This document shows, one piece after another, positions 1-64,000 of a stretch of 64,000 bases of DNA (position 1 is the stretch's first letter; every line of letters starts with the position of its first letter). The notes beneath the pieces are model-generated. The model saw nothing but the letters and a program-made list of their open reading frames with translations, ran no database searches and was not told the origin of the DNA. The translations under genes and the position numbers were made by a program. The DNA is from Pigmentiphaga sp. NML080357 (GTDB lineage Bacteria; Pseudomonadota; Gammaproteobacteria; Burkholderiales; Burkholderiaceae_B). The stretch is taken from positions 62,001 to 126,000 of the forward strand of contig NZ_NINW01000058.1 in the NCBI RefSeq assembly GCF_002188465.1, given 5' to 3'.

Positions 1-1085
1 GCCAACGGCAGCGTGATCGTTCCGACAATGAACATCGGCACGAGATTGCGCCAGAGCGAAAGCAATCCCGCGCCTTCCAGGTAGACGCGCTGTACCAGGT
101 CGATGGCGAAGCGCAGCGGATTCGCCAAGGTGGCAAGCTGCAAGGGCTCGGGCATGTTGCGCACCGGCGTGGCCAGGCCGGACAACAGCATCAGCGGCAT
201 GATCAGCACGAAGGTATAAAGCATGGCCTGCTGCATGTTGACCGACACGGCGGAGATCGACAGCCCTATTCCCACGCAGGCCGTCGTGAAAATGGCCAGG
301 CCCGCATACAGCGCCAACAGCGATCCGGCCATGGGGATGCGGAACCAGAACAGCGCGACGCACAGAATGATCGAGGACTGCACGAGCCCGATGAGGACCG
401 GCGGAATGGCCTTGCCGATCATGATCTCCATGGGCGTATAGGGCGTCACCAGCAGCTGGTCGAACGTGCCCTGCTCGCGCTCGCGCGCGACGGACAGCGC
501 GGTGAGCATCAGCGTCTGCATCATGCTGAGCGCGGCGATCAAGGCCGGCATGATGTTCCAGCGCGTCTCGAGGTTGGGGTTGTACCAGACGCGGGACACG
601 GCCGTGACCGGCATCCCGTCGCCGCGCCGCTCGGCGTTGTAGGCGGACACGATCTCGGCGACGTGGGCAGACGCCTGGCCGGCCGTGGTCGAGTTGCGGC
701 CATCGAGAATGACCTGCAAGGGCGCGGCCTGCCCCTGGGCCAGGCGGGCGTCGAAATCCGCTCCGAACTGCAGGACCACCAGCGCATCGCCGCGGTCCAC
801 CGCCCGCGCGATGTCCCGAGGCGAGTCGAGCGTGGCGATCCGGTGGAAGACTCCCGTGCCGTCGAGCCGGGCGAGCAGCCTGGCCGATGCCTCGCCCCGG
901 CTCTGATTGAGCACCGCATACGGCACGTCGGTCAGGTTGTACGTGGCGGCATAACCGAACACCAAGCTCTGCACCAGCGCCGGCACGACGAGTATGGCCC
1001 GGTTGGCGGGATCCTTCAGTATGGCCAGCAATTCCTTGCGGCATAGCTGGAGCAGGCGGCGCCAGAAGTCGATGAAGGCATCCAT
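1..1085 (-). CDS. ABC transporter permease, YbhR-like (3' end outside window)
   Basis: Inner-membrane permease of an ABC-2 type exporter. The visible 361 codons start at ATG 1085 and run off the left edge, so the C-terminus is missing. The protein opens with a cytoplasmic amphipathic stretch and one membrane segment, then a large periplasmic loop of about 140 residues, then several hydrophobic helices; this is the ABC2_membrane_3 layout. The conserved 'REREQGTFDQLLVTP' turn after the loop is typical of YhhJ/YbhR-type permeases. It starts 3 nt after the stop of the neighbouring permease and belongs to the same operon as the ATPase and HlyD adaptor. Substrate is unknown; related systems export drugs or other small hydrophobic compounds. 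Confidence 0.9.
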   Translation of the reverse strand, partial: MDAFIDFWRRLLQLCRKELLAILKDPANRAILVVPALVQSLVFGYAATYNLTDVPYAVLNQSRGEASARLLARLDGTGVFHRIATLDSPRDIARAVDRGDALVVLQFGADFDARLAQGQAAPLQVILDGRNSTTAGQASAHVAEIVSAYNAERRGDGMPVTAVSRVWYNPNLETRWNIMPALIAALSMMQTLMLTALSVAREREQGTFDQLLVTPYTPMEIMIGKAIPPVLIGLVQSSIILCVALFWFRIPMAGSLLALYAGLAIFTTACVGIGLSISAVSVNMQQAMLYTFVLIMPLMLLSGLATPVRNMPEPLQLATLANPLRFAIDLVQRVYLEGAGLLSLWRNLVPMFIVGTITLPL

Positions 1086-1088
1086 GCG

Positions 1089-2240
1089 TCAATCCAGTTT
1101 CTTGCGCGTGACAAATCGCGCCACGCCCAGCAGCACGATGGCGTAGCCCGCCAGGATGGCGCAATTCCTGCCGATCAGCGGCCAGTTGTTGCCGGCCAGG
1201 AACAAGGACTTGATCAGCTCCATGAAATAGGTGGCGGGCAGTATCTGGCCGATGACGCGTATGGCCACCGGCACGTTGCGCAGGTCGAACATGAAGCCGG
1301 AGAGCATCAGCGCCGGCAGGAAGCTCGCGATCAGGGCCACCTGGCTGGCCAGGAACTGGTTCTTGGTGATAGAGGAAATCACCAGGCCGATGCCGAGCGC
1401 CACGAGCAGGTAAAGCATGGCGGCGAAGAGCAGAACCGGCAGCGAACCGTACATGGGCACGTGGAACAGAAAGGCCGCGGCGGCCAGGCAGAGCGCCAGC
1501 CCGATCAGTCCCACGCAGAAATAGGGAACGATCTTGGACAGCAGCACTTCCACCGGCCGCACCGGCGTGACGAACAACGCCTCCAGCGTTCCCCTCTCCC
1601 ACTCTCTCGCCATGACGAGCGCGGTCAGGAACGCGCCCACCAGCGTCATGATGAGCACGATCAGCCCGGGCACCAGGTACCAGGTGCTGGTGTTGGCGGC
1701 GTTGAACCACATGCGGTCGACCACCTCGACGCGGCCCGCGGCGGACAGTCCGGCTTCGCCGCGATCGGCCCGCTTCTGGTTCCAGAGGCCCAGCGCACCG
1801 GCGACGTAGCCACGTATCATCGTCGCGCGGCTGGCGTCGGCGCCCTGCAGCAAGACCTGCACCTGCGCATCGCCGGCCGCCAGGCGACGCGAAAAATCGG
1901 CCGGAACCAATACCGCTGCGTCCACGTCCCGATCGCGCATCAAGGCATAGGCCTCATGCGCCGATCCCACCACCCGCGGCGCCAGATAGCCGGGCATCGC
2001 GAGGCCGGCCACCACGTCGTGCGCAGCCGGCGAAGCGTCGTCGAGAACGACCGCCACGGGCGCGTTCTTCACGTCCAGCGAAAGTCCATAGCCGAAAATC
2101 AGGATCAGGACGATGGGCAGTGCGATGCCCATCATCAGATTGGCGCGATCGCGCAGCAACTGGCGTACTTCCTTGCGCGTCAGCGAGACCAGGCGGCGCC
2201 AGAAGCCTGCGGAGGTGGCAATGCGCGTGCCTTCGTTCAT
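1089..2240 (-). CDS. ABC transporter permease, YbhS-like
   Basis: Second ABC-2 type permease (383 aa) of the exporter. It has an N-terminal membrane helix (around residues 28-50), a long periplasmic domain, and a C-terminal bundle of about five helices. The 'REWERGTLEALFVTPVRP' segment matches the same family turn as in the downstream permease, so the two are paralogues and probably form the heterodimeric channel. The ATG at 2240 overlaps the ATPase stop by 4 nt (ATGA), indicating translational coupling. An upstream extension in the same frame is a shadow of the ATPase gene and was discarded. Confidence 0.92.
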   Translation of the reverse strand: MNEGTRIATSAGFWRRLVSLTRKEVRQLLRDRANLMMGIALPIVLILIFGYGLSLDVKNAPVAVVLDDASPAAHDVVAGLAMPGYLAPRVVGSAHEAYALMRDRDVDAAVLVPADFSRRLAAGDAQVQVLLQGADASRATMIRGYVAGALGLWNQKRADRGEAGLSAAGRVEVVDRMWFNAANTSTWYLVPGLIVLIMTLVGAFLTALVMAREWERGTLEALFVTPVRPVEVLLSKIVPYFCVGLIGLALCLAAAAFLFHVPMYGSLPVLLFAAMLYLLVALGIGLVISSITKNQFLASQVALIASFLPALMLSGFMFDLRNVPVAIRVIGQILPATYFMELIKSLFLAGNNWPLIGRNCAILAGYAIVLLGVARFVTRKKLD

Positions 2241-3988
2241 GCCGCGCCCTCCGCAAGGGACTCGCGCCGCCCCCGCTCGACGATGCCGATGAAGGCCTGT
2301 TCCATGTCCAGGCGCCGCGCCTCGGTCTCGCCCGCCAACTGCCGAACCTGCGCCGGCGTGCCCAGGGCCAGCAGCCTGCCGGCATCCTGGATGACGATGC
2401 GGTCGCAGTACTCGGCTTCTTCCATGAAGTGCGTCGTCACGACGATGGTCGTGCCGCCTTGGGCGAGCGCCGTAATGCGGCGCCAGAAATCGCGGCGGGC
2501 GAGCGCATCGGCGCCACTCGTGGGCTCGTCCAGGAACAGGATCTCCGGCTCGTGCAGCAGGGCGACCGCCATCGCGAGACGCTGCTTGTAGCCGCCCGGC
2601 AGCCGCCCGCTGGCCGCATGCGCCTCGCCCTCGAGGTCGAACTGTGCCATGACGGCCCCGATGCGCGCACGCAAGCGCTCGCCATGCAGTCCATAGGCAT
2701 GGCCGAAGAACACGAGGTTCTCCATGACCGTCAGATTCCCGTACAGCGCGAACTTCTGCGATACATAGCCGATGCGGCGCCGCGCCTGCGCCGGGGCCGT
2801 CCTCAGGTCGACGCCCGCCACTCGCAGGAAACCGCTGCTCGCGGGCAGCAGTCCGCACAGCATGCGAAATGTCGTGGTCTTGCCTGCGCCATTCGGTCCG
2901 AGCAGGCCGAAGATCTCGCCTTTGTTCACGGTGAAGCTGGTACGGTCCACGGCGGTGAAATCGCCGAACTTGCGAACCAGGTCGCGGACCTCGATGACCG
3001 GGCCGCCCCGGGCCGGCTCCGTCGGCAATGCCGCGCCGTGTCCGGGCAGCGGCGCGGCGGCGCCCGCTCCGCGCTTGTGCTCGCGCAACAGCACCATGAA
3101 GCCATCTTCCAGCCGGGCATCGGCGGGCCGCCACGCGGGGGACTCCTGGGCCGATGGCCGCCGGATCACTCGCACCTGCCCGCCTTGCGGCACGGCATCA
3201 ATGACCCTGTCCGCGTCGTCGAGCAGGCGAGCCTGAAGCACCCGGGCCGGCTCGCCCGGCGACGGGACGGCGATAAAGCAAAGGCCACGCGCATGGCGGC
3301 GTATGTCCTCCGGGCGGCCCTGCGCCAGCAATTTGCCCTCGTGCAGCACGAACACGCTGGCGCAGCGTTCGGCCTCGTCGAGATACGTCGTGCTGACCAC
3401 CACCGACAAGCGCTCGTCGTCGACCAGCTGCTGGACGATCTGCCAGAGCTCGCGGCGCGAAAGCGGGTCCACCCCCACGGTAGGTTCATCCAGCAGCAAC
3501 AGTTCGGGAGAACGGACCAGCGTGCAGGCCAGTCCGAGCTTCTGCTTCATGCCGCCGGACAGCTTGCCCGCCGGCCGCGCCGTGAAACGTCCCAGATCGG
3601 TCATTTCCAACAGCCGCTGGTACCTGCGCTGGCGCTGAACCATCGGCACGCCGTGCAGGTCGGCGTACAGATCCAGGTTCTCCTGCACGCTCAGGTCCTC
3701 GTACAGGCCGAAACGCTGCGGCATGTAGCTGATGCGGTTCTGCACGTCCTGCGGGTGGGCCGCCACATCGATGTCCAGCACCCGCAGCGCGCCCTCCGGC
3801 TTCATCAGGCCGGCGATCAGCCGAAGCAGCGTGGTCTTGCCCGCTCCGTCGGGCCCCACCAGCGCGGTCAAGGCACCGGCGGGCGCCTCGAGCGATATGC
3901 CGTCCAGCGCCATGGTCTCGCGCCCCCCGTGCCCGGCCGGGAAGCGCTTGCGCACGTCGCGCGCCGCGACGACGGCCGCGGCGCTCAT
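2237..3988 (-). CDS. ABC transporter ATP-binding protein with two NBDs (YbhF-like)
   Basis: Fused double ATPase (583 aa) energising the two permeases. NBD1 has Walker A GPDGAGKT at 45-52, signature LSGGMKQ at 143-149 and Walker B LLLLDEP at 163-169. NBD2 has Walker A GPNGAGKT at 364-371, signature LPGGYKQ at 463-469 (Pro instead of Ser) and Walker B ILFLDEP at 483-489. Length and architecture match YbhF (about 578 aa). It overlaps the HlyD gene upstream and the permease downstream by 4 nt each. The gene order HlyD-ATPase-permease-permease with a neighbouring TetR is that of cecR-ybhGFSR. The altered second signature suggests the two ATP sites may not be equivalent; that is inference. Confidence 0.93.
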   Translation of the reverse strand: MSAAAVVAARDVRKRFPAGHGGRETMALDGISLEAPAGALTALVGPDGAGKTTLLRLIAGLMKPEGALRVLDIDVAAHPQDVQNRISYMPQRFGLYEDLSVQENLDLYADLHGVPMVQRQRRYQRLLEMTDLGRFTARPAGKLSGGMKQKLGLACTLVRSPELLLLDEPTVGVDPLSRRELWQIVQQLVDDERLSVVVSTTYLDEAERCASVFVLHEGKLLAQGRPEDIRRHARGLCFIAVPSPGEPARVLQARLLDDADRVIDAVPQGGQVRVIRRPSAQESPAWRPADARLEDGFMVLLREHKRGAGAAAPLPGHGAALPTEPARGGPVIEVRDLVRKFGDFTAVDRTSFTVNKGEIFGLLGPNGAGKTTTFRMLCGLLPASSGFLRVAGVDLRTAPAQARRRIGYVSQKFALYGNLTVMENLVFFGHAYGLHGERLRARIGAVMAQFDLEGEAHAASGRLPGGYKQRLAMAVALLHEPEILFLDEPTSGADALARRDFWRRITALAQGGTTIVVTTHFMEEAEYCDRIVIQDAGRLLALGTPAQVRQLAGETEARRLDMEQAFIGIVERGRRESLAEGAA

Positions 3989-5001
3989 CGGGCCGATACC
4001 TTGTCGCCCTGCCGATCGAGGGCAATGCGCACCGTGGCCGGCATGCCCAGGCGCAGCCGGTCTTGCGGGTCGTCCACGATTACGCGCATTTCGTAGACCA
4101 GGCTGGTGCGCAACTCTTCGGTCTGCACGTTCTTGGGCGTGAACTCCGCCACCGACGAGATATAGCCAATTCGCCCTGCGATCGGCTGGTCGGGATGGCT
4201 GTCGGTAACGACCTGGGCCGCCATGCCGGGCCGCACCTGCCCCAGCCGAGGCTCGGGCACATAGGTTCGGACCCATTTGGGATCGGTCAGCGCAAGCGCA
4301 TAGGCCGGACGCTGGGGCGTGGCCATGTCGCCCGGCTCGAGCAGTCTTGCCCGCACCACCGCGTCGGTAGGCGCCTTGAGCTCGGATTGTTCCAGCCGGT
4401 ATGCGATCAGCGCCAGCTCCGCGCGGGACACGTCGAGCTGCGCCTGGGCCTGGGCAATGTCTTCCTTGCGCGGCCCGACCCGGGCCAATTGCAAGGCCTT
4501 GCCGCGATCCTCCCATTGCGCGCGCGCCACCCGCAGCCGAGATTCGGCATTATCGAGATCCTGCCGGCTCACGCCGCGCCCCCCGGTGTTCGCCGCAATC
4601 CCTTTCAAGCGCTCGAGCTGCTGCGCGGCCAGCTCGACCTCCGCCCGGGCTGCCGCCACCTGCGCCTGGGCCTGGGCGATCTCTTCGGGCCGCGTCCCGT
4701 TGCGCAACCGCAGCAGCGCCTGCTCCTGCACGGCGATCCGGGCGCGGGCCTGGGCTTCCTGCAATTGCAAGGCACGACGGTCCAGCACCGCAAGCACCTC
4801 TCCCGCCTTGACCCGGTCCCCCTCCTCCACGCGCATCTCGGCCACCCGGTCGCTGCCGTCGAACGCCAGCGATATCTGGCGGATGTCGACGTTGCCATAG
4901 AGCGTCAGGCCGTCCTCGGCAGGAGCCGGACGCCATGCATACCATGCCGCGCCCGCCACGGCGGCGGCCACCACCACGCCCGCAATCACCACTTTCTTCA
5001 T
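3985..5001 (-). CDS. HlyD-family periplasmic adaptor of the exporter (YbhG-like)
   Basis: Membrane-fusion protein (338 aa) linking the inner-membrane ABC exporter to the envelope. It has an N-terminal signal anchor (residues 3-22), a biotinyl-lipoyl half-motif (VEEGDRVKAGEVLAVLD), a long Ala/Gln/Arg-rich helical hairpin of about 120 residues that should be coiled coil, a second lipoyl half, and a beta-barrel. I chose ATG 5001 because it opens directly on the signal anchor; a start 14 codons upstream would put a non-hydrophobic extension before it and lie almost in the operator region. First gene of the exporter operon, divergent from the TetR gene. Confidence 0.92.
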   Translation of the reverse strand: MKKVVIAGVVVAAAVAGAAWYAWRPAPAEDGLTLYGNVDIRQISLAFDGSDRVAEMRVEEGDRVKAGEVLAVLDRRALQLQEAQARARIAVQEQALLRLRNGTRPEEIAQAQAQVAAARAEVELAAQQLERLKGIAANTGGRGVSRQDLDNAESRLRVARAQWEDRGKALQLARVGPRKEDIAQAQAQLDVSRAELALIAYRLEQSELKAPTDAVVRARLLEPGDMATPQRPAYALALTDPKWVRTYVPEPRLGQVRPGMAAQVVTDSHPDQPIAGRIGYISSVAEFTPKNVQTEELRTSLVYEMRVIVDDPQDRLRLGMPATVRIALDRQGDKVSAR

Positions 5002-5040
5002 CGCCGGACCCCAAGCTGTCGGTGTCCGGATTATATAACT

Positions 5041-5054
5041 CAAATTTCAATTTG
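5041..5054. promoter_or_regulatory. Palindrome between exporter operon and tetR, candidate operator
   Basis: The perfect inverted repeat CAAATT-TC-AATTTG lies in the AT-rich gap between the divergent HlyD and TetR genes, 40 nt before the adaptor start and 56 nt before the chosen TetR start. Its position fits an operator through which the TetR protein controls both directions. Seen: the palindrome. Inferred: the binding. Confidence 0.5.
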
Positions 5055-5109
5055 GAATATGATGTTTTACACTTCCCCCTGCATTCTTCAAGGAACCGGC
5101 CTCTTCCGA

Positions 5110-5802
5110 ATGGCAGCCAGAGCAACAAGACCTTCGACTCCCGCGCGTTCGCCCCGCATGGACGGTGAAGCCACCCGCGCCCGCATCCTCGAAACGGCCG
5201 GGCAGCTTTTTGCCGAGCGCGGCTACGCCGACACCACCAGCAAGGCCATCTGCGAACGGGCGCAATGCAACATGGCCGCGGTCAACTACCACTTCGGCAG
5301 CCGCGACGGCCTTTATCTCTCCCTATTGAAGGAAGTGCACAAGCACCTGATCAGCCTGGACTATCTGGCGCGGCTGGCGCACAGCGCCCAGCCTCCGCGG
5401 CAGAAACTGGAGGCGTTCCTGGACGGGCTCACCGCCAGCCTGCTGAATTCGGAGGGCTGGCACATTCGCCTGTGGGCACGCGAGGTGCTGGCGCCCTCGC
5501 CGCACCTGGCCGGCATCATCGAAGCCGAAGCCCTGCCCAAATTCGGGCTTATCAGCGCCATCATCGGCGAGATCACCGGCATCCCCCCGGGGGATCCGGC
5601 GCTCACCCGCTGTGTCCTGAGCGTAATGGCGCCGTGCATGATGCTGCTGGTCATCCACCGGGACATGAACAGCCCCATCCAGGCCATCTTCGAACAGCCG
5701 GCCGAAGTCCTGGCCTCTCACCTGAAGACCTATGCGCTGGCGGGACTGGATGCGATCGTGGCGGCGCGCGCGGCTCCGGTGCGCAGCAAACGCGCGCGAT
5801 AA
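5110..5802 (+). CDS. TetR/AcrR family transcriptional regulator (CecR-like)
   Basis: Transcriptional repressor of 230 aa. The N-terminal helix-turn-helix (about residues 20-70) contains the typical TetR features: ARILETAGQLFAERGY, then recognition helix CNMAAVNYHFGSRDGLY. The C-terminal ligand domain is of the CecR (YbiH, DUF1956) type, consistent with the divergent YbhGFSR-like exporter. ATG 5110 was chosen as the first Met giving a usual N-terminal length; ATGs at 5059 and 5062 would run into the probable operator, and ATG 5158 would also be possible. It probably represses its own gene and the exporter, released by the exporter's substrate. Confidence 0.9.
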   Translation: MAARATRPSTPARSPRMDGEATRARILETAGQLFAERGYADTTSKAICERAQCNMAAVNYHFGSRDGLYLSLLKEVHKHLISLDYLARLAHSAQPPRQKLEAFLDGLTASLLNSEGWHIRLWAREVLAPSPHLAGIIEAEALPKFGLISAIIGEITGIPPGDPALTRCVLSVMAPCMMLLVIHRDMNSPIQAIFEQPAEVLASHLKTYALAGLDAIVAARAAPVRSKRAR

Positions 5803-5820
5803 GGGCGGGAAGAGACCGCC

Positions 5821-6813
5821 CTACTCTCCTTGCAAGCCGTGGCGGGCGACCACGTCCTTCCACCGGGCGAACTCCTTGCGGTTCAACTCGGCGAACTCCT
5901 CGGGCGACGTCAGCACGACGTCATAGCCCTTCTCGAGAAGATCCTGGCGCATCTGCGGCGCGCCCATGATGGCGCCGACCTCGTCGTGGATGCGCTGGAC
6001 GATGGCCTTGGGCGTGCCGGCCGGCGCGTACATGCCGACCCAGATCGACAAGTCGTATTCGGGATAGCCCGACTCCGCGACGGTGGGAAGGTCGGGCACC
6101 AGCCGCGACCGGACCTTGCCGGTCTGCGCCACCGGCTTGAGCTTGCCCGACGCCACGTTCGCGCGCGACGCCTCCACCGTGCTGATCAGCATGGTGGAGC
6201 TGTTCTGCATCACGTCCATCGCCGCCACGCCCATGCCGTTGGCCGGGATGTGCCGCATTTTCGTATCCAGCATGTCTTGCAGCACCAGGGAATACAAATG
6301 CGTGGTCGAGCCCGGGCCGGGCGAACTGTAGCTGGCGTTATCGCCCATCTTCTTCAGGTAGGACACGAACTCGGGAAAGGTCTTGGCCGGTACCGAGGGA
6401 TGGGTCAGCACCAGCATCTGCCCGGAAGCGATCTGCCCGATAGGCGCGAAATCCTTGACGGGATCGTAAGGCGTCTTGCGCGACGCGGGCGTAATGACAT
6501 GGGTATTGAGCGACATCATCAGCGTATAGCCATCCGGCGCCGCCTTGGCCACGTACGCGGTGCCGATGGCCGCGGCCGCGCCGGGCTTGTTCTCGACCAC
6601 CACGCTCTGTCCCAGCCGGGCAGCCAGCTTGTCCGACAGCAGCCGGGCCAGGGTATCGGCGCTGGTGCCCGGCGTATACGGCACGACGATCTTGATCAAC
6701 CGTGACGGGTAGTTTCCCTCGGGCTTGGCTGCCGGCTGTCCATGGACGGCCGTACAGGCCAGGCCCAGCGCCGCGGCGAGCGGAAGCTGCAAAGGGAAAA
6801 GAACGCGTTTCAT
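5821..6813 (-). CDS. Bug-family tripartite tricarboxylate transporter substrate-binding protein
   Basis: Periplasmic solute receptor of the Bug/TctC family (330 aa). It has an N-terminal signal peptide ending near residue 25 (AVHGQ), then the family landmarks YPSRLIKIVVPYTPGTSADT, VENKPGAAAAIGTAYVAKAAPDGYT, PYDPVKDFAPIGQI and the C-terminal VPDLPTVAESGYPEYD. An AGGAGA ribosome site precedes ATG 6813. No TctA/TctB membrane genes are adjacent, so it is an orphan receptor, a common situation in Bordetella relatives. It converges on the TetR gene and is divergent from lhr. Ligand unknown. Confidence 0.93.
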   Translation of the reverse strand: MKRVLFPLQLPLAAALGLACTAVHGQPAAKPEGNYPSRLIKIVVPYTPGTSADTLARLLSDKLAARLGQSVVVENKPGAAAAIGTAYVAKAAPDGYTLMMSLNTHVITPASRKTPYDPVKDFAPIGQIASGQMLVLTHPSVPAKTFPEFVSYLKKMGDNASYSSPGPGSTTHLYSLVLQDMLDTKMRHIPANGMGVAAMDVMQNSSTMLISTVEASRANVASGKLKPVAQTGKVRSRLVPDLPTVAESGYPEYDLSIWVGMYAPAGTPKAIVQRIHDEVGAIMGAPQMRQDLLEKGYDVVLTSPEEFAELNRKEFARWKDVVARHGLQGE

Positions 6814-6940
6814 GCTTGTCTCCTGACGATGTCCTGGTCGTCCGCCTTGAAAGTACGGACGAATGCTCGCTTCGGCTCTGCGGCCGATGAAGATCCGGCG
6901 CCGGGCGGTTCCCCGGTGAATCCGCCGCACTCGCATCACT

Positions 6941-6975
6941 CTAACACACATACTATATGTATTTTTAAGTGTTAG
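6941..6975. promoter_or_regulatory. Nested inverted repeats in the Bug / lhr divergent region
   Basis: Arms CTAACAC (6941-6947) and GTGTTAG (6969-6975) are exact inverted copies. They enclose a second, smaller inverted repeat, ATAC-TATAT-GTAT (6950-6962). The block is the AT-richest part of the 252-nt gap between the Bug receptor and lhr, so it is a likely promoter/operator. No regulator gene is adjacent. The rest of this gap shows nothing recognisable. Confidence 0.4.
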
Positions 6976-7065
6976 CGACTAAGGGAAGTCACGGGGCGGT
7001 GGCCGGCGAACCGCCGCCCGCCGGCCACGGTTGCGATCCTCCGGGTCGCCCTCATATAGTCAGGC

Positions 7066-11403
<4,338 letters not shown>

Positions 11404-11405
11404 AG

Positions 11406-11426
11406 GCCGCGGCGAGTATCCGCGGC
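11406..11426 (+). other. Hairpin directly after the lhr stop codon
   Basis: GCCGCGG and CCGCGGC form a 7-bp stem with a 7-nt loop two bases after the stop codon. There is no T-tract, so an intrinsic terminator is not supported; it may stabilise the 3' end of the message. Confidence 0.3.
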
Positions 11427-11593
11427 AGCCATGCAAACCGTGGAAATACGAAAAGCAGAAATGCGGAAAACAAAGGGTATCGCCATGCCCAAGACGCTAC
11501 AATTGCCCGCTGCGCAGGCGGCCACGCCGCCCCGGCCGGACAGGCCGCAAGACCCGGCCCGACGCCCTCTTCGTCAAACAGGAATCGCCCAGC

Positions 11594-12616
11594 ATGATCA
11601 TCGATTGTCACGGTCACTACACCACCGCACCGGCCGCCCATAACCAATGGCGCGATCAGCAGAAGGCCAACTTCAAGGCCAGCGGCGACATCGACCCGGC
11701 TTATCCGAACATTTCCGACGACGAGATCCGCGAAACGATCGAGAAGAACCAGTTGCGCCTGCTGCGCGAACGGGGCGCGGACATGACCATCTTCTCGCCG
11801 CGCGCCTCGGCCATGGAACCCCACGTCGGCGACGAACGCGTCAGCCAGGTCTGGGCACGCCGCTCGAACGACCTCATCAAGCGGGTCGTCGACCTCTACC
11901 CCGAGACCTTCATCGGCGTTTGCCAGCTCCCGCAGTCGCCAGGCACCTCCATCGCCGGCTCCATCGCCGAACTCGAACGCTGCGTCAACGAGCTCGGCTT
12001 CGTCGGCTGCAATCTCAACCCCGACCCCTCGGGCGGCAGCTTCAGCGCCCCGCCGCTGACCGACCGTTCCTGGTATCCCTTCTTCGAGAAGATGGTCGAA
12101 CTCGACGTGCCGGCCATGATCCACGTCTCGGGTTCCTGCAACTGCGCGATGCACGCCACCGGCGCCTACTACCTGGCCGCCGACACCATCGCCTTCATGC
12201 AGTTCATCGAGGGCGACCTGTTCCGGGACTTCCCCACGCTGCGCTTCATCATTCCCCATGGCGGCGGCGCCGTCCCCTACCACTGGGGCCGCTACCGCGG
12301 CCTGGCGGACATGCTCAAGCGTCCTCCGCTGGCCGAGCACGTGATGAAGAACGTCTACTTCGACACCTGCGTCTACCATCAGCCCGGCATCGACCTGCTG
12401 TTCGAGGTCATCGACGTCGACAACATCCTGTTCGGCTCGGAAATGGTCGGCGCGGTGCGCGGCATCGATCCGCAGACCGGCCATTACTTCGACGACACCA
12501 AGCGCTACATCGATGCGCTGGACATCTCGGCCGAGGACAAGCGCAAGGTGTTCGAGCTGAACGCGCGCCGGGTCTATCCGCGCCTGGATGCACAGCTGAA
12601 GGCGCGCGGCTTGTAA
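11594..12616 (+). CDS. ligJ: 4-oxalomesaconate hydratase, LigJ-type amidohydrolase
   Basis: Amidohydrolase-fold enzyme of 340 aa, the same length as Sphingobium LigJ, and recognisable over its whole length. Features include the N-terminal MIIDCHGHYT metal motif (His6, His8), MTIFSPRASAM, the conserved His177 in MIHVSGSC, His222 in IPHGGGAVPYHWGR, and the C-terminal FGSEMVGAVRGIDP block. LigJ hydrates 4-oxalomesaconate to 4-carboxy-4-hydroxy-2-oxoadipate in the protocatechuate 4,5-cleavage pathway. No other lig/pmd gene (LigAB, LigC, LigI, LigK) is in the window. The ATG at 11594 has only a weak ribosome site. A strong hairpin follows the gene. Confidence 0.88.
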   Translation: MIIDCHGHYTTAPAAHNQWRDQQKANFKASGDIDPAYPNISDDEIRETIEKNQLRLLRERGADMTIFSPRASAMEPHVGDERVSQVWARRSNDLIKRVVDLYPETFIGVCQLPQSPGTSIAGSIAELERCVNELGFVGCNLNPDPSGGSFSAPPLTDRSWYPFFEKMVELDVPAMIHVSGSCNCAMHATGAYYLAADTIAFMQFIEGDLFRDFPTLRFIIPHGGGAVPYHWGRYRGLADMLKRPPLAEHVMKNVYFDTCVYHQPGIDLLFEVIDVDNILFGSEMVGAVRGIDPQTGHYFDDTKRYIDALDISAEDKRKVFELNARRVYPRLDAQLKARGL

Positions 12617-12642
12617 TAAGCATCCCCGATCGTTTCGCGGCC

Positions 12643-12691
12643 CGTACGGGGCCTGCCGGCACTTTCCCACGATGCCGGCAGGCCCCGTACG
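12643..12691 (+). terminator. Long perfect hairpin downstream of ligJ
   Basis: Two exact 19-nt inverted arms (12643-12661 and 12673-12691) around an 11-nt loop form a very stable GC-rich stem 26 nt after the ligJ stop. There is no run of T on either side, so it may act as a Rho-assisted terminator, mRNA stabiliser or attenuator before the FAH gene. Confidence 0.5.
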
Positions 12692-12906
12692 CATTTCCGG
12701 GTGTCTCTCCGCCCTCCGATACCTGACCGTTATCGCTAGAGCAAACCAGACATCTTCCCGTTTTCCCCGCAAGCCTTTACCCTCTCCGTCAGGCCTCCGG
12801 CGCGGGTTGCCACCCTCCTGCCGTTCGCCCCACCCAGAACGAAGCGGCCGTCCGCGGCGTTGCCCATGCCGCTGGCCGCCCACATCCAACGAGACAGGAA
12901 TTCCCG

Positions 12907-13743
12907 ATGCGCTATCTCCGTTTCATCCATGACGGCACCAAATACCTGGGCACCCGCGACGGCGACAAGATCCGGATCCTCGGCGAGGCATCCATCGAAT
13001 CCTTGCTGGCCGCAGGCACGGACCTGGAGACTTATGCCTCCACGCGCGGCGGCGGCAAGCTGGTGAACGAGGCCGATATCACCTATCTCCCCATCGTCGA
13101 ACATCCTGCCAAGATCTTCTGCATCGGGCTCAACTACGCCGACCACACCAAGGAAAGCAAGTACGAACAGCCCGCGTATCCGACGATCTTCCCGCGCTAC
13201 GACACCAGCCTCGTCGGCCACGGCCAGCCCATCATCCGTCCCCGCGTCTCCGACTCCCTGGATTTCGAAGGCGAACTGGCGGTCGTGCTCAAGCGCGGCG
13301 GGCGGCACATCAAGAAGGAGAACGCCCTGGACTGCGTCGCCGGCTATGCGTTGTTCAACGACGGCTCGGTGCGCGAGTACCAGTTCCTTTCCCCGCAATG
13401 GACGGTCGGCAAGAACTTCGATGCCACCGGCGCCTTCGGCCCCGAGCTGGTCACCGCCAGCGAAGTACCAAAAGCGGCGCGCGGCCTGCGGCTGGAAACC
13501 CGCCTGAACGGCGAAGTCGTACAGTCGGCCAGCACCGACGACATGATCTTCGACATCCCCACGCTGATCAGCGTCATCAGCGAAGCGATCACGCTCGAAC
13601 CCAGCGACGTCATCGTCACCGGCACGCCTGCGGGCATAGGCTGGGCCCGCAACCCCAAGCTGCTGATGCGCGCCGGCGACGTCTGCGAAATTTCAGTTAC
13701 GGGGTTCGCGCCGCTGCGCAATCCGATTGCCGACGAAGCCTGA
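12907..13743 (+). CDS. Fumarylacetoacetate hydrolase (FAH) family protein
   Basis: FAH-fold enzyme of 278 aa. It has a small N-terminal domain and then the catalytic core with the FCIGLNYADHTKES entry strand, metal-binding acids in DFEGELAVVLKRGG, NDGSVREYQ, and the family C-terminal GTPAGIGWARNP. Relatives act as acylpyruvases, 2-hydroxyhepta-2,4-dienedioate isomerases or ring-cleavage-product hydrolases. It is followed 38 nt later by an extradiol-type dioxygenase, so it probably hydrolyses or isomerises that enzyme's product. An AGACAGGAA ribosome site precedes the ATG. Exact substrate cannot be read from sequence. Confidence 0.92.
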   Translation: MRYLRFIHDGTKYLGTRDGDKIRILGEASIESLLAAGTDLETYASTRGGGKLVNEADITYLPIVEHPAKIFCIGLNYADHTKESKYEQPAYPTIFPRYDTSLVGHGQPIIRPRVSDSLDFEGELAVVLKRGGRHIKKENALDCVAGYALFNDGSVREYQFLSPQWTVGKNFDATGAFGPELVTASEVPKAARGLRLETRLNGEVVQSASTDDMIFDIPTLISVISEAITLEPSDVIVTGTPAGIGWARNPKLLMRAGDVCEISVTGFAPLRNPIADEA

Positions 13744-13781
13744 TACGGCGCGGCGCCCGACCGCATGACAGGAGGAGACAA

Positions 13782-14723
13782 ATGACGACACGGACGACCG
13801 CCGGCGACGAATCCCGGCAAGCTTCGGTGCATTCCATCGACCACTACGCGCTGACGGTACCCGACCTCGGCCAGGCCGAGCATTTCCACAAAGCCTTCGG
13901 CTTGTCGGTGACACACGAAAACGGCGGACTGGCGATACGAGCCCAGGACGGGCACGTATCGGCGCGGATATACGAGGGCGAACGCAAGGCGCTGGCCTAT
14001 CTCAGCTTCAACTGCTTCGCCGACGACCTGTCCGGCGTCCGCAGCCAGTTGGACAAGGCAGGCGTCGCACCGGCCAGCGGTGCGCCCTATGCCACGACGG
14101 AGGGGTTCTGGTTCCGGGATGTGGACGGCAACCTGATACAGGTAAAGGTCGGCCCCAAGACCACGCCGGACGCCAAGAGCCCGCTGCGCAACATCCATGC
14201 GCCGGCCGATGCGCGCGGCGCCAGCTTCCGCAGACAAGTGGCCCAGGTGCGCCCGCGGCGGCTCTCGCACGTGCTGCTGTTCACGCCCGACGTTTCCCGT
14301 GCGCTCGCCTTCTACGAGAAAACACTGGGCCTGCGGCTCTCGGACCGTTCCGGTGACGGCATCGCGTTCACCCATGCGCCGCACGGATGCGATCATCACC
14401 TGGTCGCGTTCGCGCGTAGTTCGGCGCGCGGCTGGCACCATGCGGCCTGGGACGTGGCCAGCATCGACGAGGTCGGCCAAGGCGCTGCCCAAATGGCGGC
14501 GGCGGGCTATGCGCGTGGATGGGGGACGGGGCGTCACGTGCTGGGATCGAACTTCTTCCATTACGTACGCGACCCCTGGGGTTCATACTGCGAATTCTCG
14601 GCGGACATCGATTACATATCCGCCGGGCACAAATGGCCCTCGGGCGATTTCGCGCCGGAAGACAGTCTGTATCAGTGGGGGCCCGATCTTCCCTCGGATT
14701 TCATCCAGAACACCGAGGCCTGA
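13782..14723 (+). CDS. Extradiol ring-cleavage dioxygenase (VOC family)
   Basis: Type I extradiol dioxygenase of 313 aa built from two VOC modules (about residues 15-125 and 158-280). The second module carries the 2-His-1-carboxylate iron site: His163 in RLSHVLLFTPD, His219/220 in GWHHAAWD and Glu271 in SYCEFSAD. The enzyme should cleave a catechol-type ring next to the hydroxyls, as 2,3-dihydroxybiphenyl or catechol 2,3-dioxygenases do. GGAGGAG lies 6-7 nt before the ATG. It forms an operon with the FAH gene and ends at a strong terminator. The C-terminal tail after residue 280 is longer than in compact relatives. Confidence 0.88.
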   Translation: MTTRTTAGDESRQASVHSIDHYALTVPDLGQAEHFHKAFGLSVTHENGGLAIRAQDGHVSARIYEGERKALAYLSFNCFADDLSGVRSQLDKAGVAPASGAPYATTEGFWFRDVDGNLIQVKVGPKTTPDAKSPLRNIHAPADARGASFRRQVAQVRPRRLSHVLLFTPDVSRALAFYEKTLGLRLSDRSGDGIAFTHAPHGCDHHLVAFARSSARGWHHAAWDVASIDEVGQGAAQMAAAGYARGWGTGRHVLGSNFFHYVRDPWGSYCEFSADIDYISAGHKWPSGDFAPEDSLYQWGPDLPSDFIQNTEA

Positions 14724-14741
14724 TCGGCCTCCATGAATGGG

Positions 14742-14779
14742 AAGGGCCGCGCCCATCTTGGCGCGGCCCTTTTCCTTTT
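14742..14779 (+). terminator. Rho-independent terminator after the dioxygenase gene
   Basis: A perfect 12-bp GC-rich stem (14742-14753 with 14760-14771), a 6-nt loop and the T-rich tail TTCCTTTT form a textbook intrinsic terminator for the rightward operon. The leftward flank lacks a T-run, so it would act poorly on the convergent monooxygenase gene. Confidence 0.9.
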
Positions 14780-14794
14780 CTGCGCGGCAACACG

Positions 14795-16483
14795 TCAGGC
14801 CGCCATCGCCCTGCCCGTGGCAAGCGCGAGCAGCGGTCGCGCATCCGCCCCGGCCTTGCCGCGCCAGGCGATGTGGTGATCCGGGCGGATCAATACGCGG
14901 TCGGCGCCATAAAGGACGCGCGCAGCCTGGTCGTCGATCTCGAGGAAATCCAGGCGCATGCCGTACTCATCCGCCACGGCACGCCACGACGCGCGCTCGA
15001 CATCGTTCATCCCCTGGAAGGCCAGCAGCGTGAAATCGCGCCCGAACAGATCGAACAACACCTTGCCGCGCACGACGGCATGCGGCGCGCGCGATCCGGG
15101 CAAGGCCAGGGGCACGTAGCGATTGGGATCGTCTTGAGGAGCGGGGCCGGGCTCGATGGCGACAATGGGGCTGTCCAGGTAGCGCACGCCCAGTTGCAGG
15201 CCCGGGATATTGAATTCGCTGGCCACGTGCGCGGCCAGCCTGCGTCCGAGCTCGGCTCGCGCGCGCTCGCCGGCCGCGCCGGCGGCGTCTATGTCTGCAT
15301 CGGGGCGGATATTCCCGATGCTGTCCGCCATGCGGCGCGCGAATGCCGTGTTGCGCAGCGCCATGGGCCGGCGCTCGCGCTCGTAGCTTTCCAGCAGCGC
15401 AGGCGGCGCCGCGCCCTGCACCACGGCCGCGAGCTTCCAGCCCAGGTTCACCACGTCGTCGATCGACGTGTTGTAGCCCATTCCTCCGGTCGGGGTGAAA
15501 AGATGCGCCGCGTCCCCGGCCAGGAACATCCGGCCGCTCGCCATCTTGTCGGCCACCAGCGTATACCCCGCGACCCAGGGCATGCGGTCGATCAGCTCGA
15601 AGTCGAATTCGCTGCCTACCACCGCTCGCGCCACGGCCACGGGATCGATATCGGCGGGTTGCCGTCCCGGCGCCAGTTGCACGGCCAGGAGGAAGGTCTC
15701 GACGCCGTCGACGGCAATCAACAGGCCGCGCTGGTGCGCATTCACGGCCCAGTACTGCCAGGCGGGCTCCTTGCCCATCACCCCATAGAGCTGCCTGGAG
15801 CGGAAATAGATCGACAACATCTGGCCGCCGAAGAAATCCCGCTGTTCGCTGCCCTGTCCCGAGTACCCGATGCCCATGGACTTGCGCACCATGCTGCGGG
15901 GGCCATCGCATCCCACCAGGTAGCGGGCATCCAACCGCCACGGTTCGCCGCCCCCCTCCGGCTCGACGGTCACCGCCACGCCGTCGGCGTCCTGCTCGAC
16001 CGCCACCGCCCGCTGGCCCAGGCATAGCCTGACGCTGGAATAGGCGGCGGCGCGCGTGCGCAGCACGGGCTCGATCAGCATCTGCTGCGCGCGGTGCGGG
16101 AGCTCGGGTGTGGGCCAGGCCTCGCTGCCGTAGTCGCCGGCGTTGCCCGCGGCGGGGTCGCCCGCCTGGCTGCGCCGCGCCGCATCGCCCCGGGAAGGGA
16201 TCCGGAAACGCGCCAGTTCGTGGCCGGCCAGCTGGGTGCAATAGACCACGTCCTGCGGATAGTCCAGCGGCAGCCCCAGAGCCCGGATTTCATCGGAAAA
16301 GCCGCGCCGGCGATAGTGTTCCATCGTCCGGGACGAGGTGGCATTCGCCTTGGGAAACGCCGGCGGATCGGCATCCTCTTCCAGCAGGACGCACGGTATG
16401 TCGCGGCATCCCAGCTCGATCGCCAGCATCAGGCCGGCCGGACCGCCGCCCACGATGGCGATCTCCGTTCGCAGTGCTTTCAC
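14795..16483 (-). CDS. FAD-dependent aromatic hydroxylase (MhpA/TfdB type)
   Basis: Class A flavoprotein monooxygenase (562 aa) using FAD and NAD(P)H. It shows the dinucleotide fold GGGPAG at 12-17, the DG motif in YLVGCDGPRSMVRKSMG, and the GD motif in RMFLAGDAAHLFTPTGGMGYN, followed by the thioredoxin-like C-terminal domain of the phenol hydroxylase group. It resembles MhpA and 2,4-dichlorophenol hydroxylases, so a mono-oxygenated phenol or hydroxyphenylpropionate-like acid is a plausible substrate. The start lies 13 nt after the stop of a Bug receptor gene, with GAGGGAAGA upstream. It converges on the extradiol dioxygenase, which could cleave its catechol product. Confidence 0.9.
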   Translation of the reverse strand: MKALRTEIAIVGGGPAGLMLAIELGCRDIPCVLLEEDADPPAFPKANATSSRTMEHYRRRGFSDEIRALGLPLDYPQDVVYCTQLAGHELARFRIPSRGDAARRSQAGDPAAGNAGDYGSEAWPTPELPHRAQQMLIEPVLRTRAAAYSSVRLCLGQRAVAVEQDADGVAVTVEPEGGGEPWRLDARYLVGCDGPRSMVRKSMGIGYSGQGSEQRDFFGGQMLSIYFRSRQLYGVMGKEPAWQYWAVNAHQRGLLIAVDGVETFLLAVQLAPGRQPADIDPVAVARAVVGSEFDFELIDRMPWVAGYTLVADKMASGRMFLAGDAAHLFTPTGGMGYNTSIDDVVNLGWKLAAVVQGAAPPALLESYERERRPMALRNTAFARRMADSIGNIRPDADIDAAGAAGERARAELGRRLAAHVASEFNIPGLQLGVRYLDSPIVAIEPGPAPQDDPNRYVPLALPGSRAPHAVVRGKVLFDLFGRDFTLLAFQGMNDVERASWRAVADEYGMRLDFLEIDDQAARVLYGADRVLIRPDHHIAWRGKAGADARPLLALATGRAMAA

Positions 16484-16496
16484 AGTGCATCTTCCC

Positions 16497-17483
16497 TCAA
16501 TCGGTCGTCGCCCCCGTACGCCGGACCATCTCGGCGTAGCGAGGGGTATCCTTGCGCATCCATTCGGACACGATCGCCCCTGGGCTGCCCGCCGGCACGA
16601 AGCCGAAGGTCGCCATCTTGGCCTTGACCTCGTCGTTCTCGAGCGCGTCGCGCACGGCCTTGGCGATGGCGTTCACGCGCTCGGACGGCGTACCCGCGGG
16701 CGCCACGAGCGCCACCCAGGTGGACGCGTCCACGCCCTTGGGTCCGCCCGCCTCCTCCAGGGTAGGCACGTTGGGCAGCGCCACCGAACGTTTGTCGTCC
16801 GCCACCGCAAGCACCCGCAGCTTGCCGGCCTGCATCAAGCCGCCCGCAGTGGCGTACGAGCCCAGCGCCCACGTCACCTCGCCGTTCGCTACCGCGGAAT
16901 ACAACTGCGCGGTGTCCTTGAACGGCACGTGCAGCATCTGCGTACCGGTGGCGGCCTCCAGCTGCGCGGCGCCCAGGTGGCCGGGGCTGCCGACCGCCCA
17001 TGAGCCATAGGTCACGCTTCCCGGCTTGGCGCGCGCCGCTGCGATCAGCTCGGGAATCGACTTGATGGGGCTGTCGCTCCCGACGACCACGAAAAAGGCG
17101 GTGCGATAGAGGCCGCTCACCGGGACGTAGTCCTTGACCGGGTCGTAGGGCAGTTTGCGGAACAGGCTCGGATTGATGGCCATGTGGCCGACGTCCACCA
17201 CGCCCAGGTCATGCCCCGTGGCCGCCGCGCGGCGCACCGCCTCCATGGCGATGAAGCCGTTGCCGCCCGGCCGTGGCTCGACGACGACCGGCTGGCTCCA
17301 CGCCTTCGAGAGGTGTTCGCCGAGCAGCCGCGCCACCGCGTCCGGGCCGCTGCCGGCGGGAAACGGGCTCAAGAGGCGCACCGGGCGGGAAGGAAAGGTC
17401 TCCGCCTGCGCAACCGGCGCGCCCAGCGGCTGCAGGGCTGCGGCGCACAGCGCCATCGCCGCCATGAGTTTGGGAAAGGCCAT
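16497..17483 (-). CDS. Bug-family tripartite tricarboxylate transporter substrate-binding protein
   Basis: Periplasmic Bug receptor (328 aa). It has a signal peptide of about 27 residues ending VAQAE, then FPSRPVRLLSPFPAGSGPDAV, VVVEPRPGGNGFIAMEAVRR, PYDPVKDYVPVSG and LPNVPTLEEAGGPKGVD, all standard family landmarks. It is cotranscribed with the flavin hydroxylase 13 nt downstream and divergent from a LysR gene, so it probably captures the aromatic acid that the hydroxylase uses. No membrane subunits are present nearby. Confidence 0.93.
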   Translation of the reverse strand: MAFPKLMAAMALCAAALQPLGAPVAQAETFPSRPVRLLSPFPAGSGPDAVARLLGEHLSKAWSQPVVVEPRPGGNGFIAMEAVRRAAATGHDLGVVDVGHMAINPSLFRKLPYDPVKDYVPVSGLYRTAFFVVVGSDSPIKSIPELIAAARAKPGSVTYGSWAVGSPGHLGAAQLEAATGTQMLHVPFKDTAQLYSAVANGEVTWALGSYATAGGLMQAGKLRVLAVADDKRSVALPNVPTLEEAGGPKGVDASTWVALVAPAGTPSERVNAIAKAVRDALENDEVKAKMATFGFVPAGSPGAIVSEWMRKDTPRYAEMVRRTGATTD

Positions 17484-17589
17484 CGATCGTCTCCGTAGTC
17501 ATGTGCTTGTTGTGGGGACGAGTCTAGTGAAGGGCACTGCCTACAGAAAGATGGCAAAATCCTCCCATCGATGCCTGGGTGTTATCGCC

Positions 17590-18495
17590 ATGAAACTGCA
17601 TCATCTGCGGGATTTCGTCGCCATAGCCGAAGCGCACAGTGTGCGCGGGGCGGCCCGGGCGCTCGGGCTGGCCCAGCCCGCCCTTACCCGCAGCCTGCGC
17701 GAACTCGAAGGCGAACTGGGCACGCCGCTGCTCGAGCGGCATGCGCGCGGGGTGGTGCTCACGCCCATAGGCGAAGCGTTCTACCGCCGCGCGCACGCCG
17801 CCATGGCCGAAATCCGGCGCGGACAGGACGAAGTCGCGCAGCTCCTGGGCACGCCCTCCGGATCCGTCACGGTGGGGCTGTCCAGCGCCGTCTGGCTGGC
17901 GATGGCGGCCGAGGCGCACGAGGCGTTCCGCCAGAAATATCCGGGCGTGCGGCTGCGCATGGTGGAAGGCTTCTTCTCCACGCTGGAAGGCCGGCTGCAG
18001 GACGGCACCCTCGACTTCTACATCGGCCCGCGCCCGGCCCGGCCGATAGGCGACAGCTACAAGGTGGAACTCCTGTTCCAGAACCAGCGCGTGGTCGTCG
18101 GGCGCAAGGGACATCCCAAGCGCAACGCCAAGAGGCTCGCCGAACTGGTTGGCGAGGACTGGATCCTGACAGGCGTGCAGGAACGCGTGGAAGCGGAATT
18201 CGAAGACGTCTTCGCCGCCCAAGGGCTGCCGCCGCCGGTGCCCATGACCCAGGCCGAATCCATGGTCGGCGTGGCGGCGCTCCTGTGTTCGACCAATGCA
18301 CTGGCCATGCTGCCGAAGCAGTGGTTCCATTCGGAGCTGTTCGCGGGCGTGATCGAGCCCATTGCGCTGAAAGACGTGATCGACGGACCGGATATCGTGC
18401 AGATCTCGCGCGCCGGCGTGCCGTTGACGCCGGCGGCGACCTACCTTGCCACGCTGTTCGAACGCATCGCGGGAGCGCTGCGTTCCACTTCCTGA
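17590..18495 (+). CDS. LysR family transcriptional regulator
   Basis: LysR-type activator of 301 aa: N-terminal winged helix (MKLHHLRDFVAIAEAHSVRG, recognition segment LAQPALTRSLRELEGELG) and a periplasmic-binding-like effector domain from about residue 90. It is divergent from the Bug-hydroxylase pair (107 nt gap), which it very likely activates in response to the aromatic substrate or an intermediate. ATG 17590 places the winged helix at the N-terminus as in the family; ATG 17551 would add 13 residues with no family support. Confidence 0.92.
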   Translation: MKLHHLRDFVAIAEAHSVRGAARALGLAQPALTRSLRELEGELGTPLLERHARGVVLTPIGEAFYRRAHAAMAEIRRGQDEVAQLLGTPSGSVTVGLSSAVWLAMAAEAHEAFRQKYPGVRLRMVEGFFSTLEGRLQDGTLDFYIGPRPARPIGDSYKVELLFQNQRVVVGRKGHPKRNAKRLAELVGEDWILTGVQERVEAEFEDVFAAQGLPPPVPMTQAESMVGVAALLCSTNALAMLPKQWFHSELFAGVIEPIALKDVIDGPDIVQISRAGVPLTPAATYLATLFERIAGALRSTS

Positions 18496-18505
18496 GGCCT
18501 GCGAC

Positions 18506-19531
18506 TCAGCCGGCCTGTTCGCGCCAGATGTCGAGGCTCTGCTGGGCCGGACGATCCGAAAAACTGAACAGGATCGCGTCGGTATCGGCGTGCAGGGTGT
18601 ACGGCATCCACGATGGGCAAACGAAAACGTCCCGCGGGCCGAAGCGCAGTTCCAGGCCGCCTATGCGGCATACGCCGCTGCCCTCCCGGACGGCGTAGAC
18701 GGTGGCATCGGTGGATCGATACGGGGTTCCGTCGAAGCCCTGGGGCAGATACTGCAGGAAGGTGCCGATGGTCGGCATCGCCCAGCCGCCCGTGACCGGG
18801 TTCACGTACTGCAGCTTGTGTCCCCAGCACGGATGCGGAGCCTGCGAGCGGGCGAAGGCCAGCAGGGCCTCTCGGCTTCTGGCATAGGGATACCAGCACA
18901 GCGGCGACGTCTTGCTGGCCGGCTGGAAACCGACCGGTTTCATCGTGGCCCCGAACTCCGCCAGGTTCTCCTGGCCGTCGCCGCCGCGATACGAGACGGT
19001 ATCGCCCTTCTCCATGAACTGCGCATCGAAGAGCTCCACGATGGGCACGTCCAGGCCATCCAGCCAGACCATGGGCTCGCTGGAAGGATTGCCGTGGTCA
19101 TGGAACGCCCATGCCGGGGTAATGACGAAATCGCCCTCATTCATCGTGATGCGGCGCCCATCCACCGCGGTGAATGCCCCCTTCCCCTGCAACACGAACC
19201 GCATGGCCGACTGCGAATGGCGATGCGGGGGCGCCGCCTCGCCGGGGAGAATCAGCTGCAGGCCCGCGTAGAGGCTGTGTGTGATCCGGGACCGGCCGCG
19301 CAGGCCCGGGTTCTCCAGGACCAGGACCCGCCGCTCGGCTTCCTCCGCGCTGATGATGCGGCCCGAGTCCTGCAGATACGGCCACATCGTCGCCCACGGC
19401 CAGTGGCAGGGCTGGCAGGGCGTGGAAGGCGTGGGGGTGATCAACCCGTGCAGCACTTCCCACAGCGGCGCGCAGTGGCTGTCGTCGATCCGGCGATAGA
19501 ACGCCTCGCGGCGCGCGCGTACGTCGTCCAT
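18506..19531 (-). CDS. Gentisate 1,2-dioxygenase
   Basis: Bicupin ring-cleavage dioxygenase (341 aa) converting gentisate to maleylpyruvate. The N-terminal cupin holds the Fe(II) ligands in PPHRHSQSAMRFVLQG (His103, His105) and WAFHDHGN (His144). The C-terminal cupin has degenerated ligands, as is usual in this family. The ATG at 19531 shares one base with the TAA stop of the 3-hydroxybenzoate 6-hydroxylase gene, giving tight coupling. It is the last gene of a three-gene gentisate operon controlled from the divergent LysR region at 21.6 kb. It runs convergently into the other LysR gene with 10 nt between them. Confidence 0.93.
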   Translation of the reverse strand: MDDVRARREAFYRRIDDSHCAPLWEVLHGLITPTPSTPCQPCHWPWATMWPYLQDSGRIISAEEAERRVLVLENPGLRGRSRITHSLYAGLQLILPGEAAPPHRHSQSAMRFVLQGKGAFTAVDGRRITMNEGDFVITPAWAFHDHGNPSSEPMVWLDGLDVPIVELFDAQFMEKGDTVSYRGGDGQENLAEFGATMKPVGFQPASKTSPLCWYPYARSREALLAFARSQAPHPCWGHKLQYVNPVTGGWAMPTIGTFLQYLPQGFDGTPYRSTDATVYAVREGSGVCRIGGLELRFGPRDVFVCPSWMPYTLHADTDAILFSFSDRPAQQSLDIWREQAG

Positions 19532-20721
19532 TATTGCGGTATCTCCTTGGGGTCGTACATCCATGCCATGCTCTCCATGGTCTGCTGGGGCGAGCGCGAC
19601 GCGAGGAAGGCATTGCGCAAATCGCGCGTGGCCCCGGCGGCATGGTAGGCATGGCCATAGAGGCGCGCGGTCAGCTGGGTCCGCGAGGTGCGCAGGTAGC
19701 GTGCCCGCTGGTAATCGAGAAACGCGGCGGCCGGATCGTCGCCCCGGTCCCGCATCTTGTTGGCCAGGCACACCGCGTCCTCCATGGCCATGCAGGCGCC
19801 TTGCGCCAGGTATTGCAGCATGGGATGCGCGGCATCGCCCAGCAACGTGACTCGCCCCTTGCTCCAGTTGGACACCGGCTCCCGGTCGCACAACACCCAC
19901 ATGCGCCAGGATTCGATCTTGTCCAGCATGCCCAGGACGAGCGGATGCGCGCCCTCGAAGCGCAGGTAGAGTTCTTCCGGGTCGCCGTAGGTATCCCAGC
20001 CGTCCTCGTAGCGGTCGCTGTGGAATACCGCCACCAGGTTGAACAATTCATTGGCGCGCAACGGATAGTGGACCAGGTGATACTTCGGGCCCATCCACAC
20101 CACCATGGCGTTCAGGCGATTGCCCAGCGGCACCTCGTCGGCCCGCAATACCGCGCGATACGCGATGTGGCCCGACACCCTGGGCTTGCCGTCCCCGACG
20201 ATCGCGCCGCGCAGCGACGACCACAACCCATCGGCACCGATCAATGCGGCGCCCTCGACCCGTTCGCCCCGCTCCGTGCGCACCACCACCCCGCCGGCCG
20301 TCTCGTCGTAGCCCTCGACCCGGGTCGCGGCACGCAGGTCCACGCATCCGCTGGCGCGGCAGGCATCCAGCAGCACCTTGTGCAGGTCGGCGCGATGGAT
20401 CAACCCATAGGGTTTGCCGAATCGCTCCGGAAAGAGCTGGCCCACCGGCAGCTTCGTCAATTCCTCGCCGGACAGCGCGTCCATGGCAATGATGTCGTCC
20501 GGAAAGGACGCCAGTTCGCAGATCCGGTCGGTAATCCCCAGCGCGTCGAAGGTGTAGAAGGCATTCGGTCCGAGCTGGATGCCGGCGCCGATCTCCTTGA
20601 ACGTTTCCGCCTGCTCGAAGACATGCGTCGGCCATCCCTCCCTGGACAAGGCGAGCGCGGCCGCAAGTCCGCCGATGCCGCCGCCCGCGATCAGCACCGG
20701 CCGTCGATTGGCGGCGCTCAT
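19531..20721 (-). CDS. 3-hydroxybenzoate 6-hydroxylase
   Basis: FAD monooxygenase of 396 aa that makes gentisate from 3-hydroxybenzoate. It carries the Rossmann motif GGGIGG (13-18), the long helix-binding segment GAGIQLGPNAFYTFDALGI, the DG motif LIGADGLWSSLR, and the GD motif GRVTLLGDAAHPMLQYLAQGA. These segments and the C-terminal MAWMYDP match the 3HB6H group (NagX, XlnD, MhbM); salicylate hydroxylases share the fold. Context settles the choice: it sits directly between fumarylpyruvate hydrolase (ATGA overlap) and gentisate dioxygenase. Confidence 0.9.
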   Translation of the reverse strand: MSAANRRPVLIAGGGIGGLAAALALSREGWPTHVFEQAETFKEIGAGIQLGPNAFYTFDALGITDRICELASFPDDIIAMDALSGEELTKLPVGQLFPERFGKPYGLIHRADLHKVLLDACRASGCVDLRAATRVEGYDETAGGVVVRTERGERVEGAALIGADGLWSSLRGAIVGDGKPRVSGHIAYRAVLRADEVPLGNRLNAMVVWMGPKYHLVHYPLRANELFNLVAVFHSDRYEDGWDTYGDPEELYLRFEGAHPLVLGMLDKIESWRMWVLCDREPVSNWSKGRVTLLGDAAHPMLQYLAQGACMAMEDAVCLANKMRDRGDDPAAAFLDYQRARYLRTSRTQLTARLYGHAYHAAGATRDLRNAFLASRSPQQTMESMAWMYDPKEIPQ

Positions 20722-21590
20722 GCCGGCTCTCCCGCCGCGGAACGGACGGACACGACCATCCTGCCCACCCGCTCCACCTCGACCTCGATGACGTCGCCGG
20801 GCTCGACCGGCCCCACTCCCTCGGGCGTACCGGTGAACAGCAGGTCGCCGGGGTGCAAGGTATAGAACGACGAGGCCAGTTCGATGAGCTGGGGAATGCC
20901 CAAGACGAGGTCCCGCGTGTTGGCCCGCTGGCGCGGCTGCCCGTTGACCGTCAGCCAGAACCCCAGGTTGCCCGGATCGCCCACCTCGTCGGGCGTCGCC
21001 AGCCAGGGACCGAGCACCGTATAGCTGTCGATCGACTTGCGCAGGCTGCGCTCTTCCGGCCCCCGGGTCGTCATGTCCAGGCCGACGCAGTAGCCGGCGA
21101 TGTATTCGCCGGCGCGTGCGGCCGGAATGTCGCGGCCTCGCTTGCCGATGACCACGACGACTTCCGCCTCGTGGTCATTGCGGCGATCCGCATGCTTGAC
21201 GGCGACGCCCTCGTCCTGGCCCACCAGCGAGCTGGTGGCCTTGAGGAACACGCCGACCCGCTGGATTTCCCCGACCTGGTTGCGATGATGGATCTGGGCG
21301 TCGTTCCTGGCTTCGTCCAGGTGCTTGAGATAGTTGACGGGCGCGGCGATGATCTTGCCAGGATTGGCAACCGGGCTGAGCAGGGACACGTCGGCAAGCG
21401 GTACGCTCGGCGCCCCGGGAAGCAGGTCGCGGATGCACCGCATGACCGCATCGAGATTGGCGATCAGCGGATCGAACCGCGGCAATGGATAGGTATGGGC
21501 GGGCAGGATGCCGAGGGCTGGCGTCACGTCCCTGACGCGATCGCCCTCCACCAGCCCCAGCCGATCCGCGTCGAAGCGGCAGAGCAACAT
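20718..21590 (-). CDS. Fumarylpyruvate hydrolase (FAH family, gentisate pathway)
   Basis: FAH-family hydrolase of 290 aa, first gene of the gentisate operon. It has a family-typical N-terminal domain, then GKIIAAPVNYLKHLDEAR, the metal-binding region NDHEAEVVVVIGKRGRDI, and the C-terminal GDLLFTGTPEGVGPVEPGD. In the gentisate pathway this family splits fumarylpyruvate into fumarate and pyruvate. No maleylpyruvate isomerase gene is in the operon, so it might instead act on maleylpyruvate directly or depend on an isomerase elsewhere. The start at 21590 is preceded by AGGAGAATGC. Confidence 0.87.
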   Translation of the reverse strand: MLLCRFDADRLGLVEGDRVRDVTPALGILPAHTYPLPRFDPLIANLDAVMRCIRDLLPGAPSVPLADVSLLSPVANPGKIIAAPVNYLKHLDEARNDAQIHHRNQVGEIQRVGVFLKATSSLVGQDEGVAVKHADRRNDHEAEVVVVIGKRGRDIPAARAGEYIAGYCVGLDMTTRGPEERSLRKSIDSYTVLGPWLATPDEVGDPGNLGFWLTVNGQPRQRANTRDLVLGIPQLIELASSFYTLHPGDLLFTGTPEGVGPVEPGDVIEVEVERVGRMVVSVRSAAGEPA

Positions 21591-21675
21591 GCATTCTCCT
21601 TGCTAGAGTCCTTGTCCATACGGCCGGCGCCTGGCGCGGCAGCGTTCTTGGGGGAACTTTATGGGGGACCCCTTT

Positions 21676-21709
21676 ATTGCGTCAATCGATGTTCTACTAT
21701 TGATCCAAT
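21676..21709. promoter_or_regulatory. Two ATTG-N3-CAAT repeats, candidate LysR operator
   Basis: ATTG-CGT-CAAT (21676-21686) and ATTG-ATC-CAAT (21699-21709) are two copies of the same dyad spaced 23 bp apart, close to two helical turns. They lie between the gentisate operon and its divergent LysR gene, ending 21 nt before the LysR start. LysR proteins bind as tetramers to two such sites (T-N11-A type dyads), so this is the expected architecture. Confidence 0.6.
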
Positions 21710-21730
21710 TTAAAAACGCAATAATTCATC

Positions 21731-22630
21731 ATGAGCAAGCTGGATCTGACTGACCTGCGCCTGCTGCAATCCCTCAACGAGACAGGCACCGTCTCGGCCA
21801 CCGCGGACGAGCTGGGCCTGAGCCAGCCCTCCGTCAGCATCCGCCTCGGCAAGCTGCGCCGGCATTTCAAGGACCCGCTGTTCGTCCGCACTTCGGCCGG
21901 CATGGCGCCCACGCCTCGGGCCTCGTCGTTGACGCCGGCCGTGCAGACCGCGCTGGCGCTGTTCGACGGCAGCGAGGGCCGCGAGCCCACTTTCGACCCG
22001 GCCACCTCCGATCGCGTCTTCCGCATCTGCATGACCAACACCGGGCAGATGGTCGTCCTGGCCCGCCTGCTGAATCGCCTGAGCGAGGTCGCCCCCGGCG
22101 TGCGCATCGAAGTGCGGGACCTGGACCCGGACACGCCCCGCCGCCTGGAGACCGGGGAAGCCGACCTGGCGATGGGCTATACGTCCAGCATGCAAGCCGG
22201 CTTCCACCAGCAGAAGCTGTTCAGCGAGCACTATGTCTGCCTCGTTCGCGCCGGCCATCCGCGCATCGGGGCAAAACTCACGAAATCCCAGTTCCTGTCC
22301 GAATCCCACGTTGCCGTCGTCACGACCGGCACGGCTCACTGGCTGCTGGACAAGGCCATCGACGATGCCGGCATCACCCGGAAGACCGCCCTGTGGGTGC
22401 CGTCGTTCCTGGGGCTGGAGGAAATCGTCGCCAGGACCGACCTGCTGGCGCTCGCCCCCATCCACCTGGCGCGCATTCTCGCCGCGCACGGCACCGTCCG
22501 ATATCTCAAGGTGCCGTTCGAACTCCCTTCCTACCTGGTGCGGCAATATTGGCACGAACGCTACCACCGCGACCCGGGATGCAAGTGGCTGCGCGCCGTC
22601 GCGGCCGACATATTCGCCGCGGAACGCTAG
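21731..22630 (+). CDS. LysR family regulator of the gentisate operon (NahR/PcpR-like)
   Basis: LysR-type regulator of 299 aa. The N-terminal winged helix (LDLTDLRLLQSLNETGTVS, then LSQPSVSIRLGKLRRHFKDPLFVRTSAGM) carries the 'DPLFVR' turn typical of the NodD/NahR/PcpR branch that senses aromatic inducers. The effector domain follows from about residue 95. It is divergent from the gentisate operon and separated by 140 nt holding two identical-type dyads, so it most likely activates that operon in response to 3-hydroxybenzoate or gentisate. Confidence 0.92.
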   Translation: MSKLDLTDLRLLQSLNETGTVSATADELGLSQPSVSIRLGKLRRHFKDPLFVRTSAGMAPTPRASSLTPAVQTALALFDGSEGREPTFDPATSDRVFRICMTNTGQMVVLARLLNRLSEVAPGVRIEVRDLDPDTPRRLETGEADLAMGYTSSMQAGFHQQKLFSEHYVCLVRAGHPRIGAKLTKSQFLSESHVAVVTTGTAHWLLDKAIDDAGITRKTALWVPSFLGLEEIVARTDLLALAPIHLARILAAHGTVRYLKVPFELPSYLVRQYWHERYHRDPGCKWLRAVAADIFAAER

Positions 22631-22715
22631 GGCGGCCGGGGAACTCACCGCGAGCCAGGCACGACGCTTGCTGAGGATCGCCCACCTCAGTGAGAGGGGC
22701 ACTTTGGAGAGTTCC

Positions 22716-23192
22716 ATGAACAAATCGACCATCCCGGCCATGCAAAAGGCCGCCCTGAGCCTCCTGCTCGACGACCATCGCAACGCGAAAAAGCTTTTCA
22801 AGCAATTCAAGGAAGCCGGGTCGGACGCGGAAAAGGAAGAAATCGCCCAGACGGTCTGTAAGGAATTGACCATCCACACCATGCTGGAAGAGGAGATTTT
22901 CTATCCCCTCATCCGCCGGGAAGGCGGCCAGCCGTTCGCCGACATGCTGGACGAGGCGGTCGTGGAGCACGCCAGCGCCAAGGACCTGATTTCGCAGGTG
23001 CAGGCGATGCGCCCCACGGACGACATGTACGACGCCAAGGTCACCGTCCTGGGCGAGTACATCAACCACCACGTCAAGGAAGAAGAAGAAGAAATGTTCC
23101 CCAAGATCGTGAGCAAGAAGATCGACCTTCGGGAAGCGGCGGAAATGATGGCTGCGCGCAAGGAAGAGCTGATGGGAACCGTGGCGGCCTGA
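22716..23192 (+). CDS. Hemerythrin domain protein (HHE type)
   Basis: Cytoplasmic four-helix di-iron protein of 158 aa. Candidate ligands are His21, His54 and Glu58 (HTMLEEEIF), His85 (VVEHASAKD), His118/119 and Glu123 (INHHVKEEEEEMF), the pattern of the hemerythrin HHE family. Such proteins bind O2 or NO or handle iron and oxidative stress. The ATG is preceded by TTGGAGAG. It is followed by a hairpin and then by a second hemerythrin, suggesting a local O2-handling pair. No membrane or signalling domain is attached. Confidence 0.9.
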   Translation: MNKSTIPAMQKAALSLLLDDHRNAKKLFKQFKEAGSDAEKEEIAQTVCKELTIHTMLEEEIFYPLIRREGGQPFADMLDEAVVEHASAKDLISQVQAMRPTDDMYDAKVTVLGEYINHHVKEEEEEMFPKIVSKKIDLREAAEMMAARKEELMGTVAA

Positions 23193-23214
23193 CGCCCCGG
23201 CGAGGCGGGACGGA

Positions 23215-23238
23215 GGCGGGAGGCCACGGCCTCCCGCC
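23215..23238 (+). terminator. GC-rich hairpin after the first hemerythrin gene
   Basis: The arms GGCGGGAGGCC and GGCCTCCCGCC (11 nt each, exact) are separated by two bases, 22 nt after the stop codon. There is no T-tract, so termination is possible but not certain. Confidence 0.45.
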
Positions 23239-23340
23239 CCAGGCGCGCCGGGGCCCGGCGCAAACCTCATATACTTGCAATATACGGGGGGTTGCCTCCC
23301 CGGCAGGTGTACGTCCCTACCTCGCTGATGTCCAAGACCC

Positions 23341-23820
23341 ATGAAGCAAGAACCCACGTTGCGCGACGAGAGCGCACCCCGTCCGGAAAGCGATACCAGC
23401 TTTCTCTGGTCCGATGCCCGGCTGCTCGGATTCAATCCCATGGACGATTCGCACAAGGAGTTCTATGACGTTGCGTTTCGCCTCCTGACCTGTACCCAGG
23501 ACTCTGCCGCGGCCGCGCTCGATGCGTTCGAAGCGCACTTGAAGGAGCACTTCGGCCAGGAGGAGGAATGGATGCGCACCACGGGCTTCCCGCCCTCCGA
23601 TTGCCACGTGCAGGAACACGAAGCGGTCATGAGTTCCACGCGCGAGGTCCGGGAACTGTTCCTCAGCGGCCAGGCGAACGTGGAGCTGGTCCACGATTTC
23701 GCCATCCACCTTTTCCAGTGGTTCCCCGGCCATGCCGACTACCTGGATGCGGCCCTGGCCGCCTGGATGAGCAAGCGAGCCTACGGGGGCAAACCGGTCG
23801 TCCTGCGGCGCAAGGTGTAG
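23341..23820 (+). CDS. Bacteriohemerythrin
   Basis: Bacteriohemerythrin-type protein of 159 aa with the complete set of di-iron ligands at family spacing: His38 (MDDSHKEF), His70 and Glu74 (HFGQEEEWM), His89 and His93 (CHVQEHE), His131 and Asp136 (WFPGHADYLD). The full set means it should bind O2 reversibly. It lies 148 nt after the HHE-type protein on the same strand. The N-terminal 20 residues are extra to the fold. O2 storage or delivery to the ring-cleaving and hydroxylating oxygenases nearby is an attractive but untested role. Confidence 0.92.
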   Translation: MKQEPTLRDESAPRPESDTSFLWSDARLLGFNPMDDSHKEFYDVAFRLLTCTQDSAAAALDAFEAHLKEHFGQEEEWMRTTGFPPSDCHVQEHEAVMSSTREVRELFLSGQANVELVHDFAIHLFQWFPGHADYLDAALAAWMSKRAYGGKPVVLRRKV

Positions 23821-23847
23821 CAAGGTGAGCAAGCCGGCACCGGCTTA

Positions 23848-24677
23848 CTACGAGGAGGGCGCCTTGCCCCCGCCTTGCAGCCCCTCGAACACCCGGCCCA
23901 GCCACTCCTGCCAGCGTGGCTCGCTGGCCGCGGCGTGCTGTCCGGCATCGTCGCCATACAGGTAGAGCGCCACGCTGGCGTTGGTGGCCTCGCCCATCCG
24001 ATAGGTACCGATCAGGGCGACCCCGGGGCCGGGGCGGTCCAGGCGCAGCATGACATAACGTTGCGTACCGCTCTGCTCGATGCGCTCGACCACGCCCGAT
24101 AGCGCCTCGGGTTGCGCCGGGGTCGTCCTTCGCTCCCCGACATTGGCGCCCGCAAGGCCCAGGCTTGCGGTCAGGCGTTTCCAGACTTCCAGGTGATCGG
24201 CCGGCACGCTTGCCATGACGAAGGCCGATGCCGCCTTTTCCCCCGCGAAATGCGCGAGATAGATGCGCAACACTTCGAAGAACGCCGGCCAGCCTTGCTC
24301 GAACCCCTCCAGATGGCATCCCAATCGTCCTCGGCGGCCGATAGCGCATGGGTCATCCGGACAAGGCAGCCATCGCCCGGACGCGCGGCCAAGGTGATCT
24401 CCGTGGCGACGGGCGGCGCACCCTCGAACCATTCCCGCTCCACATAGCCGAAGCGCGAAGGAGGCTCCCAGGCCGTCACTTCGCCGGCGGAACTGCCATT
24501 CGGCCCGAAATCGAACCGGATGGCGCCGCCCACGCGCTCCTCGATCCGGGTCTTGGTGAACCAGGCGGTATTGCCCGGGCCGGTAGCCAGGGCCCGCCAC
24601 GCCTGCTCGGGCGTACCGGGTACGACCAGCGCCATCTCGACCCAACGCTTGCCGTGTTCGTCTTTCCTGATGGGCAT
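23848..24677 (-). pseudogene. SRPBCC (AHSA1-like) domain protein, broken by one frameshift
   Basis: START/AHSA1-fold protein that would be 276 aa. The first part (from ATG 24677, preceded by GAAAGGAG) reads through MALVVPGTPEQAWRALATG to SAAEDDWDAIW. The homologous continuation GFEQGWPAFFEVLRIYLAHF lies in another frame and runs to the stop at 23848. Joining the two needs one extra base near 24308-24311, where family members have W-E-G-F; the sequence reads TGGAGGGG and looks one G short. Either a recent inactivating mutation or an assembly error. Both halves keep normal codon use, so decay is recent at most. It sits between hemerythrin and MobA genes. Confidence 0.82.
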
Positions 24678-24775
24678 GGAAACTCCTTTCTGGTTGGAGC
24701 AGCGGCGCCGGAGGGCGGACGAAGCGGCCCCGGCCTGAGATAATGACGTGTCCATTTTGCCAAATCCGACGTGCC

Positions 24776-26719
24776 ATGCAATTCCATCTGAACGGGTTCA
24801 AGCCCGGCGACCCCGAAATCTCCGAGCCCGCCGCGCAAGCCGCGGGCGCGCGTGCCGACACCCTGCCCGAGGAAGTCGACGTCCTCATCGTGGGCAGCGG
24901 CCCCACCGGCCTGACCCTGGCGACGCAGCTGGCGGCCTTTCCCGACATCAAGACCTGCATCGTCGAGCAGAAGCCCGGACCGCTGAGGCTCGGCCAGGCC
25001 GACGGCATCGCCTGCCGCACGGTGGAGATGTTCGAGGCCTTCGGTTTCAGCCGGCGCGTGCTCAAGGAAGCCTACTGGGTCAACGAGACCACGTTCTGGA
25101 AGCCCGACGACACGCGGCGCGAGCACATCGTGCGCAGCGGCCGGATCCAGGACACCGAAGACGGCCTCTCCGAGTTCCCCCACGTCATCCTCAACCAGGC
25201 CCGCGTGCACGACTTCTACCTGGAGGTCATGCGGAACTCCCCGTCGCGGCTCGAGCCGGCCTATTCGCGCCGCCTGCTGGAACTCGCCGTTGCCGAATCC
25301 GCAGTGGGCGGCTCGGCCAGCCATCCGGTCACGGCGCGTTTCGAACGCGTCGACGACGCGCACCGGGGCCAGGTCGAAACCGTGCGCGCCCGCTTCGCCG
25401 TCGGCTGCGACGGCGCCCACAGCACCGTGCGCAAGTCGCTCGGCCGCGCCCTGCATGGCGAGTCGGCCAACCAGGCCTGGGGCGTGATGGACGTTCTGGC
25501 CATCACCGACTTTCCCGACATCCGCCTCAAATCGGCCATCCACTCCGCCAGCGAAGGCAGCGTGCTGATCATCCCTCGCGAGGGCGGTTACCTCGTGCGC
25601 CTGTACATCGAACTCGACAAGCTCAACGAGAACGAACGGGTCGCCAACCGGCAGATCACCGCCGACCGCCTGATCGCCGCCGCCCAGCGCATCCTGCGCC
25701 CCTATACGCTGGAGGTGAAGGAGGTCGCGTGGTGGTCCGTGTACGAGATCGGCCAGCGTCTGTGCGACAAGTTCGACGACGTGCCCGAGCAGGAGGAGCA
25801 TGCCCGCCTGCCGCGCGTTTTCATCGCCGGCGACGCCTGTCACACGCACAGTCCCAAGGCGGGCCAGGGCATGAACGTCTCCATGCAGGACGGCTTCAAC
25901 CTCGGCTGGAAGCTCGCCTCGGTCCTTCGCGGCCAGAGCAGCCCGCAGATCCTGCACACCTATTCCAAGGAACGCCAGACCGTCGCCAAGGAACTGATCG
26001 ATTTCGATCGCGAGTTCGCCAAGATGTTCAGCGCGGCCCCCAAGGATCCCACCAAGGACGACGGCGAGGGCATCGACCCCGCCGAGTTCCAGCGCTACTT
26101 CGTCAAGCAGGGGCGCTTCACCGCCGGCACCGAGACCCGCTACTACCCGTCCATCATCAGCGCCGAACCCACCCACCAGGAACTGGCCCAGGGCCTGGTC
26201 ATCGGCATGCGCTTCCATTCCGCGCCCGTCGTCCGGCTGGCCGACGCCAAGCCCATGCACCTGGGGCACACGGTCAAGGCCGACGGCCGCTGGCGCGTGT
26301 TCGCCTTCGCCGACGCCCAGGACCCGTCCTCCCCCGCGTCCCCCATCCATGCGCTGTGCGAGTTCCTCGCCGGCTCGCCGCTCTCGCCGGTCAGGAAATA
26401 CACGCCCGCGGGCATGGACGTGGATAGCGTGATCGACGTCCGCGCCGTTTTCCAGCAAGGACACCGCGCGCTGGCGCTCAGCGCCATGCCGGCCTTCCTG
26501 CTGCCGCGCAAGGGCCGCTACGGGTTGATCGACTACGAGAAGATGTTCTGCCCCGACCTCAAGAGCGGCCAGGACATCTTCGATATGCGCGGCATCGACC
26601 GCCGGCGCGGCTGCATGGTAATCGTGCGGCCCGACCAGTATGTCGCGCATGTGCTGCCGCTGGACGCATACGGCGAACTCGCGGGGTTCTTCGACGGATT
26701 CATGGTGGAGGCGGGCTAG
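24776..26719 (+). CDS. mobA: 3-hydroxybenzoate 4-monooxygenase, MobA-type
   Basis: Flavoprotein hydroxylase of 647 aa in the phenol 2-monooxygenase family. Its start MQFHLNGFKPGDP, length and overall layout match Comamonas MobA (639 aa), which converts 3-hydroxybenzoate to protocatechuate. FAD motifs: GSGPTG (40-45), DG in AVGCDGAHSTVRKSLG, GD in RVFIAGDACHTHSPKAGQGMN. The C-terminal thioredoxin-like domain ends with RRGCMVIVRPDQYVAHVLPLD. ATG 24776 begins at the conserved N-terminus; an upstream Met would add 11 unrelated residues. It is apparently monocistronic and its last 20 nt overlap the convergent acyl-CoA dehydrogenase gene. Confidence 0.9.
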   Translation: MQFHLNGFKPGDPEISEPAAQAAGARADTLPEEVDVLIVGSGPTGLTLATQLAAFPDIKTCIVEQKPGPLRLGQADGIACRTVEMFEAFGFSRRVLKEAYWVNETTFWKPDDTRREHIVRSGRIQDTEDGLSEFPHVILNQARVHDFYLEVMRNSPSRLEPAYSRRLLELAVAESAVGGSASHPVTARFERVDDAHRGQVETVRARFAVGCDGAHSTVRKSLGRALHGESANQAWGVMDVLAITDFPDIRLKSAIHSASEGSVLIIPREGGYLVRLYIELDKLNENERVANRQITADRLIAAAQRILRPYTLEVKEVAWWSVYEIGQRLCDKFDDVPEQEEHARLPRVFIAGDACHTHSPKAGQGMNVSMQDGFNLGWKLASVLRGQSSPQILHTYSKERQTVAKELIDFDREFAKMFSAAPKDPTKDDGEGIDPAEFQRYFVKQGRFTAGTETRYYPSIISAEPTHQELAQGLVIGMRFHSAPVVRLADAKPMHLGHTVKADGRWRVFAFADAQDPSSPASPIHALCEFLAGSPLSPVRKYTPAGMDVDSVIDVRAVFQQGHRALALSAMPAFLLPRKGRYGLIDYEKMFCPDLKSGQDIFDMRGIDRRRGCMVIVRPDQYVAHVLPLDAYGELAGFFDGFMVEAG

Positions 26720-27863
26720 CGGCCTTGATCTCATCGCGCAACCCGGCGGCGACCCTGGACAGGTGATAGTCGGTGTCGCCCAGCGTGGCCTCGATCACGG
26801 TCAATCGCTTGAAGTAATGGCCGATATTCAGCTCCTCGGTAAGCCCCATGCCCCCATGCAGTTGCACGGCCTGCTGGCCGACGAACCTGGCGGCTTCCCC
26901 GATCACCGCCTTCGCTCCCGATACCGCACGGATCCGTACGCACGCATGATCGCTGTCCGCATACCTGGCGGCCAGAAGGGCCATGGACCGCGCCTTCTCC
27001 AGTTCGATGGCCATTTCGGCAACCCGGTGCCGAAGCGCTTGCTGTGCGCCCAGGCGGGCGCCGAACTGGTGGCGGGTCCGCAAATGCTCCATGGTCTGCC
27101 TAAGCAAGGCGCGCATGCAGCCGATGGCTTCGCCGCACAGGGCGGCCGTGCCCTGGTCCAGCACTTTATGGATGGCCGCCAGGGCCGGCGCCTTCAAGCG
27201 CAAGCGCGCCTCGTCGGGAACCATCGCACGATCGAGCCGGACCTCCGCGAAATTCGTTCCGTCATGGGCCTGCCGTGAATACCGGGTTACCCCGGGGGCT
27301 CCGGAGGCAACCAGGAACAATTGCTCGCGGTCCAGGCCGGCAGCGGGCTCTTCGATCCGCGCCGATACCAGCAGCCAATCGGCGTACCCGCCGCCCACGA
27401 TGAAACTCTTGTCTCCCGTCAAAGTCCAGCCTTTGCCCGTGTGCGTCGCACGCGTCGCGAAACGCTCCGCGTCGTATCGGGAATCCGGCTCGAAATGGGC
27501 CAGCGCCATGGTGGCCCCTCCGGACATGAGCTCGCCCAGAAGATGGCGATGCGAACCGGAGTCGCTGCAAGCCAAGAGATTGCCGGCCAGCACGACCGCC
27601 CCCAGGTAGGGCTCGAGCATGAGCCCATCGCCGATTTCCTCCATGACCACCATGACGTCGCGGCTACTGCCCCCCAGTCCGCCCGCCTCTTCGGGCAAGG
27701 CCACGCCCAGGATGCCCATTTCGGCGAGGAACCGCCACGCCTCGGGGCAATATGCCCGCTCTCGTTCGAGGGCCCGGCGATGCTCGAAGCCGTAATGTCT
27801 ACGTACATAGCGGACGAGGGCTTCCCGGACGCCCTCCTGCTCCTGCGTAAGGTTGAAATCCAC
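26700..27863 (-). CDS. Acyl-CoA dehydrogenase, small-subunit type (PimD-like)
   Basis: Acyl-CoA dehydrogenase family flavoprotein of 387 aa. It has a typical N-terminal helical domain (DFNLTQEQEGVREALVRYV), a middle beta-domain (ADWLLVSARI), and the C-terminal domain with RTRHQFGARLGAQQALRHR and QLHGGMGLTEELNIGHYFKR. The start is a GTG at 27863: it begins exactly at the conserved N-terminus, has AGGGGCAG upstream, and leaves a 13-nt gap after the preceding dehydrogenase. The pair resembles two-subunit enzymes such as pimeloyl-CoA dehydrogenase PimC/PimD and actinobacterial FadE heteromers. The acyl-CoA substrate is unknown. Confidence 0.88.
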   Translation of the reverse strand: MDFNLTQEQEGVREALVRYVRRHYGFEHRRALERERAYCPEAWRFLAEMGILGVALPEEAGGLGGSSRDVMVVMEEIGDGLMLEPYLGAVVLAGNLLACSDSGSHRHLLGELMSGGATMALAHFEPDSRYDAERFATRATHTGKGWTLTGDKSFIVGGGYADWLLVSARIEEPAAGLDREQLFLVASGAPGVTRYSRQAHDGTNFAEVRLDRAMVPDEARLRLKAPALAAIHKVLDQGTAALCGEAIGCMRALLRQTMEHLRTRHQFGARLGAQQALRHRVAEMAIELEKARSMALLAARYADSDHACVRIRAVSGAKAVIGEAARFVGQQAVQLHGGMGLTEELNIGHYFKRLTVIEATLGDTDYHLSRVAAGLRDEIKAASPPPP

Positions 27864-27876
27864 AGTCTGCCCCTGC

Positions 27877-29079
27877 CTAGATATCCAGGACCTTCGCGAT
27901 GATGTTCTTCTGGATCTCCGTGGATCCGCCGTAAATCGTCGTCTTGCGCATGTTGAAATAGGTAGGCGTGAAACCGTCATCGGAAGGCATGCGCCATCCC
28001 GGGGCGTCCCGCGCCTCGCTGTCGCGCCTGGAATCGAGCGCCCCATGAGGTCCGATAGCCAGCAGCGACACCTCGGACAGTTGCTGATGCACCTCCGAGC
28101 CCACCACCTTCAAGACGGATGCGCCGATATCCGAAACCGCCACGTCCCGATCTCCGGACAGCACCCGGAGGTTGAGCACTTCCAACGCCTGCAAGGCCAA
28201 CTCTGCCCGTGCGAGCCTGGAGAGGAACAACGGATCGTCGACCAGCTTGCCGCCGTAATTGCCGGGATAGCGCCCCGCGGCCGATTTGAGCCGGCTCATC
28301 GCCGCCTGCGCCCTTCCCACCCGGGCGATGTCCGAGCGCTCATGCTGAAGCAGGTACTTGGCGTAGGTCCAGCCCTCGTTCTCTTCCCCGATAAGGTTCT
28401 CCCGGGGTACGCGCACATCGCGGAACCAGACCTCGTTCAACTCATGTTCGCCGTCTATCGTCGGAATGGGGCGGACCTCGATGCCCGGGCTTGCCATGTC
28501 TATCAGCAGGAACGAAATGCCTGCCTGGGGCTTGCCGGAGGTTCGGGTGCGGACCAGGCAGAAGATCCAGTTCGCATGGTGCGCCAGCGTCGTCCAGATC
28601 TTCTGTCCATTGACGACGTAGTGCTCGCCGTCCAGGACCGCGGATGTCTTGAGCGAAGCGAGGTCCGAACCGGCGCCCGGCTCCGAATACCCCTGCGCCC
28701 ACCAGTGCTCCAGCGACAGGATCCTGGGCAGGAAGAAGGACTTCTGTTTCTCGGTGCCATAGCGCATGATGACCGGCGCGACCATGTTCAACCCGAACGG
28801 GATTTCCCGCGGTGTTCCCGCGAGCGCGCATTCGGTATCGAACAGGAAACGCCGGAGCGGATCCCAGCCGGTACCGCCATACTCCACCGGCCAGCCCGGG
28901 CCGCCCCAGCCATGGCGATGCAGGATGCGCTGCCAGCGCACATGGTCGTCCCGCTCCCAAGGCAGTCCCGCTTCCGCCTTGCGGCGCAGGTCCTCCGGGA
29001 AATTGCCCGCGATGAACGCCCTCACCTCGTCGCGGAAGGCGCGCAACTCGTCGCTCAACTCCAGGTCCATGTCCATCAT
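27877..29079 (-). CDS. Acyl-CoA dehydrogenase, large-subunit type (PimC-like)
   Basis: Acyl-CoA dehydrogenase of 400 aa: N-terminal ELSDELRAFRDEVRAFIAGNFP, middle domain YSEPGAGSDLASLKTSAVLDGEHYVVNGQKIWTT, and C-terminal KTTIYGGSTEIQKNIIAKVLDI. Classical single-subunit enzymes carry the catalytic base as Glu in 'YEG' at that last motif; here it is YGG, as in subunits of heteromeric dehydrogenases. The start at 29079 overlaps the hydrolase stop by 4 nt; ATGs at 29076 and 29070 follow the GGAGGG site at more usual distances and are equally possible. Probably forms an alpha2beta2 complex with the next gene product. Confidence 0.9.
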   Translation of the reverse strand: MMDMDLELSDELRAFRDEVRAFIAGNFPEDLRRKAEAGLPWERDDHVRWQRILHRHGWGGPGWPVEYGGTGWDPLRRFLFDTECALAGTPREIPFGLNMVAPVIMRYGTEKQKSFFLPRILSLEHWWAQGYSEPGAGSDLASLKTSAVLDGEHYVVNGQKIWTTLAHHANWIFCLVRTRTSGKPQAGISFLLIDMASPGIEVRPIPTIDGEHELNEVWFRDVRVPRENLIGEENEGWTYAKYLLQHERSDIARVGRAQAAMSRLKSAAGRYPGNYGGKLVDDPLFLSRLARAELALQALEVLNLRVLSGDRDVAVSDIGASVLKVVGSEVHQQLSEVSLLAIGPHGALDSRRDSEARDAPGWRMPSDDGFTPTYFNMRKTTIYGGSTEIQKNIIAKVLDI

Positions 29080-29783
29080 CCCTCCAGACGGATTTCCGCC
29101 CAGGCCTGCAAGGCGATGTTGACGGCCTCGGGGCGCTCGAGCGTGCACAGATGGCCGCATTCGGGAATGACGACCAGCCGGCTATTGGGAATGGCCGAAG
29201 CCATCTCCCTGGCATGGGAGGGCGGCGTGATGGCGTCCGCATCGCCGACCACGATAAGTGTCGGGCAGGCGATCGCCCCCAGTCCGGGCCTGGCGTCGGG
29301 CCGTCCGCCAATTGCCTCTTGCTGGCGCAGATAGCCGGTCAGGCCGACCTCGTCGGTCATCGTCCGATGCGTGGCCCGCAACGCGTCGTCGGTTTGCCGG
29401 GACGGGTGCACGTTCTTGGCGTAGTGCAGAGGAGGAATCGCGACGTAGTCGCCTTCCCGCGCGACGGCAACCCGCGCATCGCGAATTTCCTTTTCCGCCG
29501 GCGTATCCGGGCGCGCGCTGGTAGCGAGCAACGCGACCTTCCCGATCCGTTCAGGCGCTCGTCTCAACATTTCCAGGGCCACGAAGCCGCCGAGCGACAG
29601 GCCGACCAGGGCAAAGATCGGCGGCGCGGTCTCGAGCATGGATTCGGCCAGGCCCTCGACGGAATTGCTGACCCTGTGGTCGCACACCGTGACCGGGCCG
29701 TACTTCCACAGCAGGGGCAGCTGATGCTGGAACAGCCTGGCTGAACAGTTCAGCCCGGGAATGAGCAGTATTGGCAAAGACAT
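29076..29783 (-). CDS. Alpha/beta hydrolase
   Basis: Small alpha/beta-hydrolase (235 aa). It has the oxyanion segment LLIPGLNCSARLF, nucleophile elbow GLSLGG (Ser63), the acid in VVGDADAITPP and the His in CGHLCTLERP, so the triad is complete. The short lid is typical of carboxylesterases and C-C bond hydrolases such as MhpC or enol-lactonases. In an operon with an acyl-CoA ligase and acyl-CoA dehydrogenases, it may open a lactone, ester or ring-cleavage product, or hydrolyse a CoA thioester. Function not determinable from sequence alone. Confidence 0.88.
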   Translation of the reverse strand: MSLPILLIPGLNCSARLFQHQLPLLWKYGPVTVCDHRVSNSVEGLAESMLETAPPIFALVGLSLGGFVALEMLRRAPERIGKVALLATSARPDTPAEKEIRDARVAVAREGDYVAIPPLHYAKNVHPSRQTDDALRATHRTMTDEVGLTGYLRQQEAIGGRPDARPGLGAIACPTLIVVGDADAITPPSHAREMASAIPNSRLVVIPECGHLCTLERPEAVNIALQAWAEIRLEG

Positions 29784-29810
29784 CGCGTACTCCGGAAGAC
29801 AGCATTCAAA

Positions 29811-31478
29811 TCAAGATGGGGTCGCGCGCCGCGCCTCGTCCTGCAGGACGCGCCACAGGATCTTGCCTACCGAGGATTTCGGAAGCGCGTTGACGAACTG
29901 GACCGACCGGGGACACTTGTACGCCGACATCCTCGCCCTCGCCCATTCCGCAAGCTCCTGCTCCGTCAGGGCATGGCCGTCAGCGCGTATGACCACGGCC
30001 TGGACGCTCTCGCCGCGATAGGCATCGGGGACGCCGATGACGCAGACCTCTTTCACGCCGGGATGCTGCAGCAGCACCTTTTCCACCTCCGCCGGCCATA
30101 CCTTGTACCCGGAAGCGTTGATCATCCGCTTGGCACGGTCGGTCAGGAAAAAGTACCCTTCGTCGTCGACGTGCCCGATATCGCCCGTCCTCAGGAAACG
30201 GCGACCTTCGATGTCGATGAATGCCTCGCGCGTTGCTTCCGGATCATTCCAATAGCCGGAGAATAATTGAGGCCCTCGCACCACGATCTCGCCGGATTCG
30301 CCCGCGCCCGCGTACGCGCCGCCGTCGGGGTCGATGACCAGCGCCTCGGTGCCGAAGAAGGGAACGCCGATGCTCTGCCGCTTGGGCCGGACGACAGGAT
30401 TCAAGTGCGTCGTCGCCGCGGTTTCCGTCAGGCCGTAGGCTTCGATGAATGTCACCCCCAACGTTTCCTCGACCCGGTTCGCAAGGGCGTCAGGCATGGC
30501 GGCTCCCCCCGAAGTCAGGCGCCGGAGACTGCTGAAGTCGAAGCCCGGCAGATCCGGCATGCCCAGCAGGTCCACAAGTGCGGTTGGCGGAATGCTCGCA
30601 TGACCAATGCGCCGCCGCTCGATCAGCGCAGCGACGATCTCCCGGTCCCAACGCGGCACGACAACCGAGCTGCCTCCGACATACACCGGCAGATGAACGC
30701 CGTGATTCAGTCCGGAGACGTGGAACATCGGGGCAACGCCGAGCACCGGCGTTCCCGGGGCCACCCAATGCCACAGAGCCTGGCCGACAATATTGTGCAT
30801 GTAGGCGCGATGCGTCAGGAGACATCCTTTGGACCTGCCCGTCGAGCCGGACGTATAGACGATGCCCGAGGGGTCATCGGCCGTGGCAAGGGACGCCGCG
30901 GGCGCCTCCATGGCGGCGAGCACGTCGTGCCAGGCCACAATGCCTTCGCACCGGCGGGACGGCTCGAGCACCCAGGCCGGCAGGGTGTAGTCATGCGATT
31001 GAAGCAGATAGTCGCGATACACGACGCCAATGATGACCGACAAGTCGGTGCCGCTCGATGCGGCACCGAGTTCGGGCAGGAGATCCTGCGCACATACCGC
31101 GACCCGGGCGCCGCTGTCCGACAAATAGTGCGCAAGCTCGGCCGCCCGGCTCATGGGGTTGACGGCGACGACCACCGCATCCGCCCGCAATACGGCATAG
31201 TAGGCAACGACCCACTGTGGGGAATTCTGCAGGTAGAGCAGCACCCTGTCTCCGCGCCGCACACCCGCCCGCCGGGTCAGCCACCCGGCCAGCCGTTCCA
31301 CCTCGTCGTGCAAACGGCGATAGTCGATATCGGTGCCGAAAAAGTGCAGCGCCGTGGACGACGCGTAGCGACGCCGGGAAACCTCCAGCATGTCGTGTAT
31401 GGTCGTTTCCGGCACGGCCAATTGCCGTGGCAGGTCCTTGGGCCAATAGAATCGACGCCCGGTCACTGAGGTTTCCAT
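29811..31478 (-). CDS. Acyl-CoA ligase (AMP-forming)
   Basis: ANL-superfamily ligase of 555 aa that should activate a carboxylic acid to its CoA thioester at the expense of ATP. Motifs in order: P-loop YTSGSTGRSKG, the FHVSGLNHG turn, YGLTETAATTH, the hinge TGDIGHVDDEGYFFLTDRAKRMINASGYKVWPAE, and the catalytic Lys in LPKSSVGKILWR. It is closest in layout to medium/long-chain fatty acid ligases. It is cotranscribed with the Bug receptor upstream and the hydrolase and dehydrogenases downstream, giving capture, activation and dehydrogenation of one acid. Confidence 0.9.
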   Translation of the reverse strand: METSVTGRRFYWPKDLPRQLAVPETTIHDMLEVSRRRYASSTALHFFGTDIDYRRLHDEVERLAGWLTRRAGVRRGDRVLLYLQNSPQWVVAYYAVLRADAVVVAVNPMSRAAELAHYLSDSGARVAVCAQDLLPELGAASSGTDLSVIIGVVYRDYLLQSHDYTLPAWVLEPSRRCEGIVAWHDVLAAMEAPAASLATADDPSGIVYTSGSTGRSKGCLLTHRAYMHNIVGQALWHWVAPGTPVLGVAPMFHVSGLNHGVHLPVYVGGSSVVVPRWDREIVAALIERRRIGHASIPPTALVDLLGMPDLPGFDFSSLRRLTSGGAAMPDALANRVEETLGVTFIEAYGLTETAATTHLNPVVRPKRQSIGVPFFGTEALVIDPDGGAYAGAGESGEIVVRGPQLFSGYWNDPEATREAFIDIEGRRFLRTGDIGHVDDEGYFFLTDRAKRMINASGYKVWPAEVEKVLLQHPGVKEVCVIGVPDAYRGESVQAVVIRADGHALTEQELAEWARARMSAYKCPRSVQFVNALPKSSVGKILWRVLQDEARRATPS

Positions 31479-31488
31479 GGACGGGCGC

Positions 31489-32472
31489 TCAGTTCAGCGA
31501 GATATTCGCCGACTTGATGATTTTTGCCGTACTGGCGATCTCCGTTTCGATAATCTGCCTCATTTTTTCCGGCGAACTGGGAAAGGGGTCTCCTCCCGCG
31601 GCCAGGATCCGCCTTCTCATCTCCGGCTCGTTCAGGACTGCGACGAGCTCCTTGTTCATGCGATCCACGATTGCCGCCGGCGTGCCAGCAGGCATCACTA
31701 TTCCGAACCAGGAAATGAAGTGGTAGCCCGCCACACCCGCCTCCGCCATGGTGGGCACGTCCGGTATCAATGAGGATCGCGTCGAACTGGTCTGGGCCAG
31801 TACGCGCAGCTTGCCCGCCTGGATGTGCGGCGTGGCGGTCGGCAGATCCGTGAACGCGGAATCAAGATGTCCCGCCACGACGTCCACCGTGGCGGGACCC
31901 GTTCCCTTGTAGGGCACGTGGATAAGCTCCGCTCCGGTCAGCTGGTTCAGCAGCTCGCCCGCCAGGTTGGTAGAACTTCCCGGGCCTGCCGAGCCGTAGC
32001 TGAAGCGCTTTCCCGCCTTGGCTCTCTCCAGCAATTGCGCCACGCTCTTGATGTCGCTGGATGCGTTCACCACGAACACCAGGGGATTGTTCACCACCAT
32101 CGACACCGGCGCGAGATCCTTGAGCGGATGATAGGGCAGGTTCGGCATCAAGTTGACATTGGACGCCAGCGTACCGGCCGTCCCGAAACCCATGGTGTAG
32201 CCATCCGGTTTCGCCCGGGCCACCAGTTCGAGGCCAACCACCCCACCCGCGCCGGCGCGGTTGTCGAGGATGATGGACTGCCCCAGCCGCTTGCCCAGCT
32301 CGGGCAAGACTATGCGCCCCACGGTATCTGCCGACCCGCCAACGGCGTAGCCGACGTGGAACAGGATGGGCTTGCTCGGATAGTCGCCCGTGGCGCGATC
32401 CTGAGCATGAAGCGGCATGCACGTGAACAACACGGCAGCCGCCAGCGAACCACTTCCAACCACAGCCTTCAT
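31489..32472 (-). CDS. Bug-family tripartite tricarboxylate transporter substrate-binding protein
   Basis: Periplasmic Bug receptor (327 aa). Signal peptide of about 23 residues (ends PLHAQD), then DYPSKPILFHVGYAVGGSADT, DNRAGAGGVVGLELVARAKPDGYT, YHPLKDLAPVSMV and IPDVPTMAEAGVAGYHF. It is the first gene of the leftward acyl-CoA operon, 10 nt before the ligase. ATG 32472 was chosen over an in-frame Met 13 codons upstream because it directly precedes the hydrophobic signal segment. Confidence 0.93.
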   Translation of the reverse strand: MKAVVGSGSLAAAVLFTCMPLHAQDRATGDYPSKPILFHVGYAVGGSADTVGRIVLPELGKRLGQSIILDNRAGAGGVVGLELVARAKPDGYTMGFGTAGTLASNVNLMPNLPYHPLKDLAPVSMVVNNPLVFVVNASSDIKSVAQLLERAKAGKRFSYGSAGPGSSTNLAGELLNQLTGAELIHVPYKGTGPATVDVVAGHLDSAFTDLPTATPHIQAGKLRVLAQTSSTRSSLIPDVPTMAEAGVAGYHFISWFGIVMPAGTPAAIVDRMNKELVAVLNEPEMRRRILAAGGDPFPSSPEKMRQIIETEIASTAKIIKSANISLN

Positions 32473-32571
32473 GATGCACCCCCGCACAAGGAAAGCGATC
32501 TCCGATCGCATTGGTTGAACATCCAGGACCTGCCTTCTTCGCCGCCATGCTATATCGCAATTAGGTAATTT

Positions 32572-32595
32572 TAGAAGTTTTCTATAAAAATAGAA
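32572..32595. promoter_or_regulatory. Overlapping TAGAA/TTCTA inverted repeats
   Basis: TAGAA-GTT-TTCTA (32572-32584) overlaps TTCTAT-AAAA-ATAGAA (32580-32595). The AT-rich block lies in the 259-nt gap between the leftward acyl-CoA operon and the rightward monooxygenase operon, so a regulator bound here could act on both. Confidence 0.4.
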
Positions 32596-32654
32596 TCCAT
32601 TTCAGATGGCTCCTCGGGCTTTCCCCTAGACGCCGGCCGCATCGATTTTTTTCT

Positions 32655-32683
32655 TTGCATTAGCTTTCTTTAGAAGCTAATAT
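32655..32683 (+). promoter_or_regulatory. Sigma-70 promoter with internal palindrome
   Basis: A -35 box TTGCAT (32655-32660), a 17-bp spacer and a -10 box TAATAT (32678-32683) point to the flavin reductase gene 49 nt downstream. The perfect inverted repeat ATTAGCTT-N7-AAGCTAAT (32659-32681) fills the spacer and touches both boxes, the classic geometry of a repressor operator. No regulator gene lies nearby. Confidence 0.55.
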
Positions 32684-32731
32684 TCGAACCTCATCAGGCA
32701 AATGCGGCTGTCAGAACTGGAGGAGACTGTC

Positions 32732-33238
32732 ATGGAAAACGCATTCTCTGCCCGCGAGTTCCGGAACGCGTTAGGTCTCTTCGCGACCGGCGTCGCCGTC
32801 GCAACCGCGTCGAACCATCGTCATCGAGCGGGCATCACGATCAATTCATTTGCGTCGGTCTCTCTGTCGCCTCCCCTCGTTCTATTCAGTGCCGCCAAGA
32901 CGCTGAACTCCATCGATACGTTCAACGATGCCGCGGGGTTCACGATCAATGTCCTGAGTGCCGACCAGGCATCCCTCTCGGCGCAATTCGCCAAGGCGGG
33001 AGAAGACAAATGGCTCAACGTCGGCACTGCCGCCGGCAAGCACGGCGGGATCGTGATCACGCCCTGCCTGGTCAGCTTCGACTGCAAGCTGCACGCCAAA
33101 TGCGATGGCGGCGACCACGTCATCTTCATCGGCGAAGTCACCGACATCATCGACGGAACGGGCGACCAGCCTCTGCTCTATTTCCGGGGAAGCTACCGCG
33201 ACCTCGCACCGCGCTCCGGCGCCAGGCTTGCTGCCTGA
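32732..33238 (+). CDS. Flavin reductase (HpaC-like component of a two-component monooxygenase)
   Basis: Flavin reductase of 168 aa with the FMN-binding split-barrel fold: FRNALGLFATGVAVATA, SFASVSLSPPLVLFSAAK, TINVLSADQASLSAQFA, and the C-terminal GDHVIFIGEVTDI ... LYFRGSYRDL. Such enzymes deliver free FADH2 or FMNH2 to a partner oxygenase, here encoded 26 nt downstream. ATG 32732 has an ideal GGAGGA 7-8 nt upstream; the in-frame ATG at 32702 has none. First gene of a long rightward operon. Confidence 0.92.
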   Translation: MENAFSAREFRNALGLFATGVAVATASNHRHRAGITINSFASVSLSPPLVLFSAAKTLNSIDTFNDAAGFTINVLSADQASLSAQFAKAGEDKWLNVGTAAGKHGGIVITPCLVSFDCKLHAKCDGGDHVIFIGEVTDIIDGTGDQPLLYFRGSYRDLAPRSGARLAA

Positions 33239-33264
33239 TCCGAATAACTTTCGCGAAGACAACC

Positions 33265-34749
33265 ATGGCCCAAGACATCAAGAACGGATCTACGCATCTG
33301 GCCTCCCTTCGGGACGGCCGCTCGGTTTACATCAACGGCAAGCACGCGGGAGACGTCACCGAGCATGCGGCCTTCCGCAACGCTATCGCGTCCACCTGCG
33401 ATCTGTACGACTTCCAGGCCGATCCCGACAGGGCGGAACTGATGACGTTCGAAACGGAGTCCGGCGCTCGCGTCAACCGCGCGTGGCAGGCGCCAGGCTC
33501 ATACGAAGAGCTGGTGCGGCGGCGCGAGGCACTCACGACATGGGCGGAACTGCATGGCGGTTTCATGGGACGCTCTCCGGACCATGTCTCCAGCGCCTTG
33601 TTGGGGCAACTGATGGGGATCGAGGTCTTCGAGCGACACGACATCAAGCGCGCCAACGCGTTTCGCGAATACTTCAGGTATGCGCGCGACAAGGATCTGT
33701 TCCTGACCTACGTCATCATCAATCCGCAAGCAGATCGCTCGAAAGACTGGGGCGACCAGCCGGCGGAAGACCTGGTCGCCTCCATCGTCGACGAAGACAA
33801 CGAGGGCATCACCATCCGCGGCGCGAAGATGCTGGGCACCAGTTCCATCATGGCCAATGAAGTCTTCGTCGCCAACCTGCAGCCGCTGCGCCCCGGCGAA
33901 GAGAATCTCGCTTTCGCTTGCGCGCTGCCCATGAATGCCAAGGGCCTGAAGGTCCTGTCCAGGAAGTCCTTCGAAGAACACGCGGTCTCCCATTTCGACA
34001 ACCCATTGGCATCGCGCTTTGACGAAAACGACGCCTTGATGTACTTCGACGACGTCAAGGTTCCCTGGGACCGCGTCTTTGTCTACAAGGACACGGATAC
34101 ATGCCGGGCCCAGTTCCACGACACGCCGGGGCACACCATGCAGAACTACCAGGCGCAGATCCGCCTGATGGTGAAGACGCGCTTTCTTCTCGGCGTGGCA
34201 AGAAAGATCACCGAGACCATCGGTACCATCGCCCTGCCCCCCGTCCGCGAAAAGCTTGGCTGGCTGTCGGCCAAGGTCGCCATGGTGGAAGGCATGGTGT
34301 ATGGCATGGAAGCGGCCGGTCACCTGCATAACGGCTTCTATGTACCCAACCGCAATCTCATGTATTCGGCTCAGGTCGTCACACAGGAGCTCTATCCACA
34401 ACTGGTCAATGCGATACGCGAGCTTGCCGGAGGCGCGCTCATCATGCTGCCGTCCTCCGAGGACGACCTGAGAAACCCCGAGCTGCTTCCCATCATCCGC
34501 AAGACCCAGGTCTCGGGCCACATGAGCCCGGAAGAGCGCGTCAAATTCCTCAAGCTTGCCTGGGATGCGCTGGGCAGCGAGTTCGCCTCGCGCCACCTGC
34601 AGTACGAGATGTTCTATGCCGGAGCCCAGTTCGTTACTTGCGGCCATAGCTTCCGAACCCGCAATTGGGCCGAGTCGACGGGACTGGCCGAGCGAGTGCT
34701 GTCTGCCCGTGCCGCGCCTTCGCCTGCCGCCGCAAGGAACGCAGCCTGA
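33265..34749 (+). CDS. 4-hydroxyphenylacetate 3-hydroxylase family oxygenase (HpaB-like)
   Basis: Oxygenase component (494 aa) of a two-component flavin monooxygenase. It is related to acyl-CoA dehydrogenases in fold and to HpaB and halophenol monooxygenases in sequence. Landmarks are GFMGRSPDHVSSALLG, LTYVIINPQADRSKDWG, GAKMLGTSSIMANEVFV and YFDDVKVPWDRVFVYKD, followed by a helical C-terminal half with LPPVREKLGWLSAKVAMVEGM. It should hydroxylate a phenolic ring using reduced flavin from the preceding gene. The substrate could be a hydroxyphenylacetate, phenol or another hydroxylated aromatic; the downstream importer suggests an amphipathic or amino-acid-like compound. Confidence 0.9.
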   Translation: MAQDIKNGSTHLASLRDGRSVYINGKHAGDVTEHAAFRNAIASTCDLYDFQADPDRAELMTFETESGARVNRAWQAPGSYEELVRRREALTTWAELHGGFMGRSPDHVSSALLGQLMGIEVFERHDIKRANAFREYFRYARDKDLFLTYVIINPQADRSKDWGDQPAEDLVASIVDEDNEGITIRGAKMLGTSSIMANEVFVANLQPLRPGEENLAFACALPMNAKGLKVLSRKSFEEHAVSHFDNPLASRFDENDALMYFDDVKVPWDRVFVYKDTDTCRAQFHDTPGHTMQNYQAQIRLMVKTRFLLGVARKITETIGTIALPPVREKLGWLSAKVAMVEGMVYGMEAAGHLHNGFYVPNRNLMYSAQVVTQELYPQLVNAIRELAGGALIMLPSSEDDLRNPELLPIIRKTQVSGHMSPEERVKFLKLAWDALGSEFASRHLQYEMFYAGAQFVTCGHSFRTRNWAESTGLAERVLSARAAPSPAAARNAA

Positions 34750-34796
34750 GCACCTCATGAACCGGTGGCAACCACGTTGCGAGGGAGTTCGCATTC

Positions 34797-35672
34797 ATGC
34801 TGCTTCAGCAAATTGTCAATGGCCTGCTCCTCGGCGGTGTCTACGTCCTGGTCGCGGTCGCGTTCTCCATCTGCTGGGGATTCCTGAACTTCGTTAACTT
34901 CTCGATCCCTGCGCTCTTTTCCCTCGGAGGATTCTGCATCTGGGTCTTCATGCAGTACGGGATAGGTTGGTGGCCCTCCGCCTTGCTGGCGGTTGTCCTG
35001 GCGGCAGCGGTCTCATGCATCGTGGAGCGCTTCACCTTCCGGTTCCAACGCAACGCCGGCCCCGTCGTCCCGCTGGTCAGCTCCCTGGGCTTTCTGATCC
35101 TGATCGAGAACGTCCTGCTCGCCCTTTATGGCTCCGAGGGCCGCGCGGTGCAACTTCCCTTGCAGGACGTGAACTGGCGCATCGACGGCCTGGTCATCAG
35201 CCTGCCCCAATTGGGAGGGTTGCTGCTGGCGATACTCCTGGTCGCGGGATTTTCCGTCGCGCTCAAGACGAGCAAGCTCGGGCGCGGAGTACGCGCGATT
35301 GCCGAAAGCCCGGATACCGCAGTCCTGCTTGGCGTACGGATCAACTCGCTCGTTCCCCTGGTTTTCCTGTTGGCCGGCGTGTTCTCCGGCCTGGCAGGCG
35401 TGCTGTTCGCCCTGGGATACCAGCAGGTATCGCCATTCATCGGCGACCAGGTGGCGCTCAAGGGCTTGTCCGCCATGGTCCTGGGCGGAATGGGCAGCAT
35501 CTGGGGCGCGGTCTTGGGCGGGCTGGTCATCGGTATTGTCGAAGTACTGGCGATCCGCTTCTGGTCGGCCGATTTCGTCAAGATCGCGGTCTACGGGGTG
35601 TTGCTGCTCTTGCTGATCATCAAACCCTCCGGACTGCTCGGCAATGGCCAGACACGTCAGGAGAAATTCTGA
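34797..35672 (+). CDS. livH: Branched-chain amino acid-type ABC transporter permease LivH
   Basis: Inner-membrane permease of a HAAT (Liv) importer, 291 aa with about eight membrane helices. Family segments: NGLLLGGVYVLVAVAFSICWG at the N-terminus, SSLGFLILIENVLLALYG, and RAIAESPDTAVLLGVRINSLV followed by GLSAMVLGGMGSIWGAVLGG. A GAGGGAG site precedes the ATG. It is cotranscribed after the two-component monooxygenase, so the importer probably carries that enzyme's substrate rather than leucine. Confidence 0.93.
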   Translation: MLLQQIVNGLLLGGVYVLVAVAFSICWGFLNFVNFSIPALFSLGGFCIWVFMQYGIGWWPSALLAVVLAAAVSCIVERFTFRFQRNAGPVVPLVSSLGFLILIENVLLALYGSEGRAVQLPLQDVNWRIDGLVISLPQLGGLLLAILLVAGFSVALKTSKLGRGVRAIAESPDTAVLLGVRINSLVPLVFLLAGVFSGLAGVLFALGYQQVSPFIGDQVALKGLSAMVLGGMGSIWGAVLGGLVIGIVEVLAIRFWSADFVKIAVYGVLLLLLIIKPSGLLGNGQTRQEKF

Positions 35673-36514
35673 TGAGCGGCTACGTCGAGACCATCCTGGT
35701 CATGCTCAGCATCAATGTCATCCTCGCCTATGCGGCATTCCTGCCGCTCGCCGCTGGACAAGTCAACCTTGGCATAGCCGGCCTGATGGCAATTGGCGCA
35801 TACGCGTCCTCGTACCTGGGTGCGGAGTATGCCGTACCCCCCGGCCCAGCCATCGCCATTGGCGTCTTGATCTCGGCGGCAGTGTCGATCGTGATCGCCT
35901 TTCCCATCCTGCGCACACGCGACATCTACCTGGCATTGGCGACCCTCGCCCTGGGCGAATGCATCAGCGGCATCATCATCAACACCGAGGCGCTCGGCGG
36001 TGCCGCCGGATACTCCGTCTCCGGTTACGTGGGCCTGCCGTGGATCGCCTCGTGCGCGATCGGCGTTTGCGTGCTGGTGTTCATCCTGTTTCGTACGCGC
36101 CTGGGGCTGTGCATCGTCTCGGTCGACGACGACGAGCGCGTGGCAGACCTGCTGGGTATCCATGTGCGCGCGGTGAAAGTAGCGGCATTCTCGATGGGCG
36201 GCGCGCTGGCCGGCCTGGCCGGCGGCCTGTACGCCCACTATTTCAGCTTCATCGAGGGCCAGCACTTCACCGTCCTGCTTTCCGTCTACGTCGTGCTGTA
36301 TGTGCTGCTGGGCGGTGCCAAGACATTGATCGGCCCGCTTGCCGGCGCATTGATCTTCACGCTCATGCCCGAGCTCCTTCGCGCAGGCAACGAATGGCGC
36401 TACGCGCTGTTCGCGTTGTTCGTGATCGCCGTCATGGCGATACGTCCCCATGGGTTGTTCATGCCCGGCCAGCCTCCCTGGCGCCGGTTGGGCAGGTCGG
36501 GAGAAGCGAGATGA
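35672..36514 (+). CDS. livM: Branched-chain amino acid-type ABC transporter permease LivM
   Basis: Second permease of the Liv-type importer (280 aa). It has several membrane helices and the family loops LPLAAGQVNLGIAGLMAIGAYASS, RTRDIYLALATLALGE and SVDDDERVADLLGIHVRAVKVAAFSMGGALAGLAGGLYAHY. Its start overlaps the LivH stop by one base, and its stop overlaps the LivG start as ATGA, so the four transporter genes are translationally coupled. Confidence 0.93.
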   Translation: MSGYVETILVMLSINVILAYAAFLPLAAGQVNLGIAGLMAIGAYASSYLGAEYAVPPGPAIAIGVLISAAVSIVIAFPILRTRDIYLALATLALGECISGIIINTEALGGAAGYSVSGYVGLPWIASCAIGVCVLVFILFRTRLGLCIVSVDDDERVADLLGIHVRAVKVAAFSMGGALAGLAGGLYAHYFSFIEGQHFTVLLSVYVVLYVLLGGAKTLIGPLAGALIFTLMPELLRAGNEWRYALFALFVIAVMAIRPHGLFMPGQPPWRRLGRSGEAR

Positions 36515-37275
36515 GCGATACCCTTCTCGCGCTGTCAGGCGTTTCGAAATCCTTCGGCGGGCTGAAGGTCATCGACGATGTCTCATTCACGATACCGCGG
36601 GGTTCGCGCAGTGCGATCATCGGCCCCAACGGCGCCGGCAAATCCACCTTGTTCAACCTGATCAGCGGCGCCTTCCCGACAGACCGGGGCAGCATTACCC
36701 TCGACGGCATCGAACTGACCGGCATGCCGGCACGCCATCGCGCCCGCCATGGCCTGACTCGCAACTTCCAGAACATCCGGCTGATGCCCACGCTGTCCAC
36801 CTTCGACAATATGCTGCTGGGCCAGCATGCGCGCGCAGCAGGACTTGCCGAACTGTTGCGGCCGGTCCGGTCTCCGAGGGCGCGCAACATCTGGCGCGAC
36901 GAGGTTCGCGAAGAACTCGACCTGGCAGGCCTGGGCGCCTATGTCGATAGCAGGGTCGAAGGCCTGCCCTACGGCATACGCAAGAAACTGGAAATCGTCC
37001 GCGCCTTGCTGGCCAGGCCCAAGCTGTTGCTCCTGGACGAACCTTGCGCCGGCCTGAACACCGCCGAGCGCGACCAGATCCTGCCGTTCCTGCGTTCGCT
37101 GGAGCGCCGCGGCATTACCCTGATGATCGTCGAACACGACATGCAGTTGATCGCCGATCTATGCGACCACGTGATCGTCCTGAACTTCGGGGTCAAGATC
37201 GCCGAAGGGGCGCCGGACTGCGTACGTGCCGACCCCCAGGTCATTACCGCCTATCTTGGCGCGGAGGATCAATGA
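36511..37275 (+). CDS. livG: ABC transporter ATP-binding protein LivG
   Basis: ATPase of the Liv-type importer, 254 aa. Walker A GPNGAGKST (about 38-46), the LivG-specific GLTRNFQNIRLMPTLSTFDNM Q-loop region, and Walker B LLLLDEPCAGLN with the D-loop and the IVEHDMQLIADLCDHVIVLNFGVKIAEG end. The signature reads LPYGIRKKLEI rather than canonical LSGGQ; the LivG family commonly has LPYGxQRxLEI, but the Gln is replaced here by Arg. Overlaps both neighbours by 4 nt. Confidence 0.93.
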   Translation: MSDTLLALSGVSKSFGGLKVIDDVSFTIPRGSRSAIIGPNGAGKSTLFNLISGAFPTDRGSITLDGIELTGMPARHRARHGLTRNFQNIRLMPTLSTFDNMLLGQHARAAGLAELLRPVRSPRARNIWRDEVREELDLAGLGAYVDSRVEGLPYGIRKKLEIVRALLARPKLLLLDEPCAGLNTAERDQILPFLRSLERRGITLMIVEHDMQLIADLCDHVIVLNFGVKIAEGAPDCVRADPQVITAYLGAEDQ

Positions 37276-38000
37276 CCACGGCGCTGCTCGAGATCCAGGG
37301 CCTGAGCGTCCAGTATGGCCGCAACATGGCGCTCAAGGACTTTTCATTGCGTGTCGGCGCGGGCCAGTTGATTGCCGTGCTGGGGGCGAACGGAGCAGGC
37401 AAGAGCTCCCTGCTCAAGACCATCGCCGGCCTGGTCCGGCCTGCCTCCGGCTCCCTGGCGCTGGAAGGCAGGGACCTGCATCGCGCCAGCGCGTCGGAAC
37501 GGGTCGCCCGTGGGATAGCCTTGGTTCCGGAAGGGCGCTGGATCCTGGTTTCCATGAGCGTGCATGAGAACTTGCTGATGGGAGCCTGGTGCAGGAAAGG
37601 CGCCGTTCCCGCCGGCGAGCTGGAGGCGATCTACGCCCGTTTCCCGAACCTGGCTTCGCGTCGACACATGCCGGCTGCCGTCCTGTCGGGCGGCGAACAG
37701 CAAATGCTGGCGATAGGCCGCGCGCTGCTGTCCCGTCCGCGGCTGTTGCTGCTGGACGAACCGTCCCTGGGCCTGTCGCCCCTGCTCGTCCAGCAACTGT
37801 TCACGCTGATTCGGGACCTGAACCAGGAAGGCCTGAGCATGATCCTCGTCGAACAGAACATCCGCAAGGCCCTGCAGGTGGCCCACCGCGTTCATGTGCT
37901 TGAACTGGGCAGGGAAGTCGCGCATGGGGAACCCCAAAGCCTGATGGCCAGCTCCGCGCTGCATGAAGCCTACCTCGGCCGCGCTCGTCCGGCGCCCTGA
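37272..38000 (+). CDS. livF: ABC transporter ATP-binding protein LivF
   Basis: Second ATPase of the importer, 242 aa. Walker A GANGAGKSS, the LivF-typical ALVPEGRWILVSMSVHENLLMGA, signature LSGGEQQMLAIGRAL, Walker B LLLLDEPSLGLSP and H-loop-region ILVEQNIRKALQVAHRVHVLELG. The usual LivF 'EGR-R-F' segment is EGRWILVSM here, a mild deviation. The ATG overlaps the LivG stop (ATGA); the receptor gene follows after 32 nt. Confidence 0.93.
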   Translation: MTTALLEIQGLSVQYGRNMALKDFSLRVGAGQLIAVLGANGAGKSSLLKTIAGLVRPASGSLALEGRDLHRASASERVARGIALVPEGRWILVSMSVHENLLMGAWCRKGAVPAGELEAIYARFPNLASRRHMPAAVLSGGEQQMLAIGRALLSRPRLLLLDEPSLGLSPLLVQQLFTLIRDLNQEGLSMILVEQNIRKALQVAHRVHVLELGREVAHGEPQSLMASSALHEAYLGRARPAP

Positions 38001-38032
38001 TTCTTTCACGTCACCTACCTCGGGAGATCGTC

Positions 38033-39229
38033 ATGAACAAGCTCTTGCCCGCATTCCTGCTGGCGCTCGGCATGACCGCCACAACGGCCCATGCGCAGAC
38101 TCAAGGTGAAATCATTCTAGGCTTCACCACGGCCAAGTCCGGTCCTTTTGTCACGTTTACGCGGCGTAATGAGATCGCAGTGAACCTGGCCGTCGAAGCC
38201 GTCAACGCCGAAGGCGGCATCAACGGCAGGAAACTCACCGTCCGCCAATTCGACACCGCCGGCAAACCCGACCAGGCCGCCGCGGCCACCCGCTACTTCG
38301 CCAACGACGTGGGAGCGCTGGCCATCGTGGGCCCCTACACTTCCAGCGAAGCCCGTATCGCGTTTCCCGTGGGAGACCGGCTGGGCATTGCCCAGATGGC
38401 CATCGGATCGGCCGCCCCGGGGTTGGCAAAGCCATTCAAGTTCGCGTTCCGCAACACCTCCGACGAAGGCTATCTCTTCCAGCGCGTGCTGGCGGTCATG
38501 AAGGAGAAGAATATTGCGCCACGTTCCGCGGCGCTGGCCTACGCGACCGACGACGTGGGCGGCCGGACGATGGGCGAGGTGACCTTTCCCGGATTGCTGA
38601 AAAAGAACGGCGTCCAGATCACGCAGAGCATCTCCTTCCCCAGTGCGGTGTTCGACCTGTCGACCCAGGTCGCGCAATTGAAGAGCAACCCACCCGACAT
38701 CATCGGGCTCGGTGCCTTTCCCGACCCGACGGTGGTGCTGCTGAAAGAGCTCAGGCGCCAAGGCCTCGCGAACGTGCGCGTGGTCGGCGGGACGCAGTCG
38801 GCAGACTGGAACCTGCTTCAACGCGCGGGCGCCGACGCCAACGGGACGATCGTCGCCTCCACCTACAATCCCGACGACGATCGCGCCATGAGCAAGGCCT
38901 TCAGCGACGAGTTCGTCAAGCGCGCCCAGAAGGCCGGCGAAAGCGGCGACCTGCGGCCCAACATGTACGACGCGGCAGCCTATACCATCGTGAAGCTCTA
39001 CGCCGAGGCCATGCGCAACGGCAAGGTCACCGGTGAAAAGGGCAAGCTCGCGCAGGAACGCGATATTGTCCGCACCGAACTCATGAAACTGTCCGGCCTG
39101 GAAACCGTTGAAGGCCGGCACACGGGCTTCACCGAGGAAGGCGATGCTCTGAAGACCGCCTACGCTCTCGAGATCAAGGACGGCAAGTGGTCCTTGCTGG
39201 GCAGCAAAGGCCCCCAGGACGTCAAATGA
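38033..39229 (+). CDS. ABC transporter substrate-binding protein (LivJ/K-type receptor)
   Basis: Periplasmic receptor of the Liv-type importer (398 aa). It has a signal peptide ending TAHAQ at residue 22, then GEIILGFTTAKSGPFVTFTRRNEIAVNLAVEAVNAEGGINGRKL, typical type I periplasmic binding fold, and a second domain with TFPGLLKKNGVQITQSISFP. In leucine receptors the ligand's amino and carboxyl groups are held by specific Ser/Thr/Tyr/Glu residues; I cannot confirm these, so an aromatic or other acid is likely given the operon. GGGAG precedes the ATG. Confidence 0.93.
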   Translation: MNKLLPAFLLALGMTATTAHAQTQGEIILGFTTAKSGPFVTFTRRNEIAVNLAVEAVNAEGGINGRKLTVRQFDTAGKPDQAAAATRYFANDVGALAIVGPYTSSEARIAFPVGDRLGIAQMAIGSAAPGLAKPFKFAFRNTSDEGYLFQRVLAVMKEKNIAPRSAALAYATDDVGGRTMGEVTFPGLLKKNGVQITQSISFPSAVFDLSTQVAQLKSNPPDIIGLGAFPDPTVVLLKELRRQGLANVRVVGGTQSADWNLLQRAGADANGTIVASTYNPDDDRAMSKAFSDEFVKRAQKAGESGDLRPNMYDAAAYTIVKLYAEAMRNGKVTGEKGKLAQERDIVRTELMKLSGLETVEGRHTGFTEEGDALKTAYALEIKDGKWSLLGSKGPQDVK

Positions 39230-39354
39230 TGCGGGACCGCCATTCCGCCGTCTCACCAATCGAGACTTGAAATTGACTCAGGCCCCGGAATTCAGAATAG
39301 TCGGCCCGCTACCTCAAGCCGCGATGCAGGCGGCAAGACCAAAGCGGAGACATC

Positions 39355-40401
39355 ATGAAACGCGTCGCTCCTCCCATCGAGGCGTCCGCCGGGTTCCCGG
39401 GCCACCCAAAGCCGCTTGACGCCAGGCTTCGCCGGATCGTACTGGGAGCCGGCATACTTGCGGCCGCGACCCCCCTATGGGCAGCCGCCCAAGGCGACTA
39501 CCCCGCTCGCGTCATCAAGCTGGTCGTCCCTCTTCCACCCGGATCCCCCATCGACACCGCCGGCAGGCTGTTCGCGCGAAACCTCTCGCGCACTCTGGGC
39601 GCAACGGTCATCGTCGAAAACAAGCCGGGAGCGGGAGCCACCCTCGGCACCGCGGAGGTCGCACGCAGCAAGCCGGATGGTTACACGCTGCTCTTCACCG
39701 TTCCGGATCCCCTGGTGTCTGCTCCGTTCACGATGCAAGTTCCCTACGATCCGCAACGCGACTTCCGTCTCGTCAGCAAGGTGGCGGAATCCATTTCCGG
39801 CCCGGTGCTTCTCACCCAAAGCACCGCTTCCGTGAACGACCTCGCGGGCCTGATCAAGGACGCCAGATCGTCCTCGGCGCCTCGCACCTACGCCTCGTTC
39901 GGCCCGGCCTCATACCCTCAGCTGATCCTCGAATCCCTGGCCAGGCAGGCCGGCATCAAGCTCACCGAGGTACCCTACAGGGGTTCGCCCCCGGCCATGC
40001 AGGACCTGATCGCCGGCGAAGTCAACCTGGCGTTTGCGTCCGTGGAGAACGCCTTGCCGCACCTCGCCGCGGGAAAGATCAAACCCATTGCCATCGTTGA
40101 CAAGTCTCCCAGGTTTCCTGGCGTTCAGACGTTTTCGGAAGCGGGATTCGATGGGTTCGTGTTTCGCAGCAAGCCTTGGCACGGGTTGCTTGCTCCGGCC
40201 GGCACGCCCGAGGCGGTCATTCAAAAACTGGCGCTTGCCGCCAAGGCTGCGGCCAACGACCCGGGATTCAGGAAATCGCTGGAGGATCTTGGGTTCCGGG
40301 CGATCGGGAGCTCCCCTGGCGAGTTTCTTGAAAGCTATCGCGCGGAGGCGTCGGCAATCCCGGCGTTGATCAAGAGCTTGGGGATTGGCTCGCGGCCGTG
40401 A
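39355..40401 (+). CDS. Bug-family tripartite tricarboxylate transporter substrate-binding protein
   Basis: Periplasmic Bug receptor (348 aa) with an unusually long N-terminus. About 25 polar residues precede the hydrophobic segment RIVLGAGILAAATPLWAAAQ, which resembles an export signal with an extended n-region; a later start is possible but no good Met exists. Family landmarks: DYPARVIKLVVPLPPGSPIDT, VENKPGAGATLGTAEVARSKPDGYT and PYDPQRDFRLVSKVAES. It lies 125 nt after the Liv receptor, on the same strand, and ends before the bidirectional terminator. A TTGACT at 39273 with GAATAG 16 nt later could be a weak promoter of its own. Confidence 0.9.
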   Translation: MKRVAPPIEASAGFPGHPKPLDARLRRIVLGAGILAAATPLWAAAQGDYPARVIKLVVPLPPGSPIDTAGRLFARNLSRTLGATVIVENKPGAGATLGTAEVARSKPDGYTLLFTVPDPLVSAPFTMQVPYDPQRDFRLVSKVAESISGPVLLTQSTASVNDLAGLIKDARSSSAPRTYASFGPASYPQLILESLARQAGIKLTEVPYRGSPPAMQDLIAGEVNLAFASVENALPHLAAGKIKPIAIVDKSPRFPGVQTFSEAGFDGFVFRSKPWHGLLAPAGTPEAVIQKLALAAKAAANDPGFRKSLEDLGFRAIGSSPGEFLESYRAEASAIPALIKSLGIGSRP

Positions 40402-40462
40402 TTGAGCGGGTGTTCTATCCGGCTCTGTGACCCTCTTCGGCTCGACGACTACCGAACTTGGC

Positions 40463-40500
40463 AAAAAAAAGCCGCTTCCCGGAAGGAAACGGCTTTTTTT
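40463..40500. terminator. Bidirectional Rho-independent terminator
   Basis: A run of eight A, a stem GCCG.TTCC / GGAA.CGGC with one C-A mismatch and a CGGAA loop, then seven T. It works in both directions: it ends the rightward operon that finishes at 40401 and the leftward tRNA-Ser transcript whose 3' end is 31 nt away. Confidence 0.93.
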
Positions 40501-40530
40501 GGCAGCGGCGATAAGCCGTTGCAGTGTCCT

Positions 40531-40620
40531 TGGCGGACAGGGTGGGATTCGAACCCACGATACGCTTTCACATATACACGCGTTCCAGGCGTGCGCCTTC
40601 AACCACTCGGCCACCTGTCC
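40531..40620 (-). tRNA. tRNA-Ser (anticodon GGA)
   Basis: Read on the minus strand, the 90-nt gene begins GGACAGGTGGCCGAGTGG and ends with the encoded CCA. The acceptor stem pairs GGACAGG with CCTGTCC; the T-arm contains GGTTCGAATCC; the anticodon loop CTGGAAC gives anticodon GGA, decoding UCC and UCU. The long variable arm expected of tRNA-Ser is present. A TGATAATATA element at 40653-40662 could be its -10 region; a matching -35 is not obvious. Confidence 0.97.
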
Positions 40621-41058
40621 GTACTGCGCGGAAAGCTTCCGAGCAGAGCCCGCTATATTATCAGATTGCCGTGCGGGCAGCCACTAGCGACCTCGCGGGC
40701 GGTCTCTGCCTGCACTGGAGTTTTTGCATCACGCAAGACCCGATGAGCCTTGGCAGTGCATTGCGCTGCACAAAGGGGATGTTTTTGGGGGAATCAAGGC
40801 ACCAAACCGAACGGTTGGCGAGAATGGAGGAGACCGCTGCACCTTCTTGTTATAGCCGCGGCGGCCGGCACTCTCTGGCACCGGCCGCTCGGGCGTTTTG
40901 CTTTTCTAAAGACTGCAGGGGTTTTGTCTCCTCCACTGCATAACGATATTCTGCGCCCGCAATTGGACTGTGACACTAGGGATTGACCCCTATTATGGTG
41001 CGGTGCGCACCACCGCTTTCGCGGCCAGATGCACCAATTGCGTGCATATTATCGGAAA
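40621..41058. other. Intergenic region between tRNA-Ser and acs, no gene seen
   Basis: This 438-nt stretch holds the likely tRNA promoter near 40653 and, close to the acs 3' end, an inverted repeat GGTGCG-GTG-CGCACC (near 41000). Several short open frames cross it, but none has a ribosome site, family resemblance or consistent codon bias. I see no other RNA gene. Confidence 0.5.
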
Positions 41059-43038
41059 TCACAGCGCCTTGCCGAGTTGCTCCAGGATGGCGGGGTTTTC
41101 CAGCGTGGAGACGTCTTGCGTGACGGACTCGCCCTTGGCGACCACGCGCAGCAGGCGACGCATGATCTTGCCGGAGCGGGTCTTGGGCAGGTTGTCGCCG
41201 AAGCGGATTTCCTTGGGCTTGGCGATGGGGCCGATTTCCTTGGCCACCCAGTTGCGCAGTTCCTTGGCGATTTCGGCGGCTTCCGCGTCGTCGGGCCGGG
41301 ACCGTTTCAGCACGACGAACGCCACCACGGCCTCGCCCGTCAGGTCGTCGGGGCGCCCCACGACCGCGGCCTCGGCCACGAGCGGATGCGCCACCAGCGC
41401 GGACTCGACTTCCATGGTGCCCAGGCGGTGTCCCGATACGTTCAGCACGTCGTCGATACGGCCCATGATCCAGAAGTAGCCGTCGGTGTCGCGGTTGGCG
41501 CCGTCGCCGGCCAGGTAGTAGGCGCCACCGAGCTCCTCGGGGTAGTAGCTTTTCTTGAAGCGCTCGGGATCGCCCCAGATGGTCCGGATCATGGCCGGCC
41601 AGGGGCGCTTGACCACCAGGAAGCCGCCCTTGCCGAGCTCGACGTCGGCACCGGTCTCGTCGACGATGGCGGCGAAGATCCCAGGCAGCGGCAGCGTGCA
41701 CGAACCGGGTTTCAGGCCGGTGGCGCCGGGCAACGGCGTGATCATGTGGCCGCCCGTCTCGGTTTGCCACCAGGTGTCGACGATGGGGCAGCGCTCTCCG
41801 CCCACATTGGTGTAGTACCACATCCACGCTTCGGGATTGATGGGCTCGCCCACCGAGCCGATGACGCGCAGCGTGGACAGGTCGTATTTCTTGGGATGGT
41901 GGTCGGGACTCGCCTCGGCCGCCTTGATCAGCGAGCGGATGGCGGTGGGTGCGGTATAGAAGATGGTGGCGCGGTGTTTCTGGATGATGTCCCAGAAGCG
42001 GCCGGCATTGGGATAGGTCGGCACCCCTTCGAACACGATCTGGGTCGCGCCCACGGCCAGCGGTCCGTAGGCGATGTAGGTATGGCCGGTCACCCAGCCG
42101 ACGTCGGCCGTGCACCAATAGACGTCGGACGCCTTGAGGTCGAAGGTCCATTTCATGGTCAGCGCCGCCCACAGCAGGTAGCCCGCCGACGCGTGCTGGA
42201 CGCCCTTGGGCTTGCCGGTGGAGCCGGAGGTATAGAGCACGAACAGCGGATGTTCCGCCTCGACCTGGACCGGCTCGCAGGTGTCGGCCTGGCCTTTTTC
42301 CACGTCGTGCATCCAGAGGTCGCGCCCTTCCGTCCAGGCGACCTTGCCGCCGGTGCGGCGATAGACGATGACCTTCTTCACCGCCTCGCAACCGCCCATG
42401 GCGAAGGCTTCCTCCACGGCCGGCTTGAGCGGAATGGTCTTGCCGCCGCGCACCTGCTCGTCCGCCGTAATGACGAAGGTCGCGCCCACGTCGACGATGC
42501 GCTCCTGCAGGCTCTTGGCGGAGAAACCGCCGAACACGACGGAGTGCGTGATGCCGAGCCGGGCGCAGGCCTGCATCGCCACCACGGCCTCGATCGACAT
42601 CGGCATGTAGATGATGGAACGATCGCCTTTCTTGTAGCCCAGGGCCTTGATGCCGTTGGCGAAGCGGCATACCCGGGCGTGCAGTTCGCGATAGGTGACC
42701 TTGGTGGTGGCGCCGTCATCGCTTTCGAAAATGATGGCGACCTTGTCGGCGTTGCCGTTGGTAAGGTTCACGTCCAGGCAGTTGTACGAGACGTTCAGCT
42801 CGCCGTCGTCGAACCATTTGTAGAAAGGAGCATTGCTCTCGTCCAGCGTCCGCGTGAACGGCTTGCTCCAGTGCAGCGTTTCCCGCGCCAGTCGCGCCCA
42901 GAAGCCCTCGAAGTCGCGCTCCGCTTCCTCGCACAAGGCCTTGTAGGCCGCCATGCCCGGGATGTTCGCCTGCTTGACGAATTCCGCGGAGGGCTGGAAC
43001 ACACGTGTCTCGGTCAGAACTGAATCGATGGTAGACAT
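41059..43038 (-). CDS. acsA: Acetyl-CoA synthetase
   Basis: AMP-forming acetate-CoA ligase of 659 aa, near the 650 aa norm. Motifs: P-loop [11 protein letters not shown] (269-279), the acetate-pocket segment around [59 protein letters not shown], and Lys624 in [11 protein letters not shown], the residue acetylated to switch the enzyme off. ATG 43038 starts at the family N-terminus; frames extending farther upstream run into repeat DNA. The gene is monocistronic. It links acetate and the acetyl-CoA products of catabolism to the TCA cycle, next to fumarase. Confidence 0.97.
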
Positions 43039-43139
43039 CGCCTTACGTCCTCTGATGATAGTGATCGGTGCGGATACCCGTAGGTTACCGAAAGCCGGCC
43101 CCCCATACGCGCTGCACCGCAACAAAACCATCCAGGGCA

Positions 43140-43274
43140 CCGCCGGTCCGCCTGTGCCGCCCCCTTGCGGGGCCCGGCGCCGGGCCGCCCCGAGGCGGAC
43201 GCGCCCCCTTCTGGGGGACTGCCGCGTAGCGGCTGGGGGCTCACCCTGCTGGGCGTGCGAAGCGCGTAAGGGGG
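43140..43274. repeat. GC-rich intergenic hairpin repeat, copy 1
   Basis: The stretch between acs and the UPF0114 gene contains nested palindromes: GGCCCGGCGCCGGGCC (43171-43186), GTCCGCCT (43146-43153) pairing with AGGCGGAC (43193-43200), and GCCGC-GTA-GCGGC (43221-43233). Its two ends, CCGCCGGTCCGCC and AAGCGCGTAAGGGGG, recur in inverse orientation after the fumarase gene, so it is a member of a dispersed repeat family. Confidence 0.7.
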
Positions 43275-43343
43275 CGGGCTTCCCTCTTGGCTTACAATTC
43301 CCGCCGAACCGTTATTCTGCGCGCCGCAGCCTACCTGGAAAAC

Positions 43344-43982
43344 ATGTCTTCCCCATCCCCTGCCCCGGGTCTCTCCCGGACGGAACCCCTGCGCCCGCTG
43401 CCCAAGCTCATTTTCATGAGCCGCTGGCTGCAGCTCCCCCTCTATCTCGGACTGATCGTCGCCCAGGCGGTCTACGTCTATCATTTCTGGGTCGAGCTCG
43501 TCCATCTGATCGAGGCGGCCTTCGGCAACAAGGAAGCCATCGGCATGCTGGCCGAGGCCGTGATGCCGGTGGTGCCGGGCGCGGCTGCCGCGCCGGTTCC
43601 CGCCAAGCTCACGGAAACCACCATCATGCTCGTGGTGCTCGGCCTGATCGACGTGGTGATGATTTCCAACCTGCTCATCATGGTGATCGTGGGCGGGTAC
43701 GAAACCTTCGTATCGAGGCTCCACCTTGAGGGCCATCCGGACCAGCCGGAGTGGCTGTCGCACGTCAACGCCTCGGTGCTGAAAGTGAAGCTGGGCACGG
43801 CCATCATCGGCATCTCGTCGATCCACCTGCTCAAGACCTTCATCAATGCCGCCCATTACGACGCCAAGACCATCCTGGCACAGGGCGGCATCCACCTGGC
43901 CTTCCTGCTGTCGGCGATGGCCATCGCCTACTGCGATCGACTGATGGCCCCCATGCTCAAGCAGGACCCGCACGGACACTGA
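43344..43982 (+). CDS. UPF0114 family integral membrane protein (YqhA-like)
   Basis: Membrane protein of 212 aa (TIGR00645/UPF0114). After a Pro-rich N-terminus and the conserved [17 protein letters not shown], it has about four membrane helices, with the family hallmark [31 protein letters not shown] in the middle and [19 protein letters not shown] further on. Function is unknown in the family. It lies 69 nt upstream of fumarase on the same strand and may be cotranscribed. The start at 43344 puts the conserved helix about 25 residues in; later Met codons would cut into it. Confidence 0.9.
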
Positions 43983-44051
43983 ACGGTCCCGGCCACAACC
44001 CTACGGCGCGGCGGCATGCCAGCGCCCCACCCTTCTCTTTTCGGAGCGCCC

Positions 44052-45563
44052 ATGACTACCGTCATCAAAGAAGAAGACCTGATCCAGTCGATCGCCGATG
44101 CGATCCAGTTCATCAGCTACTACCACCCGGTCGATTACATCCGCCACCTGGCCCGCGCCTACGAGCGCGAGCAGAACCCGGCGGCCAAGGACGCGATCGC
44201 CCAGATCCTGACCAACTCGCGCATGTGCGCCGAAGGCAAGCGTCCCATCTGCCAGGACACGGGCATCGTCAACGTGTTCATGAAGATCGGCATGGACGTG
44301 CGCTTCGAGACCCGGCGCACCCTGCAGGAACTGTGCGACGAGGGCGTGCGCCGCGGCTACCTGAACCCGGACAACAAGCTGCGCGCCTCGGTGCTGGCCG
44401 ACCCGCAGTTCGAGCGCAAGAACACCCGCGACAACACCCCCTGTGTGCTGAGCGTGGAACTGGTCCCGGGCAACACCGTGGACGTGCAGGTCGCGGCCAA
44501 GGGCGGCGGCTCCGAGAACAAGACCAAGTTCGTCATGCTCAACCCCAGCGACTCCCTGGTGGACTGGGTGCTCAAGACCGTGCCCACGATGGGTGCCGGC
44601 TGGTGCCCGCCCGGCATGCTGGGCATCGGCATCGGCGGCACCGCCGAGAAAGCCATGCTGATGGCCAAGCAGTCGCTGATGGAAGACATCGACATGTACG
44701 AGCTGCTCCAGCGCGGCCCCAGCAACAAGCTGGAAGAACTGCGCATCGAGCTGTACGAGAAGGTCAACGCCCTGGGCATCGGCGCCCAGGGCCTGGGCGG
44801 CCTGACGACCGTCCTGGACGTCAAGATCAGCATGTTCCCCACCCACGCCGCTTCCAAGCCCGTGGCCATGATTCCCAACTGCGCCGCCACCCGCCATGCG
44901 CATTTCGTGCTGGACGGCTCCGGCGTGGCGGTGCTGACCCCGCCCTCGCTGGATGAGTGGCCCGACGTGCACTGGGCGCCGGACTACAACAAGTCCAAGC
45001 GCGTGGACCTGAACACCCTGACCAAGGAAGAAGTCGCCTCGTGGCAACCCGGCCAGACGCTGCTGCTGTCCGGCAAGATGCTGACCGGCCGCGACGCCGC
45101 CCACAAGCGCATCCAGGACATGCTGGCCCGCGGCGAAAAACTGCCCGTGGACTTCACCAACCGCGTCATCTACTACGTCGGTCCCGTCGATCCGGTGCGC
45201 GATGAAGTGGTCGGCCCCGCCGGCCCCACCACCGCCACCCGCATGGACAAGTTCACCGACATGATGCTGGAGAAGACGGGCCTGATCTCCATGATCGGCA
45301 AGGCCGAACGCGGCCCCGTCGCCATCGAGGCCATCCGCAAGCACAAGTCGGCCTACCTGATGGCCGTGGGCGGTTCGGCCTACCTCGTATCGAAGGCAAT
45401 ACGCTCGGCCAGGGTCGTGGGCTTCGAAGATCTCGGCATGGAAGCCATCTACGAATTCGAAGTGGAAGACATGCCCGTGACCGTGGCCGTGGACGCGAGC
45501 GGCACGTCGGTGCACGAGACCGGTCCCAAGACCTGGAAGGTCAAGATCGCCGAGCTGGCGTGA
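44052..45563 (+). CDS. Fumarate hydratase, class I ([4Fe-4S], FumA-type single chain)
   Basis: Iron-sulfur fumarase of 503 aa that interconverts fumarate and malate in the TCA cycle. The N-terminal alpha-like domain contains MCAEGKRPICQDTGIVNVFMKIG and the cluster cysteines (Cys in EGKRPICQDTG, MIPNCAATRHAHF, and GAGWCPPGM). The C-terminal beta-like domain contains LLSGKMLTGRDAAHKRI, PVDFTNRVIYYVGPVDPV and GPTTATRMDKFTDMML. Both halves in one chain make it the FumA/B form. It also provides the outlet for fumarate from the gentisate pathway; that link is inference. Confidence 0.95.
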   Translation: MTTVIKEEDLIQSIADAIQFISYYHPVDYIRHLARAYEREQNPAAKDAIAQILTNSRMCAEGKRPICQDTGIVNVFMKIGMDVRFETRRTLQELCDEGVRRGYLNPDNKLRASVLADPQFERKNTRDNTPCVLSVELVPGNTVDVQVAAKGGGSENKTKFVMLNPSDSLVDWVLKTVPTMGAGWCPPGMLGIGIGGTAEKAMLMAKQSLMEDIDMYELLQRGPSNKLEELRIELYEKVNALGIGAQGLGGLTTVLDVKISMFPTHAASKPVAMIPNCAATRHAHFVLDGSGVAVLTPPSLDEWPDVHWAPDYNKSKRVDLNTLTKEEVASWQPGQTLLLSGKMLTGRDAAHKRIQDMLARGEKLPVDFTNRVIYYVGPVDPVRDEVVGPAGPTTATRMDKFTDMMLEKTGLISMIGKAERGPVAIEAIRKHKSAYLMAVGGSAYLVSKAIRSARVVGFEDLGMEAIYEFEVEDMPVTVAVDASGTSVHETGPKTWKVKIAELA

Positions 45564-45648
45564 CCCCCCTACGCGCTTACGCGCGCCCCCCAGGCGGCGG
45601 TGCTGGCGGACCGGCGGAGCCGGATCCGCGGCACCCTGGCAGGGGGGT
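45563..45648. repeat. GC-rich intergenic hairpin repeat, copy 2
   Basis: The element starts inside the fumarase stop codon and is bounded by exact 8-nt inverted arms, ACCCCCCT (45563-45570) and AGGGGGGT (45641-45648). Inside it shares CCCCCTACGCGCTTACGCGCG-like and GGCGGACCGGCGG (45605-45617) segments with copy 1 near 43.2 kb, in reversed orientation, but is shorter in the middle. It may double as a transcription terminator for fumarase. Confidence 0.7.
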
Positions 45649-45667
45649 GGAATGGTACAGGGCCTGC

Positions 45668-46993
45668 TCAGCTACCTGAAGGCCTGAGCGCCTCGGCCGC
45701 CTGCCCCCGCGCCACGCCGCGCGCCATGTCGACCCGCCTCAGTATCGCCAGGCCGATCACGAAGAAAACGCCGGTCGACAAGATTCCCAGCCGATGATTG
45801 CCTGCCGTCGCCCAGGTCACCAGGCCATAGGTGAGCGGGCCGATGATCGATGCCAGGCGCGTCGCGAAGGTCCACAACGCGAAGAACTCCGCCAGCCGCG
45901 AAACCGGCGCCAGCGCCCCCGTCATGGCCCGCCCGGCGCTCTGGCTGGATCCCATGCACAGGCCGGCAATGGCGGCCGCCACCCAGAACCCCGCGGGGCT
46001 GCGAGCGAAAAACGCGATCAGCACCATCACGATCCAGCCCATCAGGGTCGCCGCGAGCGCCCGCCTGTGGCCGATGCGGTCCTCGACGAAACCGAACGTG
46101 AAAGCGCCAGCCGCCGCCGCGATATTGACCAGAAACACCAGCGTCATGATCTGTGTCTGGCTGAACTTCATGACCTGGTCGGCGTAGACCGCGGCCAGCG
46201 TTATGACCACGGCGATGCCCGCCTGGTAGAAAACCCCGCAGATCAGCAACAGGCGAAAATCGGGAAAAGCCCGCGAATCGCGCCACGATGCCGCAAGCTG
46301 GCGCATGACCGCCCCAAAATCCGGCGCGCCGCCGCCCAAGGCGGCCGGACGCGCGCGCTCTCGTAGGAAAAGGAACACCGGCATGGCGGCCACCGCGAAC
46401 ACGCCGGCCGTCACCAGCATGGTCCAGGGCACGAACTCCGTGGCCGGCCGGCCCGCCGCCTGCGCCCCGATGACGAGCGCCAGCGACAGGCCCAGGGTCA
46501 GCATGCCGCCCACGTAGCCGAAGCTCCAGCCCCATCCCGACACGCGGCCCAGGTACTGGGGCCGGGCCAGTTCCGGCAAGAACGCGGCAATGACCGACTC
46601 GCCGATGCTGAAACAGACGTTCGAGACGATGATGGCGGGAACCGCGATCCACAGGCCCCCCGGGCCGGCCAGCGCCAGCGCGGCCGTGGCCGCGACGCAG
46701 CCCACGGTGCTGGCCGCCAGCAGGCGCTTCTTGGCCGCGCGGGCGTCGGCCCAGGCGCCCAGGCCGGGCATGGCGAGCATCACGATCAGGTAGGACAAGG
46801 ACAGCGCCGCCGTCCAGGCCAGCGTGGCCCAGGAGGCGTTGCCTGCCACCACGCCGACGAAATACGCATTGAAGACGGCCGTCAGCACGACCGTCGTATA
46901 GCCGGAATTGGCAAAGTCGTAGAGCGCCCACGCGAAGACCTCGCGCGGGCGCACGCCGGGGTTGAGCGCGCCGCGCATCGACGGCCCGGGCAT
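45668..46993 (-). CDS. MFS transporter, UMF1 (Atg22-like) family
   Basis: Major facilitator of 441 aa with about twelve membrane helices. The N-terminal VFAWALYDFANSGYTTVVLTAVFNAYFV is the hallmark of the UMF1/Atg22 branch, whose yeast members export amino acids from the vacuole; bacterial substrates are unknown. A central hydrophilic loop (LRERARPAALGGGAPDFG) separates the two six-helix halves. ATG 46993 is 25 nt from the stop of the GlcG-like gene upstream on the same strand, so the two are probably cotranscribed. A longer frame upstream is a shadow. Confidence 0.9.
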   Translation of the reverse strand: MPGPSMRGALNPGVRPREVFAWALYDFANSGYTTVVLTAVFNAYFVGVVAGNASWATLAWTAALSLSYLIVMLAMPGLGAWADARAAKKRLLAASTVGCVAATAALALAGPGGLWIAVPAIIVSNVCFSIGESVIAAFLPELARPQYLGRVSGWGWSFGYVGGMLTLGLSLALVIGAQAAGRPATEFVPWTMLVTAGVFAVAAMPVFLFLRERARPAALGGGAPDFGAVMRQLAASWRDSRAFPDFRLLLICGVFYQAGIAVVITLAAVYADQVMKFSQTQIMTLVFLVNIAAAAGAFTFGFVEDRIGHRRALAATLMGWIVMVLIAFFARSPAGFWVAAAIAGLCMGSSQSAGRAMTGALAPVSRLAEFFALWTFATRLASIIGPLTYGLVTWATAGNHRLGILSTGVFFVIGLAILRRVDMARGVARGQAAEALRPSGS

Positions 46994-47018
46994 GGCGGTC
47001 AACCCGGCCTGCCGATGC

Positions 47019-47426
47019 TCAGATCCCGAGCGCGGCAATGCCGGCGCGGGCGATTTGCGCATCCTCGTTCGACTTAACGCCGGAAACGCCGACCGCGGCG
47101 ATGGTCTCGCCCTCGACCACGACGGGCACGCCGCCTTCGAGCATGCCATGAATGGTGGGAACCGACAGGAACGAGGTGCGGCCGTTGTTGATCACTTCCT
47201 CGTAGACCTTGGATTCGCGGCGCCCCAGCGCGGCGGTGTGGGCCTTGGCGGGAGCGATGTGCGAGGAAATGGCCGGCGCGCCGTCCAGGCGCAGCAGGCC
47301 CAGCAGATGGCCGCCGTCATCCACGACGGCGATCGTCACCGCCCACTTGTTGGCGAGGGCCTCGGCTTCGGCGGCGGCCAGGATCTTCTTGACGTCGTCG
47401 GCGGTCAGGACGTGCTTGGTCTTCAT
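47019..47426 (-). CDS. GlcG/HbpS family heme-binding-like protein
   Basis: Small protein of 135 aa of the GlcG/HbpS (DUF336) family. Landmarks: ALANKWAVTIAVVDDGGHLLGLLRLDGAP, SHIAPAKAHTAALGRRES, VPVVVEGETIAAVGVSGVKSNEDAQIARAGI. Members include the extracellular haem sensor HbpS and GlcG beside glycolate oxidase; there is no signal peptide here, so it is cytoplasmic. It precedes the MFS gene on the same strand and is divergent from the NlpC/P60 gene. Biochemical role not determinable. Confidence 0.9.
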   Translation of the reverse strand: MKTKHVLTADDVKKILAAAEAEALANKWAVTIAVVDDGGHLLGLLRLDGAPAISSHIAPAKAHTAALGRRESKVYEEVINNGRTSFLSVPTIHGMLEGGVPVVVEGETIAAVGVSGVKSNEDAQIARAGIAALGI

Positions 47427-47508
47427 GGAACGGAATCCTCGTTGGGGGAAAACCTGCGATTTTAGGGTGTCCCCTTGCAGGATTTATATCGTTGCACGCA
47501 CAAGTGCA

Positions 47509-47538
47509 TTGACCTGGGCGCCGGCAAAGCGGTATCTT
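47509..47538 (+). promoter_or_regulatory. Sigma-70 promoter for the NlpC/P60 gene
   Basis: TTGACC (47509-47514), an 18-bp spacer and TATCTT (47533-47538) end 46 nt before the ATG of the lipoprotein gene, in the divergent gap with the GlcG-like gene. Confidence 0.5.
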
Positions 47539-47584
47539 AGCGCCACTTTTGCATCATCCTACGCGTCCGCGTCCCGCTATACGA

Positions 47585-48319
47585 ATGAAAAAGGCCCCCC
47601 AGCCCCTTCGCCTGCATGCATCCCGGCCGTTGTTCCCCGCCGGGCGGACGAAGGTCCGGACGGCTGGACGCAAACTGGCGGTCATCGTGGGATTCGCCAC
47701 GCTGGCTGGCTGCGCCACCCAATCCCCCACGCCCGGCGGCGGCGCCACCATGGCCGGCGTGCCGGACACCGCCGGCAAACGCACGGCTCGCTACAGCCTG
47801 CCCACGCACCCCATTCCCTCCTGGCGCGACGGCCTCGTCACCCCGCCCCGCGCCGAGACGCCGGCGGATCCGGAGAAAATCCTTTCGGGGGAATGGCAGG
47901 ACGATCCGTCCGAGACCGACTCGGCCAATGTGGCGGAATTGGCCACCTACGCCTTGAACTATCTCGGCGTTCCCTATCGCATGGGCGGCTCCTCGCCCGA
48001 GGCGGGCTTCGATTGCAGCGGACTGGTCGGCTATGTCAGCCGCGAAGTCCTGGGCCTGCAACTGCCGCGCCGGGCCGAGGAAATGAGTCGCATAGGCGAG
48101 CCGGTCAAGATAAGCGAACTGCAGCCGGGCGACCTGGTGTTCTACAACACCCTGCGCCGCAAGTTCTCGCACGTGGGCATCTATCTGGGCGACGGCCGCT
48201 TCGTGCACTCGCCCTCTTCCGGCGGCGTGGTCCGCATCGAAAGCATGGACCTGGCGTACTGGAAGAAGCGCTTCAATGGCGCGCGGCGCCTGGCTTCCGC
48301 CGAATCAGCTTCACGGTGA
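47585..48319 (+). CDS. NlpC/P60 family lipoprotein, peptidoglycan endopeptidase
   Basis: Lipoprotein of 244 aa. The signal peptide ends at lipobox LAGC (Cys43), after a rather long polar n-region, then a Pro-rich linker and a C-terminal NlpC/P60 domain from about residue 115. Catalytic residues are visible: Cys144 in GFDCSGLVGYVSREVLG, His196 in FSHVGIYLGDGRFVH and His208 as the third polar residue. Such enzymes cut D-Glu-mDAP crosslinks of peptidoglycan in the periplasm (Spr/MepS type). Its last 47 nt overlap the convergent DUF2325 gene. Confidence 0.92.
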   Translation: MKKAPQPLRLHASRPLFPAGRTKVRTAGRKLAVIVGFATLAGCATQSPTPGGGATMAGVPDTAGKRTARYSLPTHPIPSWRDGLVTPPRAETPADPEKILSGEWQDDPSETDSANVAELATYALNYLGVPYRMGGSSPEAGFDCSGLVGYVSREVLGLQLPRRAEEMSRIGEPVKISELQPGDLVFYNTLRRKFSHVGIYLGDGRFVHSPSSGGVVRIESMDLAYWKKRFNGARRLASAESASR

Positions 48320-48656
48320 CCTCTTCCGCCTCCCGCGCGCACGCCTCTCCGGCCTGGGCGCCGCACAGTCCACAGTTCTGAAGGGCTTGCTGCATCGAGC
48401 ATACCGAGCGGCGGCAAGCGACGACCTGTATGCCGGAGCGCTGCGCAGCCTGCCTGAACGCTTTCATGACGTTGTGGCCGAGGAAATCGGTCAGCAGGAT
48501 CAGCAACTCCGTTCCCGACGGCAGCTGCAGCGTTTTTTTCTGATGCGCCGGATCGCGGCCACTGATGTGATGCGTGATGGCGATGTTGTGCCCCTTCAGC
48601 AGGTCGGGAATGTTGCCTAGCCGGTCGGCCCCGACGACGACTGCGCTGACTGCCAT
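48273..48656 (-). CDS. DUF2325 domain-containing protein
   Basis: Cytoplasmic protein of 127 aa. The N-terminal AVVVGADRLGNIPDLLKGHNIAITHHISGRDPAHQ and the segment LLILLTDFLGHNVMKAFRQAAQRSGIQVVACRRSVCSM match DUF2325. The C-terminal part adds a cysteine cluster (CRRSVC, CGLCGAQAGEAC) that could hold a metal or FeS centre. ATG 48656 has GGAG 8 nt upstream; the in-frame ATG at 48671 is less well placed. Two Fur-box-like sequences lie just upstream, so expression is probably iron-repressed. Confidence 0.85.
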   Translation of the reverse strand: MAVSAVVVGADRLGNIPDLLKGHNIAITHHISGRDPAHQKKTLQLPSGTELLILLTDFLGHNVMKAFRQAAQRSGIQVVACRRSVCSMQQALQNCGLCGAQAGEACAREAEEVTVKLIRRKPGAARH

Positions 48657-48684
48657 GGTGATCTCCGTCATGTCGAATACATCG

Positions 48685-48703
48685 CCAAATGATAATCATT
48701 CTC
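48685..48703 (-). promoter_or_regulatory. Fur box upstream of the DUF2325 gene
   Basis: The 19-nt site centred on AATGATAATCATT matches 15 of 19 positions of the classical Fur consensus GATAATGATAATCATTATC. It lies 29 nt before the DUF2325 start, where it would cover the promoter. Confidence 0.8.
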
Positions 48704-48720
48704 GTTATAGAGTCAACAAG

Positions 48721-48739
48721 AATGAGATGGATTCTCATT
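48721..48739 (-). promoter_or_regulatory. Second Fur-like inverted repeat
   Basis: AATGAGA-TGGAT-TCTCATT is a 19-nt dyad with the NATGAGAA-type half-sites seen at Fur targets, 17 nt upstream of the first box. Two tandem sites would give tight iron repression of the DUF2325 gene. Confidence 0.6.
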
Positions 48740-48833
48740 TGATTAAACTAATCGACATCGCCCCGGAGATAGGGAACTCAAATGCATGCGGACGGGCCCC
48801 CTGCCCGTCCGTGCCATTGCGAGCAAAGGAAGG

Positions 48834-49781
48834 TCAGCCCTGCTCGGCCGGCTTGATGGCATTCTGCACCACCTCGCGGGTCAGGTTGGGCGCGAGCAGC
48901 TCGACGAAGGTATAGACATAGTCGCGCAGGAAGGTGCCGGACTTCATGCCGATGCGGCTGGTATGCATGCCGAACAACCGGCCCACGGGCAGCCCGACCA
49001 GCCCGCTGTCGCGCTTGGGATCGTAGGCCACGCCCGCGATGATGCCCACGCCCAGCCCCAGCTCCACGTACGTCTTGATGACGTCGGCGTCGATGGCCTC
49101 GAGCACGAAATCGGGATGGACTTCCTGCGAGCTGAAGGCCTGGTCGATGGCTCCCCGGCCCGCGAATGCGCGGTCGTAGGTGATAATGGGATACTGCGCG
49201 AGCTGCTCCAGCGTCAGCTTCTTGGCCTGGGAGGACGTGAGTTGCGCCAGCGGATGCTCCGGCGTGACTACCACCACGTGTTCCCAGGTATAGCATGGCA
49301 GCGTCACCATGCCGGGCGTCAGCGCCAGCGCCTCGGTCGCCACGGCCAGATCGGCCTGCTCGTTGAGCACCATGTCGGCCAGCTGGCCGGGGCTGCCCTG
49401 GATCAGCGACAAATGGACCTTGGGGAACAGCTTGCGGAACGCGGGAATCACCTGCGGCAGCGCATAGCGCGCCTGGGTATGCGTGCAGGCGATGGTCAGC
49501 CCGCCCTCGTCGCGCCGCGCGTATTCATCGCTGACCTTCTTGAGATTGTCCACCTCGCGCATGATGCGGTCGACGATCTGCGACACGGCCAGGCCGGGCT
49601 TGGTCAGGCCCTTGATGCGCTTGCCGTGGCGTTCGAAGATCTTCACGCCCAATTCGTCTTCCAGCTCGATAATGGCCTTGGAAACCCCCGGCTGCGACGT
49701 GTAGAGCATGCGCGCCGCTTCGGTCAGGTTGAAGTCGCGACGCACGGTTTCCCGGACGAATTTGAATTGCTGCAGGTTCAT
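48834..49781 (-). CDS. cysB: CysB-like LysR family regulator
   Basis: LysR-type regulator of 315 aa of the CysB/Cbl branch, which activates sulfur assimilation in response to N-acetylserine and sulfate status. The N-terminus MNLQQFKFVRETVRRDFNLTEAARMLYTSQPGVSKAIIELEDELG is nearly diagnostic, followed by IFERHGKRIKGLTKPG and the effector domain with ACTHTQARYALPQVIP. ATG 49781 gives exactly the family start; an in-frame GTG at 49793 would add four residues. An AT-rich gap with an inverted repeat lies upstream. Confidence 0.92.
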   Translation of the reverse strand: MNLQQFKFVRETVRRDFNLTEAARMLYTSQPGVSKAIIELEDELGVKIFERHGKRIKGLTKPGLAVSQIVDRIMREVDNLKKVSDEYARRDEGGLTIACTHTQARYALPQVIPAFRKLFPKVHLSLIQGSPGQLADMVLNEQADLAVATEALALTPGMVTLPCYTWEHVVVVTPEHPLAQLTSSQAKKLTLEQLAQYPIITYDRAFAGRGAIDQAFSSQEVHPDFVLEAIDADVIKTYVELGLGVGIIAGVAYDPKRDSGLVGLPVGRLFGMHTSRIGMKSGTFLRDYVYTFVELLAPNLTREVVQNAIKPAEQG

Positions 49782-49869
49782 GGTGCGGTTCACTATGATC
49801 GGCCATCCAACCCGCTCCAGCAGGTTCTGGCAACCGATAGATCATAATGTAATATACGACCTGCTCTTA

Positions 49870-49890
49870 ATGCTATTTAGTAATTAGCAT
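49870..49890. promoter_or_regulatory. Inverted repeat upstream of the cysB-like gene
   Basis: ATGCTA-N9-TAGCAT lies 89 nt before the cysB start within a markedly AT-rich stretch that also contains TTAAGA/TTATGA promoter-like hexamers on the minus strand. It could serve autoregulation; CysB represses its own gene in enterics. Confidence 0.35.
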
Positions 49891-49941
49891 AGTCGGTTTT
49901 TGCAGCATGGCGGCCGCACAACCGCCCGGCGCGCGGTCTCG

Positions 49942-51021
49942 TCACCCGCCCTTCGGCGCCTTCACCCTGAGCCGGAAGTACATCAGCGCCCCGGTCAGCA
50001 GCGCCACCGCGCCGTGCAAGGCCACCAGGGCGACGAAGAAATCGACCCGTCCGTTGTTCACCCATGCCTTGGCCAGGTTGACCATGTTCAGGTAGAACAA
50101 GGCCACCAGCAGCGCGATCACCACGTCGCCCGAGCGGCCGAGGCGGGGATTCACCGCCCCCAGGGGAATGGCCAGCAAAGCGAGGTTGATGGCCAGCAGC
50201 GGCATGCTGACGCGCCACAGCATCTCGCCCGCGGCGCCCGGTCCGCCATCGCGAAGCAGCTGCATGGTCGAGCGCGCCTTGGTGGAGAGATCGTCGGGCG
50301 AGACCGGGCCCTTGCTCTCCATGCGCACGCCGTATTTCTCGAAGCTCGTCAGCCGGAACTCCGGCGTGCCGGGCACGAACTCATAGCGGTGGCCCGACTC
50401 CAGGACCATGAAACGGTCGCCATTGGGCTGGTCTTCCTGCGCCCCCGCCCCGGACACCAGCACGTTGAGCCGGCCGTTCTCGATCCAGCGGGCGAATACG
50501 TTCTGGACGCGGTCGATCGTGTCGGTGGCCGACTCCACGTAGAACACGCGATCGATGCCGCTGGATTCGAGGAACTGGCCGGGGGTGACCTTGGAGACGT
50601 CGGAGCGCTGCTCGTAGCGCTGGCGATAGTCGGCGATCTGCCTTTGCGCCCACGGAGAGCCCGCGAGCGTCAGGAGGGCGACCAGCACGGCGGACGGAAT
50701 GGCAAAGCGCAGGATGGGCTTGAACCAGTCGAACAGGCTCAGGCCGCTGGAGAACCAGACCACCATTTCCGACTCGCGGTAGTTGCGCGTCACGGTAGTG
50801 AGCGCGGCGATGAACACCGATACGGCGATGATGGTCGGAAGGGCATTGATGGACGAGAACGCCGCGATGCCCATGACCACGTCGGCCCCGATGCGCCCGG
50901 CCGCCGCCTCGCCCAGCAGGCGCACCAGCAAGACGCTGATCCACACGACCACCAGCGTGGAGAAGACCACGCTGGCATGGCTGACCAATTCGTCTTTGAC
51001 GGAGCGCTGAAACAGGGACAC
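49942..51021 (-). CDS. lptF: LPS export ABC transporter permease LptF
   Basis: Inner-membrane permease of the lipopolysaccharide transport machine, 359 aa of the YjgP/YjgQ family. The N-terminal FQRSVKDELVSHASVVFSTLVVVWISVLLVRLLGEAA contains the first helix; the LptF-type TRNYRESEMVVWFSSGLSLFDWF loop, a periplasmic jellyroll and three C-terminal helices follow. The only plausible start is GTG 51021, with a weak ribosome site. It is divergent from pepA (76 nt). The partner lptG, often next door, is not present: the next gene in this direction is cysB. Confidence 0.9.
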   Translation of the reverse strand: MSLFQRSVKDELVSHASVVFSTLVVVWISVLLVRLLGEAAAGRIGADVVMGIAAFSSINALPTIIAVSVFIAALTTVTRNYRESEMVVWFSSGLSLFDWFKPILRFAIPSAVLVALLTLAGSPWAQRQIADYRQRYEQRSDVSKVTPGQFLESSGIDRVFYVESATDTIDRVQNVFARWIENGRLNVLVSGAGAQEDQPNGDRFMVLESGHRYEFVPGTPEFRLTSFEKYGVRMESKGPVSPDDLSTKARSTMQLLRDGGPGAAGEMLWRVSMPLLAINLALLAIPLGAVNPRLGRSGDVVIALLVALFYLNMVNLAKAWVNNGRVDFFVALVALHGAVALLTGALMYFRLRVKAPKGG

Positions 51022-51097
51022 GGTACTGGCCTGTGCGAGGGACCCGCATCTGCGGGATAATTGACGATCTCGCGACTACATACAGGAAGAATCGCGC

Positions 51098-52609
51098 ATG
51101 GACTTTAGCACACAGACCTCCGCCCCCGAGAAAATCAAGACCGCCGCGCTGGTGGTCGGCGTCTTCGCCGAGGGCGTGCTCACGCCGGCCGCCGATGCCG
51201 TCGATCGCGCGGCGCAGGGCGCGGTGCGCGCCGCCGTCAAGACCGACTTCAAGGGCAAGGCGGGCGAAACGCTGGTGCTGAGGTCCCTGCCCGGCGTGGC
51301 GGCCCAGCGGGTCGTGCTGGCCGGGCTGGGCCCGCAAGATGCATTCTCTCCCAAAGTGCTGGCGGCCGCCTGCCGGGCTTCGTTGTCGGTCGCCGCCGCC
51401 CTGGGCGTGGCCGAGGCCGTGTCGGCACTGGCGGCCGTACCCATGCAGGCGGCCGACGTCCGCAGCCGGGCGCGCCTTGCGGCGATCGCCGCCGGAGATG
51501 TGACGTATCGTTTCGATGCCACTTTCGGCAAGCGCGAGGCCGTGGGCCGTCCCAAGCTCGCCCGACTGGCCCTGGCGGTCGAGCGCGCCGACGCCAAGGA
51601 GGCCGAGGCCGGCCTGCGCGAAGGCAGCGCCATCGCCAGCGGCATGTCGCTCGCGCGCGACCTCGGCAACCTGCCGGGCAACGTCTGCACGCCCACTTAT
51701 CTGGGCGAGACCGCCAAGAAGCTGGGCCGCACGCACAAACTCAAGGTCGAGGTGCTGGACCGCAAGCAGATCGAGGCGCTCAAGATGGGCTCCTTCCTGT
51801 CGGTGGCGCGCGGCTCGGACGAACCGCCCAAGTTCATCGTGATGCGCTACGAAGGCGCGAGGCAGAAGCCCGCCGGCCGCGGCAAGGCGGCGGCTCCCGG
51901 CGGGCCCGTCGTGCTGGTCGGCAAGGGCATCACTTTCGATGCCGGCGGCATCTCGCTCAAGCCCGCCGCCGGCATGGACGAGATGAAATACGACATGTGC
52001 GGCGCCGCGAGCGTCTTCGGCACCCTGCGCGCCGTGGCCGAGCTGGGCCTGCCGCTGGACGTGATAGGCGTCGTGCCGACCTGCGAGAACCTGCCCAGCG
52101 GCCGCGCCAACAAGCCGGGCGACGTGGTCACCACCATGTCGGGCCAGACGGTCGAGATCCTCAACACCGATGCCGAGGGACGGCTGATCCTGTGCGATGC
52201 CCTGACCTACGTCGAACGTTTCAAGCCGGCGGCGGTGATCGACATCGCCACGCTCACCGGCGCATGCGTCACGGCCCTGGGCCACGTCAACACCGGCCTG
52301 TTCACCCATGACGACGCCCTGGCCGACACCCTGATCGGCGTGTCGCGCCAGGCGCTCGATCCGGTCTGGCGCCTGCCCCTGGACGACGAATACCAGGAAC
52401 AGCTCAAGTCCAACTTCGCCGACATGGCCAACATCGGGGGGCCGCCCGCCGGCGCCGTCACCGCCGCGTGCTTCCTGTCGCGCTTCGCCAAGGGCTATCG
52501 CTGGGCCCACCTGGACATCGCCGGCACGGCATGGCGCAGCGGCAAGGACAAGGGAGCCACGGGCCGGCCCGTGCCGCTGCTGACGCAATACCTGTTGTCC
52601 CTGAGCTGA
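51098..52609 (+). CDS. pepA: Leucyl aminopeptidase
   Basis: Cytosolic M17 aminopeptidase of 503 aa. The C-terminal catalytic domain shows the two-metal site: [32 protein letters not shown], then signature NTDAEGRL, followed by [14 protein letters not shown]. The N-terminal domain (about 170 residues) is more variable, as usual. Hexameric zinc/manganese peptidase that also has DNA-binding roles in enterics. First of a pepA-holC-DUF2486-valS series on one strand. Confidence 0.96.
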
Positions 52610-52622
52610 ACCCCGCCCGCCC

Positions 52623-53054
52623 ATGACGGAAATCGACTTCGCCTTCAGCGCGCCCGACCGGCTGCGCACCGCCTGCCAGATCGCCACCCGCCGCCACCAG
52701 GCGGGGCACCGGCTGGTGGTGTACTGCCGCGACAATGGCCGCCTGAACGCCTTCGACCAAATGCTCTGGGCGCTGGACGACATCTCCTTCGTTCCTCATG
52801 TGCGGATCAACGATCCGCTGGCCGCGGACACCCCCATCGTCCTCACCTCGTCCGACGCCCCCACGCCGCACCACGACTGGCTGCTGAACCTGGACGACGA
52901 CTGGCCCCCCATCTACACCCGCTTCCAGCGGGTCATCGAAGTGGTCTCGAACGATCCGGCCGACCGCGAGGCGGCAAGGGCCCGGTGGCGGTTCTACCAG
53001 GAATGCGGCCACAACATCGTGCGGCACGACGTGTCGCGCCAACAAATCCCGTAG
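52623..53054 (+). CDS. holC: DNA polymerase III subunit chi
   Basis: Clamp-loader accessory subunit of 143 aa. It links the clamp loader to single-strand-binding protein. Recognisable by the N-terminal EIDFAFSAPDRLRTACQIATRRHQAGHRLVVYC, LNAFDQMLWALDDISFVPH, LLNLDDDWPP and the C-terminal RARWRFYQECGHNIVRHD. It starts 13 nt after pepA and precedes a small DUF2486-like gene and valS; the pepA-holC-valS order is widely conserved in proteobacteria. Confidence 0.93.
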   Translation: MTEIDFAFSAPDRLRTACQIATRRHQAGHRLVVYCRDNGRLNAFDQMLWALDDISFVPHVRINDPLAADTPIVLTSSDAPTPHHDWLLNLDDDWPPIYTRFQRVIEVVSNDPADREAARARWRFYQECGHNIVRHDVSRQQIP

Positions 53055-53073
53055 GAATGCAGGGGGTACCGAC

Positions 53074-53511
53074 ATGCAATCTCCGTTCTCCCCGCGCGAC
53101 GACGCGGGCATCCCGGTCCTGACCGAAGTACTGGACATCCCGCTGCCGCCGTCCGCCCGGGCACCCCGTACCGCGCCGTCCGGCCCGGCTTCGCTCGCCG
53201 GGGAAGCAGGCCCCGCGGCCATGGCCCCCACCGGGCCTCACCCGGCGGCGCCCCGCGGACCGGACCTGGAAACGCAAATCGAGACCTTGCGCACGACCAT
53301 CCTGCAAGACCTGCTCGACCGCGTCGATCCGCTGCTCAAGACCCGCATGCGGGCGGCGCTCGAGGTCGCGGCCGCCCGTGCGCTCGGCGACATCGCCGAC
53401 CACCTGCGCGAGGAACTCGGACGCATGGTGGACGAAGCCGTACAGAAAGAACTGATCCGCCGCGAGGCCGCCGACATCCAGGCCCGCAGCCGCCCCCGGA
53501 CCGAGGAATAG
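53074..53511 (+). CDS. DUF2486-like hypothetical protein
   Basis: Protein of 145 aa found between holC and valS. The N-terminus has the short conserved motif GIPVLTEVLDIPLP, followed by an Ala/Pro-rich disordered stretch (about 28-65) and a C-terminal amphipathic helical region ending in a charged tail. This layout matches DUF2486, a small family of betaproteobacteria seen at this locus. No catalytic motif; the C-terminal half could form a coiled coil. The gene starts 19 nt after holC. Confidence 0.75.
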   Translation: MQSPFSPRDDAGIPVLTEVLDIPLPPSARAPRTAPSGPASLAGEAGPAAMAPTGPHPAAPRGPDLETQIETLRTTILQDLLDRVDPLLKTRMRAALEVAAARALGDIADHLREELGRMVDEAVQKELIRREAADIQARSRPRTEE

Positions 53512-53658
53512 GCCTGCGCTGCCGCGCGGGCCTCCCCCCGCGAGCCGCGGAAGCCGGTCAGTCATCGGGCGCCTGGTTGCGCAATCCACTAAAATCACAG
53601 GTTTACCGCCCGCGGCCGCCATGCCGGGCGGCATATTCGACGTATTTCCGGAATTCCG

Positions 53659-56508
53659 ATGACCCAAGCCTCCTCCCAGACTCAAAACGAGACCGACGAA
53701 CTGCCCAAGAGCTTCGAGCCGGCCGCCATCGAGGCGCGCTGGTATCCGCTGTGGGAACAGCGGGGGGATTTCAAGGCCGGGGTACACGTGGAAGGCCCCC
53801 GCAACGGCGAGACCTTCGTCATCCAGTTGCCGCCGCCCAACGTAACCGGCACGCTGCACATGGGCCATGCCTTCAACCAGACCATCATGGACGGCCTGAC
53901 GCGCTATCACCGCATGCGCGGATTCGACACGGCCTGGGTACCCGGCACCGATCACGCCGGCATCGCCACGCAGATCGTGGTCGAGCGCCAGCTCGATGCG
54001 CAGAAGGTCAGCCGCCACGACCTGGGCCGCGACAAATTCGTCGAGAAAGTCTGGGAATGGAAGCAGCAGTCGGGCGGAACCATCACCGGCCAGATGCGCC
54101 GGCTGGGCACCTCGCCCGACTGGACGCGCGAATACTTCACGATGAACGAAGACATGTCGCGCGGCGTGGCGGAAGTCTTCACCCGGCTTTATGAACAAGG
54201 CCTGATCTACCGCGGCAAGCGGCTGGTCAACTGGGATCCCAAGCTGCTGACCGCCGTCAGCGACCTGGAAGTGATCAGCGAGGAAGAAGACGGCCACCTG
54301 TGGCACATCCGCTATCCGGTGGAAGGCAGCGGCACCGCCATCACCGTGGCCACGACCCGGCCCGAGACCATGCTGGGCGACGTCGCCGTGATGGTGCACC
54401 CCGAGGACGAACGCTACCAGGCCCTGATCGGCAAGCAAGTCCGGCTGCCGCTCACCGGCCGCCTCATCCCGGTCATCGCCGACGACTATGTCGACCGCGA
54501 ATTCGGCACGGGCGCGGTCAAGGTCACGCCGGCGCACGACTTCAACGACTACGCGGTGGGCCAGCGCCACGGCCTGCCCATGATCTCGGTATTGACGCTG
54601 GACGGCCGCATCAACGACGAAGCGCCCGAAGCCTACCGCGGCCTGGACCGCTTCGAGGCCCGCGCCCGCATCGTGGCCGACCTCGAGGCCCAGGGCCTGC
54701 TGGCCGAGGTCAAGAAGCACAAGCTCATGGTGCCGCGCGGCGACCGCACCAACGCCATCATCGAGCCCATGCTGACCGACCAGTGGTTCGTCGCGATGAG
54801 CAAGCCCGCCCCCGAAGGCACGTACCATCCCGGCAAGTCGATCACCGACGTGGCGCTGGAGGTGGTGGCCGACGGCCGGGTGAAGTTCTATCCCGAGAAC
54901 TGGGCCACGACCTACAACCAGTGGCTCAACAACATCCAGGACTGGTGCATTTCGCGCCAGTTGTGGTGGGGCCACCAGATTCCCGCGTGGTACGCCGACG
55001 ACGGCCGCATTTTCGTGGCCAGGAACGAGCAGGAAGCGCGCGACAAGGCCTCGGCCGCCGGCTACACCGGCACGCTCACGCGCGACCCGGACGTGCTGGA
55101 CACCTGGTTCTCGTCGGCACTGGTGCCGTTCACCACGCTGGGCTGGCCCGAGCAGACGCCCGACCTGGCGCGCTACCTGCCCTCGTCGGTGCTGGTCACC
55201 GGCTTCGACATCATCTTCTTCTGGGTCGCCAGGATGGTCATGATGACCACCCACTTCACCGGCCAGGTCCCGTTCAGGCACGTCTACATGCACGGCCTGA
55301 TCCGCGATGCCGAGGGCCAGAAGATGAGCAAATCCAAGGGCAACACCCTGGATCCCGTCGACCTGATCGACGGCATCGGCCTGGACGACCTCCTGGCCAA
55401 ACGCACCACCGGCCTCATGAATCCCAAGCAGGCCGAAAGCATCGCCAAGAAGACGCGCAAGGAATTCCCCGAGGGCATCCCGGCATTCGGCGCCGACGCG
55501 CTGCGCTTCACGATGGCCGCCTATGCCACGCTGGGCCGCAACATCAACTTCGATCTCAAGCGCTGCGAAGGCTACCGCAACTTCTGCAACAAGCTCTGGA
55601 ACGCCACGCGCTTCGTGCTGATGAACGTGGAAGGCAAGGACTGCGGCGTCGAGCCAGGCGCCAGGGTCGAACTGTCGGTGTTCGACAAGTGGATCGTCAG
55701 CCAGCTCCAGCGCACCGAGGCCGAGGTCGCCAAGGGCTTCGAAGACTACCGCTTCGACAACATCTCCACCGCGCTCTACCGCTTCGTCTGGGACGAATAC
55801 TGCGACTGGTACCTGGAATTGGCGAAGGTCCAGCTGCAGACGGGCGGCGAGGCCCAGCAGCGTGGCACTCGCCAGACGCTGATCCGCGTGCTGGAAACCG
55901 TGCTGCGGCTCGCCCACCCGATCATCCCCTTCATCACCGAGGAGCTGTGGCAGAAAGTCTCGGTGGCGGCCGGCAAGCGCCGCGCCGACCAGTCCACCAG
56001 CGTGGGCGTGCAACCCTACCCCGCCGCCCAGCCCGAGAAGATCGACGAAGCGGCCGAGGCTGCCATGGCGGAGCTCAAGGCGCAGGTCGATGCCGTCCGC
56101 GCCCTGCGCGGCGAAATGAACGTGCCGCCCTCGCAAAAGGCGCCGCTCAACGCCACCGGCAACCGCGCCACGCTGGAGCGCAACGCGCCCTATCTCGCCG
56201 CGCTGGCGCGGCTGACCGAGGTCAAGGTGGTCGACACGCTGCCCGACGTCGTCGGCGCGCCGGTGCAGGTCGTCGGCGACGCCCGCCTGATGCTGCATAT
56301 CGAGGTCGACGTGGCGGCCGAGAAAGTGCGCCTGGACAAGGAAATCGCCCGGCTGGAGGGCGAAATCGCCAAGGCCAACGGCAAGCTCGGCAATGCCAGC
56401 TTCGTCGATCGCGCCCCGGCCGCAGTGGTGGAGCAGGAGAAGGCTCGCCTGGCGCAATTCAGCGACACCCTGGGCAAGATCCGCGAGCAGCGGGCCAAGT
56501 TGGGCTAA
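53659..56508 (+). CDS. valS: Valine--tRNA ligase
   Basis: Class I aminoacyl-tRNA synthetase of 949 aa. HIGH motif in [14 protein letters not shown] (HMGH at 67-70), the editing domain with [24 protein letters not shown] in [17 protein letters not shown], the anticodon-binding domain, and a C-terminal coiled-coil arm ([21 protein letters not shown]). ATG 53659 gives the usual N-terminus. It lies 147 nt after the DUF2486 gene; no T-box-like leader is seen. Confidence 0.97.
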
Positions 56509-56586
56509 CTGCGGGCTCCGCAGGCGAGGAGCGGCCAGTGGGTCGCCCCCAAATCGGCAGCGCTCGACTCCGCGCCCGGAGCCGGC

Positions 56587-57714
56587 CTACCGCCTCGTCG
56601 TCAGGTGCGCGGCATCCTGCGCCGGCCGCAACGCAGTGCCGAAGCGATCATGGATGAATCCCGCCACCTTCTCCCCCCACAGCCGATGTCCGGCCGCCGT
56701 CGGGTGCATGGAGTCCGCGAACAGGTAGTGCCGGTCGGCATCGGGCTCCACCAGCGTGTCGCGGGCGCATAGCAGCGCATCGACCTCGCCCTGCGCCGCA
56801 TCCGGGCTCCGGCAGGCGGGCTTGTCGGTCACGGTCAGGCCCGCGGCGGCCGGATCGTCCACCACATCGTCGATGAAGCCGGCCAAGTCGAACACCTGCA
56901 CGTTGGTGCCCGCCAGGCCCGAAGCCACGAGTTCGTTGTAGCCCTCCGACACTTCGGTGGCCAGGTCCTCCAGCTCGGTATTGCGGATGAAAGGCAGCAT
57001 GCCCAGGTCCGGGAGGTTGACGTAGACGATACGTTTTGCTCCCGCAGCGGCCAGGCGCTTGAGCTGCGTCACCATGGCTGCGGCCTTGGCCCTGACCAGC
57101 TCTTCCATCAGATCGTCGGCCGCGGAAGCCGATTCGGGGTCGCCGCCGGCCAGGTTCTGGAAAGCGTCCAGGAAATCGTTGCCGCCGCCTTGGACCAGCA
57201 CCAATTCGGTGCCGTCGAAGCCCTTGTGCGCGGCCAGGTAACGATCGATCTGCGTCTTGATGGAAATCGCGGTCGCCCCTTGCAGGCTTTCGTCCGGAAG
57301 CTGCGCGCCTTCCGCTGGAACCGGCTCGCCATCGACGTCGATATGCGCGCCGCCCTGCGCGTAGCCGGTGCCGTCCAGCTCCACGATGCGGCCGCCATGG
57401 CCGCGCGGCCCGAAGTCGACCTGCTGGTTGGGCTTGACCGCCAATCCCAGTTCGTCGGCCACGACTTCCACCCATACCTCGCCGGGCTTGGTCGTAAAAC
57501 GCTGGCCCGTGGCACTGCGCGCAGCGGGATCGGGATGGACGGCCGCCGGATTGTAGGTGCCGACATCGCTGAGGCTGTCGCCGAACGAGACGATGGAGCG
57601 TACGGGCCCCGTCACCACCGGGCGCGTGCCGCGCTCGCGCACCGCGATCGCGGCGATGCCGCACACGATGAGCAGCGCCAGGACCGAAAGCCAACGCAAT
57701 GACGGTAGCCGCAT
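56587..57714 (-). CDS. SGNH/GDSL-type esterase, exported
   Basis: GDSL esterase/lipase of 375 aa. An N-terminal membrane-spanning signal (residues 7-25) is followed by block I SIVSFGDSLSDVGTYNP (nucleophile Ser), block III VLVQGGGNDFLDAF, and the C-terminal block V with Asp and His in LFADSMHPTAAGH. It is probably secreted or membrane-anchored in the periplasm and hydrolyses esters; substrate unknown. The start at 57714 has AAGGTG upstream and begins the hydrophobic signal; an upstream extension is not supported. Converges on valS. Confidence 0.9.
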   Translation of the reverse strand: MRLPSLRWLSVLALLIVCGIAAIAVRERGTRPVVTGPVRSIVSFGDSLSDVGTYNPAAVHPDPAARSATGQRFTTKPGEVWVEVVADELGLAVKPNQQVDFGPRGHGGRIVELDGTGYAQGGAHIDVDGEPVPAEGAQLPDESLQGATAISIKTQIDRYLAAHKGFDGTELVLVQGGGNDFLDAFQNLAGGDPESASAADDLMEELVRAKAAAMVTQLKRLAAAGAKRIVYVNLPDLGMLPFIRNTELEDLATEVSEGYNELVASGLAGTNVQVFDLAGFIDDVVDDPAAAGLTVTDKPACRSPDAAQGEVDALLCARDTLVEPDADRHYLFADSMHPTAAGHRLWGEKVAGFIHDRFGTALRPAQDAAHLTTRR

Positions 57715-57834
57715 GGGTACACCTTGGGGACGGGAAGAGACGCGCGCCGGCGGCCGGCCGGCCGGCTGCGGTATGACACGACTCGCGGCGACAGGTTCAG
57801 CGACTGCCGGCACCGAGCGGTGGCGGCCGCTTCC

Positions 57835-58077
57835 TCAGCGCCGCTTCATGTAGTGGACGAACACTTCGCCGTCGTCGGTTTGCGCCAGCAATTCGTTGCC
57901 GGTCTGCTTGGAGAAGGCCTGGAAGTCGCGCACCGACCCCTTGTCGGTGGACACGACCTTCAGCACCTGGCCGCTCTCGAGCGTAGCCAGCGCCTTTTTC
58001 GCGCGCAGGATGGGCAGGGGGCACTTGAGCCCCTTGGCATCCACTTCCAGATCGAACGCTACCGGTTCGGTACTCAT
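57835..58077 (-). CDS. tusA: Sulfurtransferase TusA family protein
   Basis: Small sulfur carrier of 80 aa with the SirA/TusA fold. The conserved CPLPILRAKKAL motif contains the persulfide Cys19. TusA relays sulfur from IscS toward 2-thiolation of tRNA wobble uridine. The start at 58077 has GGAGAAGG upstream. It lies 22 nt after alaS on the same strand and is likely cotranscribed with it. Confidence 0.92.
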   Translation of the reverse strand: MSTEPVAFDLEVDAKGLKCPLPILRAKKALATLESGQVLKVVSTDKGSVRDFQAFSKQTGNELLAQTDDGEVFVHYMKRR

Positions 58078-58099
58078 CGAGCCTTCTCCCGCCAAACTG

Positions 58100-60715
<2,616 letters not shown>

Positions 60716-60920
60716 CGCTGCACGCAGGTAGGGGGATGAATCGCCAACAGCGCCCGTTTACATCCCCGGATAAATATCGAATCTTCAATTATAGAGGGAG
60801 GCAGGCGCAAAGGCCCTCTTCCGGGCTGGGACCGGAAAACGGGGGAACAGCCGACCGGACCTTCCGCCAGCCGGAGCCCGAATAACGCCGGGCGTGCCCA
60901 GGCGCCTGGCGCGCGGCCGC

Positions 60921-61112
60921 TCAGCGGCCGGCCAGCGCCTTCTTGATCTTCTGGTCGGTCTTGTACTGGCTCAGCGCGTACACGGACCAGATCGCGGCGG
61001 GAATCCAGCCGATCAGCGTGATCTGGAGGATCAGGCAGAAGATGCCGGCGAAGGGGCGGCCGATGGTGAAGAACTGGAGCCAGGGGAGCAGGAGGGCGAG
61101 GAGCAGGCGCAT
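60921..61112 (-). CDS. YqaE/Pmp3 family membrane peptide
   Basis: 63-residue membrane protein of the Pmp3 (UPF0057) family: two hydrophobic helices (about 2-14 and 20-48) with the family core GRPFAGIFCLILQITLIGWIPAAIWSVYAL. Members influence membrane potential and salt tolerance in yeast and plants; bacterial function is largely unknown. The C-terminal tail is Lys-rich. It stands alone between alaS and the CAP lipoprotein gene. Confidence 0.88.
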   Translation of the reverse strand: MRLLLALLLPWLQFFTIGRPFAGIFCLILQITLIGWIPAAIWSVYALSQYKTDQKIKKALAGR

Positions 61113-61328
61113 AGGGAACGTGGAACCGGTAACGGCGGCATTTTACCCATGCCTGCCCGGGCGGCGCGAACCAGGCCGGAAAGCGACCGCGGCCACGTAC
61201 GTGGAGCCCCGTATATCGAGAAGGGCAATGCGCCCGTTAGATCCAGGTAGCTCGACGCCCCTGGCCAGGCCGGCGCGCTTTCGCAGGAGCTCGAGGCGCC
61301 CTCCTCTTCCAACACATAAGAACATGCG

Positions 61329-62369
61329 ATGAAAACGACTTCCACTCCCCCTCTTTCCCACTCCCTGCCCCGCCTCCTGCGCGCGCTTCCCTTGTCGGTG
61401 CTGCTTGCGGCCTGCGGCGGAGGAGGCGACGACGGCGGGCCGGGCCCGACGGGCCCTCAGGTTCCTCCGCCAGGCCCCGAGACCAGCCAGCCCATCACGG
61501 AAATGCCCTCCTCCAGCTACACCGGGGACAAGCTTGCCGCCTTCGTTCGGTTGAACGAAGCGCGCCTGGCGGCCGGAGTCAGCGCGGTGGAACAGAATGC
61601 CCAGCTCGACGCGGCGGCGCAGGCGCATGCGACGTATCAGGTCAGGAATTACGAGATCGGGCATGGGGAGGATCCTGGGAAGCCGTGGTTCACGGGTGTC
61701 AACCATGCCGCAAGAGCATTGGCCCAAGGGTACGCAGGGAACACTCTCAATGAGGTAATCACCCATGATCAGCCTGGGGTTGAAGCTATCGAGTCTCTTC
61801 TACTCTCTGTCTACCATTTGCATGGAATGTTAGATCCGCGAGCAACCCAAATGGGAATAGGTGTGGACAGCACAACCACGCCGGCTTTCCTTTTCAGCAC
61901 TAGCATTACATTAGGGAACGCTGGCCAAGCACCGCTACCACTAAGAGCTGTGTGGCACTGGCCGACAGATCGCCAAACAAACGCCAATCCCAGTTTTATC
62001 CCAGAAAGCGAATTGCCTAATCCAGCCCCCGACCTTCCCGTAACGGGAACACCAATAATGTTTTGCGGAGCGGAGGGTAATTATGCGCCTTTGCACGTTT
62101 TCAACGTAACGCTCAAAGAAGCAAACGCAAAAGACGCTACTCCAATCCGGCTTCTGCGAAACACTGCCGTAGCAGTCGAAAGCCCTATCAATGCAGAGGT
62201 AGTGACGGACTCAAATTTGGCGCCGATTTCTGTATACCAAGGATGCATCTTCGTTCTTCCGACTGTAGTTTTACAAAACGACAAGACTTACTGGGTGACG
62301 ATTGAGGCTTCTCAAGCGAACAAGAACGTCAACACTACATGGAGCTTTACAACGCGTAGTTCACACTAA
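61329..62369 (+). CDS. CAP-domain (SCP/PR1-like) lipoprotein
   Basis: Putative lipoprotein of 346 aa. Lipobox LAAC (Cys29) is followed by a Gly/Pro-rich linker, then a CAP domain (about 65-190) with FVRLNEARLAAGVSAVEQNAQLDAAAQAHATYQ and the His/Glu residues in NYEIGHGEDP and GNTLNEVI, then a C-terminal beta-rich domain of about 130 residues with two cysteines. Such proteins are extracellular; bacterial roles are mostly unknown. From about base 61,700 the gene becomes clearly AT-richer than its own 5' end, suggesting that the 3' part was acquired or exchanged. Confidence 0.85.
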   Translation: MKTTSTPPLSHSLPRLLRALPLSVLLAACGGGGDDGGPGPTGPQVPPPGPETSQPITEMPSSSYTGDKLAAFVRLNEARLAAGVSAVEQNAQLDAAAQAHATYQVRNYEIGHGEDPGKPWFTGVNHAARALAQGYAGNTLNEVITHDQPGVEAIESLLLSVYHLHGMLDPRATQMGIGVDSTTTPAFLFSTSITLGNAGQAPLPLRAVWHWPTDRQTNANPSFIPESELPNPAPDLPVTGTPIMFCGAEGNYAPLHVFNVTLKEANAKDATPIRLLRNTAVAVESPINAEVVTDSNLAPISVYQGCIFVLPTVVLQNDKTYWVTIEASQANKNVNTTWSFTTRSSH

Positions 62370-62388
62370 CATAGCGACATGCTCCACA

Positions 62389-63054
62389 CTAACCTGGCAT
62401 TTCGTAATAGCACGATGAATTAAAACTCCCATACTGAAAAAAATAACCCGAATATCCGTTACTAGCCGGTTGCTGATGCCGGTTCTGATTGGAAAAGGCA
62501 CCACGCCGAGCGCTATAGTCTTCCCAGGAGTAAGAAGCCGTGGCATTCGCGTTGCCGTAGAACCCTGGCTGACAATATGCGTTAGAGACCAAGATATTCG
62601 AGCTACTAATACTCATAGATAAAATTGCTCCAACATAGGCACCAGCGTTAACGGAGCACTCTGTCGCCCACGGTGCTAAAGTGCAGAGTGTGTACCAACT
62701 GCCCTGCCATTGATTATGAGCTTGGATCTCCGCACCTGAACTTCTTACAACGACGCGAAGGGTTGATGGCAGATCTGCCCAGCCGCTTCTCCCATCCCAC
62801 AACTCTCGGAAGTACAACTCTGCTCCGTTCATCCGATCAAGCAATTCCTGTATGGTTGACGGTACCGGAGGAGTAATAGGATCGGGAGTCTTGATAGGCG
62901 GCGACGTCGGCGCATCCGGCATGACCTTCTGCGCCACTCCCGTTATATGCGTCGAATCCGCCCAAGGCGTCCGCACCTGCGGCGCGGCCAATTGCGCGTT
63001 TGCTTGCACCGCCGCCGCCAGGCAGCCACTTATTCCCGCCACGAGCCTTCGCAT
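62389..63054 (-). CDS. Hypothetical exported protein behind the PilV-like gene
   Basis: Protein of 221 aa that I do not recognise. A signal peptide MRRLVAGISGCLAAAVQANAQ is followed by a Pro-rich linker (APTSPPIKTPDPITPPVPST), a short helix IQELLDRMNGAELYFREL, then an aromatic- and Ser/Asn-rich C-terminal domain with four cysteines. The start at 63054 follows GAGGGAGG at 5 nt; ATG 63057 is alternative. It lies 11 nt after the PilV-like gene and is likely cotranscribed, so it may be a pilus- or adhesion-associated protein. GC content falls sharply in its 3' two thirds (below about 62,870). It ends 19 nt from the convergent CAP gene. Confidence 0.75.
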   Translation of the reverse strand: MRRLVAGISGCLAAAVQANAQLAAPQVRTPWADSTHITGVAQKVMPDAPTSPPIKTPDPITPPVPSTIQELLDRMNGAELYFRELWDGRSGWADLPSTLRVVVRSSGAEIQAHNQWQGSWYTLCTLAPWATECSVNAGAYVGAILSMSISSSNILVSNAYCQPGFYGNANATASYSWEDYSARRGAFSNQNRHQQPASNGYSGYFFQYGSFNSSCYYEMPG

Positions 63055-63065
63055 CATTTCCTCCC

Positions 63066-64000
63066 TCAGTATTTGCAATAAACCTGGGCAATCGCCTTGG
63101 CTTGCCCGCCCAGCACCGCTCCGTCGAAGTCCAGCAGCTGCACTTGCCACGCCGCGCCTGCGTCGAGCGCCTTGCGGGTGAACGACGCCCCCTTCGAGGA
63201 CTCGATCTGGGGCAGCAGGTAGATGAGCGGCGTGCCCGCGGCGGTGCCCATTTGGCCGCAGGCCGGTTTCTGCACCATGTCGCCCGATGCGACGACCTGG
63301 CTGCCGGTCATGACGTAGCTGGACAAGAGATCGTCGGCGCGCATCCAGACCCCCAGGCGGCACACCAGGCCGGTTCCTGTGCCGGTGTCGGTGGCGAAGG
63401 CGCCGTTGGGCGCGCAGGCGGCGCCGGCCACCGCCAGGGCTGCCAGTTCTCGCCACGAACCTCCGGCGCAAACGAGCAGGCCGCCCGCCGCGGTGCGGGC
63501 GAACTCGGCATTGACGCCCGCCGCGGACGATATCCGCGGGGAGCAGGCCGTGTTCGCAACCGCCACTTCCCTGACGCCCAGCCGGTCGGCCGAGATGCCG
63601 GCGTGGCCGATGAGATCGCGGCCGGCGACGGTCAGGGCCAGCCCCTCTCCCGTGGCGACGACCATCTGGCCCGCGGCCACGCGTAGGGTGGGCTGCGCGT
63701 CGGCGGCGTCGAAGATCGACCCTCTGTCGGTGGCCAGTCCGAGGGCGCCTTTGACCCGCTGGCTGGCAATGACGCCCGTGGCGGGATCGATGTGCACGAC
63801 GGTGCCGTTGTCTGCCCGGAACAGGCCGGTCTTGGCCTGCAGCACGCCCGCGCACTGTATGGTGACGATGCCGGCGTTGCCGGCGGAGACGCAGTCTCCC
63901 GCCGCCCCGCGCAGCGTGAGCGAGTCGTGCAGCCGGACTGCCCCCTGCACGTCCAGCCCGCCTTGCAGGTCGGGATTGCGGGTGTCGCGCATGCGCACGA
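63066..64000 (-). CDS. PilV/shufflon-like type IV pilus tip protein (5' end outside window)
   Basis: C-terminal part (more than 310 codons) of a secreted protein; the start lies beyond the right edge, so the N-terminal prepilin region is not visible. The visible part has a Gly/Ala-rich repetitive beta-like region (VQGAVRLHDSLTLRGAAG; QAKTGLFRADNGTVVHIDP), then two tandem modules of the form C...G..L.C..G.W (ending CAGGSWRELA and CRLGVWMRADD), followed by a terminal domain with CGQMG and VYCKY. The C-G-W modules are characteristic of PilV/shufflon-type pilus tip adhesins. No recombination repeats are visible. Followed by a small exported-protein gene. Confidence 0.65.
   Translation of the reverse strand, partial: VRMRDTRNPDLQGGLDVQGAVRLHDSLTLRGAAGDCVSAGNAGIVTIQCAGVLQAKTGLFRADNGTVVHIDPATGVIASQRVKGALGLATDRGSIFDAADAQPTLRVAAGQMVVATGEGLALTVAGRDLIGHAGISADRLGVREVAVANTACSPRISSAAGVNAEFARTAAGGLLVCAGGSWRELAALAVAGAACAPNGAFATDTGTGTGLVCRLGVWMRADDLLSSYVMTGSQVVASGDMVQKPACGQMGTAAGTPLIYLLPQIESSKGASFTRKALDAGAAWQVQLLDFDGAVLGGQAKAIAQVYCKY

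Follow-up and report, generated by a model that had tools for sequence, protein, structure and literature searches.

A probably laterally acquired island with an HpaB-fold oxygenase and a possible role in N-heterocyclic acid catabolism in Pigmentiphaga

Introduction

Two divergent catabolic operons around a single control region in Pigmentiphaga sp. NML080357 raise the question of whether their products form one pathway and which acid that pathway would degrade. For the window, by which we mean the whole 64,000-nt stretch of DNA analysed here, the original prediction was one island with a common control region and an undescribed pathway for a complex aromatic or cyclic acid. Our literature searches agree with the last point in that no description of the island's gene set was found; they also returned nothing on DUF2848 or DUF4437, on PF06684-type proteins with an amidohydrolase and a monooxygenase, or on 6-hydroxynicotinate reductase with enamidase, and nothing relevant on HpaB-type enzymes with an amidohydrolase and MarR or on dipicolinate. 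The left and right operons probably constitute one pathway, as predicted, and it is the substrate that we revise: with slightly less than even confidence, we read the locus as a catabolic island, gained by lateral transfer, that would serve the breakdown of an N-heterocyclic (hydroxypyridine- or hydroxynicotinate-like) acid and whose ring opener would be encoded on another contig, C58.

Results

The predicted anatomy was confirmed, with all of the named genes at their expected places and strands (Table 1). The intervening gap is 259 nt, as predicted, when Bug receptor 1 is taken to begin at its internal Met and the reductase gene at 32732; the longer Bug1 ORF shortens it to 220 nt. The leftward operon encodes a Bug receptor, a CoA ligase, an alpha/beta hydrolase and a PimC/PimD-like dehydrogenase pair, and the rightward operon a flavin reductase, an HpaB-fold oxygenase, a Liv importer that is entire as predicted (two permeases, two ATPases and one receptor in one operon) and a second Bug receptor.

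Table 1. Features of the island and its right edge, in window positions
Feature	Position	Strand	Evidence or remark
PimD-like acyl-CoA dehydrogenase small subunit	26700..27863	-	PF00441/02770/02771; TIGR03203 310 bits (cut-off 652.7); start refined from 448-aa ORF
PimC-like acyl-CoA dehydrogenase large subunit	27877..29070	-	TIGR03204 417 bits (cut-off 623.85)
Compact alpha/beta hydrolase, PcaD-like	29076..29783	-	PF00561/PF12697
AMP-forming acyl-CoA ligase	29811..31478	-	NF006181 730 bits (cut-off 705)
Bug (TctC) receptor 1	31489..32511, alternative start 32472	-	PF03401
Divergent control region common to both operons	32473..32731	.	GC 0.467
Operator-like site 2	32559..32584	.	Second-best motif match in window
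Operator-like site 1, ATTAGCTT-N7-AAGCTAAT palindrome	32658..32683	.	Best motif match in window
Flavin reductase component	32732..33238	+	PF01613; NF045919 156 bits (cut-off 340)
HpaB-fold two-component oxygenase, Arg-His-Tyr subfamily	33265..34749	+	PF11794+PF03241; active-site columns
LivH-type permease	34797..35672	+	PF02653
LivM-type permease	35672..36514	+	PF02653 in ORF 34967-36514
LivG-type ATPase	36511..37275	+	PF00005, PF12399
LivF-type ATPase	37272..38000	+	PF00005
Liv-type receptor (Peripla_BP_6)	38033..39229	+	PF13458
Bug (TctC) receptor 2	39355..40401	+	PF03401
tRNA-Ser(GGA)	40531..40620	-	ARAGORN; adjoins right edge of low-GC3 block

The two Bug receptors were part of the combination predicted to be unusual. 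We reject them as a sign of novelty, as the genome holds at least 150 such receptors (TctC search; 150 of the 302 candidates were scored and all 150 exceeded the cut-off) and the window itself has two besides those of the island (5821-6951 and 16497-17483). TctA and TctB permeases, and hence a TTT transporter, are absent among the island genes. The solved structures nearest to Bug receptor 1 are 2dvz, terephthalate-binding proteins and Bug27. The Liv receptor is 57-61% identical to receptors in five operons that combine HpaB with Liv genes (L007, L009, L010, L024 and L027); the 18.8 kb around a Liv relative in Roseomonas marmotae has no annotated HpaB.

The shared gap contains the two best matches in the window to an operator motif, with scores of 29.6 for site 1 and 20.1 for site 2 (78% similar to site 1 across 18 nt), the next being 14.7. 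The motif used to score the window left out the letters of the window site, which an earlier motif had included, and the window rank is still partly circular because the training sites were picked by their likeness to that site. The search for an operator was therefore repeated without drawing on the window at all. In the regions upstream of the HpaB, reductase and MarR genes, TAGCT-N9-AGCTA was then the most frequent 5-nt dyad, present in seven of the 50 independent groups and in 16 of the 86 loci, against a mean of 0.02 and a maximum of 1 in 100 resampled sets, with some other dyad reaching at least seven groups in 4 of 20 resampled sets. Its one occurrence in the window, at 32661, falls inside both the gap and site 1, and the site 1 palindrome is the genome's only match with fewer than three mismatches. 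The motif scan of related loci left out L013, L015, L017-L023 and L039 (training loci or near them) and L174 (no HpaB), so that 76 remain; by the same scan, other stretches of this genome score 20.3 (C58) and 19.3 (C11) at unrelated places. A promoter scan found none. We propose that both operons are probably controlled through these operator-like sites by a MarR protein encoded elsewhere, the closest candidate being on contig C4, where it sits in a cluster of its own. An IscS-type gene adjoins this marR gene.

The hydrolase provides a second link between the halves. Ser (in GLSLGG), Asp and His of a catalytic triad are visible in its sequence, and we propose that it is a deformylase/amide or lactone hydrolase. 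Relatives 61-67% identical lie no more than about 2 kb from HpaB, though in only 4 of 81 HpaB loci (L002, L026, L029 and L032); elsewhere the best relative reaches 52% among 398 other genomes of the order and 49% among plasmids. This linkage and the palindrome common to HpaB/MarR loci support, at the level of sequence, the prediction that the two halves belong together. It is improbable, in our estimation, that two independent pathways lie back to back, the left one handling a dicarboxylate or branched acid via CoA and the right one an N-heterocycle. Such a division would fit the presence of a separate Bug gene in each operon and the lack of a detected HpaB in five stretches chosen for carrying relatives of the ligase and dehydrogenase on one contig; against it stand the hydrolase, whose closest relatives found are those near HpaB, the single gap with its operator-like sites, and a GC3 that is even over all 13 genes.

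For the remainder of the left operon we rely on operon membership in assigning CoA steps, because in relatives HpaB is accompanied by no more than weak or distant matches to the ligase and dehydrogenases. The dehydrogenase pair resembles the pimeloyl-CoA dehydrogenase PimC/PimD in its adjacent large and small subunit genes and best NCBIfam matches, but scores far under both equivalog cut-offs (Table 1), and 50-57% homologues of the PimC-like subunit occur in 85 of the 398 other genomes of the order (E<=1e-120). In Bradyrhizobium sp. 187 a 51% identical ligase is divergent from genes for an FAD monooxygenase, DUF2848 and a cupin; two other contexts of ligase matches, on plasmids, gave no link.

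The island looks laterally acquired, as its even GC3 contrasts with host-like flanks and a tRNA-Ser gene is adjacent. Comparison of 26300-26950 with 40380-41060 gave no direct repeats of at least 9 nt, the tRNA 3' end is not duplicated in the window, and an integrase was not found in the Pfam scan of 36 ORFs out of the 45 picked. The same 36 ORFs gave no match to extradiol-dioxygenase families, and we reject as a partner the nearby extradiol enzyme that the prediction had named, besides another locus, as a possible source of ring cleavage. A two-cupin gene (18506-19900) is the closest candidate for ring cleavage; its neighbours suggest that it is gentisate-dioxygenase-like, and it lies within a host-like cluster.

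The oxygenase has both HpaB domains (PF11794, 282 bits; PF03241, 184 bits) and, like the HpaBC 4-hydroxyphenylacetate 3-monooxygenase, a separate flavin reductase, but differs from it in falling below the NCBIfam equivalog cut-offs (TIGR02309, 306.7 against 480.2; TIGR02310, 279.5 against 885.2) and in its active site. The catalytic trio of HpaB is described as Arg100-Tyr104-His142 (PMC10537072); in the window oxygenase and 96 of 97 other aligned relatives Tyr104 and His142 are exchanged to give Arg-His-Tyr, the exchanged pair being His107/Tyr149 in the window protein, which rules out 4-hydroxyphenylacetate hydroxylase. In addition, Ser197/Thr198, which hold the substrate carboxylate in HpaB, are Leu205/Gln206 (alignment to 2yyg). 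These exchanges of key phenol-binding residues weigh against phenolic-acid catabolism, in which the oxygenase would form a catechol, a gentisate- or protocatechuate-type dioxygenase outside the island would cleave it, the hydrolase would act as an enol-lactonase or in meta-cleavage, and the ligase and dehydrogenases would process the side chain. We consider that scheme unlikely, even though HpaB-family enzymes mostly ortho-hydroxylate phenols according to reviews, the hydrolase is PcaD-like and MobA-like and gentisate-type genes are nearby, since those flanking genes are host-like in GC3 and the island is not. Moreover, in three annotated HpaB records of type-2 loci, for which the gene table is incomplete, the annotation shows no ring-cleavage dioxygenase over a distance of about 9 kb; two HpaB records with no gene table were examined by tblastn. 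Type-2 loci carry amidase, cupin and DUF2848 genes in place of PF01979/PF06684.

The predicted need for a conventional ring-cleavage dioxygenase is not supported. In the loci of its closest relatives, the oxygenase gene is accompanied by genes for an enamidase-like PF01979 protein and a PF06684 protein. The window HpaB groups with those of L002, L003, L004, L005 and L139 (0.986; tree of 36 chosen sequences). With L002 proteins as queries (E<=1e-10) against 81 HpaB loci, the 34 loci with a best HpaB of 62% identity or more gave matches to PF01979 in 22 cases, to PF06684 in 20 and to MarR in 26; in the remaining 47 loci neither PF01979 nor PF06684 was detected. The gene order is MarR-reductase-HpaB-PF01979-PF06684-hydrolase in L002 and MarR-HpaB-LivHMGF-receptor-PF06684-PF01979 in L007, L009 and L010.

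This genome holds its PF01979/PF06684 pair on C58 (167635-169405). The enamidase-like PF01979 protein (168212-169405) groups with those of the same five loci (0.997; tree of 28), although branching inside the six-member clade differs, the HpaB tree joining the window to L002 and L139 (0.959) and the PF01979 tree joining C58 to L003, L004 and L005 (0.956). It matches enamidase 2vun with 342 bits, the next solved match scoring 24. Lys stands at the position of the enamidase Glu, and its HxH motif begins with Gln; the first metal-binding His of this motif is lost (QxH) in the PF01979 partners of the clade. A PF01494 class A flavin monooxygenase, whose closest relatives in the PDB are PnpA and HspB, is encoded beside it. 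C58 may serve another substrate, because it carries this monooxygenase and a GntR regulator of its own and the motif scan detected nothing operator-like next to its PF06684 gene. The pair also occurs without HpaB, which was not seen in the stretch in the five plasmid records examined of 25 with a PF01979 relative. The likeness of the monooxygenase to PnpA and HspB and two kinds of neighbourhood favour an N-heterocyclic substrate: in two plasmids a succinate-semialdehyde dehydrogenase gene is no more than 5 kb from 67% relatives, and in Sulfitobacter a 44% PF01979 relative has 6-hydroxynicotinate reductase, PF06684, CoA-ligase and acyl-CoA-dehydrogenase genes nearby.

Discussion

From the PF01979/PF06684 neighbourhood of the oxygenase relatives and the pair on C58, taken with the published 4-hydroxypyridine (Kpi) and nicotinate-type precedents, we infer an N-heterocyclic acid as substrate. 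The Liv importer, perhaps with a Bug receptor, would capture the acid, and the reductase and HpaB-fold oxygenase would hydroxylate its ring. Ring opening, either hydrolytic or by a KpiC-like dioxygenase reaction, would fall to the enamidase-like protein, encoded on C58 alongside the PF06684 protein and the class A flavin monooxygenase. The alpha/beta hydrolase may then remove a formyl/amide or lactone part, leaving a carboxylic acid for activation by the CoA ligase and dehydrogenation by the PimC/PimD-like pair. The hydrolase could instead be a lactonase in catabolism of a lactone or coumarin-type O-heterocycle, and the 7-hydroxycoumarin genes are accompanied by those for HcdD, of PF06684 type, and the cupin-like HcdF (PMC7913881); with an enamidase-like partner, and with nicotinate-type or amidase genes in the related clusters examined, we think this very improbable.

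If the N-heterocyclic reading is right, it provides testable roles for PF06684, DUF2848 and DUF4437-like neighbours as well as a concrete operator and regulator, and a chemistry class could be assigned to the large group of genes that go by the name of 4-hydroxyphenylacetate 3-hydroxylase in public records. In this analysis the group comprises 80 loci bearing titles from Proteobacteria, Acidobacteria and Chloroflexi. The case also illustrates that, when a step of a pathway is missing, the gene neighbourhoods and trees of relatives can guide the search for it to another contig. A broader proposal, about which we are doubtful, is that the widespread Arg-His-Tyr branch of the HpaB fold starts N-heterocycle catabolism with an enamidase-fold opener, that the QxH opener is a single-metal dioxygenase, and that the pathway came to span at least two loci after lateral transfer, the island reading a MarR operator with no MarR gene of its own. 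Gln in place of the first His is what would be expected had the partner become a single-metal ring-opening dioxygenase.

Two known systems invite comparison. The reductive nicotinate pathway (2vun; Sulfitobacter cluster) has an enamidase homologue, PF06684, a CoA ligase and an acyl-CoA dehydrogenase in common with the proposed pathway, and its enamidase differs from the C58 protein at the Glu and His positions described above. In the published account of 4-hydroxypyridine catabolism in Arthrobacter sp. IN13, the PF01979 protein KpiC is reported as the ring opener, with an enamidase as its nearest experimentally characterised homologue and the alpha/beta hydrolase KpiB as partner (PMC7356986). 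Compared by description and family, the two systems would be alike in a flavin monooxygenase, a PF01979 protein and an alpha/beta hydrolase, the island hydrolase sharing with KpiB its Pfam family, PF00561. KpiA, however, is of the single-component PF01494 type, a family absent from the island and present on C58 beside the PF01979 gene, whereas the island oxygenase has the HpaB fold and a separate reductase. Liv uptake, CoA-ligase and dehydrogenase genes, a MarR-type operator and the division over contigs further set the present genes apart from that account; FAA hydrolases, the kind of KpiD, are lacking among the island genes and occur at 12907 and 20718 in the flanks. The FadR/GntR-type regulator described for Kpi resembles the regulator on C58 (PMC7356986).

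Composition and origin of the island

The window, which spans positions 62001-126000 of contig C5 in a draft genome of 5.73 Mb, holds every gene named in the original prediction, as ORF and profile searches confirmed, and the arrangement in back-to-back operons was described correctly: an AT-rich gap (GC 0.467 vs 0.633 for the island) separates leftward genes for a Bug receptor, a CoA ligase, an alpha/beta hydrolase and a PimC/PimD-like dehydrogenase pair from rightward genes for a flavin reductase, an HpaB-fold oxygenase, a Liv importer and a second Bug receptor. Refining the gene starts removed artificial overlaps (see table), and the evidence supports treating the island as one unit. Two Bug receptors in it are not remarkable, as Bug/TctC receptors number at least 150 in the genome (of 302 candidates, the 150 that were scored all passed the cut-off) and four lie within the window. 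Liv-type importers commonly accompany aromatic genes.

The GC3 of all 13 island genes is 0.76-0.83, compared with 0.84-0.91 in the 15 flanking genes measured, and a tRNA-Ser gene starts 130 nt beyond the final island gene. Ten further genomes of the genus were searched and five contain HpaB relatives at E<=1e-100, all at 47% identity or less, and one of 398 other genomes of the order gave a match at E<=1e-190. The island was likely acquired by lateral transfer; no att repeat was found at the island and no integrase among the window ORFs scanned. One edge was placed at a MobA-like aromatic hydroxylase gene (1105 bits to NF006144) because its GC3 is host-like; its 3' end overlaps the convergent dehydrogenase gene by 20 nt. 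Elsewhere in the window, genes for a Bug receptor, a LysR regulator, a two-cupin protein, a 3-hydroxybenzoate 6-monooxygenase and an FAA hydrolase form, judged by make-up, a conventional gentisate cluster.

Features of the island, its flanks and other loci in the same genome (positions in the window unless a contig is named)
Feature	Position	Remark
Gentisate cluster	16497-21590	
MobA-like hydroxylase	24743-26719 (+)	island edge
Dehydrogenase subunit	26700-27863	refined start
Dehydrogenase subunit	27877-29070	refined start
Gap between operons	32473-32731	
TAGCT-N9-AGCTA	32661	
HpaB	begins 33265	refined start
LivM	35672-36514	refined start
LivG	begins 36511	refined start
LivF	begins 37272	refined start
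PF01979 protein	C58:168212-169405	78% identical to L002 protein
MarR gene	C4:96777-97358	
L101	C3, 122-133 kb	
L102 / L105	C4, ~86-100 kb	

A distinct oxygenase subfamily and its gene neighbourhoods

The window oxygenase carries the HpaB domains, but missed the equivalog cut-offs; no other protein of the genome matched HpaB_N. Aligned with Thermus HpaB (2yyg), it keeps Arg100, has His for Tyr104 and Tyr for His142, and reads Leu-Gln at Ser197-Thr198. Arg100, Tyr104 and His142 are described as highly conserved catalytic sites and Ser197/Thr198 as a carboxylate anchor (PMC10537072); the HadA structure paper gives Tyr104 and His142 as the catalytic base of TtHpaB (PMC8342789). Of the 98 sequences aligned (some loci contributed more than one), 97 show Arg-His-Tyr, that of the window among them, and these oxygenases are a distinct subfamily.

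A scan of genome contigs confirmed 135 HpaB relatives, the best 80 of which were kept and, with locus L139, gave 81 loci for comparison. For 34 of them the best HpaB reaches 62% identity or more, and among these PF01979 was detected in 22 loci, PF06684 in 20 loci and MarR in 26 loci; neither PF01979 nor PF06684 was detected in the remaining 47 (L002 queries, E<=1e-10), an absence that is weak as several contigs are short. Locus L002 has the order MarR-reductase-HpaB-PF01979-PF06684-alpha/beta hydrolase, and its hydrolase is 67% identical to that of the window's left operon. The window order HpaB-LivH-M-G-F-receptor recurs in L007, L009, L010, L024 and L027 (permeases 53-59% identical, receptor 57-61%), and hydrolases 61-67% identical lie within ~2 kb of HpaB in L002, L026, L029 and L032. 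Because these loci had been fetched by HpaB, a search by hydrolase is the fair control: 15 of 398 other genomes of the order had a match at E<=1e-50 (top 52%, others 42-47%), the top match in plasmids was 49%, and HpaB was not detected around the hydrolase match in the three of those 15 genomes whose surroundings were inspected. Three of the four loci with HpaB near the hydrolase are from Alphaproteobacteria, for which the hydrolase search covered plasmids only.

HpaB loci of a second type (about 55-61%) combine flavin reductase, DUF2848, cupin and amidase genes, some with Liv. They include recurrent clusters (L041-L056, L171, L172, L175) with DUF2848, a DUF4437-like cupin and an amidase, again some with Liv; a literature search on DUF2848 and DUF4437 found no paper.

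A candidate ring-opening enzyme encoded elsewhere

The ring-opening enzyme may be encoded elsewhere in the same genome, the candidate being a PF01979 protein on contig C58. By sequence it is enamidase-like (342 bits to enamidase 2vun; next solved match 24). Its gene directly follows a PF06684 gene; a GntR regulator is encoded upstream, and downstream lies the gene for a PF01494 monooxygenase whose nearest relatives in the PDB are PnpA and HspB, a hydroxypyridine monooxygenase. In trees, the window HpaB clusters with L002, L003, L004, L005 and L139 (support 0.986; 36 chosen sequences), as does the C58 protein (0.997; 28 sequences), although branching inside the clade differs, HpaB grouping with L002 and L139 (0.959) and the C58 protein with L003, L004 and L005 (0.956). 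This shared clade is the main reason, short of proof, for proposing that the two may act in one pathway. In the six-member clade of the C58 protein, Gln replaces the first metal-binding His of HxH, which the other compared sequences keep, and Lys162 of the C58 protein occupies the position of the enamidase Glu. Plasmid records with a PF01979 relative numbered 25, of which five were examined: PF06684 adjoins the PF01979 gene in three and lies ~7 kb off in Sulfitobacter, and HpaB was detected in none of the five. A second PF01979 protein of this genome (L101), Glu-type as in enamidase, is accompanied by two PF06684 and Liv-like genes in what may be a nicotinate-type pathway.

Precedents and proposed chemistry

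In Arthrobacter, the PF01494 flavin monooxygenase KpiA is described as hydroxylating 4-hydroxypyridine; KpiC (PF01979), reported as an extradiol dioxygenase, opens the ring to a product whose structure was not fully settled, and the alpha/beta hydrolase KpiB acts afterwards (PMC7356986). PF06684-type proteins include TgnF of trigonelline degradation and HcdD of 7-hydroxycoumarin degradation, whose effect the authors tried without success to observe (PMC7913881); a 2010 structure paper noted that ABC genes for branched-chain amino acids lie close by and pointed to amino-acid metabolism (PMC2954203). On the Mariluticola and Mesorhizobium plasmids, 67% identical PF01979 relatives adjoin PF06684, with a succinate-semialdehyde dehydrogenase within 5 kb. 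In Sulfitobacter, a 44% relative occurs with PF06684, 6-hydroxynicotinate reductase, CoA ligase and acyl-CoA dehydrogenase. This plasmid cluster (L228), which pairs the reductase and enamidase homologue with PF06684 and CoA genes, likely encodes an aerobic reductive nicotinate pathway.

The island had been read as an undescribed pathway for an aromatic or cyclic acid; we revise this to a putative pathway for what is probably an N-heterocyclic acid, judging from sequence and neighbourhoods. The ring-opened acid would then be the substrate of the left-operon ligase and the PimC/D-like pair, CoA steps that we infer from operon membership and the Sulfitobacter analogy.

Regulation

The gap contains the palindrome ATTAGCTT-N7-AAGCTAAT, to which nothing elsewhere in the genome comes closer than three mismatches. 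A dyad search run without the window covered 86 loci, taking the 350 nt upstream of their HpaB, reductase and MarR genes; TAGCT-N9-AGCTA was the commonest 5-nt dyad (16 loci; seven of 50 independent groups), and its single copy in the window is within the gap. In 100 resampled sets it averaged 0.02 groups (maximum 1), but four of 20 resampled sets had some dyad in at least seven groups. An operator motif built from L013, L017 and L019 scored highest in the 64 kb window at two sites, 29.6 and 20.1, both of them within the gap (next 14.7); this ranking is partly circular because the training sites had been picked out for resembling the window site. In 30 of the 76 loci outside training, where 6.0 would be expected, the best site lay no more than 400 bp upstream of a core gene, as it did in 15 of the 18 of these loci scoring at least 18.

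No MarR gene was detected within the island; the gene of this genome most similar to the HpaB-linked MarR genes is on contig C4 (69% to the L002 MarR; next 28%), with operator-like sites around it scoring 24.1, 17.9 and 17.2. The motif also reached 20.3 on C58 and 19.3 on C11, in both cases at an unrelated position. This, and the lack of an operator-like site beside the PF06684 gene on C58, speaks against simple co-regulation of the three loci. The C4 region (L102 / L105) carries genes for a zinc alcohol dehydrogenase, PF06684, Bug receptors, an amidase, TauD, HpcH/HpaI, MarR, an IscS-type desulfurase and a class III CoA-transferase, together with operator-like sites. In L171 and L173, an IscS-type cysteine desulfurase, 77-80% identical to the C4 copy, lies between MarR and the HpaB operon.
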